Source of the DNA: Mesobacillus jeotgali
Lineage (GTDB): Bacteria > Bacillota > Bacilli > Bacillales > Cytobacillaceae
Length of the DNA stretch: 64,000 nt
Reading direction: 5' to 3'
Assembly: GCF_014856545.2 (NCBI RefSeq)
Contig: NZ_CP109811.1
Coordinates: 4,582,001-4,646,000, forward strand
Of the stretch, positions 1 to 64,000 are shown piece by piece. The notes beneath the pieces were generated by a model. That model did no database searches. It worked only from the letters and a program-made list of their open reading frames with translations, and had not been told where the DNA came from. Position 1 is the stretch's first letter. Each line of letters begins with the position of its first letter. The position numbers were made by a program, and so were the translations under genes.

Positions 1-911
1 GCCTCGTCAATCTTCTTTATCGTCCTCATTACACTGTCATTCTTTTTCCGGAGCAAATCGGTCAGTGTGACTACCCCGGAAATCTCCCCCTCATCGACCA
101 CGGGCAGATGCTTGATACCGTTCAGTAAAATTTTAGATAAGGCATCGTAATAGTAAGCGAACCTGGATATCGTCACAGGATTTTCCGTCATCACCAGCCT
201 GGATGGACTGTCAAATGGAATGCCCTTTGAAACGACCCGGCCTACGATATCCCGTTCTGTTATGATTCCTTTCAGCTCACCATCCTCGACCACCAGTACA
301 GAACTTGTTTTACTTCCAGCCATTCTTCGCGCTGCTTCCTGAATGCTCGTGTCAGGAGTAACGGACGCGATTTTATCACTCATCAGATCCTGAACCCTTG
401 CTAAAATCGTTTCGCCCTCGCCAATTCCCCTGGCCATTTTGACCTGCTCGGCAAGGGACCCGTACACATCCCTCAGCCTGATTGCGACCTGGGCCAGCAG
501 GTAGTCATGGACATCCTGGTCTTCCCACCTTTTTGCCAGTACGGAAAAAGGGATTAGCAGTGCCCGGACTTCATCTGCAGCCCTTACTCCGACATTTGCC
601 TGCGTTTTTTCGGCACTCGTCAACCCAAGGAACTCTGCCAGACTTGAAAACCCTACAATTTCGCCTTTTCGGGTGACTTCAAGAACTTCCTCCTGTCCGG
701 CAGCATTCTTCACGACCACCTCGGCATTTCCCTGTAAAATCAACAAAAGCCCCTGACGAGTCGTGTCCGCCTTGAGCATCATTTCGCTTTTTCCATAGGT
801 AAGAGTTTCACATTCCTCGACATGGGAAAGGGCCGTGCGTTCCTCCACCCCCTGGAATAGGGGGTGGAACTGCACAGCCTTCCAAATTTCCTTATACTGA
901 TTTTGTTGCAT
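1..911 (-). CDS. CBS-domain and cyclic-nucleotide-binding-like protein (3' end outside window)
   Basis: The visible part is about 303 residues. An N-terminal cNMP-binding-like beta-barrel (roughly residues 20-130, with LLLILQGNAEVVV and GEIVGFSSLAEFLG) is followed by two CBS domains (roughly 165-285, with SVLVVEDGELKGIITERDI and HLPVVDEGEISGVVTLTDL). This layout matches the DUF294/CBS signalling proteins that often sit beside acetate/solute symporter genes. A C-terminal nucleotidyltransferase-like domain would be expected beyond the window edge but cannot be seen. The start overlaps the end of the symporter gene by 20 bp, so the two are probably translationally coupled. ATG at 909-911 has a GGA 9 nt upstream; an in-frame ATG at 915-917 is an alternative. 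Function is probably regulatory (sensing an adenine nucleotide or controlling uptake); this is inferred from the domains and neighbours. Confidence 0.85.
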   Translation of the reverse strand, partial: MQQNQYKEIWKAVQFHPLFQGVEERTALSHVEECETLTYGKSEMMLKADTTRQGLLLILQGNAEVVVKNAAGQEEVLEVTRKGEIVGFSSLAEFLGLTSAEKTQANVGVRAADEVRALLIPFSVLAKRWEDQDVHDYLLAQVAIRLRDVYGSLAEQVKMARGIGEGETILARVQDLMSDKIASVTPDTSIQEAARRMAGSKTSSVLVVEDGELKGIITERDIVGRVVSKGIPFDSPSRLVMTENPVTISRFAYYYDALSKILLNGIKHLPVVDEGEISGVVTLTDLLRKKNDSVMRTIKKIDE

Positions 912-2562
912 CGTCATTCATCCAAACTTCGCCGTTCTTATAGGTCATCTGTTCAGGATAACGAAGGTCGAGTACTTCCTCCTGAATTTTTTGCGAAGGT
1001 GCTGGAGTAGCAAGCGATACAATGACATTCGCAAGGATTGCAGCTGTAGCGCCGAATACGCCGGCACCTGTGTCAATGATGCCAAGGATCGTGAAGCCGC
1101 CATACTTTGCCGCGAAAATGTATCCCAATGTCACCGCAAGACCGACGAGCATACCTGCAATAACACCCTGTGAATTTGAACGCTTCCACCATACACCAAG
1201 GATCAAGGCCGGGAAGAAGGTTCCGCTTGCCAGAGCGAAGGCCCATGCAACGATTTGCGTGATTGCTCCAGGAGGATTAAGCGCAATGATTCCGGCAAAC
1301 AATGTAGCGACAACGATAGAAATACGCGCTACATTCAGACGTGTTTTTTCCGTAGCGTTTGGCTTCATGACACGGTAGTATATATCGTGCGCAAAAGCCG
1401 AAGAAATCGCGATCATTAAGCCGCCGGCAGTTGAAAGAGCCGCGGCCATAGCGCCTGCCGCTACAAGTCCGATGACGAATACGCCAAGGTTTGCGATTTC
1501 CGGTGTCGCCATAACTACGATATCGTTTGAGATGATCAATTCACTCCACTGTAGGACACCGTCGCTATTACCATCGGCAACCTGCAGCTTTCCTGTATCA
1601 ACCCATGTTTTCGTCCAGGCAGGAAGCTCACTGATTTTGCTGCCGGCAACCTTTGTCATCAGGATAAAGCGTGAGAATGCCGCGTAAGCAGGTGCTGACA
1701 GGTAAAGCAAGCCGATGAAGAGAAGTGCCCATGCACCTGACCAGCGTGCAGCCTTCATCGTTGATACCGTATAGAAACGGACGATGACGTGCGGAAGTCC
1801 CGCCGTACCGGCCATCAATGTAAACATAAGAGCAAGGAACTGCCATTTCGTGCCGTTAGTGAATGGCGCGAAGTACTCGGAGATCCCAAGTTCACGGTCG
1901 AGCTCACCCATTTTGCCAACCAGTTCACCGTAGGAAAGCCATGGAAGTGCACTGCTAGTTATCTGGAGAGACATGAAAATGACCGGAATCAAATAGGCAA
2001 TGATCAAAATGATATATTGTGCAACCTGTGTCCACGTAATCCCCTTCATACCGCCGAAGGCAGCATAAGTAGCGATCAGGACCACACCGATCATCGTGCC
2101 GAGCTTCGCATCGATTTCGAACAGTCGCCCGATTACCACACCGGAACCGGAAAGCTGCCCGATCGAGTAGGTGAAGCTGATGATGATCGTTGAAATGGCC
2201 GCAATGACGCGTGCCGTGTGGCTGTTGTATCGGTCACCGATAAATTCTGGAACCGTGTAGCGGCCATACTTCCTGAGCTGTGGCGCAAGCAGGAAGGTCA
2301 ACAGCAAATATCCGCCCGTCCAGCCCATGATATACGCAAGGCCGTCATAGCCGAGCAGCATGATCGTACCGGCCATCCCGATGAAGGAAGCGGCACTCAT
2401 CCAGTCAGCGCCGATCGCCATCCCATTAAAAATTGGCGGAACGCCGCGGCTGGCAACGTAGAAATCGGACGTCTGCTTAGCTGTATTGTAAATCGCAATC
2501 CCGATATACAAACCAAATGTAGCTAATATAATAGATAATGAGACCAAGAATTGTGTATCCAA
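892..2562 (-). CDS. Sodium:solute symporter large subunit (SSS family, VC_2705-like)
   Basis: A 556-residue polytopic membrane protein of the sodium:solute symporter family, similar to cation/acetate (ActP-like) transporters. The N-terminal SSS signature region (SDFYVASRGVPPIFNGMAIG), the GWTGGYLLL and TVPEFIGDRY segments and about 13 hydrophobic helices are visible. It is preceded by a DUF4212 small-subunit gene, which is the hallmark of the two-component VC_2705 subfamily. The substrate is probably a small monocarboxylate driven by sodium, inferred from the family. An oddity is a perfect EF-hand-like loop, DGNSDGVLQWSE at residues 330-341, in the hydrophilic stretch between two membrane segments. 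The regulator gene downstream overlaps its 3' end, indicating one operon. Confidence 0.93.
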   Translation of the reverse strand: MDTQFLVSLSIILATFGLYIGIAIYNTAKQTSDFYVASRGVPPIFNGMAIGADWMSAASFIGMAGTIMLLGYDGLAYIMGWTGGYLLLTFLLAPQLRKYGRYTVPEFIGDRYNSHTARVIAAISTIIISFTYSIGQLSGSGVVIGRLFEIDAKLGTMIGVVLIATYAAFGGMKGITWTQVAQYIILIIAYLIPVIFMSLQITSSALPWLSYGELVGKMGELDRELGISEYFAPFTNGTKWQFLALMFTLMAGTAGLPHVIVRFYTVSTMKAARWSGAWALLFIGLLYLSAPAYAAFSRFILMTKVAGSKISELPAWTKTWVDTGKLQVADGNSDGVLQWSELIISNDIVVMATPEIANLGVFVIGLVAAGAMAAALSTAGGLMIAISSAFAHDIYYRVMKPNATEKTRLNVARISIVVATLFAGIIALNPPGAITQIVAWAFALASGTFFPALILGVWWKRSNSQGVIAGMLVGLAVTLGYIFAAKYGGFTILGIIDTGAGVFGATAAILANVIVSLATPAPSQKIQEEVLDLRYPEQMTYKNGEVWMNDDATKSV

Positions 2563-2608
2563 AGTTCTCCCCCTTATTCAAACGCTCTTTTTTACTTTCT
2601 CCGTGACT

Positions 2609-2911
2609 TTAGTGATCCAGGCTCTTTCCTTCGCTCAGCTTGACGTTCTTCTCCTCATCGATTCCATACTTCTTGTCGATGCCATCGCTAAGTTTGGCGT
2701 TGACAAACAGCAGAATGATGAACGTGACCACTGCCCCCTGCGCTCCCATGAAATAGTGGAACGGGAAGCCGCCGATTGAAATCTCGCTCAGTGGTTCGGC
2801 AATCATGACCGCGCCGAACGAAACGAGGAACCAGACGATGAAATAGATGATCATGTTACGGGTTTTTTCACGGAAATACGCGTCAGCAACTGACTTATCA
2901 ATTTTCTTCAC
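2609..2911 (-). CDS. Sodium:solute symporter small subunit (DUF4212)
   Basis: A 100-residue protein with two membrane helices (roughly residues 20-40 and 55-75) and charged ends. The core (AYFREKTRNMIIYFIVWFLV, then GAQGAVVTFIILLFVNAKL) matches the DUF4212 small subunit found immediately upstream of VC_2705-type symporters. It lies 46 bp before the large subunit in the same operon and presumably forms a complex with it. I choose the GTG start at 2909-2911 because AAGGGG stands 7 nt upstream; an in-frame extension to 2971 has no comparable ribosome-binding site. Confidence 0.9.
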   Translation of the reverse strand: MKKIDKSVADAYFREKTRNMIIYFIVWFLVSFGAVMIAEPLSEISIGGFPFHYFMGAQGAVVTFIILLFVNAKLSDGIDKKYGIDEEKNVKLSEGKSLDH

Positions 2912-3082
2912 ATTTACACCCCTTTGGTTTTGCTTATCCCCTTTGTATAATCCTTCATGAATGACAGACACAGCCTTACATTGAAAGCTTTCTTCACTCC
3001 CTTATTTTTATAAATTTTAATTATATGAACCTTGCGCCAGGCAAAGTTGATACTTATGAAAATGAATTTAACTTTGAGTGAA

Positions 3083-3265
3083 TTAACTTAAGCTGAAGAT
3101 GAATTTAACCGTTTCAAAAAATGGAGCCGGTACCATGATGATTTGGATGAGGAAGTAGAGAAATATGCTCAGGAACGGGACTGCCAGGTAAATTAACTTG
3201 TTTTTTCTTAAACCCATGAAAAGGCTTATGCCGGTAATCACCAGCAGGCCAATTAGAATGATCAC
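3083..3265 (-). CDS. Small hydrophobic membrane protein, unknown
   Basis: A 60-residue protein with two closely spaced membrane helices separated by a short basic loop (MGLRKNK). I do not recognise a family. It is a credible gene because a strong ribosome-binding site, AGGAGG, stands 6-7 nt before the GTG start at 3263-3265. It lies upstream of the symporter pair in the same direction, about 110 bp before the first codons, so it may be the first gene of that operon. Nothing in the sequence gives a function. Confidence 0.65.
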   Translation of the reverse strand: MIILIGLLVITGISLFMGLRKNKLIYLAVPFLSIFLYFLIQIIMVPAPFFETVKFIFSLS

Positions 3266-3592
3266 GTTGATTCCTCCTGCGTAAAAGTTTTTTGCATATA
3301 TATGAATAATTATTTATTTAACTAAATCTTTAGAAAATTTAATTTAATTATCCATATAATGTCCAGGCAGGTCAATACGTTATTTTTAAAAAATGTAATC
3401 GCTTTCTGTGTCGATATTTTTCAGACCGTGGGAAATACGTTAGTCACAGTAAGGGTTTGACGGAGTCTAAGGTATGGGAGTTTGTCGAAAAAAATTTTTT
3501 AGCTTGTTTCCATAGAATTGCTCTGTTTGTAATGATTTTCAGAATAGTAAAAGGAACACTCGCCTTTGAGTGTTCCTTCATAGGAATATAAT
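3266..3592. promoter_or_regulatory. 327-bp spacer with candidate cre (CcpA) site at 3394-3407
   Basis: This gene-free, AT-rich stretch separates ggt from the small membrane protein and symporter operon. Positions 3394-3407 read TGTAATCGCTTTCT, which fits the catabolite-responsive consensus TGWNANCGNTNWCA at 13 of 14 positions, failing only the last base. It is well placed to act on the symporter operon, a plausible carbon-catabolite target. The 9-mer AATACGTTA occurs at 3374 and 3434, exactly 60 bp apart; its meaning is unknown. No confident -35/-10 pair was identified. Confidence 0.5.
3546..3578 (-). terminator. Rho-independent terminator of ggt
   Basis: An 11-bp perfect stem (AAGGAACACTC at 3551-3561 pairing with 3568-3578) around a 6-nt loop, followed on the minus strand by a TTTTAC tract, 15 bp after the ggt stop codon. 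Confidence 0.9.
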
Positions 3593-5197
3593 TTACCAGC
3601 AGGCAATGGCGCCGTCGGTCCGCATTTCGGTTCCGCCGGTCAGGACGCCGGTTTCTGGATTGCGGACAATGACCTGGCCGCGGCCAAAGCTTCCGCCATC
3701 ATATGCTACCTTCAACTGATGTCCGCGTGCCGCAAGCTCCTTGACGATATGATTTGGGAAGTTGTGCTCGACTTCGATTTGCTTGCCGCTGATCCACTGC
3801 CAACGCGGTGCATCAAGTGCAGCCTGCGGATTCAAGCCAAAGTCGATCATATTCATTGCCACCTGGACATGTCCCTGCGGCTGCATATAGCCGCCCATCA
3901 CGCCAAACGGGCCGACAGCCTGGCCATCCTTTGTGATGAAGCCGGGAATGATCGTGTGGTATGTCTTTTTGCCCGGAGCCAGCGCGTTCGCATGATTCGG
4001 GTCAAGCGAGAAGTCATGACCGCGGTTTTGCAGGCCGATTCCCGTGCCAGGAACGACAACACCTGAGCCGAAGCCCATATAGTTGCTCTGAATGAACGAA
4101 ACCATATTGCCTTCGCCATCGGCAGTCGACAGATACACCGTTCCGCCTTTAGGGAGCTGGCCAGGTTCAGGCATTCTCGCTTCATCGGAAATTTTCGCAC
4201 GAGCGTCCTCCCCGTACTCTTCTGACAGGAGGTCTGCTACCTTCGCCTGCATTGTCTTAGGGTCGGTCACATATTCCTTGCCATCCGTGAACGCCTGCTT
4301 CATCGCTTCCAGCTGAAGATGGACACCCTGGACGTCATCGCGATGGGTAAACTCGTATCCTTTTAAAATATTCAATGCCATCAAGGCAACGATTCCTTGG
4401 CCGTTCGGCGGGATTTCCCAAACGTCATGACCGCGGTATGAAACAGAGATCGGTTCCACCCATTCAGGATGATAGTTTTCAAGGTCGGATTTACTCAGGA
4501 ATGCTCCTGCTTTTTCAGAGGCTTCAGCGATTCTATCAGCCAGCGCACCCCTGTAAAAGCTTTCCCCATTCGTTTCGGCAATTTCCTGGAGTGTGTTCGC
4601 ATGGTCCTCCGATTTCCACATCTCGCCTGCTTCAGGAACTCTGCCATCAGGAGCGAAGACACGGAACCACTCATCGTACTCCTCGCCCTGGAAGCGAGTC
4701 TTGTAGGCATTATAAGCACCCTTCCAATATTTTGCGAGAATAGGAGTCAGCGGGTACCCATTGCGCGCATAATCAATTGCTGGCTGCAGCACTTCCGTAA
4801 GCGGCAGGCGCCCAAATTTTTTCGATAACTCCGCCCACGCTGACGGCGCTCCCGGTACCGTGACCGGAATCCAGCCATGCGAAGGCATTTTTTCATGGCC
4901 AAGCTTCTTCACTTTTTCGATTGAAATCGATTGTGGAGCAGGACCGCTCGCATTCAAGCCATATAGCTTGTCTTTTACCCAGACAAGCGCGAACGCGTCG
5001 CCGCCAATGCCGTTGGACGTCGGCTCCACAACCGTCAGGCATGCCGCCGTTGCGATCGCAGCATCAATCGCGTTTCCGCCCTTTTTTAAAATATCAAGCC
5101 CTGCCTGCGCAGCAAGCGGCTGTGACGTAGCAACCATCCCCTTGCGCGCCACCGATGCCATCCGCTGAGAAGGATAAGGATATGTATGCAAAGACAT
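3593..5197 (-). CDS. Gamma-glutamyltransferase family protein (YwrD-like)
   Basis: A 534-residue Ntn-hydrolase precursor of the gamma-glutamyltranspeptidase family, which cleaves or transfers gamma-glutamyl groups from glutathione-like substrates. It carries the family features GGNAIDAAIAT (40-50) and EPTSNGIGGDAF, and the autoprocessing threonine is expected at T353 in KGGTVYL, splitting large and small subunits. There is no signal peptide, unlike secreted Bacillus Ggt, so it should be cytoplasmic, and the overall sequence resembles B. subtilis YwrD. It stands alone between its own promoter/operator and terminator. The natural substrate cannot be read from the sequence. Confidence 0.92.
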   Translation of the reverse strand: MSLHTYPYPSQRMASVARKGMVATSQPLAAQAGLDILKKGGNAIDAAIATAACLTVVEPTSNGIGGDAFALVWVKDKLYGLNASGPAPQSISIEKVKKLGHEKMPSHGWIPVTVPGAPSAWAELSKKFGRLPLTEVLQPAIDYARNGYPLTPILAKYWKGAYNAYKTRFQGEEYDEWFRVFAPDGRVPEAGEMWKSEDHANTLQEIAETNGESFYRGALADRIAEASEKAGAFLSKSDLENYHPEWVEPISVSYRGHDVWEIPPNGQGIVALMALNILKGYEFTHRDDVQGVHLQLEAMKQAFTDGKEYVTDPKTMQAKVADLLSEEYGEDARAKISDEARMPEPGQLPKGGTVYLSTADGEGNMVSFIQSNYMGFGSGVVVPGTGIGLQNRGHDFSLDPNHANALAPGKKTYHTIIPGFITKDGQAVGPFGVMGGYMQPQGHVQVAMNMIDFGLNPQAALDAPRWQWISGKQIEVEHNFPNHIVKELAARGHQLKVAYDGGSFGRGQVIVRNPETGVLTGGTEMRTDGAIACW

Positions 5198-5216
5198 TTT
5201 GATTCCCCCTAGTAAT

Positions 5217-5238
5217 TTTCGTCTTACGAAATATTATA
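5217..5238 (-). promoter_or_regulatory. ggt promoter with palindromic operator
   Basis: On the minus strand a TATAAT -10 box (5233-5238) is followed immediately by the perfect palindrome TTTCGT-N3-ACGAAA (5217-5231), which covers the expected transcription start. The -35 is poor (TTTAGA with a 17-bp spacer). The position suggests a repressor-binding site controlling ggt; the regulator is not identifiable from the motif. Confidence 0.6.
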
Positions 5239-5269
5239 TCAAAATAATTGAAAATTCTAAACAAAAATC

Positions 5270-5303
5270 CAAAAACAAAGCCCGGCCCGAATCGGCCGGA
5301 CTT
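5270..5303 (-). terminator. Terminator of the PBP gene
   Basis: An 8-bp GC-rich stem (5280-5287 with 5294-5301, one G-U pair), followed on the minus strand by TTTGTTTTT, directly after the stop codon at 5306. Confidence 0.88.
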
Positions 5304-5305
5304 TC

Positions 5306-7306
5306 CTACATTCCATTCTGAAGTCTTAATTCATAAAATTCCTTCACTCGGGTCACGACATCCTTTGACCCGGAATCCTCGATCATCATTGCGACGATCA
5401 TATCGGCGGATTGCGGGTTATAGGCGACGAACCACCCGAGCTCCCGGCCCTTATCGCCCTGCTTTTCCTTGATTTCTGCTGTGCCCGTTTTACCGGCGAG
5501 CGGATAGTTGGCGATCAGGCCATTGTGTGCTGTTCCTTTAGGATCGGTGATGACCTTTGTCAGCATGTTGCTTAGAGCCGCTGCATTGGCTGGGCTGACC
5601 AGGCCTTCCTGCCAGATTTGTCCCTGTTTATCTTCCATATTCAAAATTGGTTTAATGAGGTTGCCCTCGTTGACGAATGGTGAATACGTCGCTGCAAGAT
5701 GCAGAATATTCATTTCAACCTGCCCCTGCCCATAGGCAGAGTCCGCCAGGCTGATTTCGCTGTCAATCTTGCCGATTTGCGACGGCTCGATCGGATAGAG
5801 GTATTCCGGCTGATCTTCAAAGCCGAATTTCTTCAACCCTTCTGTAAAAGTATCCTGACCCATTCCGAGCGCTGCCCTCGCAAAGTAAATATTATCCGAA
5901 TAGACCAGCGCTTTTTCGAGGTTGATGCTGCCTACCACATTGGAATATCTCGTCACTTTATAGCCGCCCCATGAAGCGTCCTTACTCCACTGTTTCCCGG
6001 TGATTTCAAAAGCAGTATCCAACTGGAGCTTTCCGCTCTCAAGGCCGATTGCCGCTGTGATCGGCTTGATTACAGAGCCCGGCACATAAGTCATCTTGAA
6101 TCTATTAAGCGTCGGCATGAGCGGATTGTCTTCTAGCATTTTCCGTCTGTTTTGCGAGATTCCGAGTGCCATTTCATTCGGGTCGAACCCGGGCGAGCTG
6201 ACCAATGCCAGCGTCTCACCTGTGGTCGGATTGATGGCCGATGCTGTGCCTGCTTTTCCTTTTAGCTGGTCGTATAATTGCTGCTGTGCGACAACATCGA
6301 TCGTCAGCTGGATATCCTTCCCATTTTCCACTGGCTTTTCAGCAAGCGTCTTGACCGTTCCATCCTCTTTTACAATCGAGATTCTGACTCCGTTTGTTCC
6401 TTTTAACTGTTCTTCGAGAACCTGTTCAAGGCCGCGGCGGCCGATTAGGTCGGTTGCGGTGTAGCCTTTACCCTCCAGTTTTTCCAGGTCATCGGCGAGG
6501 ATTGGGCCGACATACCCGATCAAATGGGACAATGCCTCTCCGTATGGATACTCACGGGCACCGACCATCTGACTTGTCACGCCATTAAGTGCAAATAATT
6601 TTTCATGAAGCCCTTTATCTGTCTTCGAAACTTTTTTCAGCGGCACGAACAATTCAGGTTTTACCCAGCCGGCATTCATTGCCTTGTTGATTTGCTCCTC
6701 CGACATGTCGAGCAGCTCCGCAAGCTTGGTGATTGTCTGCTCTTTTGGCTCCCCCAACTTGCCAGGGACCACTCCGATCTGGACAGCCGTCCCATTGATC
6801 GCGAGTCCATTCCCGGCGCGGTCAAGGATGCTGCCGCGTTCTGCCTGAACATTTTTGAAGCTGATTTTATCCCCTGCTTCGAGCTCTGGGAAAATGTACG
6901 TCGTATTCCAGTCGACATACCAATTGGTCTCATCTTCACGTTCTTCTTTTACAAGAGCAGCATTATGGTCGAATTCGATTGGACCAGCAGCGCTGTTCAT
7001 TTTAGCCGAAAAAGGAAGTTCTGCATTTGCTTCATGCTCCTGCTCTTCTTCAGGCTGATTGTAGCTGACCTTCAGCTCGCCGATCTCTAAATCTTTGTAA
7101 ATTTTATTATAGCGAGAGACGAAATCCTCCTTGGAGATGGAATCCTTCGCTTTTTCTGATAAAAATCCATACATCTCATCAAACTTTTGATCATTCCAGA
7201 GCTTTACGTATTGGGAAAACCGTTCTTCGGGAGTCGGCTCCTTGCTGCAGCCGGAAATGATGGCGGCAATGACAACCGACAAAAGTATTAATAGTACCCG
7301 TTTCAT
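5306..7306 (-). CDS. pbpC: Class B penicillin-binding lipoprotein (PBP3/MecA-type transpeptidase)
   Basis: A 666-residue peptidoglycan DD-transpeptidase anchored on the outer face of the membrane. A lipoprotein signal ends in the lipobox IISGC with Cys20. Residues about 25-140 form the NTF2-like MecA_N domain, then a PBP dimerisation domain (AERGSILDRAGNGLA), then the transpeptidase domain with S411-VIK, S470-DN and K606-TGT. Domain order and length match B. subtilis PbpC (PBP3) and staphylococcal PBP2a, enzymes with low beta-lactam affinity; resistance itself cannot be inferred. The start has an AGGAGG site. It is monocistronic with its own terminator. Confidence 0.92.
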   Translation of the reverse strand: MKRVLLILLSVVIAAIISGCSKEPTPEERFSQYVKLWNDQKFDEMYGFLSEKAKDSISKEDFVSRYNKIYKDLEIGELKVSYNQPEEEQEHEANAELPFSAKMNSAAGPIEFDHNAALVKEEREDETNWYVDWNTTYIFPELEAGDKISFKNVQAERGSILDRAGNGLAINGTAVQIGVVPGKLGEPKEQTITKLAELLDMSEEQINKAMNAGWVKPELFVPLKKVSKTDKGLHEKLFALNGVTSQMVGAREYPYGEALSHLIGYVGPILADDLEKLEGKGYTATDLIGRRGLEQVLEEQLKGTNGVRISIVKEDGTVKTLAEKPVENGKDIQLTIDVVAQQQLYDQLKGKAGTASAINPTTGETLALVSSPGFDPNEMALGISQNRRKMLEDNPLMPTLNRFKMTYVPGSVIKPITAAIGLESGKLQLDTAFEITGKQWSKDASWGGYKVTRYSNVVGSINLEKALVYSDNIYFARAALGMGQDTFTEGLKKFGFEDQPEYLYPIEPSQIGKIDSEISLADSAYGQGQVEMNILHLAATYSPFVNEGNLIKPILNMEDKQGQIWQEGLVSPANAAALSNMLTKVITDPKGTAHNGLIANYPLAGKTGTAEIKEKQGDKGRELGWFVAYNPQSADMIVAMMIEDSGSKDVVTRVKEFYELRLQNGM

Positions 7307-7414
7307 ATGTATCCCTCCTCTTGTCTGATTTTACCATACAATTTCCATTTAGATAAACCTCCGGCTTTCTTAAAAATTTCTATTTCAATACATTAGAGCT
7401 ATTCTGATTAATCC

Positions 7415-7448
7415 AATAAAAAAACCCGCCTTTATAGCAAGGCAGGTT
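7415..7448 (-). terminator. Terminator of spoIIQ
   Basis: A 10-bp stem (7423-7432 with 7439-7448, one mismatch or wobble) followed on the minus strand by a run of seven T residues, 18 bp after the spoIIQ stop codon. Confidence 0.9.
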
Positions 7449-7465
7449 CGAGAATTTAGATTTTA

Positions 7466-8413
7466 TTAAGAGTTGGTTGAAGTGTCAGAGTCAGTTGAAG
7501 AGTCTTTGTCTGTATCTTCTCCTGCATCCTTATCTTCGTCTTTTTTATCAGAGCCGCCTTCAGCAGGCTTGTCTTCCGCTGGAGTTGTGCCTTCAGCGTC
7601 TTCCTCTGATGGAGTTGTGCCTTCAGCGTCTTCCTCTGAGCTTCCTTCCACATCTTCTTCGGCAGCATCTTCAGACTTGCCTGCATCTGCATCAGAAGAA
7701 GCTTTCTCTTCTGTCACATTTGCGTCCTGCAATGCGCTTAGAGGCTTGTTGAAGTACTCATGCGGATTGACTGGTACATTGTCCTTGCGGATCTCAAAGT
7801 GAACGTGGTTGCCAGCCTTCTCATTGATCAAGCTTGTTCCGGATTTCGCAATGACTTGTCCTTGCTCAACCTGGTCGCCAACCTTAACTTGGTAGTCTTT
7901 CACTGACTGATATTGTGTTACAATACCTTTGTCATGCTCGATTTCAATGACATTTCCAAGCACTGCGTCTTCCATGACATTTTTGACGGTACCGCTTAGT
8001 GATGCGATTACATCAAATTCCTTGCCATCTTTTGAAGCAATGTCTAACCCAGTGTTCGGATGGTACGTATTATCATAGAACACTAGAGCTGCTTCTTGCT
8101 CAGCCGCGTCGCCGTCATTGTCATAGAATTGCATTTGGACGACTGCATCGTCTTCATTCACCACTGGCATTACAAAGTTCTCCATCGCGCGGTTCACTTC
8201 AACTGCTGGCTGGTCATTCATCTTTTTGCCAGGCATGTCAGTCGCTTTGTATTCCGACTGATCCAGCTGATCGGTTCCGCTGTTTTGATACCATAGGACA
8301 CCAGTTAGAATGATTGCGGCACTAGCAATATAAACTGTTGGATACACCCACCGCTTCTTGAAAAAGCTGTTCTTGCTTTTGTCTTGAGAAGATCTTTTTT
8401 CTTCCTCTCTCAT
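7466..8413 (-). CDS. spoIIQ: Stage II sporulation protein Q (M23/LytM-like, forespore channel)
   Basis: A 315-residue protein with one N-terminal membrane helix (roughly 20-40) and a LytM/M23 domain facing the intermembrane space, where SpoIIQ binds mother-cell SpoIIIAH during engulfment. The start MREEEKR and the region WVYPTVYIASAAIIL resemble B. subtilis SpoIIQ. In the first metal motif the usual H-x-G-x-D is N-T-G-L-D, with a histidine two residues earlier; the second motif HVHFEIR is intact. Peptidase activity is therefore doubtful. The C-terminal 100 residues are a low-complexity Asp/Glu/Ser tail with two tandem copies of EEDAEGTTP. The start at 8411-8413 has AGGTG 6 nt upstream. Confidence 0.95.
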   Translation of the reverse strand: MREEEKRSSQDKSKNSFFKKRWVYPTVYIASAAIILTGVLWYQNSGTDQLDQSEYKATDMPGKKMNDQPAVEVNRAMENFVMPVVNEDDAVVQMQFYDNDGDAAEQEAALVFYDNTYHPNTGLDIASKDGKEFDVIASLSGTVKNVMEDAVLGNVIEIEHDKGIVTQYQSVKDYQVKVGDQVEQGQVIAKSGTSLINEKAGNHVHFEIRKDNVPVNPHEYFNKPLSALQDANVTEEKASSDADAGKSEDAAEEDVEGSSEEDAEGTTPSEEDAEGTTPAEDKPAEGGSDKKDEDKDAGEDTDKDSSTDSDTSTNS

Positions 8414-8487
8414 TTTCATCACCTCAGCAATCAGTTTGAACAGAAGCGAAAAAATATATACATAGAGTTGAAAAATTTTTTACTGCT

Positions 8488-8517
8488 TATTTTTCGACAA
8501 AGGTAAGGATTTTATGC
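8488..8517 (-). promoter_or_regulatory. Candidate sigma-F promoter of spoIIQ
   Basis: On the minus strand GCATA (8513-8517) is separated by exactly 15 bp from TCGAAAAATA (8488-8497). This fits the sigma-F pattern GYATA-N15-GGNNANANTR at the -35 and in the A-rich half of the -10, but lacks the leading GG. Forespore expression of spoIIQ from sigma F is established in B. subtilis. Confidence 0.45.
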
Positions 8518-8583
8518 AAAAAAGTTTTTTTGGTGGGTTTTGGGGATTGAGATACAGTTGATTCGGGGGTTCCGCAATGACGA

Positions 8584-8634
8584 GTTACTACTATAACAAG
8601 TCTGTTTTTATCAATGTACGGGTTACTACTATAA
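8584..8634 (+). repeat. Two-copy direct repeat GTTACTACTATAA upstream of ywnJ
   Basis: The 13-mer GTTACTACTATAA occurs at 8584-8596 and 8622-8634, 38 bp apart, in the spacer between the divergent spoIIQ and ywnJ genes. The second copy ends 5 bp before the ywnJ ribosome-binding site. It could be an operator pair or a small relative of the short-period arrays found elsewhere in this window. Confidence 0.6.
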
Positions 8635-8648
8635 AGTGAGGTATCACC

Positions 8649-9086
8649 ATGAAAAAGTTATTAGTATGGTTTTTACGCATTCTTCCGCTGTTCTATATGG
8701 CGGCTATCTGGATCATGTCCAGCAATCCTGCTGATGCATTGGTCGAGCTGCCCAATCAGGGCGTGGATCGTTTTATAAAAGAATCACTCCATCTTGTAGA
8801 GTTCGGGATTCTGTATGTGCTGCTTGTTCTGGCCGCGTTAACGACCGGGCGCTTTACACCGGTAATGAGCTTTGCTTTCATGGGCGTGGCGATCCTGTAC
8901 GGACTGCTAGACGAGGTTCACCAAAGCTTCGTCCCGTACCGATCCGCAACTGTGATTGATTTTATAAAAGACGTAATTGGGGTTTTAGCGGCCTCACACT
9001 TCATCCATCATGCATACTTCAGCGGCAAGTTCCCGCGGCTGGGGAGGGTTTTGCGTGGGATTGAGGAGAGAGTTCGGGGATATTAG
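8649..9086 (+). CDS. ywnJ: VanZ-like membrane protein (YwnJ-type)
   Basis: A 145-residue integral membrane protein of the VanZ family with about four helices. It shows the family motifs SSNPADAL near the first helix, KESLHLVEFGILYVLL and LLDEVHQSFVPYRSATVIDF. B. subtilis has the VanZ-like gene ywnJ next to spoIIQ, so the position supports orthology. VanZ of enterococci lowers teicoplanin sensitivity, but the function of chromosomal Bacillus members is not established. A GTGAGGT ribosome-binding site stands 6 nt before the ATG. No terminator hairpin follows; instead the 9-mer GGGGCTGGC occurs at 9128 and 9146. Confidence 0.88.
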   Translation: MKKLLVWFLRILPLFYMAAIWIMSSNPADALVELPNQGVDRFIKESLHLVEFGILYVLLVLAALTTGRFTPVMSFAFMGVAILYGLLDEVHQSFVPYRSATVIDFIKDVIGVLAASHFIHHAYFSGKFPRLGRVLRGIEERVRGY

Positions 9087-9184
9087 CTGGGGTTAGTATT
9101 TAGATTGTAATTATTTACGGTTTTTAAGGGGCTGGCCTTGTTAATGGGGCTGGCTTTTTGTGTTTTAGTAGTGACTCATTTCTC

Positions 9185-9280
9185 CAACCGTTAAAAAAAG
9201 TGCTGCAACCGTTAAATTTTTTTGCTCAACCGTTAAATTCCTCGCTACAACCGTTAAATTATTGCTCCCAACCGTAGAAT
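9185..9280. repeat. Short-period array A: core CAACCGTTAAAT, 21-bp period, 5 copies
   Basis: The core CAACCGT begins at 9185, 9206, 9227, 9248 and 9269, exactly 21 bp apart each time. The core is conserved over about 12 nt and the remaining 9 nt vary. It fills the spacer between ywnJ and the NERD gene. There is no internal dyad and no open reading frame explains it. Confidence 0.9.
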
Positions 9281-9383
9281 TAATAGTTCTGACATAAAAC
9301 TTTCATAATAAAACGGTTATTTCGGTAGGTATTTTCAGTGTAGATAAAGAATTCAAATGAAAACTAATAAGGAAGTGACCAAA

Positions 9384-10373
9384 TTGATTGAAAAAGGAAG
9401 GACATATCCCATCCGTCTTCTCATGTATGAGGCTTTAATGGAAAGAATTAAACCAAATCATCCAAAAATCCCACTAATTGAACAAGATTACAAAGCTCGA
9501 CGCGCTGGATATAAGGGTGAATTGCAAACGGATTACCGCCTGAGTTTTTTACCCGAAAAAGGGTTCCATATTTTTCGTGATTTACGCCTCCTAGATGGAG
9601 AATGGCCTTTCCAGATAGATACCCTCATCCTAACTCTTCGTTATATCCTACTAATTGAAACAAAAGCCTTTTCCGGAACCCTTTTCTTCGACAAGCATTC
9701 CGAACAAATGATTCAAACAAAGAATGATCAGGAGAAATCATACGATAATCCCATTAACCAGGTTCGTATGCAAGCATGGCATTTGAAAGGATGGCTGCAA
9801 AACCATAAGTTCACTGTCCCTCCGATATACCAGTTTGTAGCCATCAGTAATTCCTCTACCATTATCAAGGTGAGTGACCGCTCCCTGAATAATATAATTG
9901 TGAAAGGTGATGTATTATTAAGCCGCGTTCTTCAAATCGACGATACCACTTCAAATCCAAACTTTACTGATAAAGAAGTAAAAAAGCTATCCAAGTCACT
10001 TTTAAAGAATCATACTCCTCACTACCCTGACATTCTTAAACAATATTCACTTACCCCGGATGATCTCCAAAAAGGCGTACAATGTCCGTCTTGTTTATCA
10101 TATGGAATGAATCGCGAAAAATGGGTCTGGCGTTGTCCGGTGTGCGGGCATAAGTCCAAAAATGCTCACCATAAGACTGTAAAAGAGTTTTTCCTCCTTA
10201 TTAGTCCAACAATTAAGAATCAGAGGTGCAGAGAATTTTGCAGCGGCATTTCATCAAAAACAGCCAGTGATCTTTTAATTTCATTGAATCTCCCCTTCAC
10301 AGGCATGACTAATGGCCGCATCTACCACATGCCACCAGACATCGAAACGTTCTTTAATCCTGCGAAAAAATAA
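9384..10373 (+). CDS. NERD-domain (nuclease-related) protein with zinc ribbon
   Basis: A 329-residue protein. An N-terminal helical segment (LMYEALMERIKPNHPKI) leads into a NERD domain (roughly residues 30-150) with the restriction-endonuclease-like core GYKGELQTDYRL, DTLILTLRYILLIETKAF. A four-Cys zinc ribbon follows (CPSC...CPVC, about residues 233-256). NERD proteins are predicted nucleases or DNA-processing factors of unknown role. I use the TTG start at 9384 because AAGGAAGTG stands 6 nt upstream and gives the usual family N-terminus; ATG 9357 lacks a site. It is visibly more AT-rich than its neighbours and interrupts the conserved spoIIQ-spoIID order, suggesting a later insertion. Confidence 0.85.
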   Translation: MIEKGRTYPIRLLMYEALMERIKPNHPKIPLIEQDYKARRAGYKGELQTDYRLSFLPEKGFHIFRDLRLLDGEWPFQIDTLILTLRYILLIETKAFSGTLFFDKHSEQMIQTKNDQEKSYDNPINQVRMQAWHLKGWLQNHKFTVPPIYQFVAISNSSTIIKVSDRSLNNIIVKGDVLLSRVLQIDDTTSNPNFTDKEVKKLSKSLLKNHTPHYPDILKQYSLTPDDLQKGVQCPSCLSYGMNREKWVWRCPVCGHKSKNAHHKTVKEFFLLISPTIKNQRCREFCSGISSKTASDLLISLNLPFTGMTNGRIYHMPPDIETFFNPAKK

Positions 10374-10398
10374 ATTTCCTACGCACAGCCAATCGCGC

Positions 10399-10427
10399 TA
10401 AAAAGCCAGGGCGCTTTTTGCCCTGGC
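10399..10427 (-). terminator. Terminator of spoIID
   Basis: A perfect 8-bp stem GCCAGGGC/GCCCTGGC (10405-10412 with 10420-10427), followed on the minus strand by TTTTTAG. It lies between the convergent spoIID and NERD genes; no T-tract supports use on the plus strand. Confidence 0.9.
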
Positions 10428-10434
10428 CTGGTAA

Positions 10435-11463
10435 TTATTTCTTCGCTGTCACCTTCGTCAGCATGCTATCGGCTTCGCTGATCTCAACGCCTTTGTAGTA
10501 GTGCTTGACGATGTCTTGATAGTTCTTTCCTTCGGTGGCCATGCCGTTGGCTCCGTATTGGCTCATGCCGACGCCGTGGCCGAAGCCTTCGGTGGTGATG
10601 ACGACGTTACCGCCTTTTAATTCCCAGGAGAAGTCGCTTGAGCGAAGGCCTAGTTTTTCACGGACTTCTTTACCTGTGAGGACTTTGCCCCCGATATCGA
10701 TTTTCGCAACGCGGTTGCCTGATGTTCTTGAGATGACCTTGCCGATCTCCGGACTGTTCGGCAGCTTGACGCCAAGCTTAGATTCGACCTCGGCTACGGT
10801 CATCACGGACTGGCTCCGGAACTTCGGCGATTGCAGATCCCATGGGCTTTCTACACTCCGCAAATACGGCAGCGAGTTTGACCAGTATTCCTCTGAGTTC
10901 TCCGTAAAGCCATTAGAGGTAGAGAAGAAGGTAGCATCAATCGGTGAGCCGTCATAGGTGAGTACCTGGCCATCAGTGGCTTTCACAGCCTCTGCAATCT
11001 TCTTCATTTTCCATTTGTAGTCGACGCCCCATTGCTTTTTCAATTCTTCTTTATTTTTAAATACCTGGTGGATCTCTGTATCATTCAACTGAGCGCCTTC
11101 AGGTACGCCTACTTTATTGGGGCTCAGCATTTGTTTTACATAATAAGTCCTTGCCGACAGTGCCTGTGCCTTCAATGCCTCCAGCTCGAACTCGGCGGGC
11201 ATTTCAGCAGCAACGACACCAATCAAGTATTCATCAAGCGGAAGCTTTTCGGTTTTTGATAGAGCTGTCCTGTAAACGGCTACCTCAACAGCAGAGTCTG
11301 CGGTCGGGACAGCAGCAGCATCCTTCGCTTCGCTTTGCAGCTCTTCCCCCAGCTTTCCGCCTGCCTTTTCTTCCATAAAAGGGAGGACGAGCAATGATGG
11401 GATCAGTAGTGTGACGGCGAATAGAATTGCAGCTAGTACGATGAGTGGTTTGAATTTTAACAT
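10435..11463 (-). CDS. spoIID: Stage II sporulation protein D (peptidoglycan lytic transglycosylase)
   Basis: A 342-residue mother-cell protein with an N-terminal membrane anchor (about residues 5-30). SpoIID cleaves glycan strands and, with SpoIIM and SpoIIP, drives septal thinning and engulfment. The SpoIID domain is clear: the catalytic-glutamate region VVAAEMPAEFELEALKAQAL, then ARTYYV and the C-terminal GFGHGVGMSQYGANGMA. Start ATG 11461-11463 follows GGAGG at a normal distance; an upstream in-frame start at 11478 overlaps that site. It lies downstream of murAA in the same direction, as in B. subtilis. Confidence 0.96.
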   Translation of the reverse strand: MLKFKPLIVLAAILFAVTLLIPSLLVLPFMEEKAGGKLGEELQSEAKDAAAVPTADSAVEVAVYRTALSKTEKLPLDEYLIGVVAAEMPAEFELEALKAQALSARTYYVKQMLSPNKVGVPEGAQLNDTEIHQVFKNKEELKKQWGVDYKWKMKKIAEAVKATDGQVLTYDGSPIDATFFSTSNGFTENSEEYWSNSLPYLRSVESPWDLQSPKFRSQSVMTVAEVESKLGVKLPNSPEIGKVISRTSGNRVAKIDIGGKVLTGKEVREKLGLRSSDFSWELKGGNVVITTEGFGHGVGMSQYGANGMATEGKNYQDIVKHYYKGVEISEADSMLTKVTAKK

Positions 11464-11512
11464 AGAAAAAGCCTCCATTATGAAATTTCACGGTCGTTAA
11501 CCGTCTCATTCC

Positions 11513-11542
11513 ATTCATATGGAGGCAGACAAGCTTTTATGA
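11513..11542 (-). promoter_or_regulatory. Possible sigma-E promoter of spoIID
   Basis: On the minus strand TCATAAA (11536-11542), a 14-bp spacer and CATATGAAT (11513-11521) weakly resemble the sigma-E pattern KMATATT-N14-CATACANT. spoIID is a classical sigma-E gene, but both boxes have mismatches. Confidence 0.3.
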
Positions 11543-11710
11543 CAGATTTCGAAAAAGCTCTGTATTTGTATATTTTCTTTTAAAACGTTCATAATAAGTC
11601 GGTCGAAATTGGACAGATATTTTTAAAATAATGCCAACCAAAAATCAAAAAACCGCAGAACTATACGTTAAAGCACAATTCTCCGGTTCATTGAGTAGTA
11701 TTCTTAATGG

Positions 11711-11760
11711 TTCATGTCTGAGACTAAATTAGCTTATGCGTTCATGTCTGAGACTAATTT
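11711..11760 (-). repeat. 30-bp in-frame tandem duplication of the murAA 3' end
   Basis: TTCATGTCTGAGACTAA occurs at 11711 and 11741, exactly 30 bp apart. The second copy encodes the MurAA C-terminus LVSDMNA; the first lies just after the stop codon and in the same frame would encode ANLVSDMNH followed by a stop. It looks like a recent slippage duplication at the gene end. Confidence 0.85.
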
Positions 11761-13041
11761 ATCAGTTACTGGCTGTTCTTCTACTTCGCTTACGCGTTCG
11801 ATGTCGGCCCCAAGTGCAGCAAGCTTATGATGGAAGTTCACATAGCCGCGATCCAGGTGGTAAAGCTCTGTCACGCGAGTTACTCCATCTGCTACAAGTC
11901 CAGTCAGGATCAGTGATGCTGCGGCACGCAGGTCAGTTGCTGCCACTTCTGCTCCCTGAAGGTTTGATGGTCCGTTCATGATAACAGAACGTCCGTCGAT
12001 TTTGATGTTTGCGTTCATGCGGCGGAATTCTTCCACGTGCATGAAGCGGTTTTCGAAAACAGTTTCCGTGATCATGCTTGTGCCTTGAGCGCGCAACAGC
12101 AATGCCATCATCTGGGATTGCATATCTGTCGGGAAGCCAGGGTGCGGCATTGTCTTGATGTCTACTGCTTTCAATTTTTCAGGCCCGATGACACGAAGGC
12201 CCTCTTCTTCTTCAATGATCGTAACGCCCATTTCTTCCATCTTGGCAACCAATGAAGAAAGATGTTCAGGTACAGCGCCTTTTACAAGGACGTTGCCGCC
12301 AGTGATGGCAGACGCAACCATGAAGGTTCCTGCTTCAATACGGTCAGGAATGATATTGTGGTCAGCACCGAACAGTACTTCAACACCCTCGATTTTGATT
12401 GTGCCAGTGCCGGCACCTCTGACCTTCGCTCCCATTTTGTTCAGGAAGTTGGCAAGGTCGACGATTTCTGGTTCTTTTGCGACGTTTTCGATGATCGTTG
12501 TGCCTTTTGCAAGGACAGCCGCCATCATAATGTTTTCCGTAGCTCCTACGCTAGGGAAATCAAGGTATATTTTAGCTCCGTGCAGACCATTGACTGCTTC
12601 AGCTTCGATAAAACCGTTTCCTACCTTGACAGTCGCACCCATTGCTTCAAAGCCTTTAAGGTGCTGGTCAATAGGACGGGAACCGATTGCGCAGCCGCCT
12701 GGCAGCGCTACGCGAGCACGGCCATTCCTGGCTAGCAGGGATCCCATTACCAATACAGAAGCACGCATTTTTCGTACATACTCAAAAGGCGCTTCTATCT
12801 TTAACTCTCTGGATGCATCTACTGTAATCGTGTTATTTTCAAACTCCACTACGGCGTTTAAAGAACGTAATACTTCGTTGATGGTATATACATCGGAGAG
12901 AGTTGGCACATCACGAATTACGCTTTTTCCGTCACTTGCTAATAATGTTGCAGCGATAACAGGCAAGACGGCATTCTTAGCTCCTTCAACCTTTACAGAA
13001 CCGCTTAGCCTTTGTCCGCCGCGGACGATGATTTTTTCCAA
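11734..13041 (-). CDS. murAA: UDP-N-acetylglucosamine 1-carboxyvinyltransferase MurAA
   Basis: A 435-residue enolpyruvyl transferase that moves enolpyruvate from PEP to UDP-GlcNAc, the first committed step of peptidoglycan synthesis and the fosfomycin target. The catalytic cysteine is in [18 protein letters not shown] (about residue 117), and the N-terminus [20 protein letters not shown] is typical. Translation starts at a TTG (13039-13041) behind GGAGGGG with a 7-nt spacer. It is the first of two MurA paralogues here; the other is murZ at 55.5 kb, as in other low-GC Gram-positives. Position between ywmB and spoIID matches B. subtilis murAA. Confidence 0.97.
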
Positions 13042-13073
13042 GTGTATTCCCCTCCGCGTCCAATTTCTCTATA

Positions 13074-13793
13074 TTAATATTCAATCGTTATGATGGGTGT
13101 GCCAACTACGAGGGTAGTCTTTGCGCCCAATCGTTCAGTTTTCCGTAATCCAAGCTGCATATTCATCTCATGTTCATTGCTCAGTGACTTGTCGAATAAA
13201 GGCGAAACGGCGGATGTGGAAATGAATGTCTCCTCTTCCAATCCTTCGACTTCCTCCGCTTTAAAAGCCTTTAGCAATTTACTTTTATAAACAGGTAAAG
13301 CCGATTTTATCTTATCATTGAACTCGCCTTCAATACAAGAGAAAGTTGTGGCATTTCCTCGAAAAATGTCAAATATTCTGCCTGGTAAATTTTTGTTTAA
13401 AAAGGTTTCTGTATTTTTATTCCAGTAGCGACCTCTGACCTCATACATGACATACGTTTGTATCGGCCCGTTTGTGTCCGTAGAAACAATTTTAATTTTT
13501 TCCTGAAGTTCTGGAGAGTTCGTTACGGCTGTAATTTCTCCATCGCTCCCTTCCCATGTCCAATTTGGAAGCTGAGCCTTCAAGTCCCTTACCAGTCTGT
13601 CGACATTTTCTTCTTCCAGGGTTTCCCTTGCATATACCGACCACCCAGTGATCAAAATATTTTCGTCCTGCAAAACTGAGGCCAGAGTTTTTATTTCGTG
13701 ATTAGCGTCAGCTACAGTCGTCTTATTCCCAGCTTGAAGCACAATAAAACCAATAATGCCAAAAATTGATAAAATAAATGGAATCTTCTTCAT
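13074..13793 (-). CDS. ywmB: YwmB family protein
   Basis: A 239-residue protein with an N-terminal signal peptide or membrane anchor (MKKIPFILSIFGIIGFIVLQ), so most of it should lie outside the membrane. The rest matches the Bacillaceae YwmB family, named in databases for a TATA-binding-protein-like fold; no biochemical role is established. It is 32 bp upstream of murAA in the same direction, as in B. subtilis, which hints at an envelope-related role (inference). Confidence 0.88.
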   Translation of the reverse strand: MKKIPFILSIFGIIGFIVLQAGNKTTVADANHEIKTLASVLQDENILITGWSVYARETLEEENVDRLVRDLKAQLPNWTWEGSDGEITAVTNSPELQEKIKIVSTDTNGPIQTYVMYEVRGRYWNKNTETFLNKNLPGRIFDIFRGNATTFSCIEGEFNDKIKSALPVYKSKLLKAFKAEEVEGLEEETFISTSAVSPLFDKSLSNEHEMNMQLGLRKTERLGAKTTLVVGTPIITIEY

Positions 13794-14157
13794 ATGTCTT
13801 TCACTCTCCCCTTATTACCATTCTTACCAGGAGAGCAAATCGCATACTTGGGAATTCTCGTCACTTTTTGACATCATTCTATGTACCAACTTGGCCGGGT
13901 GTTTATCGTTTGTGAAAAAATAAACATGCTTATGCAAAAAAACAAGCACAAAGCCAATTTTACTCAAAATAAATCATTTTGAAAACATGTATGAAGACCT
14001 AATTTTTTACCAATTTGTTTAGACTTTACAGTAATGTATGACAAAAAGTCCAAAATGCGTGCAGTAATTGCTGGTTTCTCTCCAGAAAAGTTCTACTTTC
14101 AGAAGGCATAATGCCACTTCTTAAGTGGAAAGCACAGTAATATTTTCGAAAAGACCT
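13794..14157. other. 364-bp gene-free spacer
   Basis: AT-rich DNA between ywzB and ywmB. I see no reading frame with a ribosome-binding site, no array of the type found in other spacers, and no strong hairpin with a T-tract. The ywmB-murAA promoter is presumably here but no -35/-10 pair stands out. Confidence 0.6.
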
Positions 14158-14394
14158 TTACTGAAAAATCATCGGGAGCTGCTGTGACCATTGGAGGTAA
14201 TCAAGGAAGAAATTACTTACTGTGGATCCCAGTGCGATGGAAAGTAGGATGTATAGAACGCGAGCTTGAAGAACATGATTAGCTCTGAGCAATTTATCAA
14301 ACTGCAGTGCCTGAAGGGCCCACCATGAAAGCGCAATAAAAATCAAATGTGTAAGAATGCTGGTAAGCGCAAAACCGCCAAAACCTGTTATCAT
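14158..14394 (-). CDS. ywzB: DUF1146 family membrane protein YwzB
   Basis: A 78-residue protein with two membrane helices (roughly 10-30 and 45-65), matching the DUF1146/YwzB family common in Bacilli. It lies in the atp/nuo-murAA interval as in B. subtilis. AAGGGGGG precedes the ATG at normal spacing. Its function is not known. Confidence 0.85.
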   Translation of the reverse strand: MITGFGGFALTSILTHLIFIALSWWALQALQFDKLLRANHVLQARVLYILLSIALGSTVSNFFLDYLQWSQQLPMIFQ

Positions 14395-14499
14395 AAATCG
14401 TCCCCCCTTATCATGTTTATTTTAACATAAACGCGATGATTACCTGTTATATAGACGTTTCAGAAACGGGAAAGTTTCATGTTCTTGATTGTCTCTTTT

Positions 14500-14636
14500 G
14501 GGCACATGTTTCTCCTTCTTGTCATTGTCATTATTGATTCCTCTTCTGAAGGGCACAGGTTTTCCTTTCTTGTGACGGGCACATGTTCAACCTTCATGTG
14601 ACCGTAGTTCCCAATTGCCTCTTTCAACGGGCACAA
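14500..14636. repeat. Short-period array B: core GGGCACATGTT, 26-bp period
   Basis: GGGCACA begins at 14500, 14551, 14577 and 14629. The gaps of 51, 26 and 52 bp fit a 26-bp period with two degenerate units (about 14526 and 14603). Units share a pattern of GGGCACATGTT followed by a pyrimidine-rich CCTTCTTGTGAC. It fills the spacer between the complex I terminator and ywzB. Twenty-six is not a multiple of three, so it is not a coding repeat. Confidence 0.8.
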
Positions 14637-14674
14637 ATTAAAAAACTGGCCTGCTATTAAAGCAAGGCCAGCTG
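14637..14674 (-). terminator. Terminator of the nuo operon
   Basis: CTGGCC...GGCCAG stem (14646-14651 with 14667-14672) extended by an inner TGCT/AGCA pair, followed on the minus strand by TTTTTTAATTT. It lies about 110 bp after the nuoN stop codon. Confidence 0.88.
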
Positions 14675-14783
14675 AATTTACCCCTTTGTTTCCATGAATT
14701 GATTTTCCCCAAAATCCAAACATGATTGGTGCTTTTTCGAGCTTACTACCCAATTATCAAAGCAATAAGTTAACGAAAAGAGC

Positions 14784-16304
14784 TTATCTCATAAAATCAA
14801 CGAACTGGTTGAAGTTGCTGTGCATGAAGTCGATGGCCAGGTTTGGCATGACTCCGAACAGGATCGTTCCGACTACTGTGATCAGGATGACGGCTATTGT
14901 TCCTGCTGGCAGTTGGATTTTTTCGTCGCTTGCTGCCGGGCGGAAGAACATTTGCGTCATGACTCCGAAGTAGTAGAAATAGGATACGACTGTTGTCGCG
15001 ATCATGATCGATACAAGGACGTAGTGTGCCTGGTCGACCATTAATGCTCCCAAGAAGATGTTTAGCTTACCGATGAAGCCTGCTGTACCTGGGATTCCTG
15101 CGAGTGACAGGATGAAGATTCCCATTCCGACAGCTAATAAAGGCGAGCGGCGGTAAAGACCGGCAAAGTGGCTGATATCTTCTGAGCCAGTTTTCATTGT
15201 GATAACCTGGATCACGGCGAATGCACCTAAATTCATTAGTACGTAGGCCAGCATGTAGAACCAGATGGCATCGAATGTCACGAATGACATGGCAGTCAAT
15301 GCGACAAGGATGTAACCGGCATGCGCGATACTTGAGTAGGCGAACATCCGCTTGATATTGCGCTGTCTTAAGGCGACGACGTTACCAATGATCATTGTTG
15401 CCCCAGCCAGGAATGCGATGTAATCCTGAACTGCGAACAGCAGCGGAATTGGCTGTCCGTCTTCCTGTGCGACAGGAATATAACCGAAGATCGATAACAG
15501 GATACGAAGGATAATCACAAATCCAGCTGTTTTCGAGACAACGCTTAGGAACGCAGTCACTGGAGTTGGTGCTCCTTCGTAAACATCCGGTGCCCACATA
15601 TGGAATGGCGCGGATGCCAGCTTGAATGACAGGCCGACGAAAATCATGAAGAATGCCAGTCCAAGAATGTAGATGTGCTGCGGGTCATTCAGGCCGCCAA
15701 AGACTTGAGCGATTTCTCTCAAGTTTGTTGATCCGGCGATTCCGTACACATAGCTCATACCGAACAATGTGATCGCGGAAGAAATTCCGCCATTAATGAC
15801 GTATTTCATAGCCGATTCATTCGATTTCAGATTGCGCTTGCGCATTCCGGCAAGTACATAAGACGGAATGGACAGCAATTCAAGGCCGACAAACAATGTG
15901 ATCAAGTCGCCGCTTGATGCCATGAACATTGTACCAAGCAGTGCTGTGAGGAACAGGTAGAAAAATTCTCCCTTATATTCCTCAAGTCCGTCATTCGTCC
16001 GGTAGTCGATCGCCAACAGCATGACGAGTGCTGCTCCCAGAAGAAGGATCAGCTTGAAAGCGATGGCGAATGAATCCAATCGGAATGTATCGTATAAAAT
16101 GGATGTTGTTTCGGTACCAATCAAGGTAACAAGTGAAACCAGCGCCAATACCACACCTGCAAAACCGACCCAGCCAAGGACTTTTCGGTCAACATGCTTT
16201 GGCATGAATAAATCAGCGACTGATAAAAGTACAATAATTCCAAGGATGATGAATTCCGGAGTCATCGTCCCCCATTCAAATGATAGAAGTGTATCTAAAT
16301 CCAT
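14784..16304 (-). CDS. nuoN: Complex I membrane subunit NuoN
   Basis: A 506-residue antiporter-like subunit of proton-pumping complex I, about 14 membrane helices. LFVGLELLSIPSYVLAG carries the conserved TM5 glutamate, and MWAPDVYEGAPTPVTAFLSV is the broken-helix TM7 region with the pumping lysine nearby. It is the last gene of the nuoABCDHIJKLMN operon and begins 6 bp after nuoM. Confidence 0.96.
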   Translation of the reverse strand: MDLDTLLSFEWGTMTPEFIILGIIVLLSVADLFMPKHVDRKVLGWVGFAGVVLALVSLVTLIGTETTSILYDTFRLDSFAIAFKLILLLGAALVMLLAIDYRTNDGLEEYKGEFFYLFLTALLGTMFMASSGDLITLFVGLELLSIPSYVLAGMRKRNLKSNESAMKYVINGGISSAITLFGMSYVYGIAGSTNLREIAQVFGGLNDPQHIYILGLAFFMIFVGLSFKLASAPFHMWAPDVYEGAPTPVTAFLSVVSKTAGFVIILRILLSIFGYIPVAQEDGQPIPLLFAVQDYIAFLAGATMIIGNVVALRQRNIKRMFAYSSIAHAGYILVALTAMSFVTFDAIWFYMLAYVLMNLGAFAVIQVITMKTGSEDISHFAGLYRRSPLLAVGMGIFILSLAGIPGTAGFIGKLNIFLGALMVDQAHYVLVSIMIATTVVSYFYYFGVMTQMFFRPAASDEKIQLPAGTIAVILITVVGTILFGVMPNLAIDFMHSNFNQFVDFMR

Positions 16305-16310
16305 CCTTCA

Positions 16311-17831
16311 TCACCCCCCTATTCCCATCATGATAGTCTCTAATGTTGCCTGAAGCGGTTCGCTTAGAACAGCTGGATATACACCGATCAAAACGATCAA
16401 GCCGATAAGCACCAAAACTGGAGCCCATTCAAATGAGCGGATATCAGAAATTCCAACGAATTCGCGCTCTGCAATGCCATACGTGATGGCGAGGACTGCG
16501 CGCAGCAGGTAAACGGCTGTCATGATGATGCCGATTGTACCGACCGCTGCAAGGATTGGCATTTCTTCGAATAGTCCAAGGAATGCCATGAATTCGCTGA
16601 CGAATCCTGACATGCCAGGCAATCCAAGCGATGCCATCGCGCCTGCAAGCAGGAAGCCTGATGCAAGCGGCATTCCTTTTGCCATGCCGCCAAGGTTGGC
16701 AAGTGTTGTCGTGTGTGTGCGTTCATAAAGCACACCGACAAGGAAGAACAGTAATGCTGAAATCAAGCCGTGTGATACGACCTGGAAAATAGCACCTTGA
16801 ATTCCAGCTTCATTTAATGCTCCAAGTCCGATTAAAACGATCCCCATATGGGAAATAGAAGAGTAAGCAAGGACCATTTTGAAATCTGTCTGGATAAAAG
16901 CAAGGAATGCTCCGTAAAGCAGATTGATAACACCCAGTACTGCAAGCAGCACGGCTAGTTCCGCGAATTGTTCTGGGAAGATCCCCATCCCGAAGCGGAT
17001 CAAACCGAATGCACCAATCTTCAGCAAGATCCCTGAGTGAATCATGACGATGGATGGCGGCGCTTCAACGTGGACGCGCAGCATCCAGCTGTGCAGCGGG
17101 AAGATTGGCAGCTTGACACCAAATGCGACAAGCAATGCGATCAATAATCCCATTTTCAATGAATCGGAAACCGGCGCGAACAACGGCGCGTTTTCTGTGT
17201 TCATCATGACTGACAGCATTTCGATATTGGATGTGCCTGTTCTTGCAAATAGCACCATTATGACGATCAGCAAAATTGCTGAGCCAAGTCCGTTATAAAT
17301 CAAGAAGCTGTAAGCAGCCTTTTCTCTTTCGTAATAGCCCCATTTTCCAATCAGGAAGAACATTGGGATCAAGGTAATCTCGAAGAAAAGGAAGAACAGG
17401 ATCAAGTTTTGTGATGTGAATACTCCCAGCATCCCGATTTCGAGAAGCAGGAACAGCATGTAGTAGCCTTTCCATTCTTTTTTGATATGGAAGGATGCGA
17501 TAGCCGCAAGCGTCGCGATTACTGCTGTGAGAACCACCATGATCAAACCGAATCCATCAATTCCTAGTTCGTAATTCACTGTGAACATGCCGGATTGCTC
17601 GGCACCCTGGCCTCCGAATTGGATCCAGCGGAATTTTTCCGAAAAATTAGCGAGATCATTGCCGCCGCGATACGAAAAGTATGCGATCAGCGCAAGGATC
17701 AATGACGGCAGCGTTGCCAGTACGCCAAGCATTTTGATGCCTGATTCATTCGCCTTTGGCATGAATGCCAAAAGCAGGATTCCTAGTAAAGGGGAGAATA
17801 CCAGCAAGGTAAGAAAATAGTTGAAATCCAT
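16311..17831 (-). CDS. nuoM: Complex I membrane subunit NuoM
   Basis: A 506-residue antiporter-like subunit. FFLFFEITLIPMFFLIGKWG holds the TM5 glutamate, and FPLHSWMLRVHVEAPPSIVM is the TM7 region typical of NuoM. Its ATG overlaps the nuoL stop codon (TAATG), indicating translational coupling. It forms part of the distal proton-translocating arm with NuoL and NuoN. Confidence 0.96.
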   Translation of the reverse strand: MDFNYFLTLLVFSPLLGILLLAFMPKANESGIKMLGVLATLPSLILALIAYFSYRGGNDLANFSEKFRWIQFGGQGAEQSGMFTVNYELGIDGFGLIMVVLTAVIATLAAIASFHIKKEWKGYYMLFLLLEIGMLGVFTSQNLILFFLFFEITLIPMFFLIGKWGYYEREKAAYSFLIYNGLGSAILLIVIMVLFARTGTSNIEMLSVMMNTENAPLFAPVSDSLKMGLLIALLVAFGVKLPIFPLHSWMLRVHVEAPPSIVMIHSGILLKIGAFGLIRFGMGIFPEQFAELAVLLAVLGVINLLYGAFLAFIQTDFKMVLAYSSISHMGIVLIGLGALNEAGIQGAIFQVVSHGLISALLFFLVGVLYERTHTTTLANLGGMAKGMPLASGFLLAGAMASLGLPGMSGFVSEFMAFLGLFEEMPILAAVGTIGIIMTAVYLLRAVLAITYGIAEREFVGISDIRSFEWAPVLVLIGLIVLIGVYPAVLSEPLQATLETIMMGIGG

Positions 17832-19693
17832 TATAAATACCCCCCTGTCAGCGCATAGATGACAATCAGGACTGCAAGGCCGACAAAGGCGATTGTGCCG
17901 TATGTCTGTACCTGGCCGTTCTGGATTTTCGCACCGGTTTTGCCAAGTCCCTGGACAGCTGCTGTTGTCAGCTTGACGAGTCCCTCAACAAGGAATACCT
18001 CAATGAAGCGCAGGAACAAGCTAATCGCTTTAACTCCAAACACGATGCTTTGATTGTAAATTTCATCGATATAGTACTTATTTTTCACGATGCCATAGGC
18101 AAGTGGCGCTCTGCTGGACAGCCAGTCGCGTGAAATTGACTTCTTGCTGTACATCATCCAGGCAAGCAGGATGCCGAGCAAGGAGACAACTGTAGCGACA
18201 ATCATGATCCAGGCTGGGCCTTCGATATGGCCGTGGCCAAGTGCTTCGTTGCCTTCAACGAGCCAGTCTCCAAGGAATGTGCCAAACCAAGGTGTATTGA
18301 CATAACCAGCTACAACAGCCAGTACAGCCAAAACTACCATAGGCAAAGTCATGACGGATGGCGATTCATGGACATTCTTCATTTCGCTGCGCGCTTCACC
18401 GGAGAAGACCATGAAGAACAAGCGGAACATATAGAATGCTGTGAAGAATGCCGCGATCACTGCCAGCCAGAACAAAGGGTAATTGCCACTTGCCCATGCA
18501 GCGATCAAAATTTCATCTTTACTGAAAAAGCCTGAGAACAATGGGACACCACTGATTGCCAGTGTTCCAATTAGGAACAGAGGTCCAGTGAACGAAAGCC
18601 TTTTCCAAAGCCCGCCCATTTTTTCAATATCCTGAGTATGTACAGCATGGATAACGCTACCTGCTGCAAGGAATAACAATGCTTTAAAGAAAGCGTGAGT
18701 CATCAAGTGGAATACTCCGGCAACATAACCGGCAGAACCTAGAGCAAGCATCATATAGCCAAGCTGGCTGACAGTCGAGAATGCAAGAACACGCTTGATG
18801 TCAGTCTGGACAAGGCCGATTGTTGCCGCAAAAATCGCTGTGAAAGCACCGATGATTGCAACAGTCAGCATAGCTGTTTCACTCGCATTGAACAGCGGGA
18901 ACAGCGATGCGACTAAGTAAACACCGGCCGCTACCATCGTTGCTGCGTGGATTAACGCAGAAACTGGCGTCGGACCTTCCATCGCGTCTGGAAGCCATGT
19001 ATGAAGCGGGAACTGACCTGATTTACCAACCGCTCCGATGAAGATCAGGATTGCAGTAAGGGTAATCATCGTTCCGGAAATCGCGCCTTCTTCAACCGCA
19101 GCAAAGATTTCATCATATTCGAAGCTGCCAGTTTGCCAGAATAAGAGAATCATCCCGATCAGCAGCCCGACATCCCCGATACGGGTCATGATGAAGGCTT
19201 TCTTTGCAGCCGCTTTGGCGCTTTCTTTGTAAAAATAGAATCCAATCAACAGGAATGAACCTACACCGACCAATTCCCAGAAAATATAGGTCTGCAAAAG
19301 ATTCGGCGAGATTACAAGACCAAGCATTGCAAAAGTAAATAGTCCGAGATAAGCATAGAAAACCGGGAAGCGCTCATCACCATGCATATACCCTTTTGAA
19401 TAGGTATGCACAAGGAAACTGACTAGAGACACGATCACCAGCATCAGTGCGTTTAATTGATTTACTTCAAAGCCCGCAGTAAGTTCCAGATTCCCTATTG
19501 TCAGCCATACGGCTTCAGCTTTGAATGTAGACTCCGAGAAGCGCTCGATCAGCACAAGGATGGAGTATACAAGAGAGGCAAGCGTCGCAAGAATCCCAAC
19601 GAATGCGCTCGCTTCTTTAAGCTTTTTACCGAACAGCAGCAGGAATAGAAAGGATACAAGCGGGAACAGCGGAATGAGCCAAGCATTCTCCAT
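17831..19693 (-). CDS. nuoL: Complex I membrane subunit NuoL
   Basis: A 620-residue antiporter-like subunit with the family C-terminal long amphipathic helix that braces the membrane arm. FPLHTWLPDAMEGPTPVSAL and IFWELVGVGSFLLIGFYF are typical. I use ATG 19691-19693, which gives MENAWLIPLFPLVSFL like other Bacillus NuoL; an in-frame GTG 4 codons earlier and a further upstream start are less likely. It lies 144 bp after nuoK, the largest gap inside the operon. Confidence 0.95.
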   Translation of the reverse strand: MENAWLIPLFPLVSFLFLLLFGKKLKEASAFVGILATLASLVYSILVLIERFSESTFKAEAVWLTIGNLELTAGFEVNQLNALMLVIVSLVSFLVHTYSKGYMHGDERFPVFYAYLGLFTFAMLGLVISPNLLQTYIFWELVGVGSFLLIGFYFYKESAKAAAKKAFIMTRIGDVGLLIGMILLFWQTGSFEYDEIFAAVEEGAISGTMITLTAILIFIGAVGKSGQFPLHTWLPDAMEGPTPVSALIHAATMVAAGVYLVASLFPLFNASETAMLTVAIIGAFTAIFAATIGLVQTDIKRVLAFSTVSQLGYMMLALGSAGYVAGVFHLMTHAFFKALLFLAAGSVIHAVHTQDIEKMGGLWKRLSFTGPLFLIGTLAISGVPLFSGFFSKDEILIAAWASGNYPLFWLAVIAAFFTAFYMFRLFFMVFSGEARSEMKNVHESPSVMTLPMVVLAVLAVVAGYVNTPWFGTFLGDWLVEGNEALGHGHIEGPAWIMIVATVVSLLGILLAWMMYSKKSISRDWLSSRAPLAYGIVKNKYYIDEIYNQSIVFGVKAISLFLRFIEVFLVEGLVKLTTAAVQGLGKTGAKIQNGQVQTYGTIAFVGLAVLIVIYALTGGYL

Positions 19694-19837
19694 TAATATC
19701 ACAATCCCCTTTTTTGAACGCGCGCTATCTATCATATATACGCCCGTCAGATTGAGGCCCGTCTTTCACGGGGCAGTCCAGCTACAGAAATCTTCTGATT
19801 TTAGCGGCAAATGCCGTCTATGAAAAATCCATCAATC

Positions 19838-20152
19838 CTAATTTTTCAGCTGATTCATTTCATCGATATTGACCGTTCTGCGGTTGCGGTAAAGCGAAAT
19901 CAGGATCGCCAGTCCTACCGCTACTTCCGCTGCTGCCACCGCAATGGAGAACAGCGCGAAAACCTGGCCAGTAATCGAAGGATTCACTCCGTATTTACTG
20001 AAGGTTACCAGATTGATATTGACCGCATTCAGCATCAATTCGATGGAAATCAGCACAATAACCGTGTTCTTTTTTGTCAGCGCACCGTAAAGGCCGATGC
20101 AAAAAAGAATAAGTGCAAGTGCCAGATAGGCTGAAACCGGAACAGAACTCAT
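19838..20152 (-). CDS. nuoK: Complex I membrane subunit NuoK
   Basis: A 104-residue, three-helix subunit (Nqo11/ND4L type) with the two conserved membrane glutamates in [15 protein letters not shown] and [15 protein letters not shown], which take part in the proton path. It overlaps nuoJ by 4 bp. Confidence 0.96.
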
Positions 20153-20673
20153 TCCTGATCACCCTCCTTTTCGTCATCCTTGCGCGCCAATACGATCGCA
20201 CCGACAAGCGCAGCAAGCAGGATCACGGATGTCAGTTCAAACGGGATGATGTATTTCGAATACAGCGATACCCCGATTTGTTCTGTGTTATTTTCATGCA
20301 GTGTATTTGGCACTGCTTCGAAATTCAAGTCGTAAATTCCGAAATAGACAGCTGCGCCAAAGCCAAGTACGCCCAGCAGTAATGCAAGCTTGCGGAGCAC
20401 CCCGCCTTTTGGTTCAGCTTCGTCCCCATGGTGGCGGGTAAGCATGATTCCGAACAGCATCATGATCGTGATGGCGCCGGAATAGATCATTACTTGGATG
20501 ACCGCCAGGAATTCAGCGGACAGCAACACATAAATACCTGCAATACTGACGAATGTAAAGACGAGCGCTACGACCATGTGGATGACCTTGGTGAGGTTCA
20601 ATAAAAGCACGCCGCCGATTACCGCCACTAAAGCAAGTGACATAAACGCAAAGAATTCGCCTGTTAACGTCAT
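20149..20673 (-). CDS. nuoJ: Complex I membrane subunit NuoJ
   Basis: A 174-residue, five-helix subunit (Nqo10/ND6 type). The TM3 segment [21 protein letters not shown] carries the conserved pi-bulge helix region that couples quinone chemistry to pumping. A hydrophilic loop of about 50 residues separates helices 4 and 5. It overlaps both nuoI and nuoK by 4 bp. Confidence 0.95.
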
Positions 20674-21089
20674 GCTTTATTCACCTTCCGTATATTCTCA
20701 TCGTTTTCGTCAAGCCATTCCAGGTTCTTGAATAAGTCATCCCGGCTGTATTCAGCAAGCTCAAAGTTGTTCGTCATGATGATCGCTTCAGTCGGGCAAA
20801 CTTCTGTGCACAGGTCACAGAGGATGCAAAGTTCGAAGTTGATATCATACGTATCAATGATCTTGCCTTTTTTCGTTGGATCAGGATGCTTTTTACCAGT
20901 CAAGTTAATGCAATCGGTCGGGCAAATATTGGCACACTGGTTGCAGACGATGCATTTTTCAGGATAAAACTTCTGGATCCCGCGGAATCTGTCAGGAAGC
21001 GGAATCGGTTCGTTTGGATAATCGTAAGTCAGCTTTTCGCGAGTCAGTTGTTTAAGGGTATAAGCTAATCCTTTAGTCCATCCTAGCAC
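20670..21089 (-). CDS. nuoI: Complex I iron-sulfur subunit NuoI
   Basis: A 139-residue ferredoxin-like subunit with two 4Fe-4S motifs, CIVCNQCANICPTDC and CILCDLCTEVCPTEA, carrying electrons to NuoB. I choose the GTG start at 21087-21089 because AGGGG stands 8 nt upstream; an in-frame GTG at 21098 sits on top of that site. Since NuoEFG are absent, this chain must be fed by a donor other than the usual FMN module. Confidence 0.95.
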   Translation of the reverse strand: MLGWTKGLAYTLKQLTREKLTYDYPNEPIPLPDRFRGIQKFYPEKCIVCNQCANICPTDCINLTGKKHPDPTKKGKIIDTYDINFELCILCDLCTEVCPTEAIIMTNNFELAEYSRDDLFKNLEWLDENDENIRKVNKA

Positions 21090-21132
21090 GTAATTCACCC
21101 CTTTAATGCAGGAAGCAATGCTGCTTCCGTTC

Positions 21133-22140
21133 CTATTTTAGAAAAAATTCTTTAATCAAAGCAGTAAGGAAGATGTTTGCCAGCGCAACCGGCAGAAGCA
21201 CTTTCCATGCGAACTCCATCAATTGGTCTGCGCGGATACGCGGGAACGTAGCACGGAACCAAATGAGGATATAGACCACCAGGCTGAACTTGAGCGAGAA
21301 CCATACAGCTCCTGGAATGAAGCCAAGGAACGGCAGCGGCAGCCAGCCTCCAAGGAATAATACAGTGATCAACGCAGACATTGCGAACATATACACATAT
21401 TCAGCAAGCATGAACATCGCCCAGCGGAAGCCAGAATACTCTGTGTGGAAACCGGCAACAAGCTCGTTTTCCGCTTCTGCAAGGTCAAATGGAACCCTGT
21501 TCAGTTCGGCTGTAGCAGCAATAAAGAACACGATGAACGCGATTGGCTGCCATAGGATGAACCAGCCATTGTCACCTTGTGCTGCAACAATCTCATTGAG
21601 GTTCAGGCTGCCTGTCAACAGGACGATTCCAAGCACGCTCATGACAAGCGGGATTTCGTAGGAAATCATCTGTGCCGCAGCACGCATACCGCCAAGCAAT
21701 GAGTACTTGTTGTTGGATGCCCAGCCTGCCATCAGCATGCCGACGATTGTCAGTCCTGAAATGGCGATGTAATAAAGGAATCCGACATTCAAGTCAGCGA
21801 ATTGCAGTTTGTCAGTCAAAGGAATCGTCGCCATGACCATGAAGGACGGCGCGAACGCGATGACCGGCGCGATAATGAACAGCGGCTTATCCGCTGCTTT
21901 TGGAATTAAGTCTTCTTTTACAAGTAGCTTCACAACGTCGGCAACGGATTGCAACAGCCCCCATTTACCGCCGACATGGGATGGACCATAACGGCCCTGC
22001 ATGAAACCAAGCACTTTCCGCTCTGCTAGAATCGCCATCGTTACGAATCCAAGGATTACGAACAGCAGGACGACAGCCAGGACGAAGAAGATGCTGAAGT
22101 TCATTAGGCCTGCGCTTGATTCGAGTAGATCCTGAACCAT
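21133..22140 (-). CDS. nuoH: Complex I membrane subunit NuoH
   Basis: A 335-residue subunit (Nqo8/ND1) forming the quinone chamber and first half-channel. ERKVLGFMQGRYGPSHVG and AELNRVPFDLAEAENELVAGF are the diagnostic conserved loops. Its ATG overlaps the nuoD stop (TAATG). Confidence 0.97.
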   Translation of the reverse strand: MVQDLLESSAGLMNFSIFFVLAVVLLFVILGFVTMAILAERKVLGFMQGRYGPSHVGGKWGLLQSVADVVKLLVKEDLIPKAADKPLFIIAPVIAFAPSFMVMATIPLTDKLQFADLNVGFLYYIAISGLTIVGMLMAGWASNNKYSLLGGMRAAAQMISYEIPLVMSVLGIVLLTGSLNLNEIVAAQGDNGWFILWQPIAFIVFFIAATAELNRVPFDLAEAENELVAGFHTEYSGFRWAMFMLAEYVYMFAMSALITVLFLGGWLPLPFLGFIPGAVWFSLKFSLVVYILIWFRATFPRIRADQLMEFAWKVLLPVALANIFLTALIKEFFLK

Positions 22141-23240
22141 TATCCGTCTACCTCCCCAAGAACGATATCAACCGCTCCTAAAATAGCAATCAGATTTGAG
22201 ATGCTTTCACCTTCAAGCAGTTTAGGGAGGATTTGCAGATTGTAGAAGCTCGGTCGTCTGAACTTGAGACGGTACGGCTCTTTTTTGCCATCGCTGGAAA
22301 TATAGCAGCCGATTTCGCCCCTGGAGCCTTCGATCCGGACAAACGCTTCCCCTTTTGGAGCCTTGATGATTTTTGGAACCTTGGCTATGATTTCTCCGTC
22401 TTTCGGGAATTGCTGCACAGCCTGTTCGATGATTTTAAGAGATTCTTCGATTTCACCCATCCTTACATGGTAACGGGCAAGCGCGTCGCCTTCTTCGCGA
22501 GTGACAATGTCAAAATCGAAGCGGTCATAGATTGAATACGGCTCATCCTTGCGCAGATCCCACTTCACGCCTGTTGAGCGCAGGTTCGGTCCGCTCAATG
22601 AGTAATTGATTGCGTCTTCCTTTGTATATGTACCGATGTTTTTTGTACGGTTAAGGAAGATTTCATTTCCTGAAACTAATTGGTGGTAGCCTTTCAGCTG
22701 ACCTCTCAGGTAAGGGACAAACTCTGCCACCTTTTCAATCCAGCCTTCCGGAGCATCCCATTTAACGCCGCCTACACGCATATAGTTGAACGTCAGACGA
22801 GCACCTGATAATTCATTCAGCAGGTTCAGGATCATCTCACGGTCACGGAATGCATAAAGCAATGGGCTTGTCGCACCGAAGTCGAGGATGAATGTTCCCC
22901 ACCACAGCAAGTGGCTGGCAACCCTGTTCAATTCCATCGCCAGTATCCTTAGATACTCGGCGCGTTCAGGCACCTGTAAACCCATCATCGTTTCGACTGC
23001 ATGGACGATTACGTAGTTATTCGTCATTGCCGAAACGTAGTCCATCCTGTCTGTATATGGAATGATCTGTGTATATTGCAGGTCTTCGGCAAGCTTTTCT
23101 GTCCCGCGGTGCAAATAACCGATAACCGGTTTTGCTTCAACGATAATTTCACCGTCAATTTTCAGAACGAGGCGGAATACACCGTGTGTACTAGGGTGCT
23201 GCGGGCCCACGTTCAAGAGCATTTCTTCTGTGCGTATCAC
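22140..23240 (-). CDS. nuoD: Complex I 49-kDa subunit NuoD
   Basis: A 366-residue peripheral subunit with the hydrogenase-like fold lining the quinone site. NVGPQHPSTHGVFRLVLKI contains the conserved quinone-facing histidine, and the C-terminal VLGEVDG is intact. NuoC and NuoD are separate genes here, 3 bp apart, not fused as in E. coli. Confidence 0.97.
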   Translation of the reverse strand: MIRTEEMLLNVGPQHPSTHGVFRLVLKIDGEIIVEAKPVIGYLHRGTEKLAEDLQYTQIIPYTDRMDYVSAMTNNYVIVHAVETMMGLQVPERAEYLRILAMELNRVASHLLWWGTFILDFGATSPLLYAFRDREMILNLLNELSGARLTFNYMRVGGVKWDAPEGWIEKVAEFVPYLRGQLKGYHQLVSGNEIFLNRTKNIGTYTKEDAINYSLSGPNLRSTGVKWDLRKDEPYSIYDRFDFDIVTREEGDALARYHVRMGEIEESLKIIEQAVQQFPKDGEIIAKVPKIIKAPKGEAFVRIEGSRGEIGCYISSDGKKEPYRLKFRRPSFYNLQILPKLLEGESISNLIAILGAVDIVLGEVDG

Positions 23241-23243
23241 GGG

Positions 23244-24626
23244 CTACACCTCCACATCATACGGTTCATAGTCTTTTCTTAATGGGTGGCCTACCCAGTC
23301 TTCACCAAGCATGATGCGATGGAGGTTTGGATGGCCTTCGAATTTGATGCCAAGCAGATCGTACGCTTCACACTCCGGCCAATCAGCGCCTGCCCATAAA
23401 GGCTGGACGGACTGGGTAACAGGTGCATCGCGGTCAAGCTTGACTTTCAACGCAACAGACTGCCTGTTTTTGTATGAGTACAAGTGAACATACACTTCCA
23501 TATGTGTCTGGAAATCAGTGCCGTGCAGCTCTGATAGGTAATCGAAGCCTAATAGTTCGTTGTACTTCAGGAATTCAGCCAGTCGGTAATAGGATTCTTT
23601 CTTTGCGACAAGCGTCGGGACATCTTTTGAAAGAGGATTAATATACGAATCTTCCAAAATATCATCACCAAGGTTGTCGGTAATCGCTTTTACATATTTA
23701 TCCAAGTAAGGCTGGTTTGGAGATGGCTTTTGCTCTTCAACAGGTTCTTCTGCTCCTGCCTTTGAGCCAGCTGCTGACTTCGCCTTTGCTGCTGCGGCTG
23801 CTTTTGCCTTCGCTGCTGCAATCGCTTTCGCTTTCTCGTCGTCAGCTGATCCTCCGCCGGCTGCGGCTTTGGCTTTTGCTGCTGCGGCCGCCTTTGCTTT
23901 TGCTACGGCTGCGGCTTTCTTTTTCGCCAGATCATCATCGTCCGTTGAAGCGTCTGCTTCTCCGCCTGCCTCCTGAGCTTTCCTTTTCGCTGCCGCTGCT
24001 GCCTTTGCCTTCGCTACGGCTGCGGCTTTCTTTTTCGCCAGGTCATCGTCGCCTGCTGGAGCATCTGTCTCTCCGGCTGCGCCTGCCTCCTGAGCTTTTC
24101 TTTTCGCTGCCGCTGCTGCCTTTGCTTTTGCTACGGCTGCGGCCTTCTTTTTCGCCAGATCATCGTCGTCGCCCGCTGTAGCTTCAGGCGCTGCAGATTC
24201 TTCAGTGCTTTCCTCTGCCTGTCCGGATGCCTTCATTTTTGCAAGAGCGGCTGCTTTTGCTTTTGCTGCGGCTGCTGCTTTTTTCTTGGCTAATTCAGCG
24301 TCCTGGCCTTCTACCGGAGCCGATACTTCCTCTTTGGATTCCGATGCTTCGTCAGCCTGGCCATTCGCCTTCATTTTTGCCAGTGCAGCTGCTTTCGCTT
24401 TCGCTGCTGCGGCGGCTTTCTTCTTGGCAAGTTCGGCGTCATCACCTGCTGGTGCTTCTGCCTTTGCCTCGGTTTCCTTCACTTCAGGTTCTGCGACTTT
24501 GTCGGCAACCTCTTTCGGGTCGTTTCCTTCCCCTGCCTGTTTAGCAGCCTGTCGCTGCTTCGCAAGCTCCTTTGCCTTTTCGGCTGCTTCTCTCTTTATC
24601 TGCTCTAAATCCTTTTCCCCGCTCAT
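23244..24626 (-). CDS. nuoC: Complex I 30-kDa subunit NuoC with long Lys/Ala repeat extension
   Basis: A 460-residue protein. Only residues about 304-460 are the conserved NuoC domain (ending in the family motif near HPNLHRIMLGEDWVGHPLRKD). Residues 1-300 are a low-complexity charged region with five copies of a unit resembling LAKKKAAAVAKAKAAAAAK, starting near residues 66, 112, 157, 196 and 233 and separated by acidic linkers. Such extensions are known on NuoC of other Bacillaceae, but their job is not established; a helical spacer or a docking platform replacing the missing NADH module are possibilities (inference). Confidence 0.93.
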   Translation of the reverse strand: MSGEKDLEQIKREAAEKAKELAKQRQAAKQAGEGNDPKEVADKVAEPEVKETEAKAEAPAGDDAELAKKKAAAAAKAKAAALAKMKANGQADEASESKEEVSAPVEGQDAELAKKKAAAAAKAKAAALAKMKASGQAEESTEESAAPEATAGDDDDLAKKKAAAVAKAKAAAAAKRKAQEAGAAGETDAPAGDDDLAKKKAAAVAKAKAAAAAKRKAQEAGGEADASTDDDDLAKKKAAAVAKAKAAAAAKAKAAAGGGSADDEKAKAIAAAKAKAAAAAKAKSAAGSKAGAEEPVEEQKPSPNQPYLDKYVKAITDNLGDDILEDSYINPLSKDVPTLVAKKESYYRLAEFLKYNELLGFDYLSELHGTDFQTHMEVYVHLYSYKNRQSVALKVKLDRDAPVTQSVQPLWAGADWPECEAYDLLGIKFEGHPNLHRIMLGEDWVGHPLRKDYEPYDVEV

Positions 24627-24629
24627 CGG

Positions 24630-25142
24630 TTAGATCACCTTCTTCCCGGTTTTCGCCTCATAACGGATTTTTTCTTTTAATTTATTAATCCCGTAAATCA
24701 ATGCTGCTGGATTCGGCGGGCAACCCGGTATGTAAACATCGACCGGCACGATCTGATCGACACCTTTTACAACTGAGTATGATTTTACATATGGACCGCC
24801 TGCTGTCGCGCATGACCCCATCGCGATTACCCACTTTGGTTCTGCCAGCTGGTCGTACAGCCTGCGGACAGTCGGAGCCATTTTCTTCGTAACAGTGCCT
24901 GAAACAATCATGACATCGGACTGACGAGGCGAGTTCCGGTAAAATGTCCCGAAACGGTCCAGATCATAGTGAGCTGAACTGGATGCCATCATTTCAATCG
25001 CGCAGCACGCAAGACCAAAAGTCATTGGCCACATCGAGTTGCTGCGGGCCCAGCCTTTTACCTGCTCAAGAGTTGTCACGAATACATTCCTTTGGAGTTC
25101 TGCTACTTCTTCAGGTGAGAAATCATCCAACTTTAAATCCAT
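24630..25142 (-). CDS. nuoB: Complex I iron-sulfur subunit NuoB
   Basis: A 170-residue subunit (Nqo6/PSST) carrying cluster N2, the last iron-sulfur centre before quinone. The tandem cysteines in [11 protein letters not shown] and those in GSCATAGG and IPGCPPNP are the cluster ligands. I choose ATG 25140-25142 (MDLKLDD) because GAAGGTG lies 6 nt upstream; the coding region then overlaps the nuoA end by 10 bp. Confidence 0.96.
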
Positions 25143-25510
25143 TTTAGCACCTTCTTTTTCCATGCGTAGATGAGTCCGATAAGAAGCATTACGACGAAAA
25201 TCAGCATTTCGATCAATGCGAAGATTCCCAGCTTCTCATAGGCGACAGCCCATGGATACAAAAACGCTGTTTCTACATCAAAAATAACGAACATAAGAGC
25301 AAAAACATAATAACGGACATTAAACTGGACCCGCGCATCGCTGAACGGTTCCATCCCGCTCTCGTAGGTGGTATATTTCCGCTCGTCCTGCTTGTATTTC
25401 GGCCGCAGAAGCTTAGCCGCAAACAAGGCTACGATCGGAAGCAATACCCCGAGACATAGGAACACAAAGACTATCAAATAGTTATTTTGATATAGATTCA
25501 ACTGCTCCAT
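25133..25510 (-). CDS. nuoA: Complex I membrane subunit NuoA
   Basis: A three-helix subunit (Nqo7/ND3) of about 125 residues and the first gene of the operon. The long loop with [16 protein letters not shown] contributes to the quinone chamber (the usual Cys is Ser here), and [12 protein letters not shown] is the conserved TM2 motif. ATG 25508-25510 is preferred because GGAGGG lies 6 nt upstream; ATG 25516 abuts that site. Confidence 0.95.
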
Positions 25511-25567
25511 GCCCATCCCTCCAATGTTGTGAAATTTTCATACTTTTTAATCTTGTAACCGATAACA

Positions 25568-25596
25568 ATTATACCATTGTTACAATAGTGTGTCGA
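25568..25596 (-). promoter_or_regulatory. Sigma-A promoter of the nuo operon
   Basis: On the minus strand TCGACA (25591-25596, 5 of 6 to consensus), an exact 17-bp spacer and a perfect TATAAT (25568-25573). It lies about 58 bp upstream of nuoA. Confidence 0.8.
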
Positions 25597-25963
25597 CAAG
25601 CCTTTGAACAATCTGGCAACCTTCTTCCAAGCCTTTTTCAATAGAAAAATAGTTTCTTGATTGAGCTTGTATAGACGGGAGGAAAGAGGGTCCCCTTTCA
25701 TACTTAGTTGCATGGAAGACAATATATTCTTACTCTTTTGCCCAGGCCTTTTTCGAGCGCCTGCCTGGTTGGAGGGTGCAGCCTCCGAAGCATGCGCTTT
25801 TAACGGTAAAACGCAGCAGACAATCGGTTACATTCTATATTAAATACAATTTGGATTAAGTTGTCAGTGACGTTTGTCAACATTGATAAGTTCTGTGACA
25901 GCGTAGTTTATGGCGGAATTGTGGACTTTTGGTTAGGGGGAGTTTTAGAGGGTAATTATTTAG

Positions 25964-26044
25964 GAGTTGAGTGGTGAATTGAGTGTTGAGTGATGCTTGG
26001 GCCAATGAATTGAGCGATGAGTAAAGAATTGAGTGGTGAATTGA
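25964..26044. repeat. Irregular short repeat C: core GAATTGAGTGGTGA
   Basis: TTGAG(T/C)G occurs at 25967, 25979, 26010 and 26029, with spacings of 12, 31 and 19 bp, embedded in an (A/G/T)-rich strand. It resembles the regular arrays in being a multiplied short core but lacks a fixed period. Confidence 0.55.
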
Positions 26045-26140
26045 TCTCTGAACATGGGTTTTTTTATTAAGACAGCCGAAATTTGAGTTCACACTTGAAT
26101 TATCAGCATAATTTCCAGGCTAAACATTGATAGTAATATG

Positions 26141-26251
26141 TTTTATAGCGAAAAATTGGTTTTTATAGCGAATTTTTAGTTTTTATAGCGATTATTTAAT
26201 TTTTATAGCGAGTTTTTAGTTTATATAGCGACTTTTCTATTTATATAGCGA
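26141..26251. repeat. Short-period array D: core TTTTATAGCGA, exact 20-bp period, 6 copies
   Basis: ATAGCG occurs at 26145, 26165, 26185, 26205, 26225 and 26245, each exactly 20 bp apart. The core of about 11-12 nt (TTTTATAGCGA; TATATAGCGA in the last two) is conserved and the remaining 8 nt vary. The array lies downstream of the atp terminator and upstream of the nuo promoter. The same core and period recur at 41.4 kb. Confidence 0.95.
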
Positions 26252-26353
26252 AACGGAATCTGCTCCTAGATTTGTAAACTTTCTGGAAGCGTCATTTGTA
26301 AATCACCTGGCAGCAACACAACAAAAAATCCACCGCCGCCCCTTACTCTACAT

Positions 26354-26388
26354 AATAAAAACACCCCCCAGCAGCGCCGGAGGGTGTT
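26354..26388 (-). terminator. Terminator of the atp operon
   Basis: A 9-bp stem (ACACCCCCC at 26361-26369 with 26379-26387, one mismatch) followed on the minus strand by TTTTATT, 11 bp after the atpC stop codon. Confidence 0.9.
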
Positions 26389-26398
26389 AATCTTAAAA

Positions 26399-26809
<411 letters not shown>

Positions 26810-26828
26810 TTACCCTCCTGGTCCGTTA

Positions 26829-28316
<1,488 letters not shown>

Positions 28317-28328
28317 TCATTGAAAAAT

Positions 28329-29231
<903 letters not shown>

Positions 29232-29252
29232 TTAAGCAGGACCAGCCAGTGG

Positions 29253-29312
29253 CTGGCTCTGCATCACATGTCTAGCTCCAGTGCCTAGCTGATCGAGGCA
29301 CTTCCGCTTTTC
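29253..29312. repeat. Hairpin pair and Bacillaceae-type intergenic repeat between atpA and atpG
   Basis: The atpA-atpG spacer contains AGCCAG-TGG-CTGGCT (29253-29267) followed by TGTCTAGCTCCAGTGCCTAG..., which includes the stem AGTGCCT/AGGCACT (about 29280-29302). The TGTCTAGCTCCAG word is part of an intergenic repeat I recognise from other Bacillaceae genomes, and 13 nt of it recur inverted at 50575-50587. It may soften or modulate read-through between atpA and atpG. Confidence 0.55.
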
Positions 29313-29315
29313 AAA

Positions 29316-30839
<1,524 letters not shown>

Positions 30840-30848
30840 CTACGAATC

Positions 30849-32143
<1,295 letters not shown>

Positions 32144-32159
32144 CTTTAGTTCTTATTTA

Positions 32160-32387
<228 letters not shown>

Positions 32388-32443
32388 TTAATGTATGAAA
32401 AAATGTTTTTTTAAGTTTTGTTCATTAAATGAACAGGTATATA

Positions 32444-33157
<714 letters not shown>

Positions 33158-33178
33158 TTAATTCACCTCTCTTCCCCG

Positions 33179-33547
33179 CTATTTACGTAAAAAAGACTGG
33201 ACAAAAAAATCTATCATAATGACAATATAAGCTGTCATTAATCCCAAAATCGTAAATACAAGGTCAATGCGATCAGGGTATTCCATCGCAACGATTACAG
33301 CAAGCGCACCTGTCGCAAGCCTCGACAACGAGCCGAGCGAGCGCACCTTCTTCCCCTGTACCACCGAATCCCCGAAGTTGTTCATTTTCCTCGCAAGCAG
33401 CCATAAATTAAAAAGGCTCAGGCTTGTACCAAAGATCAACCCAGCAAAAACAGATTGATAGCTTGTAAAGCCGTACCCGAGTACGTATAAAGACAACAAG
33501 GTGAATATGTATTTGCGCTGACGAATAAACAAGTCCTGTATTTCCAT
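33179..33547 (-). CDS. atpI: ATP synthase subunit I
   Basis: A 122-residue membrane protein with four helices, matching AtpI of Bacillus. AtpI proteins help assemble the c-ring. It lies 6 bp after the AtpZ-like gene and 24 bp before atpB. Confidence 0.9.
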   Translation of the reverse strand: MEIQDLFIRQRKYIFTLLSLYVLGYGFTSYQSVFAGLIFGTSLSLFNLWLLARKMNNFGDSVVQGKKVRSLGSLSRLATGALAVIVAMEYPDRIDLVFTILGLMTAYIVIMIDFFVQSFLRK

Positions 33548-33553
33548 AGATGG

Positions 33554-33775
33554 CTAGTCTCCCGAAAAGAAGTGTTGGATGAGGCGGAGCATGGCATAAA
33601 CACCTGCCGCCAATCCGATCAGCAATCCGAATATTAAGAAAAGTGGCTCTGTACCAAGGGTACGGTCAAGCCATCTTCCGGAGAAAATGCCAATTAAAAT
33701 GGAGCCTACCAATTGAGATAGTATAGCGGACATGAGTGCCATCGCTTGAAAAGGGTGGCGGTTGTTTCGGCGCAT
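33554..33775 (-). CDS. AtpZ/AtpI family protein (putative F1Fo assembly factor)
   Basis: A 73-residue protein with two membrane helices: SQLVGSILIGIFSGRWLDRTLG and PLFLIFGLLIGLAAGVYAML (shown partly), the paired-helix layout of the AtpZ family. AtpZ with AtpI has been linked to cation uptake or c-ring assembly in alkaliphilic Bacillus. It is the first gene of the atp operon. Confidence 0.82.
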   Translation of the reverse strand: MRRNNRHPFQAMALMSAILSQLVGSILIGIFSGRWLDRTLGTEPLFLIFGLLIGLAAGVYAMLRLIQHFFSGD

Positions 33776-33906
33776 AAAAAACGCATCCTCACATTAGAGA
33801 ATGGGAGCTTCAGGGGGTGAAAAATCATTTTTCGAAAAAATAATATTTTCACTAAAAAAAGCTTGCATATCAACGTTGAAAACCTTATCATTTTATGCCC
33901 TTTGTA

Positions 33907-33960
33907 AGCATACAATAGGCAATTGTCAATGTCAATCCATTGGGGTGAAAAAATTCACAA
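33907..33960 (-). promoter_or_regulatory. atp operon promoter with Rex-like operator
   Basis: On the minus strand TTGACA (33930-33935), an exact 17-bp spacer and TATGCT (33907-33912) form a strong sigma-A promoter. Just upstream, positions 33943-33960 match the Rex consensus TTGTGAA-N4-TTCACAA at 16 of 18 positions with an all-A/T centre; its middle is about 52 bp before the expected start point. A further inverted repeat ATTCACA-N10-TGTGAAT overlaps its outer half (33953-33976). This would tie ATP synthase expression to the NADH/NAD ratio; binding itself is inferred. Confidence 0.7.
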
Positions 33961-34092
33961 AGTTTTCACTGTGAATATATACCATTATCCCTATTTTAGT
34001 ATTATATTATAAAAACTTCGGTTTCCGTGATTTTTTTCCCGAAAAATGAAGTTTTCAAGATGCGAATTGTATTAAGAAATTCAAAAAAAATA

Positions 34093-34125
34093 ATAAAAAG
34101 CCGGGAAGGAATCACCTTTGTCCGG
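34093..34125 (-). terminator. Terminator of the S8 protease gene
   Basis: GCCGG...CCGGC stem with an inner AAGG/CCTT pair (34100-34125), overlapping the stop codon, followed on the minus strand by TTTTTATTATTTTTTT. Confidence 0.85.
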
Positions 34126-36388
34126 CCGCTGTATTTTTACTTATGAAAATCATTGCGTCGATCGTGCTCTCCCGCCCTTTCTTTCTTGCAAAAACCTTCG
34201 CAAGGTACATTCCTTCATCCGGCAGATTTTCCAATGGTATTTCTTTTCCGACCATTCCCTTTTCAAGCTTCCTTCCCCAATCAAGGAACCCGACGAAGCG
34301 GTATTGGTCCGGATCAAATAGAGCGATGCCAAACTCTTCAGCTCCACCAGGTAAATAGACTTCATAGCGATACGCTTCCCCATTATCCGCCGGCGCGAAG
34401 TCGAAGCCCATCACCCGCGGGTAGTCCGGTTCTTCTACAACGTAAATATATGGAATCCTGATTTTATTTTTTCCATCATCTATAAAAAGTCCCCCGTCAT
34501 GGATTTTATCTTTCAGCAAGGCAGGGTTGGCTATCATCGCGAGCTCCATGACTTTTGCTTCGTTCGGTTTCAGCGAAAAGCTCATTGGCAGCTCCCACTC
34601 GATCCCCTTTTCCTTTTTTGGAATGGAAAATGAATAGGTTTTTATTGCTGTACCTGTATTTTTGACTGTCAGCTTCGCACTGTGCCGGTGCATGTTATCG
34701 GCAAGCTGGAATTTGCCAAATTGCAGAGACCCCGGAATGATCAGGCTTTCGGTGTTTATTGCTGCCTCCAGCTGGATTCTTCCTGCCCCTTGTTCGAATG
34801 TCCGATATCTCTTGCCTTCACGATCGGTAATATCCTTGGCCGTGTTCATGATGGCTGCCTTGATTTCAGCCGGTGACCAGTCTGGATGCGCCTGCTTGAT
34901 CAGGGCTGCTGCTCCTGCAATATGGGGCGCTGCCATGCTTGTTCCCTGAAGCGGGAGGTATCCTCCTGGAATCGTACTGTTGATCGCCACGCCGGGCGCA
35001 ACAATATCCGGCTTGATTTCCCAGGTGACCGTTACCGGGCCGCGGGAGCTGAAGTCAGCAAGAATATCTTTTTCTTCTATTAAATTCATGCGAATCAGCA
35101 TCGAATTTTTATCGAGCTGTTTTTTAAGCGCCAGTCCTTCTTCTTTACTGATCGCAGCCACGGGAATCGGCATCCTCTCTTCCAGGTTGCCAAAGAACGT
35201 TCCCTTCGTATTGTTATAGATGATCACCCCGATTGCTCCAGCTTCAAATGCGTTCTTCGCTTTTTCGGTAAAAGTAAGCGTCCCCCGTTCGACGAGTACA
35301 ATCTTATCTCTTACACCTTTCATTTCCTCTTTCGTACCCAGTCCTGCAAAAACAAGATTTTCACTCTGGGTAATATTCCAATTGTCCGAGCCCTGTAATA
35401 GTTCGAGCCTTATTTCCTTAGATATGCCTGGGGCGTTGAGATACGGCACATTCATCGGAGGAGTTGACGCGCCAACCGAGATGGCCTTTGATGCGGTGCC
35501 TGGCGATCCTACAGTCCACCGATTAGGACCAGAATTTCCCGATGAAGTGACCGCGACGATTCCTTCGTCCACCGCCTTGTTAAGCGCCAGACTGATGGGC
35601 AGGTCCGGACCATTGACATCATTTCCGAGCGATAGATTGAGGATATCGACTTTATCCTTGATCGCTTCATCAATGGCAGCGATGACTTGCTCTGTAGTGC
35701 CGCTTCCTCCCGGGCCAAGCGCCCGGTAGGCAACCAATTTCGCATCAGGAGCGATTCCTCTCATCCTGCCGTTCGCCGCGATGACGCCAGCCACATGCGT
35801 GCCGTGCAGAGTGCTTCGAAATCCGGCGCCCTTCGTTTCCATCGGGTCATCATCTCCATCAACCAGGTCATGCCCCCCGGCAAAACTCCTTCGCAAGTCA
35901 GGGTGATCATAATCAATTCCTGTATCGATTACCCCGATTGTTATACCCTTTCCTGTCAGTCGATTGCCTTTTTCATCGAGAATTCCATGGACCGCTTCCG
36001 TTCCAATCAATTCAAAATGATCGATAAAGCTATCGCTGCGTTTGTATGGGGTTGGCAGATGGGCTGAGTTCTCCACCTTGTACGTATTCACTTCAGATAA
36101 AAGTTGGATGTCATTCAACTCTTTTAATTTTTGAAGCTCGGAAACTGGCCCCTTAACAGAGTATCCAGTGACCGCATGCGTGAAGATGCGGCGGAGCTTT
36201 GTATTCTTGAGCTTCTTTAGCTGAGAGTGGATTTCTTGCTCTTTGGGCTGGCGTTTCGTTAATACAATCGCTACTTTTTCTGTTTGGGGATCTTCCTGAG
36301 GAATCGGCGGTAGCTGCAGTTTTTGCGGTTGTTGAAAAGCAGCGAGTATCAGGATAATGGGAAAAATGATTAAGATCGTACGCTTCAT
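34112..36388 (-). CDS. Secreted subtilisin-like serine protease with PA domain (Vpr-like)
   Basis: A 758-residue S8-family protease. An N-terminal signal/anchor helix (ILIIFPIILILAAF) is followed by an I9-type propeptide (about 35-105). The catalytic triad is D155 (GVIDTGID), H195 (HGTHVAG) and S484 (GTSMAAPH), with oxyanion-hole Asn in SSGNSGPN. A protease-associated (PA) domain is inserted before the serine (about 330-435). The C-terminal 220 residues are beta-rich, as in Vpr-type extracellular proteases. The ATG at 36386-36388 follows AAGGGGG. It probably scavenges extracellular protein; the target is unknown. Confidence 0.92.
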   Translation of the reverse strand: MKRTILIIFPIILILAAFQQPQKLQLPPIPQEDPQTEKVAIVLTKRQPKEQEIHSQLKKLKNTKLRRIFTHAVTGYSVKGPVSELQKLKELNDIQLLSEVNTYKVENSAHLPTPYKRSDSFIDHFELIGTEAVHGILDEKGNRLTGKGITIGVIDTGIDYDHPDLRRSFAGGHDLVDGDDDPMETKGAGFRSTLHGTHVAGVIAANGRMRGIAPDAKLVAYRALGPGGSGTTEQVIAAIDEAIKDKVDILNLSLGNDVNGPDLPISLALNKAVDEGIVAVTSSGNSGPNRWTVGSPGTASKAISVGASTPPMNVPYLNAPGISKEIRLELLQGSDNWNITQSENLVFAGLGTKEEMKGVRDKIVLVERGTLTFTEKAKNAFEAGAIGVIIYNNTKGTFFGNLEERMPIPVAAISKEEGLALKKQLDKNSMLIRMNLIEEKDILADFSSRGPVTVTWEIKPDIVAPGVAINSTIPGGYLPLQGTSMAAPHIAGAAALIKQAHPDWSPAEIKAAIMNTAKDITDREGKRYRTFEQGAGRIQLEAAINTESLIIPGSLQFGKFQLADNMHRHSAKLTVKNTGTAIKTYSFSIPKKEKGIEWELPMSFSLKPNEAKVMELAMIANPALLKDKIHDGGLFIDDGKNKIRIPYIYVVEEPDYPRVMGFDFAPADNGEAYRYEVYLPGGAEEFGIALFDPDQYRFVGFLDWGRKLEKGMVGKEIPLENLPDEGMYLAKVFARKKGRESTIDAMIFISKNTAAGQR

Positions 36389-36473
36389 CAAGACGGAATC
36401 CCCCTTTTTCCGTTAGCGTTTCAATTAATGGGTGCTAATATACGGAGGTGATTTTTCCAAAAGTAGGGTGAAC

Positions 36474-36735
36474 GTGCAATTATGCTTAATGTTCGTGCAA
36501 TTATGGTAGTTTTTCGTTCAATTATTTTAGTTGAGTGTGCAATTATTACTGGGTTTGGTGCAATTAGTGAATTTATTTGATTTTAAAATTTTTCCAGCTG
36601 ACGTTTGGGTTGAAGTTTTTTACCAAATATAGGATGACGGCACGATTATTCTCAAGTTTTGGGCAATTAATCAGATTTTTCGGGAGATTATTGTGTTTAA
36701 TCAGGAGAATATCGATGAGTTTTGGGCAATTATCT
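36474..36735. repeat. Short-period array E: core GTGCAATTA, 21-bp period, 5 regular copies plus degenerate second block
   Basis: CAATTA-type cores begin at 36477, 36498, 36519, 36540 and 36561, exactly 21 bp apart. A second block has TTTTGGGCAATTA cores at 36664 and 36727, 63 bp apart (three periods of 21), with degenerate units between. The array sits in the 496-bp spacer between the protease gene and the mnaA terminator. Its core is the reverse complement of array H at 51.3 kb. Nothing else is evident in this spacer. Confidence 0.9.
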
Positions 36736-36841
36736 CGTGGATGGGATTTAAAAAATTATCCAGCAGTCGTTTTTGTGTTATTCCAGCCAAGATTTAGAGC
36801 AATTTACATCTACTTTTACCAAGTAATCCCCTGCTCCAAAG

Positions 36842-36874
36842 AAAAACACCCCTTTTTTTAAAAAAAGAGGTGTC
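36842..36874 (-). terminator. Terminator of mnaA
   Basis: ACACC-rich stem (36846-36852 with 36867-36873) extended through an A7/T7 pairing, followed on the minus strand by TTTTTC, 11 bp after the mnaA stop codon. Confidence 0.85.
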
Positions 36875-36884
36875 TAAAAAGTTC

Positions 36885-38027
36885 TTATTTATATTGTTCA
36901 GGACGATTTTCGGTGCGCTTGAAGTAGTATCGAATTGCTTCGCAAATTCGTTCTGATGCGCGTCCGTCACCGTATGGGTTTGAGGCTTTGGCCATTTTTT
37001 CATATGCTTCCTGGTCTGTCAGCAGTTCTGTTGCCATTTGGTAAATTGGCTGCTCTTCGTTTCCAGCTAGCTTCAATGTTCCTGCCTCGATGCCTTCTGG
37101 ACGCTCGGTTGTGTCGCGAAGAACGAGTACAGGCACGCCTAATGACGGCGCTTCTTCCTGCACACCGCCTGAATCAGTCAGGATGAGATGCGCGCGTGAA
37201 GCGAAGTTATGGAAATCAATGACGTCAAGAGGCTCGATCAGATGGATGCGCGGGTCATTGCCAAGCACTTCATCAGCCAGTTCACGGACCACAGGATTCA
37301 AGTGAACTGGATAAACAACTTGTACATCACGCTGTTCGTCAACGATTCGCTTGATGGCACGGAACATATTGCGCATTGGCTCACCAAGGTTTTCGCGTCG
37401 GTGTGCAGTCATCAGGATCAAGCGGTCATTACCCAACTTATCGAGAACTTCATGCTGATAGGTTTCTTTTACCGTCGTCGTTAGTGCATCGATGGCCGTG
37501 TTGCCGGTTACGAAGATATTTTCTTCAGACTTGTTTTCCTGCAGCAAATTAGCCGCCGATTTGGAAGTCGGAGCGAAGTGAAGATCTGCCATGACTCCTG
37601 TCAACTGGCGGTTCATTTCCTCAGGGAATGGAGAATACTTATTCCACGTTCTCAGGCCTGCCTCGACATGGCCAACAACAATCTGGTTATAATACGCCGC
37701 AAGACTCGCCACAAACGTAGTTGTCGTATCTCCATGCACAAGCACGATATCCGGCTTAACTTCCTTCATTACTTTATCCAGGCCTTCCAAACCTCTTGTT
37801 GTTACATCAATCAAAGTTTGGCGATCCTTCATGATGTTGAGGTCGTGGTCTGGCGTGATATTGAAAATGTTCAGTACCTGGTCCAGCATTTGGCGGTGCT
37901 GGGCGGTTACCGTAACGATTGATTCAAAGTGTTCAGGGTGTTTCTGTAATTCGAGGACAAGCGGAGCCATTTTAATTGCTTCCGGGCGTGTCCCAAAAAT
38001 TGTCATTACTTTAATTGGCTTAGTCAA
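36885..38027 (-). CDS. mnaA: UDP-N-acetylglucosamine 2-epimerase (non-hydrolysing)
   Basis: A 380-residue enzyme interconverting UDP-GlcNAc and UDP-ManNAc, the donor for the wall teichoic acid linkage unit. Family signatures: FGTRPEAIKMAPL near the N-terminus, HGDTTTTFVASLAAYY, GHVEAGLRT and TDSGGVQEEAPSLGVPVL. The start is a TTG (38025-38027) with AGGAGTG 6 nt upstream; the in-frame GTG at 38036 is part of that site. Position between upp and the atp genes matches B. subtilis mnaA. Confidence 0.96.
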   Translation of the reverse strand: MTKPIKVMTIFGTRPEAIKMAPLVLELQKHPEHFESIVTVTAQHRQMLDQVLNIFNITPDHDLNIMKDRQTLIDVTTRGLEGLDKVMKEVKPDIVLVHGDTTTTFVASLAAYYNQIVVGHVEAGLRTWNKYSPFPEEMNRQLTGVMADLHFAPTSKSAANLLQENKSEENIFVTGNTAIDALTTTVKETYQHEVLDKLGNDRLILMTAHRRENLGEPMRNMFRAIKRIVDEQRDVQVVYPVHLNPVVRELADEVLGNDPRIHLIEPLDVIDFHNFASRAHLILTDSGGVQEEAPSLGVPVLVLRDTTERPEGIEAGTLKLAGNEEQPIYQMATELLTDQEAYEKMAKASNPYGDGRASERICEAIRYYFKRTENRPEQYK

Positions 38028-38039
38028 TTCAAACACTCC

Positions 38040-38669
38040 TTATTTTGTCCCGAATAAACGGTCTCCTGCGTCTCCTAGTCCAGGTACGATATATCCGTGG
38101 TCATTCAGCTTTTCATCGAGGGCAGCGATGTAGATATCCACATCTGGGTGCGCTTCTTTAACCGTTTCTACCCCTTCTGGAGCTGCAATCAAACACATGA
38201 ACTTGATGTGCTTCGCGCCGCGCTTTTTAAGAGAGTTGATCGCTTCTACAGCTGATCCGCCTGTCGCAAGCATTGGATCGACGACGATAAAATCGCGCTC
38301 CTCAACGTCGCTCGGAAGTTTTACATAGTATTCAACCGGCATCAATGTTTCCGGGTCGCGGTAAAGTCCGATATGTCCCACCTTCGCAGCCGGGATCAAC
38401 TTCAGGATGCCGTCAACCATTCCGATGCCTGCGCGAAGAATCGGGATGATGCCAAGCTTCTTGCCTGATAGTACTTTCGATTTTGTCTTCTCGACCGGTG
38501 TTTCAATTTCAATTTCCTCAAGCGGCATGTCACGCGTGATTTCGAACGCCATCAGCGTTGCTACTTCATCTACAAGCTCGCGGAACTCCTTCGTGCCTGT
38601 GCTTTTTTCGCGGATATAAGTAAGTTTATGCTGGATCAATGGATGGTCAAATACGTATACTTTTGCCAT
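38040..38669 (-). CDS. upp: Uracil phosphoribosyltransferase
   Basis: A 209-residue salvage enzyme that makes UMP from uracil and PRPP. The PRPP-binding motif [16 protein letters not shown] and the C-terminal [11 protein letters not shown] are intact. ATG 38667-38669 ([16 protein letters not shown]) follows AAAGGAG. It is 12 bp upstream of mnaA, probably co-transcribed. Confidence 0.97.
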
Positions 38670-38805
38670 GTGTATCGCTCCTTTTAAAGGTAAATGAGTT
38701 GTGGACACCTGTCTGTTATATGTAAGATCTGTTGAATCACACTTCGTCTAATTTTACAGAAAAACATGCGTACAAGCAACCGCTACCGCTTAATGATTTT
38801 CCCCT

Positions 38806-38836
38806 GAAAAAGCGGCCCTCATTCATGGAGGACCGC
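38806..38836 (-). terminator. Terminator of glyA
   Basis: A 9-bp stem (GCGGCCCTC at 38812-38820 with 38828-38836, one wobble), then TTTTTC on the minus strand, 12 bp after the glyA stop codon. Confidence 0.88.
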
Positions 38837-38847
38837 CGGGTAAAATC

Positions 38848-40089
38848 TTATCTCTCAGGATATAGTTCAAACTTGCTAGTTAGCTCTTCGACGCGATTCT
38901 TCGCTTCTTCCAGCTTCGCTTCGTCTTCGTGATTTTTCAATGTGAAGGCGATTAGTGATGCAATTTCGTCCATTTCTGCATGTCCGAAGCCGCGGCTTGT
39001 GACTGCGGCTGTACCGATACGGATTCCGCTTGTAACGAATGGGCTTTCTGGATCAAATGGAATCGTGTTTTTATTGACGGTGATGCCAATATCATCAAGA
39101 ACTTTTTCCGCTACTTTTCCAGTCAGGCCAAGTGAACGCAGGTCAACCAACAGCAAATGGTTGTCTGTACCGCCCGATACAAGGTCGATACCTTCCTTCT
39201 TCAAGCCCTCAGCAAGGCGGTTGGCATTGGAAATGATATTCTGTGCGTATTCTTTAAAAGAATCCTGTAGCGCTTCGCCGAATGCAACTGCTTTAGCCGC
39301 AATGACGTGCATAAGCGGGCCGCCCTGGATACCAGGGAAGATGGATTTATCGATTTTCTTCGCGAATTCTTCTTTGCAGAGGATCATTCCGCCGCGCGGG
39401 CCGCGAAGTGTTTTATGAGTAGTCGTTGTGACAAAGTCAGCATACGGCACTGGATTCTGATGAAGGCCTGCTGCGACCAATCCAGCGATATGCGCCATAT
39501 CGACCATCAGGTATGCGCCCACTTCATCAGCGATTTCTCGGAATCTCTTAAAGTCGATCGCTCTCGGATAAGCACTTGCACCGGCAACGATCAGCTTCGG
39601 CTTATGTTCGCGAGCTTTTTCAAGAACGACATCATAGTTGATCGTATGAGTATCTTCGTCGACACCGTACTCAACGAAATTATACTGGACGCCGCTGAAG
39701 TTGACCGGGCTTCCGTGCGTCAGGTGCCCGCCATGGGAAAGATTCATCCCAAGTACCGTGTCTCCTTGCTCAAGAATCGTGAAATAAACCGCCATATTGG
39801 CTTGCGCGCCTGAGTGCGGCTGGACATTGACATGCTCTGCGCCGAAAATTTCCTTCGCGCGGTCGCGGGCAATGTTTTCAGCAACATCGACGTATTCGCA
39901 GCCGCCATAATAACGGCGGCCCGGATAGCCTTCTGCATACTTATTCGTTAGTACAGACCCCTGTGCCTCCATTACGGCTTCGCTGACAAAGTTCTCTGAT
40001 GCAATCAATTCGATTTTCGTGCGCTGACGCTTCAATTCATCCTGCATTGCAGCGTATAGCTGGCTGTCCTGCTGTGACAAGTGCTTCAC
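38848..40089 (-). CDS. glyA: Serine hydroxymethyltransferase
   Basis: A 413-residue PLP enzyme converting serine and tetrahydrofolate to glycine and methylene-THF. The PLP lysine is in [13 protein letters not shown], and [15 protein letters not shown] is the substrate loop. It follows GAGGGGG at normal spacing. It lies between ywlG and upp as in B. subtilis. Confidence 0.98.
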
Positions 40090-40115
40090 TTAAGTTCCCC
40101 CTCTTATATGTATTG

Positions 40116-40175
40116 CTTGTTCCGTTATTAGAAAATTCATTCTTATTTTAGCCGATATTATAATGAAAGGAAAGG
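40116..40175 (-). promoter_or_regulatory. glyA promoter region with possible PurBox
   Basis: On the minus strand a perfect TATAAT lies near 40158-40163 with a weak upstream TTTACC about 18 bp away. Downstream, ATAACGGAACAAG (complement of 40116-40128) matches the PurBox pattern AWWWCCGAACWWT at 11 of 13 positions. glyA belongs to the PurR regulon in B. subtilis, but a proper second inverted PurBox was not found. Confidence 0.35.
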
Positions 40176-40236
40176 ATGAAGGTAAAAGTAGATCTGTTTA
40201 TCAGGCCTGTGTTTTTCCTCCATTGCCTTTCCCCTG

Positions 40237-40803
40237 TCAGCAAGATTCGTTTTCTTTTGTTTGCTCGTAAACTGCCCTGGCGCCGCCGATCAGCTTCGGC
40301 CTCGTCTTCGCCAGTGTCACATGGGCATGACCGATGCTTTTTTGGTTCACTCTTACTGGCACAGCGACATGCTTCATTTGCATGCCAATCAGCGTATCGC
40401 CAATATCAATGCCGGCGTCAGCCTCGATGAACTCGACGACCACAGCGTCTTTGAGATTTTTATAGGCGTAAGCTGCCATTGCGCCGCCCGCATTTCTCAC
40501 TGGGATGACCGTCACTTCTTCCAGCTGTTTTCGGTCGGCCGTTTCTCGCTCGACGACAATCGCACGGTTCAAATGCTCGCAGCACTGGAACGCCAGCTGG
40601 ACGCCGGTTTTCGCCTGCAGTTCACGGAGCTGGCTGAAGACCATTTCCGCCACCTCATCTGTTCCCGCTGTGCCGATCCGCTTTCCAATGATTTCACTCG
40701 TGCTGCAGCCGACGACCAGCACCTGGCCTTTTTTCAGCTGCACCTGTTCATTAAATTCAGTAAGGATGGAGTTCAATTCTGCTTTCCACTGTTGTATAGA
40801 CAG
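40237..40803 (-). CDS. ywlG: YwlG/DUF436 family protein, TIGR01440
   Basis: A conserved protein of about 188 residues found next to rpiB and glyA in Bacilli; no enzymatic function is established. Conserved blocks include [51 protein letters not shown] and [14 protein letters not shown]. The best ribosome-binding site (AAAGGAGG, 40812-40819) is 8 nt before a CTG codon at 40801-40803, in frame with the conserved body; this start gives about the same N-terminal length as B. subtilis YwlG. The alternative, TTG at 40774-40776, lacks a site. Confidence 0.88.
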
Positions 40804-40851
40804 TTGTAACGCCTCCTTTACATTGGTATTTGATAGTCCTTAGGTTGGGAG

Positions 40852-41292
40852 TTATTTATTTTCATACTCCTTAATTTTACCGACGCGGTTTTCGTGGCGG
40901 CCGCCTTCGTACTCTTCCGAAAGCCAAACGGCTGCGATTTCACGCGCCAATCCTGGTCCGATTACCCGTTCGCCCATTGCCAGGACATTGCTGTCATTGT
41001 GCTGGCGTGTTGCTTTTGCGCTGAATACGTCATGCACGAGCGCGCAGCGGATTCCTTTTACCTTGTTTGCGGCAATGCTCATGCCGATTCCTGTTCCGCA
41101 AATCAGGATCCCCTTGTCAAACTCACCGTTCGCCACTTTCTCGGCAACCGGAAGCGCATAGTCTGGATAATCAACAGATGTACCGCATTCGCAGCCGAAA
41201 TCTTCATACTGAATATTCATTTCGTCCATCAAATTCTTAATTTCTTCGCGGATATTCACTCCGCCATGGTCTGAAGCAATAGCAACTTTCAT
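40852..41292 (-). CDS. rpiB: Ribose-5-phosphate isomerase B
   Basis: A 146-residue RpiB/LacA-family isomerase interconverting ribose 5-phosphate and ribulose 5-phosphate. IASDHGGVNIREEIK carries the N-terminal active-site residues, CGTGIGMSIAANK the catalytic Cys loop, and ATRQHNDSNVLAMGER the phosphate-binding part. Lies just upstream of ywlG. Confidence 0.95.
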   Translation of the reverse strand: MKVAIASDHGGVNIREEIKNLMDEMNIQYEDFGCECGTSVDYPDYALPVAEKVANGEFDKGILICGTGIGMSIAANKVKGIRCALVHDVFSAKATRQHNDSNVLAMGERVIGPGLAREIAAVWLSEEYEGGRHENRVGKIKEYENK

Positions 41293-41435
41293 TGTAAAAT
41301 CCTCCTATGTATTCCCGGCGTGCGGGGCGATCAAATCTATCGTTATTTTCTCATATTCGGTTCGATTTATAAAGAAAACGGGTCATATTTTGCCATCCCG
41401 CTACTAATGTCTCATATATTCTAGCAAGGAATTAG

Positions 41436-41547
41436 TTTTTATAGCGAAAATAACTTTTTTATAGCGAATTTTGAAATTTTATAGCGAAAAATCATTTTTT
41501 ATAGCGATTTTTTCATTTTAATAGCGAAATTCTGGTTTTTATAGCTA
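41436..41547. repeat. Short-period array F: core TTTTATAGCGA, exact 20-bp period, 6 copies
   Basis: ATAGCGA (ATAGCTA in the last copy) begins at 41441, 41461, 41481, 41501, 41521 and 41541, exactly 20 bp apart. Core, period, copy number and orientation equal array D 15 kb away. It sits in the 326-bp spacer between the chemoreceptor terminator and rpiB. Confidence 0.95.
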
Positions 41548-41578
41548 ACTGGAAATTCGGCTTCATTTTTTCCAGTTT

Positions 41579-41609
41579 TTAAAAAAACCACAGCCTCATT
41601 CAGCTGTGG
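41579..41609 (-). terminator. Terminator of the chemoreceptor gene
   Basis: A perfect 8-bp stem ACCACAGC/GCTGTGGT (41586-41593 with 41602-41609), followed on the minus strand by a run of T residues, about 10 bp after the stop codon. Confidence 0.92.
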
Positions 41610-41618
41610 TCCAAAAAA

Positions 41619-42914
41619 CTATAACGAAAACTTCGTAATCGTGCCTTTTAATTTTTCCGCCTGAGTTTTCAGGTCTACCGCTAACTCTTCGACATTAGCG
41701 ATGACTTCTGCCTGCTGTTCGGCTGCTGATGCCACGCTGAGTGCACCGGCTGAGGTTTCTTCGGCGATTGCCGCCATTTCTTGCGATTGGGTAGATGTGT
41801 GCTGGATTGTTTCCATTTGAGTTTCGACCAGCGCGGCGATTGCGTGGATGACGTCTGCCATCTCATGAATCGTGGATGTCATCGCGTCGATCACCTGGTT
41901 CGTTCTCTCGCCTTTTTTCGCTTCTCCGTTCGCCGTTTCAACCTGTCTGCCGATCTGGCCGACAACGTTCTGAACTTCAGATTGGATGTTCTGGATTAGT
42001 TCAGATATTCCCTGAACTGCGCCCGCGCTCTGGTCAGCAAGCTTCCTGACTTCTTCGGCGACGACAGCAAATCCTTTTCCGTGCTCGCCTGCACGAGCTG
42101 CTTCAATTGACGCGTTCAAGGCAAGCAAGTTGGTTTGCGCCGCAATATCGCCAACAAGCTGGATGATTTGCTCCACTTTTGTCGCGTTTTCTTCCAATCG
42201 TTTGACCGTGCCAAGCGATTCACGGTTGTCATTTGCCAGTGTTTCGATGCCGGAAATCAGCGAGTGAATCGCATTCTTCGATTCCTGCAGGTCTTTGACC
42301 ATTTCCACGGAAATGGATTCAGATGTCCGCGCTTTTTCCTGGACATCCTCAGCGATGCGAATGACTTCATCCACAGACTCAGCAGTTGTCTGTGTCGACA
42401 ACGCCGAAGAATCAGCTCCCGCGGCAATCTCTTTGATTGTTGTCGAGATGATTGACGCCTGCTCCGATGCTGCCGCAGATTGTCCGGATATCTGGATGAC
42501 TTTTTCATTTGTTTCCTTGAAGTTGCTATCAATTTGGCTGACCATTTCACGCAAGTTTGCGAGCATATTGTTGAATGCCAGACCTAATGAGCGGATTTCG
42601 TCATCAGATTTCGAGACTTCCGCATCCTCGCCAATTTCACCCTGCGCTGCTTTTAAAGCGGACTGCTCTAGCTTTTGCAAAGGCTTGATGATCAGGCCGG
42701 CAGCCATATACGCTAGCAGACCTGACCAGAAAATCCCCATTCCAAGAACTGCTACAGTATAAACCACCGAACTGATTTCAATGAAATTTTGAACGTAAGG
42801 ATACAGGAAATAAATAAAAAATGCGCTCGTTGAATAAGTGATGATCGCCAACACAGTCGTCAGCATGACCATTTTCTTTCTTAATCCCATTTTGTAGCTA
42901 CGTTTAGACCCCAC
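41619..42914 (-). CDS. Methyl-accepting chemotaxis protein without extracytoplasmic sensor domain
   Basis: A 431-residue chemoreceptor. Two membrane helices (about 17-37 and 45-70) are joined by only a few residues, so there is no periplasm-side ligand domain. A HAMP-like linker follows ([21 protein letters not shown]), then the signalling coiled-coil with the hairpin tip [21 protein letters not shown] (start shown), which docks CheA/CheW. It should sense membrane or cytoplasmic cues, perhaps energy state (inference). GTG start at 42912-42914 behind GGGGG. Confidence 0.92.
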
Positions 42915-42956
42915 TGATAATCCCCCTGAAAAAATAATAAATATTCCTCAAGGGTT

Positions 42957-43394
42957 TTATCGGATTTTATCCAGGATTCTTTCGATACTTTTTTGAATTT
43001 CTTTAAAAGCTTCACGATAAATTTGTTCATTTCCGCCGAACGGATCTGCCACATCCAGGTTTCCCGCTTCATCAGCAAATTCTTTCAATGTGAAAATTTT
43101 GTCCGCAGCGTATGGATATTGGCTCATGACCAGCTCTTTATGGCTCTGTGTCATCGTCAGAACGAGGGTTGCCCAATCGATTTCATCCTTTGTTAACATC
43201 GAGGAGCGATGATCATGGCTGATATTGTTTTCCTCGAGCACGGTCTTCGCGTTTGCAGAAGCCTCGGCACCATTCGGGGCGTATACTCCTGCCGATTTCA
43301 CCTCTACTCCAGGCAGCTTTTTGCTTTTTAAAATCGCTTCCGCCATAGGGCTGCGGCATGTATTTCCGGTACAGACAAATAAAATGCGCGCCAT
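42957..43394 (-). CDS. ywlE: Low-molecular-weight protein arginine phosphatase YwlE
   Basis: A 145-residue phosphatase. The P-loop CTGNTCRSPMAEA contains nucleophile C8 and T12; a threonine at this site is what gives B. subtilis YwlE its phospho-arginine selectivity over phosphotyrosine. The general-acid Asp is in VADPFGG. YwlE reverses McsB arginine phosphorylation. ATG 43392-43394 follows GGAGGGA. Upstream in-frame sequence to 43532 has no ribosome-binding site and is non-coding. Confidence 0.95.
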   Translation of the reverse strand: MARILFVCTGNTCRSPMAEAILKSKKLPGVEVKSAGVYAPNGAEASANAKTVLEENNISHDHRSSMLTKDEIDWATLVLTMTQSHKELVMSQYPYAADKIFTLKEFADEAGNLDVADPFGGNEQIYREAFKEIQKSIERILDKIR

Positions 43395-43460
43395 GCTTGT
43401 CCCTCCTGTGAATAACTTTTCTCTATTATATGATAATCGTTCAGCAATTTCATTTTCTGC

Positions 43461-43486
43461 AAAAAAATACACCTGACAAGCAGGTG
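43461..43486 (-). terminator. Terminator of mntP
   Basis: CACCTG/CAGGTG stem (43470-43475 with 43481-43486), then TATTTTTTT on the minus strand, 12 bp after the mntP stop codon. Confidence 0.85.
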
Positions 43487-43497
43487 CGTTAAAAGTT

Positions 43498-44052
43498 TTA
43501 TAGCGGAAGAAGCAATTTGAGCCCAAATGCAAGCAGAATGCTGCCGCCTAATGCTTCACTGTATGTACCAAGCCATCCCTGCACTCTTTTTCCAATCAGG
43601 AGGCCCGCCCACGTAAGGACCATTGCCGCAACTCCAAAACAAATCAGAACAAGCAGCGTCCTTGCTCCGTAGATCCCAAGGGTTAATCCTACTGAAAAAC
43701 TGTCAAGGCTGACGCTGAGGGCAAAAATAAATAAACCCTTGCCAACCGGAGTGATCACGCTTGTCTCATCTTCCTTGAAGCTAGCCCAAATCATCTGGAC
43801 TCCCAGCACAATCAGGAGCAGGCCGCCAATATATCCGGCTATTGCTCCGAACTGCTCGGACAAAAATCGCCCTGCCACCATTCCTAGCAGCGGCATCCAC
43901 ACATGGAACAAACCAATTGTGACGCCAATTTTAAATATATGCCTTTTCGTCAGTCTGATCATGCCCATTCCGAGACCTACGGAAAATGCATCCATTCCCA
44001 ACGCGAATGCCATCAACATCAGTGTGAATAATTCGCCGGCTATTGCTGTCAT
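43498..44052 (-). CDS. mntP: Manganese efflux pump MntP family protein
   Basis: A 184-residue six-helix membrane protein made of two internal repeats, each with an aspartate motif in a helix: [14 protein letters not shown] and [16 protein letters not shown]. This is the signature of MntP manganese exporters (YwlD position in B. subtilis). No riboswitch-like leader was recognised. It follows ywlC in the same direction. Confidence 0.92.
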
Positions 44053-44153
44053 GTCTTCGCCCCCTCGGACTTGCTAATTCAGCATATGCACGTCCAATAG
44101 GATTTAGAAGCATGGAATTTTCCGGTCTCGAAATGATAAAATCACAATCGCAA

Positions 44154-44184
44154 TACAAAAAGCGCCTCATAATCTGAAGCGCTT
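44154..44184 (-). terminator. Terminator of ywlC
   Basis: A 9-bp stem (AAGCGCCTC at 44160-44168 with 44176-44184, one wobble) and TTTTTGTATTG following on the minus strand. Confidence 0.85.
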
Positions 44185-44196
44185 CTCTTAAATGTA

Positions 44197-45240
44197 TTAT
44201 TTTTTAATAATCGGCAGGCCGGATGCCTTTGACAGTCTGTTCATGATGGCCTGGCCGACGCCATGTTCCGGGAAAATTTCGCCGAAAATGATATTGAGTT
44301 CTTCCTGGTTGAAGGCACGGAGTGTGTCATAAAGAGCTTCTGCCACTGTTTCCAGTTTTGCTCTTTCACCGCAGGCAATCACAATATCAGCGTCATAAAA
44401 CTCTTTGTTTTCCTTCGTTGTCATCACGCCGACTGTCAGGCCTTCGCTCCGCTTTTCATTGACGAGCTGCTGGATTTCTTCCCTTGCTCCGTCAACAAGA
44501 TAGAATGGAGCATTCGGTGCATAGTGGCGGTATTTCATCCCTGGAGATTTTGGCGCCTGGTCTGAATCCTTCAGGGCCGGATCTACCGAGACTTCTCCTA
44601 CTACTTCTTCCAGCTGTTCCTTCGTGACGCCGCCCGGCCTTAAAATTGCCGGAATCACGCCCGTACAATCGACAACTGTGGATTCAAGGCCAACGCCGGT
44701 CGCTCCGCCATTGACAATCCCGGCAATCCGGCCGGTCAAATCATCGGCAACATGATCAGCAGTCGTGGGGCTCGGCTTTCCTGACAGGTTTGCGCTTGGT
44801 GCAGCCAGCGGTAAGCCTGATGCTTCTATAAGCGCCAGAGCAACCGGATGGTCCGGCATCCTGACGGCAACTGTGGATAACCCAGCCGTTGCTTTTTCTG
44901 AAAGCACGCCAGCCTTTTTTTCCAAAATAATGGTCAAAGGACCAGGCCAAAAAGCATCCATCAGCACTTTTGCCTGATCGGGGATTTCTTTTACAAAGGA
45001 ATGAATTTGCTCGCGATTGGCAATATGGATTATCAACGGGTTATCCCCAGGTCTTCCTTTTGCTTCGAATATTTTTAAGACAGCTTCATCGCTTTTGGCG
45101 TTCCCGCCAAGACCATAAACCGTTTCTGTCGGAAAAGCGACGACTTCATTTTGCTTCATTTTTTGTGCAGCTTCAATGATTTGTGGATATGTTTTTAAAT
45201 TATCCACATTCTTATCCACTGTCCACATTTGTGTTTGCAT
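44197..45240 (-). CDS. ywlC: L-threonylcarbamoyladenylate synthase (Sua5/YwlC)
   Basis: A 347-residue enzyme that makes threonylcarbamoyl-AMP for the t6A37 modification of ANN-decoding tRNAs. The YrdC domain (about 20-200) contains FPTETVYGLGGNA, KGRPGDNPLIIHI and PSANLSGKPSPT; a Sua5 C-terminal domain follows the SPGMKYRHYAP linker. ATG 45238-45240 has AAGGTGG 6 nt upstream. The first 20 codons are made of DnaA-box sequence (MWTVDKNVDNLK). Confidence 0.96.
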   Translation of the reverse strand: MQTQMWTVDKNVDNLKTYPQIIEAAQKMKQNEVVAFPTETVYGLGGNAKSDEAVLKIFEAKGRPGDNPLIIHIANREQIHSFVKEIPDQAKVLMDAFWPGPLTIILEKKAGVLSEKATAGLSTVAVRMPDHPVALALIEASGLPLAAPSANLSGKPSPTTADHVADDLTGRIAGIVNGGATGVGLESTVVDCTGVIPAILRPGGVTKEQLEEVVGEVSVDPALKDSDQAPKSPGMKYRHYAPNAPFYLVDGAREEIQQLVNEKRSEGLTVGVMTTKENKEFYDADIVIACGERAKLETVAEALYDTLRAFNQEELNIIFGEIFPEHGVGQAIMNRLSKASGLPIIKK

Positions 45241-45419
45241 GTACATCCACCTTTTACTTCTCGCTATACTAGTCTATTTCTATGAAAGTATAAAAGAAGA
45301 ATAAGCAGAACTCAAGTTTTTATCCACAAATTGTGTACAGTTTTAGCGAATCCGTGGATAACTTTGTGGATTAATCCACAATCCACAGAATTATTTTCAT
45401 AATTGCAGAGTTATCCACA
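45182..45419. promoter_or_regulatory. DnaA-box cluster spanning ywlC start and ywlB end
   Basis: Eight matches to TTATCCACA on either strand within 240 bp: perfect at 45200-45208, 45320-45328 and 45411-45419; one mismatch at 45182-45190, 45212-45220, 45353-45361, 45365-45373 and 45372-45380. Weaker copies lie at 45219 and 45379. It overlaps the first codons of ywlC and the last of ywlB. A DnaA-box cluster between ywlC and ywlB is reported for B. subtilis as one of the DnaA-regulated sites outside oriC. Confidence 0.9.
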
Positions 45420-45826
45420 GTTAGAGCTTGTTTTAAATGGCTTTTTTCCAGAAGAGAATCGGGAAGCTCTGATTGGTTTACCATCTCAAATCCCAGATTG
45501 CTGAAGAAAGAAACCGCGCTCATCTTGTTCGTAACCAGATAAAGCTCTTCAAGCTCCTGATTTTTCGCTGTCAGGAATGCCCGTTTAAAAAGAAGCATCA
45601 AATCCGGCTGGCCGATTTGCGGGGACACGACAAATGAGCGAAGCAAGCCTGCTTGATCCACTGGCTCTACTCCAAGGCATGCCTTAAGCTCTCCTTCCTG
45701 GTTTTCCATAAGCGAAAAGTTTTGGATTGAGTCATTCAATCCTTCCGGGCTTACTCCAGCCTCTGTTAAAAAAGCCTCCAACTTAGGTAAATCCTCTTGA
45801 TTCGCACTCCTGATTTTCCACGTCAT
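45371..45826 (-). CDS. ywlB: GNAT-family acetyltransferase-like protein (YwlB)
   Basis: A 151-residue protein with a GNAT-like layout: N-terminal WKIRSANQEDLPKLEAFLTE, central LLRSFVVSPQIGQPDLMLLF (the CoA-binding loop is poorly conserved), and MSAVSFFSNLGFEMVN. Substrate unknown. ATG 45824-45826 follows GAGGTG. Its position before ywlC matches B. subtilis ywlB. The final codons (LWIVD-stop) overlap DnaA boxes. Confidence 0.78.
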   Translation of the reverse strand: MTWKIRSANQEDLPKLEAFLTEAGVSPEGLNDSIQNFSLMENQEGELKACLGVEPVDQAGLLRSFVVSPQIGQPDLMLLFKRAFLTAKNQELEELYLVTNKMSAVSFFSNLGFEMVNQSELPDSLLEKSHLKQALTVDNSAIMKIILWIVD

Positions 45827-45902
45827 ATCTATCACCTCAAAAATAAGATTCTAGTAAATAGATATGAGAGACATGAAAAAGTAGAACCTAAAGAGGACAA
45901 AA

Positions 45903-45933
45903 AGAAAACACGGCAGCCTCCAAAGCTGCCGTG
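45903..45933 (-). terminator. Terminator of gsiB
   Basis: A perfect 9-bp stem CACGGCAGC/GCTGCCGTG (45909-45917 with 45925-45933), then TTTTCTTTTTG on the minus strand. Confidence 0.92.
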
Positions 45934-45967
45934 CATTCTTAATTTCCAGGCTTTCTAAGCCAACTGA

Positions 45968-46357
45968 TTAGTTATTGTTGTTGTTATTGCGGGCATTGCC
46001 GCCTTTTTCACCGATTTCTTCATAGAAGCTTCGGTCATGATTGTTGGAAGTCGCTTCGCCGCCTTTACGGCCGATTTCCTGATAGAAGTCCTTGTCGTGG
46101 CTTTCGGATGTTGCTTCGCCACCTTTTTTACCGATTTCCTGGTAGAATTCGCTGTCATGGCTTTCAGCAGTAGCCTCTCCGCCTTTGCGGCCAATTTCCT
46201 GATAGAAATCTTGATCGTGATTGTTGGAAGTTGCTTCGCCGCCTTTACGGCCGATTTCCTGATAGAATTCGCTGCCATGGTTCTGGCTTGTTGCTTCGCC
46301 GCCCATGCGTCCTCGTTCTTCACGTGACATCTTATCATTATTATTGTTTTTAGCCAT
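45968..46357 (-). CDS. gsiB: General stress hydrophilin GsiB (KGG repeats)
   Basis: A 129-residue, highly hydrophilic glycine-rich protein with five tandem 20-residue repeats of the form FYQEIGRKGGEATSNNHD, framed by MSREERGRMGG and an Asn-rich C-terminus. This is the GsiB/LEA-like KGG family, thought to protect against dehydration. AAGGAGG precedes the ATG. It has a matching sigma-B promoter. The Asn run at the end comes from a GTT/ATT microsatellite near 45970. Confidence 0.95.
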   Translation of the reverse strand: MAKNNNNDKMSREERGRMGGEATSQNHGSEFYQEIGRKGGEATSNNHDQDFYQEIGRKGGEATAESHDSEFYQEIGKKGGEATSESHDKDFYQEIGRKGGEATSNNHDRSFYEEIGEKGGNARNNNNNN

Positions 46358-46406
46358 TATTACTCATCCTCCTTGAAATCTAAGTTTTGATGTTACACTA
46401 CTTTAA

Positions 46407-46432
46407 ATATCCGGATTCTCCCATCATGAAAC
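46407..46432 (-). promoter_or_regulatory. Sigma-B promoter of gsiB
   Basis: On the minus strand GTTTCA (46427-46432), exactly 14 bp, then GGATAT (46407-46412): 5 of 6 in each box to GTTTAA-N14-GGGTAT. gsiB is a standard sigma-B gene in B. subtilis. The -10 is about 50 bp before the start codon. Confidence 0.85.
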
Positions 46433-46577
46433 TATTATCCGGGGAATGTAATATGCTTGTTCGAATAATGTAATATTTTTGGAAATTCCGACAGCCATTT
46501 TTCCTCTTTTACCAAGTATTTCTTAAGAGAAGCTAGCTAATGTTTCCTAGCTTCTCATAGTGAAAAATTCATAAGTG

Positions 46578-46620
46578 AGTGATTTAAGTCACTATGTCGG
46601 TCATTTTGTATGGTTATAAT
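46578..46620 (+). promoter_or_regulatory. Promoter with Fnr-like box upstream of the truncated haemoglobin gene
   Basis: A perfect -10 TATAAT (46615-46620) has no good -35, but AGTGA-TTTAAG-TCACT (46578-46593) matches the Bacillus Fnr consensus TGTGA-NNTANN-TCACA at all positions except the outermost pair. Its centre is 41.5 bp before the expected start point, the standard class II activator position. Confidence 0.65.
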
Positions 46621-46663
46621 AAAGGTAATCAATTGAAAACCTTTCTCAAAAAGGGGGTACGAG

Positions 46664-47041
46664 ATGGAAATCAAAACAATATATGAAGCGGTTGGCGGAG
46701 ATCAATCAATCCGGAAGATTGTCGATACCTTTTATCCAAAGGTATACGAAAATGAGGAACTCAGCCCCTTGTTCGAGGGCGATATGGAGGAAATCAAGCG
46801 GAAGCAGTGGATGTTCCTCACGCAGCTGACCGGCGGCGGTGCCCTTTACAGCGAGGAATTCGGGCCGCCTAATATGAGGGTGCGGCATATGCCATTCGAA
46901 ATTACACCGGTTCGCGCCCAGGCATGGCTGAAGCTGATGCACGAAACATTGACGGAAACAGGCTTGATTGAAACCGACGGCGGGAAGGCCCTGTTCGAGC
47001 GTCTGAGCCAGATTGCACCTATTATGATCAACAGACAATAA
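46664..47041 (+). CDS. Group II truncated haemoglobin
   Basis: A 125-residue 2/2 globin. Proximal histidine H75 (RVRHMPFEI), B10 tyrosine Y24 (DTFYPKVY) and G8 tryptophan W88 are the group II markers, as in B. subtilis YjbI. Such globins bind oxygen and NO and may work in oxidative or nitrosative defence. A GGGGG site precedes the ATG. It forms an operon with the cupin gene 14 bp downstream. Confidence 0.94.
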   Translation: MEIKTIYEAVGGDQSIRKIVDTFYPKVYENEELSPLFEGDMEEIKRKQWMFLTQLTGGGALYSEEFGPPNMRVRHMPFEITPVRAQAWLKLMHETLTETGLIETDGGKALFERLSQIAPIMINRQ

Positions 47042-47055
47042 GGAGGAATTTTACG

Positions 47056-47397
47056 ATGGAAAAACAGTCACTGAAACAATACCAGGAATTCAGCGAAGAA
47101 CGTTTTACGAAAAGAATTGTATTTAAAAAAGGTGACAGCACCGTGTTCCTGCTGAACTTCATGCCCGGACAGGAGCTGCCTAAGCATAAGCATCCAGGTA
47201 CAGAAGTGTTCATTTTAACCATGCAGGGCGAAGGCACTTTCATTGTCGACGGAGAAGAGGTCGTGGCAGCAGCAAACGAAACCGTCCACCTGGGCGGCAC
47301 CGAAGAACTTGCCTATAAAAATACCGGATCAGAGCCAGTCTCACTTTATGTGATGCTCAACAAGATTCCGGATGAGAGGTTTGCGCAGAATATTTAA
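47056..47397 (+). CDS. Small cupin-domain protein
   Basis: A 113-residue single-domain cupin. Motif 1 is GQELPKHKHPGTEVFILTMQG (first part) with two His and one Glu as metal ligands; motif 2 is NETVHLGGTEEL with the third His. AAGGAGG lies before the ATG. Co-transcription with the haemoglobin gene suggests a redox or oxygen-linked role (inference); the substrate is unknown. Confidence 0.88.
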   Translation: MEKQSLKQYQEFSEERFTKRIVFKKGDSTVFLLNFMPGQELPKHKHPGTEVFILTMQGEGTFIVDGEEVVAAANETVHLGGTEELAYKNTGSEPVSLYVMLNKIPDERFAQNI

Positions 47398-47446
47398 AGA
47401 ACAGAACTCTAGATAGCAGTCGATCATGAGTGGATAATCCCCAGTT

Positions 47447-47562
47447 GGTCGAATAATTCTGTAATGTGGTCGAATAAATAGAAAAAGTGGTCGAATTATT
47501 TATAAATCCGCCAAATTAATTCAAAATGTGGTCGAATTATCCGAAAATGTGGTCGAATAAAT
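47447..47562. repeat. Short-period array G: core GTGGTCGAATAA, 21-bp period
   Basis: GGTCGAAT begins at 47447, 47468, 47489, 47530 and 47551. The steps are 21, 21, 41 and 21 bp; the 41-bp step contains a degenerate unit (CCGCCAAATTAAT near 47508). It fills the 265-bp spacer between the convergent cupin and spoIIR genes. Confidence 0.9.
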
Positions 47563-47625
47563 TCTATCGGCGAAAAAAGGCACCTCATTTAGCTCGATAT
47601 ATGGCCCTGTTAATTAATGTTCTGT

Positions 47626-47664
47626 TAAAAAATAGCCCCTGCAGCCATCGCAGGGGCTTATTTT
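47626..47664. terminator. Bidirectional terminator between cupin and spoIIR
   Basis: A perfect 9-bp stem AGCCCCTGC/GCAGGGGCT (47634-47642 with 47650-47658). On the minus strand it is followed by ATTTTTTAAC (spoIIR) and on the plus strand by TATTTTATCC (haemoglobin-cupin operon). Confidence 0.88.
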
Positions 47665-48367
47665 ATCCGAAAATCCTGTTCCAAATCTCGACGAGGAAGA
47701 AAGATACCTCAACTTCTTCTTCTTCTCCGCCTTCATATACCTTTTTCTTGCCTTTTTTACTATCTTTTTTCTCATCAGCAAGCTTGGCATCAGCAGACTC
47801 GTCTTCTGCGTCCGCTTTTACATCGCCTTTGCTGTCATTTTCATCGAAGCCTTCGCTTGTTGCTTCACCGTTTGAGAAATCAAGGAAGCATAGCGGCGGA
47901 TAGAGGACGCACCACCAGTTTGCGCCTTCACCTTCGCCAAGTGTAATCAGGATTGCTTCGTATTCACCTGCCGGATAGAGGAACTGACCATATAATTTAG
48001 TAGGAAACTGGACTTTGTCAAACTCCGTTTTTACAGATTGATTAGAGCCTTCAGCTGCAACAACTCTTTCCGCGATTGCCTGGATTTCCGGAAGCCTGGA
48101 CTTAATGACTTCCCTCGCTGCCTCGATTGACGTCAGCTCCTGGACCCATGTCGTGATTTCTTTGTTCACTTCATCGCGGATCAGGCGTTTGATATTCTGG
48201 TCCTTTTCCAGATCGCTGTCGGCAAGGATCCTCAGGCGGATCGCCTCGTTCGGGATGACCATCGCTTCCTTCGCGGTCACTTCATTTTTTGGTGTATATA
48301 AACTTAAAATAGTACCTGCACATAGTAATAATATGTATATAATAGCGGCTGATTTTTTCATCATCAT
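47663..48367 (-). CDS. spoIIR: Stage II sporulation protein R
   Basis: A secreted forespore signalling protein that activates SpoIIGA to process pro-sigma-E in the mother cell. An N-terminal signal sequence (SAAIIYILLLCAGTILSLY) precedes the conserved domain (IPNEAIRLRILADSD to NWWCVLYPPLCFLD). Before the C-terminal amphipathic end (VSFFLVEIWNRIFG) there is an added acidic and lysine-rich linker of about 50 residues. The exact start is uncertain among three consecutive ATG codons and an upstream GTG at 48376. Confidence 0.93.
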   Translation of the reverse strand: MMMKKSAAIIYILLLCAGTILSLYTPKNEVTAKEAMVIPNEAIRLRILADSDLEKDQNIKRLIRDEVNKEITTWVQELTSIEAAREVIKSRLPEIQAIAERVVAAEGSNQSVKTEFDKVQFPTKLYGQFLYPAGEYEAILITLGEGEGANWWCVLYPPLCFLDFSNGEATSEGFDENDSKGDVKADAEDESADAKLADEKKDSKKGKKKVYEGGEEEEVEVSFFLVEIWNRIFG

Positions 48368-48434
48368 CTCTCGCACCGTCCCTTCACTAGTAAACAGTGT
48401 GGACAGTTTGATAGATTCTTAAACTAGTAATTTT

Positions 48435-48468
48435 GAAAAAAAAATGGACCCCTTTTTATCAGGAGCCC
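48435..48468 (-). terminator. Probable terminator of prmC
   Basis: An imperfect stem (GGACCCCT with AGGAGCC, about 48446-48468) overlapping the prmC stop codon, followed on the minus strand by ATTTTTTTTTC. Confidence 0.6.
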
Positions 48469-49325
48469 AACTCAGCGAAAACCATCCGGTCCTTGCCATT
48501 AATATCAAAAACAACCTCAACATTGGCATGCGGGAAGGTTTTTTCCAGCAATCCTCGTACCGCTTCACCCTGGCCAGCGCCGATTTCAAACCCAACCAAT
48601 GCTTTTTCTTTTAAAACAAGCGGAAGTTCGTCCATGAAGCGGCGATACAGGTCCAATCCATCCTCGCCTGCAAAAAGCGCCATATGCGGTTCATGCTCAG
48701 TGACGATATCAGACATCCACTCCTGGTCTGCAACCGGGATATATGGAGGGTTTGAGATGACGGCATCGACCTTTTTCCCTTGTGAAATGAGCGGCTGGAG
48801 CAGGTCTCCATGTAAAAACTCGATATCCGCACCAAGTTCGCTGGCATTTTTCCGCGCCACCTCTAGTGCATCTTTAGAGAGGTCGACCGCTGTTACCTTC
48901 AACTCTGGTTTTTCCAGCTTCAAGGTAACTGAAATCGCGCCGCTACCGGTGCCGACATCGACAAGGTCGATTTCATTTTTTCCTGGAAAAAGCATTTCAA
49001 GACGCTGAATCGTTCCTTGCACAAGTTCTTCCGTCTCAGGCCGGGGAATCAGTACATGCTCATTCACAATGAAGCGGCGGTCGTAAAACTCCTCGCTGCC
49101 AATGATATATTGAATCGGCTCCCCGGCAGAATGCCTTTTTACAGCGTTCTGGAACTCGGTCCATACTTCGCCATCCAGTTCATCGCGCATCTTCATCAGC
49201 ATGGAGGTGCGGGACAGCCCCGAATAGTGCCGCAGCAAAAGCTCACGGGCAAATTCCTCACGATTATGTTCTTTTAAAAAAGAAGAAGCCCAATTGAGGG
49301 CTTCAAATATTTTCAAATTAGTCAT
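48459..49325 (-). CDS. prmC: Peptide chain release factor N5-glutamine methyltransferase
   Basis: A 288-residue SAM-dependent methyltransferase that modifies the GGQ glutamine of RF1 and RF2. The SAM motif [14 protein letters not shown] and the catalytic NPPY motif ([11 protein letters not shown]) are intact; an N-terminal helical domain (1-75) binds the release factor. ATG 49323-49325 overlaps the prfA stop codon, so its substrate gene and it are translationally coupled. Confidence 0.96.
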
Positions 49326-50397
49326 TGTTCGCACTCTCAAGTCTTTGAGATTGGTCTTCCATAATTAGCGCTTCGATGATCTCATCCATCTTGCCCTGAA
49401 GAATCTGGTCAAGCTTCTGGATCGTCAGGCCGATACGGTGATCGGTCACGCGGTTTTGCGGGAAGTTGTACGTACGGATACGCTCAGAGCGGTCCCCAGT
49501 ACCTACAGCAGATTTACGAACCTGGTCATACTCCGCCTGTGCTTCCTGCTGGAACTTGTCATAGACGCGGGCACGAAGTACCTTCATCGCCTTGTCTTTG
49601 TTTTTATGCTGAGATTTTTCATCCTGGCACGATACGACGATTCCAGTTGGGATATGCGTCAGACGTACCGCTGACATTGTCGTGTTAACAGACTGTCCGC
49701 CGGCACCGCTGGACGCGAATGCATCAAAACGGATGTCTTTATCATGCAGCTCGATTTCCACTTCTTCCGCTTCAGGAAGACAGGCAACAGTAGCTGTCGA
49801 AGTATGGATACGGCCGCCTGATTCCGTTTCCGGAACACGCTGGACGCGGTGCGCACCATTTTCGAACTTCATTTTGGAATAAGCGCCATTTCCATTGATC
49901 ATGAAGATGATCTCTTTAAAACCGCCCACGCCAGTCGTGCTGGCATCGATGATTTCCGTTTTCCAGCCTTGTGATTCCGCATAACGGCTGTACATCCTGT
50001 AAAGGTCGCCGGCAAACAGAGCAGCTTCATCGCCGCCTGCAGCGCCGCGGATTTCCATGATAACGTTCTTGTCATCGTTAGGATCTTTAGGGATCAGAAG
50101 GACCTTGATGCGAGCTTCAAGCTCCTCGATTCGCGGCTCCAGCTCAGAAATTTCTTCCTTTACCATCTCGCGCATCTCAGCATCGAGCTTTTCCTCGAGC
50201 ATCGCTTTTGCATCTGTCAGCTGCTCTTTAACTTCCTTATATTCACGATAAGCCATGACAGTTTCCTGGATGTCAGACTGCTCTTTTGAATACTCGCGGA
50301 GCTTTTTGGAGTCATTGACAACTTCCGGGTCACTCAATAGCTCATTCAATCTTTCATAACGATCCTCTACTGCTTGAAGACGATCAAACACGGACAT
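49318..50397 (-). CDS. prfA: Peptide chain release factor 1
   Basis: A 359-residue release factor reading UAA and UAG. The GGQ motif is in [16 protein letters not shown] and the N-terminal coiled-coil and domain 2 are complete. Overlaps prmC by 8 bp. Confidence 0.98.
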
Positions 50398-50570
50398 TCA
50401 CCTCTATTTTAATATCCTTTAAAATGGATTATTACTCTATTCACGGTTATATTACCGGTTATTCAATAAGTGCAATTACATAGCATAACATTCTAATTAT
50501 AGTATAGGTGACACCCTCAGTCAAAGCCATTGTGAATAGAAGAGTGCAAACGCCTTGGTCAGCCCTGGCA

Positions 50571-50587
50571 AGTGCTGGAGCTAGACA
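50571..50587 (-). repeat. Partial copy of the Bacillaceae intergenic repeat
   Basis: AGTGCTGGAGCTAGACA is the inverted, truncated form of the word at 29270-29283 (13 identical nt, TGTCTAGCTCCAG). It lies in the prfA-lipoprotein spacer. Confidence 0.45.
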
Positions 50588-50634
50588 CTAATCTAAATTA
50601 AAATAATTTGGAGCGCACTTGTTCGATACAACGG

Positions 50635-50664
50635 AAAAAGCATGCCCTTTTATGAGAGCATGCT
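50635..50664 (-). terminator. Terminator of the lipoprotein gene
   Basis: A perfect 7-bp stem AGCATGC/GCATGCT (50639-50645 with 50658-50664) and TTTTTCCG following on the minus strand. Confidence 0.82.
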
Positions 50665-50680
50665 GCTGCAATGCAAACTT

Positions 50681-51130
50681 CTATTGAATATCAACGTTAA
50701 TGTCATAGCGTGGCAATGCTCTTGCCAGCTTTTCCTGAAGTGTCTTTTGTGCATTTTCACGATCTTTTCTCGTCACGCGGCCTTGGAGTTGTGCGGTTAC
50801 GTTCATTTCACCGCCGTTGATCCAGATCGTGCCCGGCTCATAGCCTGCATCAGAAATGACATCCTTCGCCTTTTGGACGTCCTGGGAAAAACTATAGTGG
50901 TTTTCATTATCGGTATTCAGCAAATTCGGATTCTGGTCGGTCATTGTCATGCCGTCATCCTGGTCCCTCGTGAAATTCGGACCGTCTCCTTCGCGGACAC
51001 CGTCACCCTCTCTATTCAGATCCACGCCAGCCTGGTCTTCATCCTTGTCATAAACTGATTCGGTATTATCCTGGCCACATCCAGCGACCATAATCACAGC
51101 AAACATAAGCAACATGAGTAATTTTTTCAA
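50681..51130 (-). CDS. Lipoprotein, possibly YhcN/YlaJ-like sporulation type
   Basis: A 149-residue protein with a lipoprotein signal ending at the lipobox MVAGC. An acidic linker of about 60 residues precedes a small alpha/beta domain (SQDVQKAKDVISDAGYEPGT to RYDINVDIQ). The C-terminal part loosely resembles spore lipoproteins of the YhcN/YlaJ kind, but I cannot confirm the family. TTG start (51128-51130) with GGAGGTG 7 nt upstream. Confidence 0.75.
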   Translation of the reverse strand: MKKLLMLLMFAVIMVAGCGQDNTESVYDKDEDQAGVDLNREGDGVREGDGPNFTRDQDDGMTMTDQNPNLLNTDNENHYSFSQDVQKAKDVISDAGYEPGTIWINGGEMNVTAQLQGRVTRKDRENAQKTLQEKLARALPRYDINVDIQ

Positions 51131-51274
51131 ATTATGGCACCTCCCGTGGTTAAGTTGCCCTTTTCAGAGGCATTTCATGCGTTTTCGGTAAGAATGCAGC
51201 TTAATTTGATTAAAATAGGACTTTTTCACTTCAGAATCTTTAACTGGAAAAATTATTCTCTTACTCAGCAGCAA

Positions 51275-51368
51275 TAATTGCACCGTACAGGGCCATAATT
51301 ACGGTTTCAAAACCATTAATTGCACATTCAACGGTAATAATTACACCAAAAAGTTACGTAATTGCACT
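51275..51368. repeat. Short-period array H: core TAATTGCAC, 21-bp period, 5 copies
   Basis: TAATT begins at 51275, 51296, 51317, 51338 and 51359, exactly 21 bp apart, with the 9-nt core TAATTGCAC (TTACGG or TTACAC in two copies). The core is the reverse complement of array E at 36.5 kb. It lies in the 380-bp spacer between the lipoprotein gene and the tdk terminator. Confidence 0.92.
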
Positions 51369-51398
51369 TTAATCCAATATAAGGAGAAATTCAGACAT

Positions 51399-51427
51399 AA
51401 AAAAATCCCCCCGCTCACGGGAGGATC
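51399..51427 (-). terminator. Terminator of tdk
   Basis: A 9-bp stem (ATCCCCCCG at 51405-51413 with 51418-51426, one mismatch), then a T-tract on the minus strand. Confidence 0.87.
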
Positions 51428-51435
51428 AAATCATT

Positions 51436-52056
51436 TTATGTTAAGCTTTCAGTCGTTTTCTCGATTTTCAGCTCGTTTGGTGATTTAGGTACTTCATGGT
51501 GATGTCTGCATCGTGGTTCGTAGGATTCAGACGCGCCAACGAGGATGATTGGGTCATCATAAGAGGCTGGCTTGCCGTTGATCAAACGCTGTGTACGGCT
51601 AGATGGCGATCCGCAGACTGCACAAACAGCCTGAAGCTTGGTCACATTTTCGGCAACAGCCATCAGCGCAGGCATCAACCCAAATGGCTCGCCGCGGAAA
51701 TCCTGATCCAGGCCGGCAACGATAACACGGTAGCCGCTGTCTGCAAGATGCTGGACAACCGGAAGGATTTCATTATCAAAAAATTGCACTTCATCAATGG
51801 CAATGACATCGATATCAGGATTGATATGCTTAAAAATATCAGTAGAGTTGGCAATAGGCTTTGCAGTAACTGCAGTTCCGTTGTGTGATACAACCGATTC
51901 TTCGCTGTAGCGGTTATCAATCGCAGGCTTGAATACAGCAATTTTTTGCTTGGCGAATTGAGTTCTGCGCACGCGGCGGATTAGTTCCTCGGATTTACCC
52001 GAAAACATGCTGCCGCAGATCAATTCGATCCAACCGCTTTGTTTCATAACGTACAT
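51436..52056 (-). CDS. tdk: Thymidine kinase
   Basis: A 206-residue type II thymidine kinase of pyrimidine salvage. P-loop [17 protein letters not shown], the DEVQFF Walker B/lasso region, and the structural zinc cysteines (CAVCG and the C-terminal CRHHH) are visible. ATG 52054-52056 (MYVMKQSGW) has GGAGAGG 6 nt upstream. Confidence 0.96.
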
Positions 52057-52319
52057 GGTCGGCCTCTCCTTCCTCAGTGGAAAAAATGAATCGCTCATGC
52101 GCTTTTGGCGCTGGAGCGGGCTTTAAACAAAAAGCTGCTTTCGTAGAATTACGGCTTTTTCATGCCATAAAGGTACGAAAAAAGCCTGATTAAAAGTTCG
52201 ACACTTTTTTCAGCTTTTTCCATTATAACAAAAATCAGTGCTGAATCCAGACACATTAATAAAGTTCACAAAATAAATTTATGTACCCAAAACACAGGCA
52301 GTTTTTCAAAAAAAGCAAA
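52057..52319. other. Spacer between rpmE and tdk with a long-stem hairpin
   Basis: On the minus strand an 8-bp stem GGCTTTTT/AAAAAGCC with a loop of about 18 nt lies near 52151-52187, and GCGC-CAAAA-GCGC near 52099-52111. These could belong to the tdk leader, but I recognise no riboswitch or T-box elements. Confidence 0.4.
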
Positions 52320-52357
52320 ATAAAAAACAGGCAAGTCACAAAGCTTCTTGCCTGTTT
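52320..52357 (-). terminator. Terminator of rpmE
   Basis: A perfect 11-bp stem (AAACAGGCAAG at 52325-52335 with 52347-52357), then TTTTTTATTTTG on the minus strand, 20 bp after the rpmE stop codon. Confidence 0.92.
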
Positions 52358-52377
52358 GGTGGTTTCTTATATTACTA

Positions 52378-52587
52378 TTACTGGTTGTTTTTAAGACCGT
52401 ATTTCTTGTTGAAGCGGTCAACACGTCCGCCAGCTTCAGCAAACTTCTGACGTCCAGTATAGAATGGGTGGCACTCAGAGCAAGTTTCAACGCGAATCTC
52501 GTTCTTTACAGAACCAGTTTCGAATTCGTTACCGCATGCGCAAGTCACCTTAACTGTTTTGTAGTTTGGATGAATTCCTGATTTCAT
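52378..52587 (-). CDS. rpmE: Ribosomal protein L31 (zinc-binding form)
   Basis: A 69-residue large-subunit protein with the four zinc cysteines in VTCACGNEF and [12 protein letters not shown], marking the zinc-containing C+ type rather than the zinc-free paralogue. ATG 52585-52587 has AAGGAG 8 nt upstream. Located just downstream of rho, as in B. subtilis. Confidence 0.97.
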
Positions 52588-52730
52588 TCTTTTCATCTCC
52601 TTCCGCCCTGAATCATATCCGAAACAGAGTTATAATCAACGGTTATACCGTTATTGGAAAAACACACTGACCTCATTATAACAAGTCCATCTATATATTT
52701 CAAGTCAGTTTTTCAACCCAGAATCTGGAA

Positions 52731-54002
52731 CTATGAACGCTTGGTATTGCCTTTCATTTCCTCACCAAGGACAGCGAAGAAATCTTCATTCGACTTGGAT
52801 AATCTTAGCTTACGAAGGAATTTTTCCGCGAAATCCGGGGAGTCCGACATCGATTTGCGGATAGCCCACAGCTTGTCCAGATGATCCTTTGGAATAAGAA
52901 GTTCTTCTTTACGCGTTCCTGATCTGCGGATGTCGATTGCCGGGAAGATCCTTCTTTCAGCAAGTGAACGATCCAGGTGAAGTTCCATGTTTCCAGTTCC
53001 CTTAAATTCTTCATAGATTACGTCATCCATACGTGAGCCTGTATCTACAAGCGCGGTCGCAAGGATCGTCAAGCTGCCGCCTTCCTCGATATTACGGGCA
53101 GCACCGAAAAAGCGCTTCGGACGGTGGAATGCCGCAGGGTCAATACCACCGGACAATGTACGACCGCTTGGCGGGATGACAAGGTTATAGGCACGGGCTA
53201 GACGAGTGATGCTGTCCATCAGGATGATGACGTCGCGCTTGTGCTCAACAAGACGCATCGCGCGCTCAAGCACAAGTTCAGCAACCTTGATGTGGTTTTC
53301 AGGCACTTCGTCAAAAGTGGAGCTGACAACATCGCCGGCAACAGAACGTTCAATATCCGTTACCTCTTCCGGACGCTCATCGATCAATAGAACAATCAGT
53401 TCTGCTTCCGGATGGTTTGTCGTAATGCTGTTGGCGATCTCTTTTAAAAGCATCGTCTTACCAGCCTTTGGCGGCGCAACAATCAAGCCGCGCTGGCCAA
53501 ATCCGACCGGAGCGATAACATCCATGATCCTGGTTGATACATGTTTATGAGTCGTCTCCAGTTTCATCATGCGGTCAGGATACAAGGGAGTCAAGCCTGG
53601 GAAGTGGACCCTTTCCTTCGCCGATTCAGGGTCATCTCCATTGACTGCCTCAACCTGGAGCAAGCCGAAATAACGTTCATTTTCTTTTGGAGGACGGACT
53701 TTACCCGAGACTTTATCCCCGTTCCTTAAATCAAAACGGCGGATCTGCGAAGCTGAGATATAGATGTCCTCAGAGCTTGGCGAGTAATTGATTGGGCGCA
53801 GGAAACCGAAGCCTTCTGACTGGATGATTTCCAGGACACCTTCCATGAAAAAATAGCCCTGCTGTTCAGCACGTGCTTTTAAAATAGCAAAAATAAGTTC
53901 TTTTTTCGTTAATTTGCTGTAATAAGAGACTTTATACTCCTTTGCGAGTTCATAAAGCTCTTTTAATTTCATATTTTCTAAGCTTGAAATATTTACTTCC
54001 AT
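52731..54002 (-). CDS. rho: Transcription termination factor Rho
   Basis: A 423-residue hexameric RNA helicase. N-terminal Rho_N and the cold-shock-like RNA-binding domain ([19 protein letters not shown]) precede the ATPase core with P-loop [13 protein letters not shown], Walker [15 protein letters not shown] and the R loop. Begins ATG 54000-54002. Confidence 0.98.
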
Positions 54003-54224
54003 AATGTCACCACGCCTTAAAATATTTCGATTTCCCCCATAAAAAATGTATTAAGAATATCAGCGTATGGATGGAAAAAGAAGAAATGAGTTACCTTTGA
54101 AGGTTGTAAGAAGGAATTAATGAAGGTGTACAACTGATTTGTGTTCATTCTAATAAACATGAGTATTAAAACAATTTTCATTTTACCCTTAAACAGGAAA
54201 AATAATCAATCTTTTTATTTAGTC

Positions 54225-54264
54225 GCTCCCTTTGGCTGCATCATGCGGCAAAGGGAGCTTTTTT
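54225..54264 (+). terminator. Strong plus-strand terminator between rho and glpX
   Basis: A perfect 9-bp stem GCTCCCTTT/AAAGGGAGC (54225-54233 with 54250-54258) with an inner GCTGCA/TGCGGC helix, followed on the plus strand by TTTTTT (54259-54264). On the minus strand the 3' side lacks a T-tract. Both flanking genes (rho and glpX) are on the minus strand, so the orientation is unexpected. Confidence 0.8.
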
Positions 54265-54297
54265 GTAAGGGTTTACGATTCTTTTAAAAAAATAATA

Positions 54298-55260
54298 TTA
54301 TTTCATTACTAGGTGCGGCTTTTTCTTCAGGCTGTGCTGTCCTTCGATGAAGCGGACTGTGCCTGATTTTGCTCGCATGACGACTGAGTGGGTTGAGCCA
54401 TAAGAGCCTTTGAATTGGACTCCTTTAAGCAGCTCGCCATCTGTTACACCTGTTGCTGCGAAAATGGCATCGTCGCCACGGACGAAATCTTCCATAAGGA
54501 GGACTTTATTGACATCGATGCCCATTTTTTTGCATCGCTCGAGCTCAGCATCATTTTGCGGAAGCAACCGACCCTGAATTTCTCCACCGAGGCTTTTAAG
54601 AGCTACTGCAGCGATGACACCCTCTGGTGCTCCGCCTGAACCGAACAGGATATCCACTCCGGTAGTATCGAACGCCGTGTTGATTGCGCCAGCTACATCT
54701 CCGTCATTGATCAATTTGATCCTTGCTCCTGCCTCACGAAGCTGGGCAATGATATGTTCATGGCGCGGACGGTTCAATACTGTCGCCACAACATCTTCAA
54801 TATCCTTGTTCTTCGCTTTAGCCACAGCCTTCAGATTATCAAGAACAGAAGCATTGATATCGACCATTCCGACTGCTTCAGGACCAACGGCTAGTTTATC
54901 CATGTACATGTCCGGAGCGTGAAGCAGGTTGCCGTTATCCGCTACCGCCAGGACTGCAAGGGCGTTCCAGCCGCCTGATGCTACAATGTTCGTTCCTTCC
55001 AAAGGGTCGACGGCAACATCCAAACGCGGACCATAGCCTGTCCCAAGCTTTTCACCGATATACAGCATCGGTGCTTCGTCCATTTCTCCTTCACCGATTA
55101 CGACTGTGCCTTTCATCGGGATGGTGTCGAACACATCTCTCATTGCCGAAGTTGCAGCATCGTCAGCTTCGTCTTTTTTTCCGCGTCCCATCCAGCGGGC
55201 TGAAGCAAGCGCCGCCGCTTCTGTCACGCGGACAAGCTCCATCGTCAAGCTACGTTCCAT
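54298..55260 (-). CDS. glpX: Class II fructose-1,6-bisphosphatase
   Basis: A 320-residue GlpX-type phosphatase converting fructose 1,6-bisphosphate to fructose 6-phosphate in gluconeogenesis. The metal-binding motifs [11 protein letters not shown] and [13 protein letters not shown] are intact. ATG 55258-55260 follows TAGGGGATG. Lies between murZ and rho as in Bacillus. Confidence 0.96.
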
Positions 55261-55511
55261 ATGATCATCCCCTAATCATGAAAGGGGCTAATGCCTACCA
55301 AAAAAGTATACCTCTCAATCCCTTCCTATTCAGCCCGTTCCAATAATCAGCTTTCTCCTCGTTAACCGATTATGTCTCGGAACTGCTTAGGAAACGGATT
55401 TAATACTGCCGCAATTGGCGGCTAGATGACCAATTAGGTTATACTATTCTGCGTTTTTGATAAACAATAGCACCGCTTTTTGTATTGTACAGCTCTATTG
55501 TACTATACTTT

Positions 55512-56798
55512 TTATGATTTTTTTATCTCTTCTTGTTCTTCAGAGGTCAGATCTTCCCGCCAAATTGTGGCACCGAGTCCATTGAGCTTTTCAACGATAT
55601 GGCTGTAGCCGCGGTCGATATGGTCGACACCGGTGATTTCGGTGACTCCTTCAGCCATAAGTCCGGCAATGACAAGCGCCGCTCCGGCACGGAGGTCACT
55701 GGCCTTTACTTTAGCTCCCTGAAGCTTAACCGGCCCGCTGATGATCGCCGATCTGCCCTCGACCTTGATATTCGCATTCATTCTTCTCAGTTCGTCGATA
55801 TGCTTGAAGCGTGCGCCATATATTGTATCTGTCACGACACTAGAACCCTCAGCTCTCGTAAGCAGCGCAGTGAATGGCTGCTGCAAATCGGTCGGGAAGC
55901 CAGGGTAAACAAGCGTCTTGATATCGATTGCTTTATATTTATCCGCAGGCGCAACATAAATTTGCTCGTCGCTTGCTTCAATTTTAGCACCCATTTCCTT
56001 CAGCTTGGCCACAAGTGATTCAATATGCTGAGGAATAACATTATCGATCGTCACACCATCACCAATAGCAGCGCCAAGGATCAAGTACGTCCCTGCCTCA
56101 ATCCGGTCAGGTATGATTGTATGTCGGCAGCCATGAAGCTCGTCAACGCCATCGATGCGGATGACATCCGTTCCCGCGCCTTTAATTTTCGCACCCATAT
56201 TGGTTAGTAGGGTTGCTACATCAATGATCTCCGGTTCTTTTGCTGCATTTTCAATGATTGTGCGCCCTTTTGCCCGGACAGCAGCAAGCATGATGTTGAT
56301 CGTCGCTCCAACGCTGACGACGTCAAGATAAATCCTCGCACCACGAAGCTCGTCAGCACGCAGGTAAATCGCGCCTTGTTCGTTCGTCACGCTTGCACCA
56401 AGCGCTTCGAATCCTTTTATATGCTGGTCAATCGGCCTTGGGCCCAAATGGCAGCCGCCGGGCAGTCCGATGACAGCCTTTTTGAAACGGCCCAGCATCG
56501 CTCCCATTAAATAGTATGAAGCTCGCAGCTTTTTCACTTTTCCATTCGGCAAAGGCATGGAAATCATGGAAGACGGATCCACCGTCATTTCATTGTTCGA
56601 GAATTCAACAGAACCGCCGATCTCCTCCATCAAGTCCTTGAGCATATGAACGTCGGAAATATCCGGCAAACCTTCAATGGTCACAGGCGATTCAGCTAAA
56701 ATCGTTGCTGGGATTAAGGCCACTGCACTGTTTTTCGCGCCGCTGACCCGAACAGTCCCTTTTAAAGGATAGCCGCCTGCAATCTTAAGCTTTTCCAT
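55512..56798 (-). CDS. murZ: UDP-N-acetylglucosamine 1-carboxyvinyltransferase MurZ (second paralogue)
   Basis: A 428-residue enolpyruvyl transferase, paralogue of MurAA in this window. The catalytic cysteine is in [19 protein letters not shown], and the [17 protein letters not shown] N-terminal region is present. ATG 56796-56798 has GGGAG 6 nt upstream. In B. subtilis this paralogue (MurZ, also called MurAB) is the minor enzyme and sits in the same position between tal and glpX. Confidence 0.96.
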
Positions 56799-57106
56799 TT
56801 TTGACTCCCTTCTAAGCCGTGATGTATTAAGGTCAAGCTGGAGATGCAAACTTTTTACAGCTAAGACCGATATAGGCTCTACTTAGATTTGATTGAATAC
56901 CGAAATCAACTAGGTATATTTTTCCATTAAAAATATTCAGATTCCGGGAGTTTTCTATTCCTTTAGTTTACACGATATTCCCAAAATCATGTAATAAAAT
57001 GCAAAAAAGTTTAAATTGGGTAAAACTTCCTAATGCGTCACTTTAATACTTTAAACTACTGGGGGTCTGACCCCCAGTGCTGTAATGCGTTAATGTGTGT
57101 TACAAA
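56799..57106. repeat. Spacer with 21-nt palindrome (REP-like) at 57058-57078
   Basis: The 308-bp spacer between tal and murZ contains ACTGGGGGTC-T-GACCCCCAGT (57058-57078), a perfect 10-bp inverted repeat around one base, flanked by direct repeats TAATGCGT at 57031-57038 and 57083-57090. The GGGGGTCTGACCCCC word is of a type I recognise as multi-copy in Bacillaceae. It could also act as a tal transcript end, but there is no T-tract. Confidence 0.6.
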
Positions 57107-57754
57107 TTACTGCCCGCGTGATTCCCAATCTTTCAGGAATGCTTCGATGCCTTTGTCTGTTAGCGGGTGGTTGAACATTTGCTGGATGACTTTGTATGGT
57201 ACGGTTGCGATGTGCGCGCCTCTTAGTGCTGCGTCTGTTACGTGCTGTGGGTGGCGGATGGACGCGGCGATGATTTCTGTGTCGATGCCGTGGATGGTGA
57301 AGATGTCGGCAATCGTTGAAATCAGGTCGAGTCCGTTATGGCCGATGTCATCCAGACGGCCAAGGAATGGGGAAACGTATGTAGCTCCCGCTCTTGCTGC
57401 CAGCAATGCCTGGTTCGCACTGAAGACCAATGTTACGTTTGTCTTGATTCCTTCTTTTGAAAAGACAGAGACTGCTTTCAATCCTTCTGGTGTCATCGGA
57501 ACTTTAATTGTGATGTTAGGAGCGATTGCAGCTAGCTCTTTACCTTCTTTGATCATGCCTTCTGCATCTAGCGCGATGACTTCCGCACTGACAGAGCCAG
57601 GAACTAGTTCAGTGATTTCCTTCAAGCGGTCTTCAAACTTCACATTCTTCTCTTTTGCCACGAGTGATGGGTTGGTTGTAACCCCTGATAAAATTCCAAG
57701 TGTATAGGCCTCGCGGATTTCTTCCATATTCGCAGTATCGATAAAAAACTTCAT
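57107..57754 (-). CDS. tal: Transaldolase (fructose-6-phosphate aldolase-like)
   Basis: A 215-residue small-type transaldolase (YwjH in B. subtilis). The Schiff-base lysine is in [28 protein letters not shown] and GVTTNPSLV are the conserved N-terminal blocks. ATG 57752-57754 follows GGAGGCG. It links glycolysis and the pentose phosphate pathway with the neighbouring fbaA. Confidence 0.95.
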
Positions 57755-57801
57755 TTGTAAACGCCTCCAGTCGACAAAATTTTCAAACACATATAAATGG
57801 A

Positions 57802-57829
57802 CAAAAACCGCCTTATTGTAAGGCGGTTT
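57802..57829 (-). terminator. Terminator of fbaA
   Basis: A perfect 11-bp stem (AAACCGCCTTA at 57805-57815 with 57819-57829) with a 3-nt loop, then TTTTTGTCC on the minus strand. Confidence 0.9.
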
Positions 57830-57853
57830 AATTATAACAAATTTTTATTGCTA

Positions 57854-58711
57854 TTACGCTTTGTTGGAGGAACCGAATTCGCGCATTTTGCCGATTACAG
57901 TTTCCTTGATTGCGTCGCGAGCTGGTCCAAGATATTTACGTGGATCATACTCGTTAGGCTTTTCAGCCAATACCTGACGAACAACCTTAGCTGAGGCAAT
58001 TTGGTTTTCGGTATTAACGTTGACTTTAGCTGTACCGAAAGAAATAGCTTTCTGGATATCTTTTGTAGGGATTCCAGTTCCGCCGTGCAATACTAATGGT
58101 ACGCCGGCAGTCTTGTTGATTTCTTCCATTTCCTTGAAACCAAGGTTTGGCTCACCTTTGTAAGGGCCGTGAACAGATCCAAGTGCAGGAGCCAGGCAGT
58201 CGATGCCAGTGCGCTGAACAAGTTCTTCACACTCTTTAGGATCAGCATAGATAACTCCGTCAGCAACGACGTCATCTTCCTGTCCGCCAACTACTCCCAA
58301 TTCGGCTTCTACAGAAACGCCTTTTGAGTGAGCGTATTCTACCACTTTTGAAGTGATTTCAACGTTTTCCTCGAAAGGACCGTGAGAAGCGTCAATCATG
58401 ACAGATGTGAAACCAGCATCGATTGCTTCTTTACATTTATCAAAGCTTGAACCATGGTCTAAGTGGATTGCGACAGGAACTGTTGTTTTGTAGTCCTCCA
58501 TCAGTCCTTCTACCATTTTTACTACAGTTTTGAAGCCGCCCATGTAGCGTGCAGCACCTTCGGAAACACCAAGGATAACTGGTGACTTCTCAGCTTCTGC
58601 AGCCTGAAGGATCGCTTGAGTAAATTCAAGGTTATTTAAGTTAAATTGCCCAACAGCGTAGCCTTCCGCATTCGCTTTTTTCAGCATTTCAGTCATTGAA
58701 ACTAAAGGCAT
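57854..58711 (-). CDS. fbaA: Class II fructose-1,6-bisphosphate aldolase
   Basis: A 285-residue zinc-dependent aldolase of glycolysis and gluconeogenesis. Zinc ligands lie in [16 protein letters not shown] and in [15 protein letters not shown]; the catalytic Asp is in HLDHG. Position between spo0F and tal matches B. subtilis fbaA. Confidence 0.97.
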
Positions 58712-58844
58712 ATCATTTCCTCCTTCATTATGATCAATCGTCTTTTGACTATGCTACCCTTTAAAAGGTTTTCCTTCTCTGCTTTTGATTATGTACCCGA
58801 GATGGCATTCATCAAAACGAAATGATCCTGTGGAATTCATAAGT

Positions 58845-58860
58845 ATCATACCAAAAGAAA
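58845..58860 (-). promoter_or_regulatory. Possible fbaA promoter (extended -10)
   Basis: On the minus strand TGGTATGAT (ending at 58845) is an extended -10 (TGN-TATGAT). The -35 region at 17 bp (TGGCAA) is poor, so activity would rest on the extended element. Confidence 0.45.
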
Positions 58861-58972
58861 ATCAGAATTGCCATTGTTCTAGCCTTGTTTTTGCAAGTGT
58901 CATAAAAATGCTATAAAGCAAGCGCTACCAATAGTTTCACTAGTCTGGAAACTTGGATTTTCTCTACTTTTT

Positions 58973-59009
58973 AAAAGGAAATGCCCTCTGAAAGTTCGAG
59001 AGGGCATTT
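58973..59009 (-). terminator. Terminator of spo0F
   Basis: A perfect 11-bp stem (AAATGCCCTCT at 58979-58989 with 58999-59009), then CCTTTTAA on the minus strand, about 20 bp after the spo0F stop codon. Confidence 0.88.
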
Positions 59010-59030
59010 CTATGTAATCCTGTATACAAT

Positions 59031-59399
59031 TTACGAAACGGTTTGTGAGTATTTCTTTACAGCTGCCCGGATGTCGTCGATATCGAATGGTTTGGCGAAG
59101 TGTGTCAGCGCCCCCAAATCCATTGCTTCCTGGATCATATCGAGCTCGCCGTAGGCGGTCATGATGATGACGCGGATATCCGGATCGATTACCTTCATTC
59201 TTTTTAGAATTTCAATTCCATCCATACCAGGGATTTTCATGTCCAAAAGAACGAGATCCGGTGGATGCTTTTTCACGATATCCAGGGCCTGGACGCCATT
59301 TGCAGCCTGATACGTTTGATAACCTTCTTTTTGCAGCACTTCATTAAGTAGAATTCTGATGCCAAACTGGTCGTCTACAATAAGTATTTTTTCTTTCAT
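59031..59399 (-). CDS. spo0F: Sporulation phosphorelay response regulator Spo0F
   Basis: A 122-residue single-domain receiver that passes phosphate from sporulation kinases to Spo0B. D53 in [11 protein letters not shown] is the phospho-acceptor; D9/D10, the MTAYG threonine and the K in FAKPFD complete the active site. No output domain, as expected. It is driven by a perfect sigma-H promoter (59483-59509). Confidence 0.97.
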
Positions 59400-59482
59400 G
59401 CCGCCTCTTCCCCCTAATAAATGTAGTATGTTGTTAAATGTATTTGTCCAGGAAACGGTTTCGTCTTATCCCCATTTACACA

Positions 59483-59535
59483 ATTCGTTAAAAAGCTTGA
59501 AATTCCTCCCATATTTTCAAACATATTTTTCGACA
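59483..59535 (-). promoter_or_regulatory. spo0F sigma-H promoter and Spo0A box
   Basis: On the minus strand GGAGGAATT (59501-59509), exactly 11 bp, then AACGAAT (59483-59489) matches the sigma-H consensus RNAGGAWWW-N11-RNNGAAT at every position. A perfect 0A box TGTCGAA (59529-59535) lies upstream of the -35. This equals the known B. subtilis control of spo0F by sigma H and Spo0A. Confidence 0.88.
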
Positions 59536-59541
59536 GATGCT

Positions 59542-59570
59542 TTTTCATTTCCATTGTAGTACTTTATAAT
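59542..59570 (+). promoter_or_regulatory. Sigma-A promoter of ywjG
   Basis: Plus-strand TTTTCA (59542-59547), 17 bp, perfect TATAAT (59565-59570), 29 bp before the start codon. The Spo0A box at 59529-59535 lies next to the -35, so it could affect both divergent genes. Confidence 0.7.
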
Positions 59571-59598
59571 CAGTATTGGCAAAAACGGAGGTGCTGTT

Positions 59599-60120
59599 AT
59601 GTTAAAAATGTTTTCGACACAGCTGACAGGTTTGTTCAACAGACTTCAGGAAAAAGAAGAGTTTTCAATCGAGGATGGAGCACGCTTGCTGGCTCAAGCT
59701 GCAGCTGGTGAGGGCACGGTTTATATTTATGGTACAAAGGAGATGCAGGCAGTTGCCCTTGAAGCCGTCTATGGCGAGGAGCCGCTGCAATCAGCTGCGA
59801 TTTTCACAGAGGAAGTTGATCTTGAGGCTGCTGATCGCGTTCTGATTGTAAGCCGGTACGCAGATGACAAAGAGGCTGTGGAAGCAGCACGTGGTTTACA
59901 GGAAAAAGGGATTCCATTTGTGTCCATCTCCACTATCCGCGACGATCAAGAAGCTGAAAGTCTCGATACTATGGCTGACGTGCACATCGACTTAAGGATC
60001 AAAAAAGGCCTTCTGCCTGATGAAATGGGCAACAGAGTCGGCTATCCTACTTCCATCGTCGCATTATTCATTTACTTCGGGTTGAAATTCACGATTGAGG
60101 AAATTTTGGAGGAGTACTAA
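59599..60120 (+). CDS. ywjG: DUF2529 family protein YwjG
   Basis: A 173-residue protein of the Bacillus DUF2529/YwjG family with a sugar-isomerase (SIS)-like layout (GTVYIYGTKEMQAVALEAV, DRVLIVSRYADDKEAVEAA, IPFVSISTIRDD). The biochemical role is unknown. GGAGGTG precedes the ATG. It is divergent from spo0F and convergent with pyrG, as in B. subtilis. Confidence 0.88.
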   Translation: MLKMFSTQLTGLFNRLQEKEEFSIEDGARLLAQAAAGEGTVYIYGTKEMQAVALEAVYGEEPLQSAAIFTEEVDLEAADRVLIVSRYADDKEAVEAARGLQEKGIPFVSISTIRDDQEAESLDTMADVHIDLRIKKGLLPDEMGNRVGYPTSIVALFIYFGLKFTIEEILEEY

Positions 60121-60180
60121 CAGAGCGGGTCTTGGACAACCGGTATTAAAATGGATCCAACTAAAAATCCCATATAAACA

Positions 60181-60211
60181 CAAAAAAGCCGGTGATTCCA
60201 CCGGCTTTTTA
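60181..60211. terminator. Bidirectional terminator of ywjG and pyrG
   Basis: A perfect 8-bp stem AGCCGGTG/CACCGGCT (60187-60194 with 60199-60206) with T-tracts on both strands. Confidence 0.93.
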
Positions 60212-60226
60212 CTTATTTTCCGCGGA

Positions 60227-61933
<1,707 letters not shown>

Positions 61934-61961
61934 CTATTTGTATGGGGGGTTCTGGACAAAA

Positions 61962-62001
61962 TAAAAAAAAACGCCCCACATACATAGTATGGGGAGCGTT
62001 T
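61962..62001 (-). terminator. pyrG leader attenuator hairpin
   Basis: On the minus strand a stem beginning AACGCTCCCCATA pairs with TATGTGGGGCGTT (61970-62000), followed by a long T run. The 5' arm contains GCTCCCC, which is complementary to a poly-G 5' extension of the transcript, so reiterative G addition at low CTP would disrupt the hairpin and allow pyrG expression, as known for B. subtilis. It also ends rpoE transcripts. Confidence 0.9.
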
Positions 62002-62036
62002 TGTTGCTGTTTTACATAATCGTCCTTTTTTAAGGA

Positions 62037-62076
62037 GCCCAAAAAGTATTCTACAGCCGGTATTGGTAAAAGTCAA
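62037..62076 (-). promoter_or_regulatory. pyrG promoter with GGGC start
   Basis: On the minus strand TTGACT (62071-62076), 17 bp, TAGAAT (62048-62053), then 7 nt to GGGC at 62040-62037. A GGGC transcription start is the requirement for CTP-sensitive G reiteration in Bacillus pyrG. Confidence 0.9.
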
Positions 62077-62084
62077 GCTGTTAA

Positions 62085-62654
62085 TTACAGTTCTTCGTCC
62101 TCGTCATCTTCATCTTCCAGTGCCAGCTCTTCGTCTTCTTCTTCGTCTTCCAACAACTCGTCATCGTCCTCGAAATCGTCAGTGTCTTCAAGATCCTCAT
62201 CGAATTCTTCATCATCATCATCATCGTCATCATCCAGGGCATCATCGTCGTCTTCATCAAATTCGTCGATGTCATCAAAGTCAAGATCTTCCTCATCGAT
62301 CTCATCGAACTCGTCAAGGTCGAGGTCATCCTCATCCACTGCCTTCTTCGACTTCTTCTTCTTAGGCTTGACTGTCGTGACATTGTCTTCTTCGATTTGG
62401 TCAACAGGATACCAGACGCGAAGTCCCCAGCGGCCTTCACCCTGGGACATGAAACGTCCATCTATGTTTATATCTGTATAGAACTGAACCATTTTTTCGC
62501 TTACATCGGCCTCGTCCAACTTAAGAATGCTCTTGATTTCAGCCATCAGCTCTTGGAACGTGATCGCTTGCTTCTTTTCTTTTAAAATTTCGTAGGCAAC
62601 TTCAATCAATGACATTTCTTGAAGCTCTTCTTTTGAGTATTGACTTAAACTCAA
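62085..62654 (-). CDS. rpoE: RNA polymerase delta subunit
   Basis: A 189-residue RNAP accessory subunit that speeds polymerase recycling and lowers open-complex stability. The N-terminal HARE-HTH domain (about 1-90) includes SLIEVAYEILKEKKQAITFQ and QFYTDINIDGRFM; the rest is an extremely acidic Asp/Glu tail after KPKKKKSKKAVDEDD. Comparison with other RpoE N-termini supports the TTG at 62652-62654; an in-frame GTG at 62663 is an alternative. Confidence 0.96.
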   Translation of the reverse strand: MSLSQYSKEELQEMSLIEVAYEILKEKKQAITFQELMAEIKSILKLDEADVSEKMVQFYTDINIDGRFMSQGEGRWGLRVWYPVDQIEEDNVTTVKPKKKKSKKAVDEDDLDLDEFDEIDEEDLDFDDIDEFDEDDDDALDDDDDDDDEEFDEDLEDTDDFEDDDELLEDEEEDEELALEDEDDEDEEL

Positions 62655-62771
62655 TCTTCGCACTTCCTTTCTCTATTCCAGGCCTTACCCGGCCCTGCGT
62701 CCGAAAACAAGGAAAATATCCCAGAATGCATATTCTACATTATAAACAAATTCTAAACCTTTATGCCAGTT

Positions 62772-62978
62772 TTATCTGTCGTTTTCTTGCCTTTTTTCAC
62801 TTTCATCGTCCACTTTCCCGCTGCCAGTCCTTTTTCGCTTTTTAAGCTGGGCATATGCCATGAAAAAGAAGACAATCGAAAGAATGAAAAACGATATCGC
62901 ACCGAGCTGACGCTGGTAAAGATAATACATGGCTGCAGCTGCCATGACAGCTCCTGCCGTTAACAACACAGATCTCAC
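62772..62978 (-). CDS. Small membrane protein, unknown
   Basis: A protein of about 68 residues with two membrane helices (SVLLTAGAVMAAAAMYYLY and AISFFILSIVFFFMAYAQL) and a charged, polar C-terminal tail. No family recognised. Start is a GTG; the one at 62976-62978 has AGGAT about 9 nt upstream, the one at 62985-62987 is too close to it. Confidence 0.6.
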   Translation of the reverse strand: MRSVLLTAGAVMAAAAMYYLYQRQLGAISFFILSIVFFFMAYAQLKKRKRTGSGKVDDESEKRQENDR

Positions 62979-63190
62979 AAATTTCACATCCTGAAGTAGG
63001 TCGTATGTATTAGCTGATACCTAGATTATATAAGATTATTTGGTAAATGATATGAAAATTTTCTATAAAAGCTGTGATTGCATGATGTTTTTTCCGGACC
63101 AAACCTCATCTTACATTCTTGCTCTCTTGAAAAAACTGGTACAAAGCAGCAATACCTAATGCTATTTTACGAAAAAGAGCTTAACAAAAT

Positions 63191-63226
63191 GCAAGATGGC
63201 TCATAGTTTTCCTACAAGCCACCTTG
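63191..63226 (-). terminator. Possible terminator downstream of icmF
   Basis: An imperfect 10-bp stem (CAAGATGGCT with AGCCACCTTG) and ATTTTGTTAA on the minus strand, about 95 bp after the stop codon. Otherwise the 334-bp spacer 62988-63321 shows no feature. Confidence 0.45.
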
Positions 63227-63321
63227 CCCAATCCAGGTCCATTGCAAAATTTCTAATGCCACGTCCTACTTTTATACACAATCTCTAATGATTTTAAACA
63301 AGCCATATACTTATGCTGCTT

Positions 63322-64000
63322 TTACATATTCCTGCGGAACTGGCCGCCTACTTCATATAGCGCCCTTGTGATTTGTCCAAGGCTTGCGTATTTTACCGTT
63401 TCCATTAGTTCAGCGAAAATGTTGCCACCGCTGACGGCTGTTTCTTTCAGGCGCTTTAGTGCATCTTCGGATTGATCCTTGTTTTTGCCTTTGAAGGCTT
63501 CAAGGTTTTGAATCTGGGTTTCTTTTTCCTCTTTCGTCGCTCGTGCCAGCTCCATCTTGTCGATTTCTTCCTCGGATGGAGGATTTGGATTCAGGTATGT
63601 GTTCACACCGATGATCGGCAGCTCCCCTGAATGCTTCTTCATCTCATAGTACATCGACTCATCCTGGATTTTTCCGCGCTGATACTGTGTTTCCATTGCG
63701 CCAAGCACGCCTCCGCGGTCATTGATCCGTTCGAATTCCTGAAGGACTGCTTCCTCTACCAAATCCGTCAGCTCTTCGATGATGAACGCACCCTGCAGCG
63801 GATTCTCGTTCTTCGTCAAGCCGTGCTCCTTCGTGATGATCATCTGGATGGCCATCGCGCGGCGGACGGATTCCTCAGTCGGCGTTGTGATTGCTTCGTC
63901 ATAAGCATTTGTATGAAGCGAGTTGCAGTTATCATGCAAAGCCATCAATGCCTGAAGTGTCGTACGAATATCGTTGAAGTCGATTTCCTGTGCGTGAAGT
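63322..64000 (-). CDS. icmF: Fused isobutyryl-CoA mutase IcmF, C-terminal part (5' end outside window)
   Basis: The visible 226 residues are the C-terminus of a methylmalonyl-CoA-mutase-family large subunit: [58 protein letters not shown] and the ending [16 protein letters not shown]. The ending and linker composition match IcmF, in which the cobalamin domain, a G-protein chaperone and the mutase are fused; only the mutase part is visible, so that fusion is inferred. The enzyme interconverts isobutyryl-CoA and n-butyryl-CoA with adenosylcobalamin. Confidence 0.88.

What the first reader, a model, noticed from the sequence alone, without database searches (positions are those of the whole stretch)
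9185..51368. A family of short-period (20/21/26-bp) core-and-spacer arrays in spacers between transcription units
Six arrays (A 9.2 kb, B 14.5 kb, D 26.1 kb, E 36.5 kb, F 41.4 kb, G 47.4 kb, H 51.3 kb; seven with B counted) share one architecture: a conserved core of 8-13 nt every 20, 21 or 26 bp, and variable sequence in between. Where the context is clear they sit between a terminator and the next gene, never inside an operon. Cores differ between loci, but D and F share one, and E and H share another in opposite orientation. A 20-21-bp period is two helical turns, so cores face the same side of the DNA, which suggests a protein-binding platform or a dedicated amplification mechanism. I know of no described element with this design.
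Basis: partly seen in the sequence, partly recalled or inferred. Interest (0 to 1): 0.85.

Follow-up and report, generated by a model that had tools for sequence, protein, structure and literature searches.

The report
Helically phased repeats after gene ends
Many soil Bacillus relatives carry short, precisely spaced DNA repeat arrays just past the ends of genes; the repeat core is strictly conserved inside a lineage but different between lineages, as if an unknown and fast-changing DNA-binding protein marks where genes stop.

Summary
Six of the seven arrays (A, D, E, F, G, H) are real; B (26-bp) is weak. The window is from a Mesobacillus-type chromosome. A blind scan of 864 kb (partly chosen stretches) found 30 intergenic arrays with periods of 20 (23), 21 (6) and 31 bp (1), against none in ten shuffles. 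TATAGCGA repeated at about 20 bp occurs in 18 of 21 genomes of the genus and in 0 of 40 genomes of other genera. Of 80 prfA regions from other species, 34 carry 53 arrays with many different cores, often at the same spacer. In Mesobacillus most arrays belong to a composite element: gene end, usually a terminator, a shared 25-bp dyad (TGGAAAAAA-N10-TTTCCA), then about six 20-21-bp units pointing the way the gene is read. Cores differ by 1-6% between species, spacers by 20-38%; spacing is locked to two helical turns; some positions take A or T and rarely G or C. I read this as a cooperative protein-binding array at transcription-unit ends, probably a roadblock or insulator. The protein is unknown and the function is inferred. 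Nearest described: STAR elements and small dispersed repeats; it fails STAR's definition.

The parts
9185..9281 (+). Array A: 5 units, core CAACCGTTAAATT, period 21; after a VanZ-family gene, same orientation as that gene
14500..14642 (+). Candidate array B: 4 ragged copies of GGGCACA near a 26-bp lattice, after the end of nuoN and opposite to it; not above chance in the lattice test
26141..26252 (-). Array D: 6 units, TCGCTATAAAA on the minus strand, period exactly 20, after atpC
26260..26317 (-). Locus-specific leader dyad of array D (CTGCT..CCAG..ATCTAGGAGCAG), similar in relatives that carry either of two core families
   Evidence: boundaries read by eye
26360..26388 (-). Intrinsic terminator of atpC, gene side of array D
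   Evidence: read from sequence
36473..36565 (+). Array E: 5 units, core CGTGCAATTAT, period 21; opposite to both flanking genes (an exception to the orientation rule)
41437..41545 (-). Array F: 6-7 units, TCGCTATAAAA on the minus strand, period 20, after an MCP gene and upstream of rpiB
41550..41574 (-). Common leader dyad TGGAAAAAATGAAGCCGAATTTCCA abutting array F
41588..41609 (-). Intrinsic terminator of the MCP gene, gene side of the leader
   Evidence: read from sequence
47446..47564 (+). Array G: about 6 units (one degenerate), core TGGTCGAATTA, period 21, in a convergent spacer, oriented (by eye) with the plus-strand gene 47056-47397
51265..51365 (-). Array H: 5 units, GTGCAATTA on the minus strand, period 21, after tdk; arrays with the same core in the same interval of L070, L071 and L075

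Best explanation
Each array is a row of about six binding sites, two helical turns apart, for a sequence-specific DNA-binding protein (or small family of proteins) that assembles cooperatively along one face of the DNA immediately past a gene end. In Mesobacillus a 25-bp inverted repeat next to the gene end is a further site that fixes where the array starts. The most likely role is an oriented transcription boundary: the filament stops RNA polymerase that has read through the terminator, or insulates the next unit. Shown: exact phasing, core constraint, biased orientation with the upstream gene, the leader-array composite, and positional conservation with core exchange between lineages. Inferred: that a protein binds, that binding is cooperative, and that the function is roadblock or insulation. 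The binder is unidentified; core differences between lineages imply that its specificity changes quickly.
For: Successive TCGCTATA cores in the 1.66-Mb sample lie 20 bp apart in 84 cases, 39-40 in 4, 61 in 1, and at no other distance up to 65 (19 stretches of the sample had been chosen with a pattern that allows 19-21 bp, but the free scan over lags 12-40 also gave only 20, 21 and one 31). Orthologous arrays: core mismatches 0.022, 0.011 and 0.055 against spacer 0.205, 0.336 and 0.378 (7, 9 and 14 genomes; core columns were taken from the alignment consensus). Positions -3, -2, +8, +17 and +18 of the unit take A or T and rarely G or C (0-7%), as in minor-groove reading. Leader: 37 places in the genome, 0 in the reversed control; 25 of 27 read are directly followed by units of one of three core families, two of them with only two clean units and one with three. 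Orientation with the upstream gene: 27 against 7 in the own genome, 38 against 5 in the prfA set with 10 of 53 set aside. A convergent spacer at C1:3890126-3890686 holds two arrays, one per gene, pointing at each other. The array region has no RNA structure beyond shuffles (mean z +0.99 over 35 arrays).
Against: No binding protein was found, and gene content was not searched for one. Orientation has exceptions (7 of 34, including array E), and the core-based orientation rule was written after seeing the cores; the blind A-versus-T rule is weaker for the prfA set (23 against 12, 3 ties) though clear in the own genome (16 against 4), both for co-directional spacers. A terminator-like hairpin lies between gene and array in only 40 of 62 cases with my simple detector. 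Copy number varies between species (4 to 9 at rpiB), and some genomes lack an array at a given site. GTGCAATTA and CAACCGTTAA arrays have no common leader. Reversed-pattern controls in the genus are not all zero (up to 4 matches, G003).
Confidence: 0.45

Rival explanations
1. Genome-organising sites: the arrays bind a nucleoid or segregation protein and sit after gene ends only because that is where protein-loaded DNA does least harm.
For: Leaders lie mostly near the contig start, taken as the origin: 34 of 37 within 1.25 Mb of it (p 2e-7 against an even spread). In a second complete genome 21 of 23 TATAGCGA loci lie within 1.25 Mb of the contig ends (p 9e-5).
Against: Orientation follows the upstream gene better than the direction of replication (my count: 26 against 7 for the gene, 20 against 13 for replication, one array of unknown orientation left out). 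In unchosen stretches without the window the excess near the origin is not significant (7 arrays at 289 spacers against 1 at 190, p 0.15). Enrichment near the origin could reflect where old core genes lie, which was not tested.
Confidence: 0.2
2. Non-functional or selfish repeats: minisatellites or a dispersed element tolerated after terminators, whose core is kept because its own propagation enzyme needs it.
For: Copy number changes between species, and identical neighbouring units point to local duplication. A shared leader with arrays is what a dispersed element would show. Small dispersed repeats of cyanobacteria are described as possibly mobile (one sentence in PMC2884548).
Against: TCGCTATA arrays at different loci (18 arrays) are no more alike than units dealt at random (mean 0.640 against 0.630), so no recent spreading is seen. 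No terminal repeats by eye. Cores are far more conserved than flanks at fixed orthologous sites. Array F with its leader has no match in 72,556 plasmids at the sensitivity used; both viral-contig hits are coding-type repeats unlike the element.
Confidence: 0.2
3. RNA-level element: read-through RNA carries about six copies of a short motif that recruits a nuclease or an RNA-binding protein.
For: Strand bias with the upstream gene. The leader of F can form a hairpin (z -3.3).
Against: Two-turn spacing with no other distances and A-or-T positions are signs of DNA reading. Arrays usually lie beyond terminators. Array RNA is less structured than shuffles. The outer pair of the leader dyad is C-A in several species (by eye).
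Confidence: 0.12
4. Local slippage products with no shared design, or chance.
For: Local unit duplication exists in G011 and G020 at rpiB.
Against: 0 arrays in ten shuffles; 84 pattern matches against 0 in the reversed control in one genome and 18 of 21 genomes of the genus.
Confidence: 0.02

Closest known systems
STAR elements of Staphylococcus (Purves et al. 2012, PMC3532100; abstract, sections 3 and 5 and passages read)
   Same: Interspersed intergenic direct repeats with a constant short motif and spacers that differ between loci; tens of loci per genome; several copies at some loci; function unknown.
   Different: STAR has one 14-bp GC-rich motif interspersed with at least 40 bp, most loci hold a single motif, and locations are not shared between species. 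Here units are 20-21 bp, helically phased, mostly oriented with the gene, in Mesobacillus preceded by a dyad; sites are shared between species and genera, and cores are exchanged.
Small dispersed repeats of cyanobacteria (Elhai et al. 2008; not held, seen only as a reference and one describing sentence in PMC2884548)
   Different: Not compared at sequence level; whether they have a conserved core with variable spacers, or sit after gene ends, was not seen.
Plasmid replication iterons and partition-site repeats (recalled, not from a call)
   Same: Tandem sites of about 20-22 bp bound cooperatively on one face of the DNA.
   Different: Tens of chromosomal loci after gene ends, no replication or partition gene beside the window arrays, many different cores.
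Sal-box/TTF-I terminator arrays of mammalian rDNA (recalled, not from a call)
   Same: Oriented repeats just downstream of a gene end, bound by a protein that stops polymerase.
   Different: Eukaryotic, one gene family, one motif; here function is inferred only.
REP/BIME, BOX and MIRU repeats (recalled)
   Same: Dispersed intergenic modular repeats.
   Different: Palindromic or much longer units, no 20-21-bp phasing; the array part here is not palindromic.

Membership tests
STAR element | 14-bp motif T(G/A/T)TGTTG(G/T)GGCCC(C/A) | tested here: not met
   Compared by eye: none of the cores listed resembles it
STAR element | at least 40 bp between motifs | tested here: not met
   Spacing 19-22 bp start to start
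STAR element | interspersed in intergenic regions, locus-specific spacers | tested here: met
Small dispersed repeat (cyanobacterial) | sequence or structure of the described families | not tested
   The paper is not held
Iteron / partition-site array | direct repeats of about two helical turns | tested here: met
Iteron / partition-site array | adjacent replication-initiator or partition gene | tested here: not met
   For the window arrays only: flanking genes are VanZ, nuo, atp, a protease, wecB, MCP, rpiB, spoIIR, tdk and poorly matched small proteins; upstream proteins of other own-genome arrays were only read by eye
Iteron / partition-site array | binding by a dedicated protein | not testable with these tools
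   No protein known
Minisatellite made by slippage | spacers as alike as cores between units | tested here: not met
   12-nt tails are 57% identical within arrays and 54% between, beside a constant core (18 arrays picked by that core)
CRISPR-like array | leader plus repeats with foreign-derived spacers and cas genes | tested here: inconclusive
   Leader plus repeats are present, but the TCGCTATA spacers are A/T-rich; spacer origin and cas genes were not searched
Mobile element / MITE | terminal inverted repeats and recent copies at new loci | tested here: not met
   Dyad only at the gene side and no conserved trailing motif, by eye; no excess similarity between loci

The most novel reading that the evidence does not exclude
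A bacterial counterpart of eukaryotic terminator or insulator arrays: a genome-wide system in which a fast-evolving DNA-binding protein, different in each lineage, builds short oriented filaments at the ends of transcription units, with the arrays rebuilt at the same sites whenever its specificity changes.
Probability: 0.22. Interest if true: 0.92.

Novelty: new variant of a known kind. Interest (0 to 1): 0.72.

Why it matters
If the reading holds, a widespread group of spore-forming bacteria marks gene ends with protein-bound arrays that, as far as my ten paper searches show, have no name, and the binder evolves fast enough that sister genera use different words at the same place. That would open a direct route to a new class of bacterial chromatin or termination factor (pull-down with array DNA) and would explain part of the intergenic DNA that annotation leaves blank. 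Even if the arrays are passive, fixed sites with exchanged cores are an unusual puzzle for repeat evolution.

Tried and rejected
Protein-coding repeats: a 20-bp period runs through all frames and cores such as TATAAAA/TTTTATAG carry stops, so a coding reading was rejected from the sequence. RNA families: one Rfam hit in the window, an L31 leader away from the arrays. Phage or plasmid origin: no plasmid match for array F with its leader (AT-rich queries are partly filtered; phage records were not searched by similarity); two viral contigs matched a TCGCTATA triple, but the matching stretch is one and the same region in both and reads as a heptad-type coding repeat (by eye). Recent dispersal of whole TCGCTATA arrays: rejected. 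The 26-bp array B was not rescued. Replication direction as the cause of orientation fits less well than gene direction (my count). An earlier count of arrays near the origin (13 in 804 kb against 1 in 460 kb) included the window itself, which was picked for its arrays; without it the difference is not significant.

Within-genome sharing of cores between loci is real but partial: 5 of 20 pairs share at least 6 conserved bases in a row, against 49 of 1218 between other pairs of different genomes and 20 of 137 at orthologous spacers of different genomes (p 0.001 for the first comparison), so each genome holds several core families rather than one.

Rows left out of counts: needs at least 4 units with 3 exact 7-mers and lags 17-24, so weak, short or long-period arrays are missed (H is missed, G). 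One search uses 7, 9 and 14 genomes of those with arrays; G011 and G020 were left out of the atpC TCGCTATA set and G004 out of the rpiB set. At rpiB the TCGCTATA arrays of G009 and G019, the GGTCGATAAAA arrays of G001, G006 and G007, and at atpC the degenerate array of G008 were read by eye, not found by the scan. In the prfA set 6 of 53 arrays could not be oriented and 4 had no gene called upstream; one of 35 own-genome arrays had no upstream gene and three counted as same-orientation were assigned by default.
Full report
Where it is. The window is 4582001-4646000 of a 4.84-Mb single-contig chromosome. Its release factor 1 (prfA) is 94-99% identical to those of Bacillus sp. ISL-55, Bacillus sp. 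REN3, Mesobacillus selenatarsenatis, M. subterraneus and M. boroniphilus, so I take the genome for a Mesobacillus. Window genes include parts of the nuo and atp operons, SpoIID, SpoIIQ, SpoIIR, an MCP, rpiB, wecB, tdk, prfA and rho.

The observation. Arrays A, D, E, F, G and H were reproduced at the stated places and periods. B is a ragged set of four 7-mers whose lattice score shuffles equal in 8 of 40 trials. A blind scan (an 8-mer at one lag of 12-40, with three exact copies or at least four copies with one mismatch) of 864 kb gave 30 arrays in 519 intergenic regions: 23 of period 20, 6 of 21, 1 of 31; ten dinucleotide shuffles gave none, and coding sequence gave two with other periods. About half of those stretches had been chosen for TATAGCGA. 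With 80 stretches plus the window (1.66 Mb) and one base of play per step, 38 arrays were found.

A system, not one-offs. TATAGCGA twice has 84 matches in the genome, all exactly 20 bp apart although 19-21 were allowed, and 0 in the reversed control. It is in 18 of 21 genomes of the genus and 0 of 40 genomes of other genera; reversed controls gave 0-4 matches per genome. Other families in the same genome are CGCCAATAAA and GCGAATAAA (20 and 21 mixed), and GTGCAATTA, GGTCGAAT, AACCGTTAA, AACTGGTA (21). In 80 prfA loci of other species, 34 carry 53 arrays. Steps in these and the own arrays together are 19 (15), 20 (235), 21 (210) and 22 (3), in a scan limited to lags of 17-24. Cores include GGCGGAAT, GTCCAAAAC, TGTACAAAAC, GCTACAAAAC, CGCCGATA, CGAGTAAA, GGAAAGTAA and GCACGCAA. 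In 33 stretches of 20 kb, 13 from other families of the order and 20 from genomes drawn from the phylum, none was found; this is thin sampling.

Same place, different core. About 1.3-1.8 kb upstream of fba ten species carry arrays with nine different cores (L093 and L121 share one); between prmC and spoIIR six species carry five cores (the two Robertmurraya share CCGATAT); between tdk and the next gene nine species carry five cores. Inside Mesobacillus, downstream of atpC, 11 of 20 genomes have TCGCTATAAAA arrays, 7 have CGCCAATAAA arrays that mostly start at the same base after a similar flank, and 2 have none by scan, one of which (G008) shows a degenerate 21-bp array by eye. Upstream of rpiB, 13 of 21 have TCGCTATAAAA arrays by scan and two more by eye, three have GGTCGATAAAA arrays by eye, G010 shows traces, and G008 and G012 none. 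G000 and G005 differ at atpC and agree almost unit by unit at rpiB.

Anatomy. Oriented by core, the element reads: stop codon, usually a terminator hairpin (40 of 62 by a simple detector, median 45 bp from hairpin end to first core), a leader, then the array. In Mesobacillus the leader is TGGAAAAAA-N10-TTTCCA, flanked by AAC and GTT in its fullest form. A pattern with 7-11 free bases has 40 matches at 37 places in the own genome, 0 in the reversed control. With GTTCG added it was found in all 5 Mesobacillus genomes of a 61-genome family sample and in none of the other 56, from 24 other genera. Of 27 leader loci read, 25 run directly into units of one of three core families (L234 and L247 with only two clean units, L235 with three), one has the array on the other side and one is inside a gene without array. 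A fourth core, TTCGCGGAAT, also follows this leader at 3916977. Array D has a different dyad, similar in relatives with either core family. In 17 arrays with a leader the commonest length is six units (10 of 17). Orientation agrees with the upstream gene in 27 of 34 own-genome arrays and 38 of 43 in the prfA set; the blind A-against-T rule gives 16:4 and 23:12 for co-directional spacers. In the window A, D, F, G and H agree, and E and the doubtful B do not.

Constraint. Between species core mismatches are 1-6%, against 20-38% in spacers and 11-37% in leader and flanks. In the TCGCTATA unit (20 own arrays, picked by that 8-mer) the following AA at +9 and +10 is nearly invariant, and positions -3, -2, +8, +17 and +18 take A or T but rarely G or C. 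Whole arrays at different loci are no more alike than units dealt at random, while identical tails are commoner within arrays (8 of 254 pairs) than between (12 of 5102). So units duplicate locally, drift, and keep the core.

How it most likely works. Exact two-turn spacing, a near-invariant core that reads GC then A-rich, A-or-T positions and a dyad at one end are what a row of cooperative protein sites looks like. Place (after gene ends, hardly ever between divergent genes) and orientation (with the upstream gene; two facing arrays in one convergent spacer) make an oriented transcription boundary the likeliest role. That last step is inference. Architecture near the origin is the main rival: 34 of 37 leaders lie within 1.25 Mb of the contig start, which I take to be the origin, and 21 of 23 TATAGCGA loci in a second genome; the comparison in unchosen stretches alone is not significant.

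What is known. Ten paper searches listed no description of such arrays in Bacillaceae; the library holds openly licensed papers only. STAR elements (PMC3532100; abstract, sections 3 and 5 and passages) are the nearest described kind that I could read and fail two defining tests here. Small dispersed repeats of cyanobacteria were seen only through one sentence and a reference. Iterons and Sal boxes are comparisons from memory. I file it as a new variant of interspersed intergenic direct-repeat arrays, with the boundary-system reading as the bold case.

Noticed in passing
window 25954-26051: A second, looser repeat in the same spacer as array D (TCAATTC on the minus strand at steps of 12, 19 and 31); related sequence is visible after the array in some relatives (by eye).
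   Followed up: partly
window 46011-46303: 60/120-bp coding repeats on the minus strand that look like a KGG-repeat stress protein (motif recalled, not tested).
   Followed up: no
window 23873-24170: 117-bp repeats inside an open reading frame of the nuo region, apparently a low-complexity linker.
   Followed up: no
window 52597-52629: L31-Firmicutes ribosomal protein leader (RF03156).
   Followed up: no
L208 (G008) and L209 (G012), downstream of atpC: Where the array is degenerate or missing, both spacers hold another similar GC-rich sequence (GGAACGGAAGG..), which may be a dispersed repeat (by eye).
   Followed up: no
L119 and L136: A different 38-39-bp tandem family with GGGGACAGGCCCCC in Neobacillus loci.
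   Followed up: no
L132: Unusually long arrays (30 and 37 units by the scan) in Bacillus sp. CECT 9360.
   Followed up: no
G000:C1:843883-845600: What reads like a group II intron reverse transcriptase gene (by eye) lies directly before an array, as if an intron had inserted between terminator and leader.
   Followed up: no
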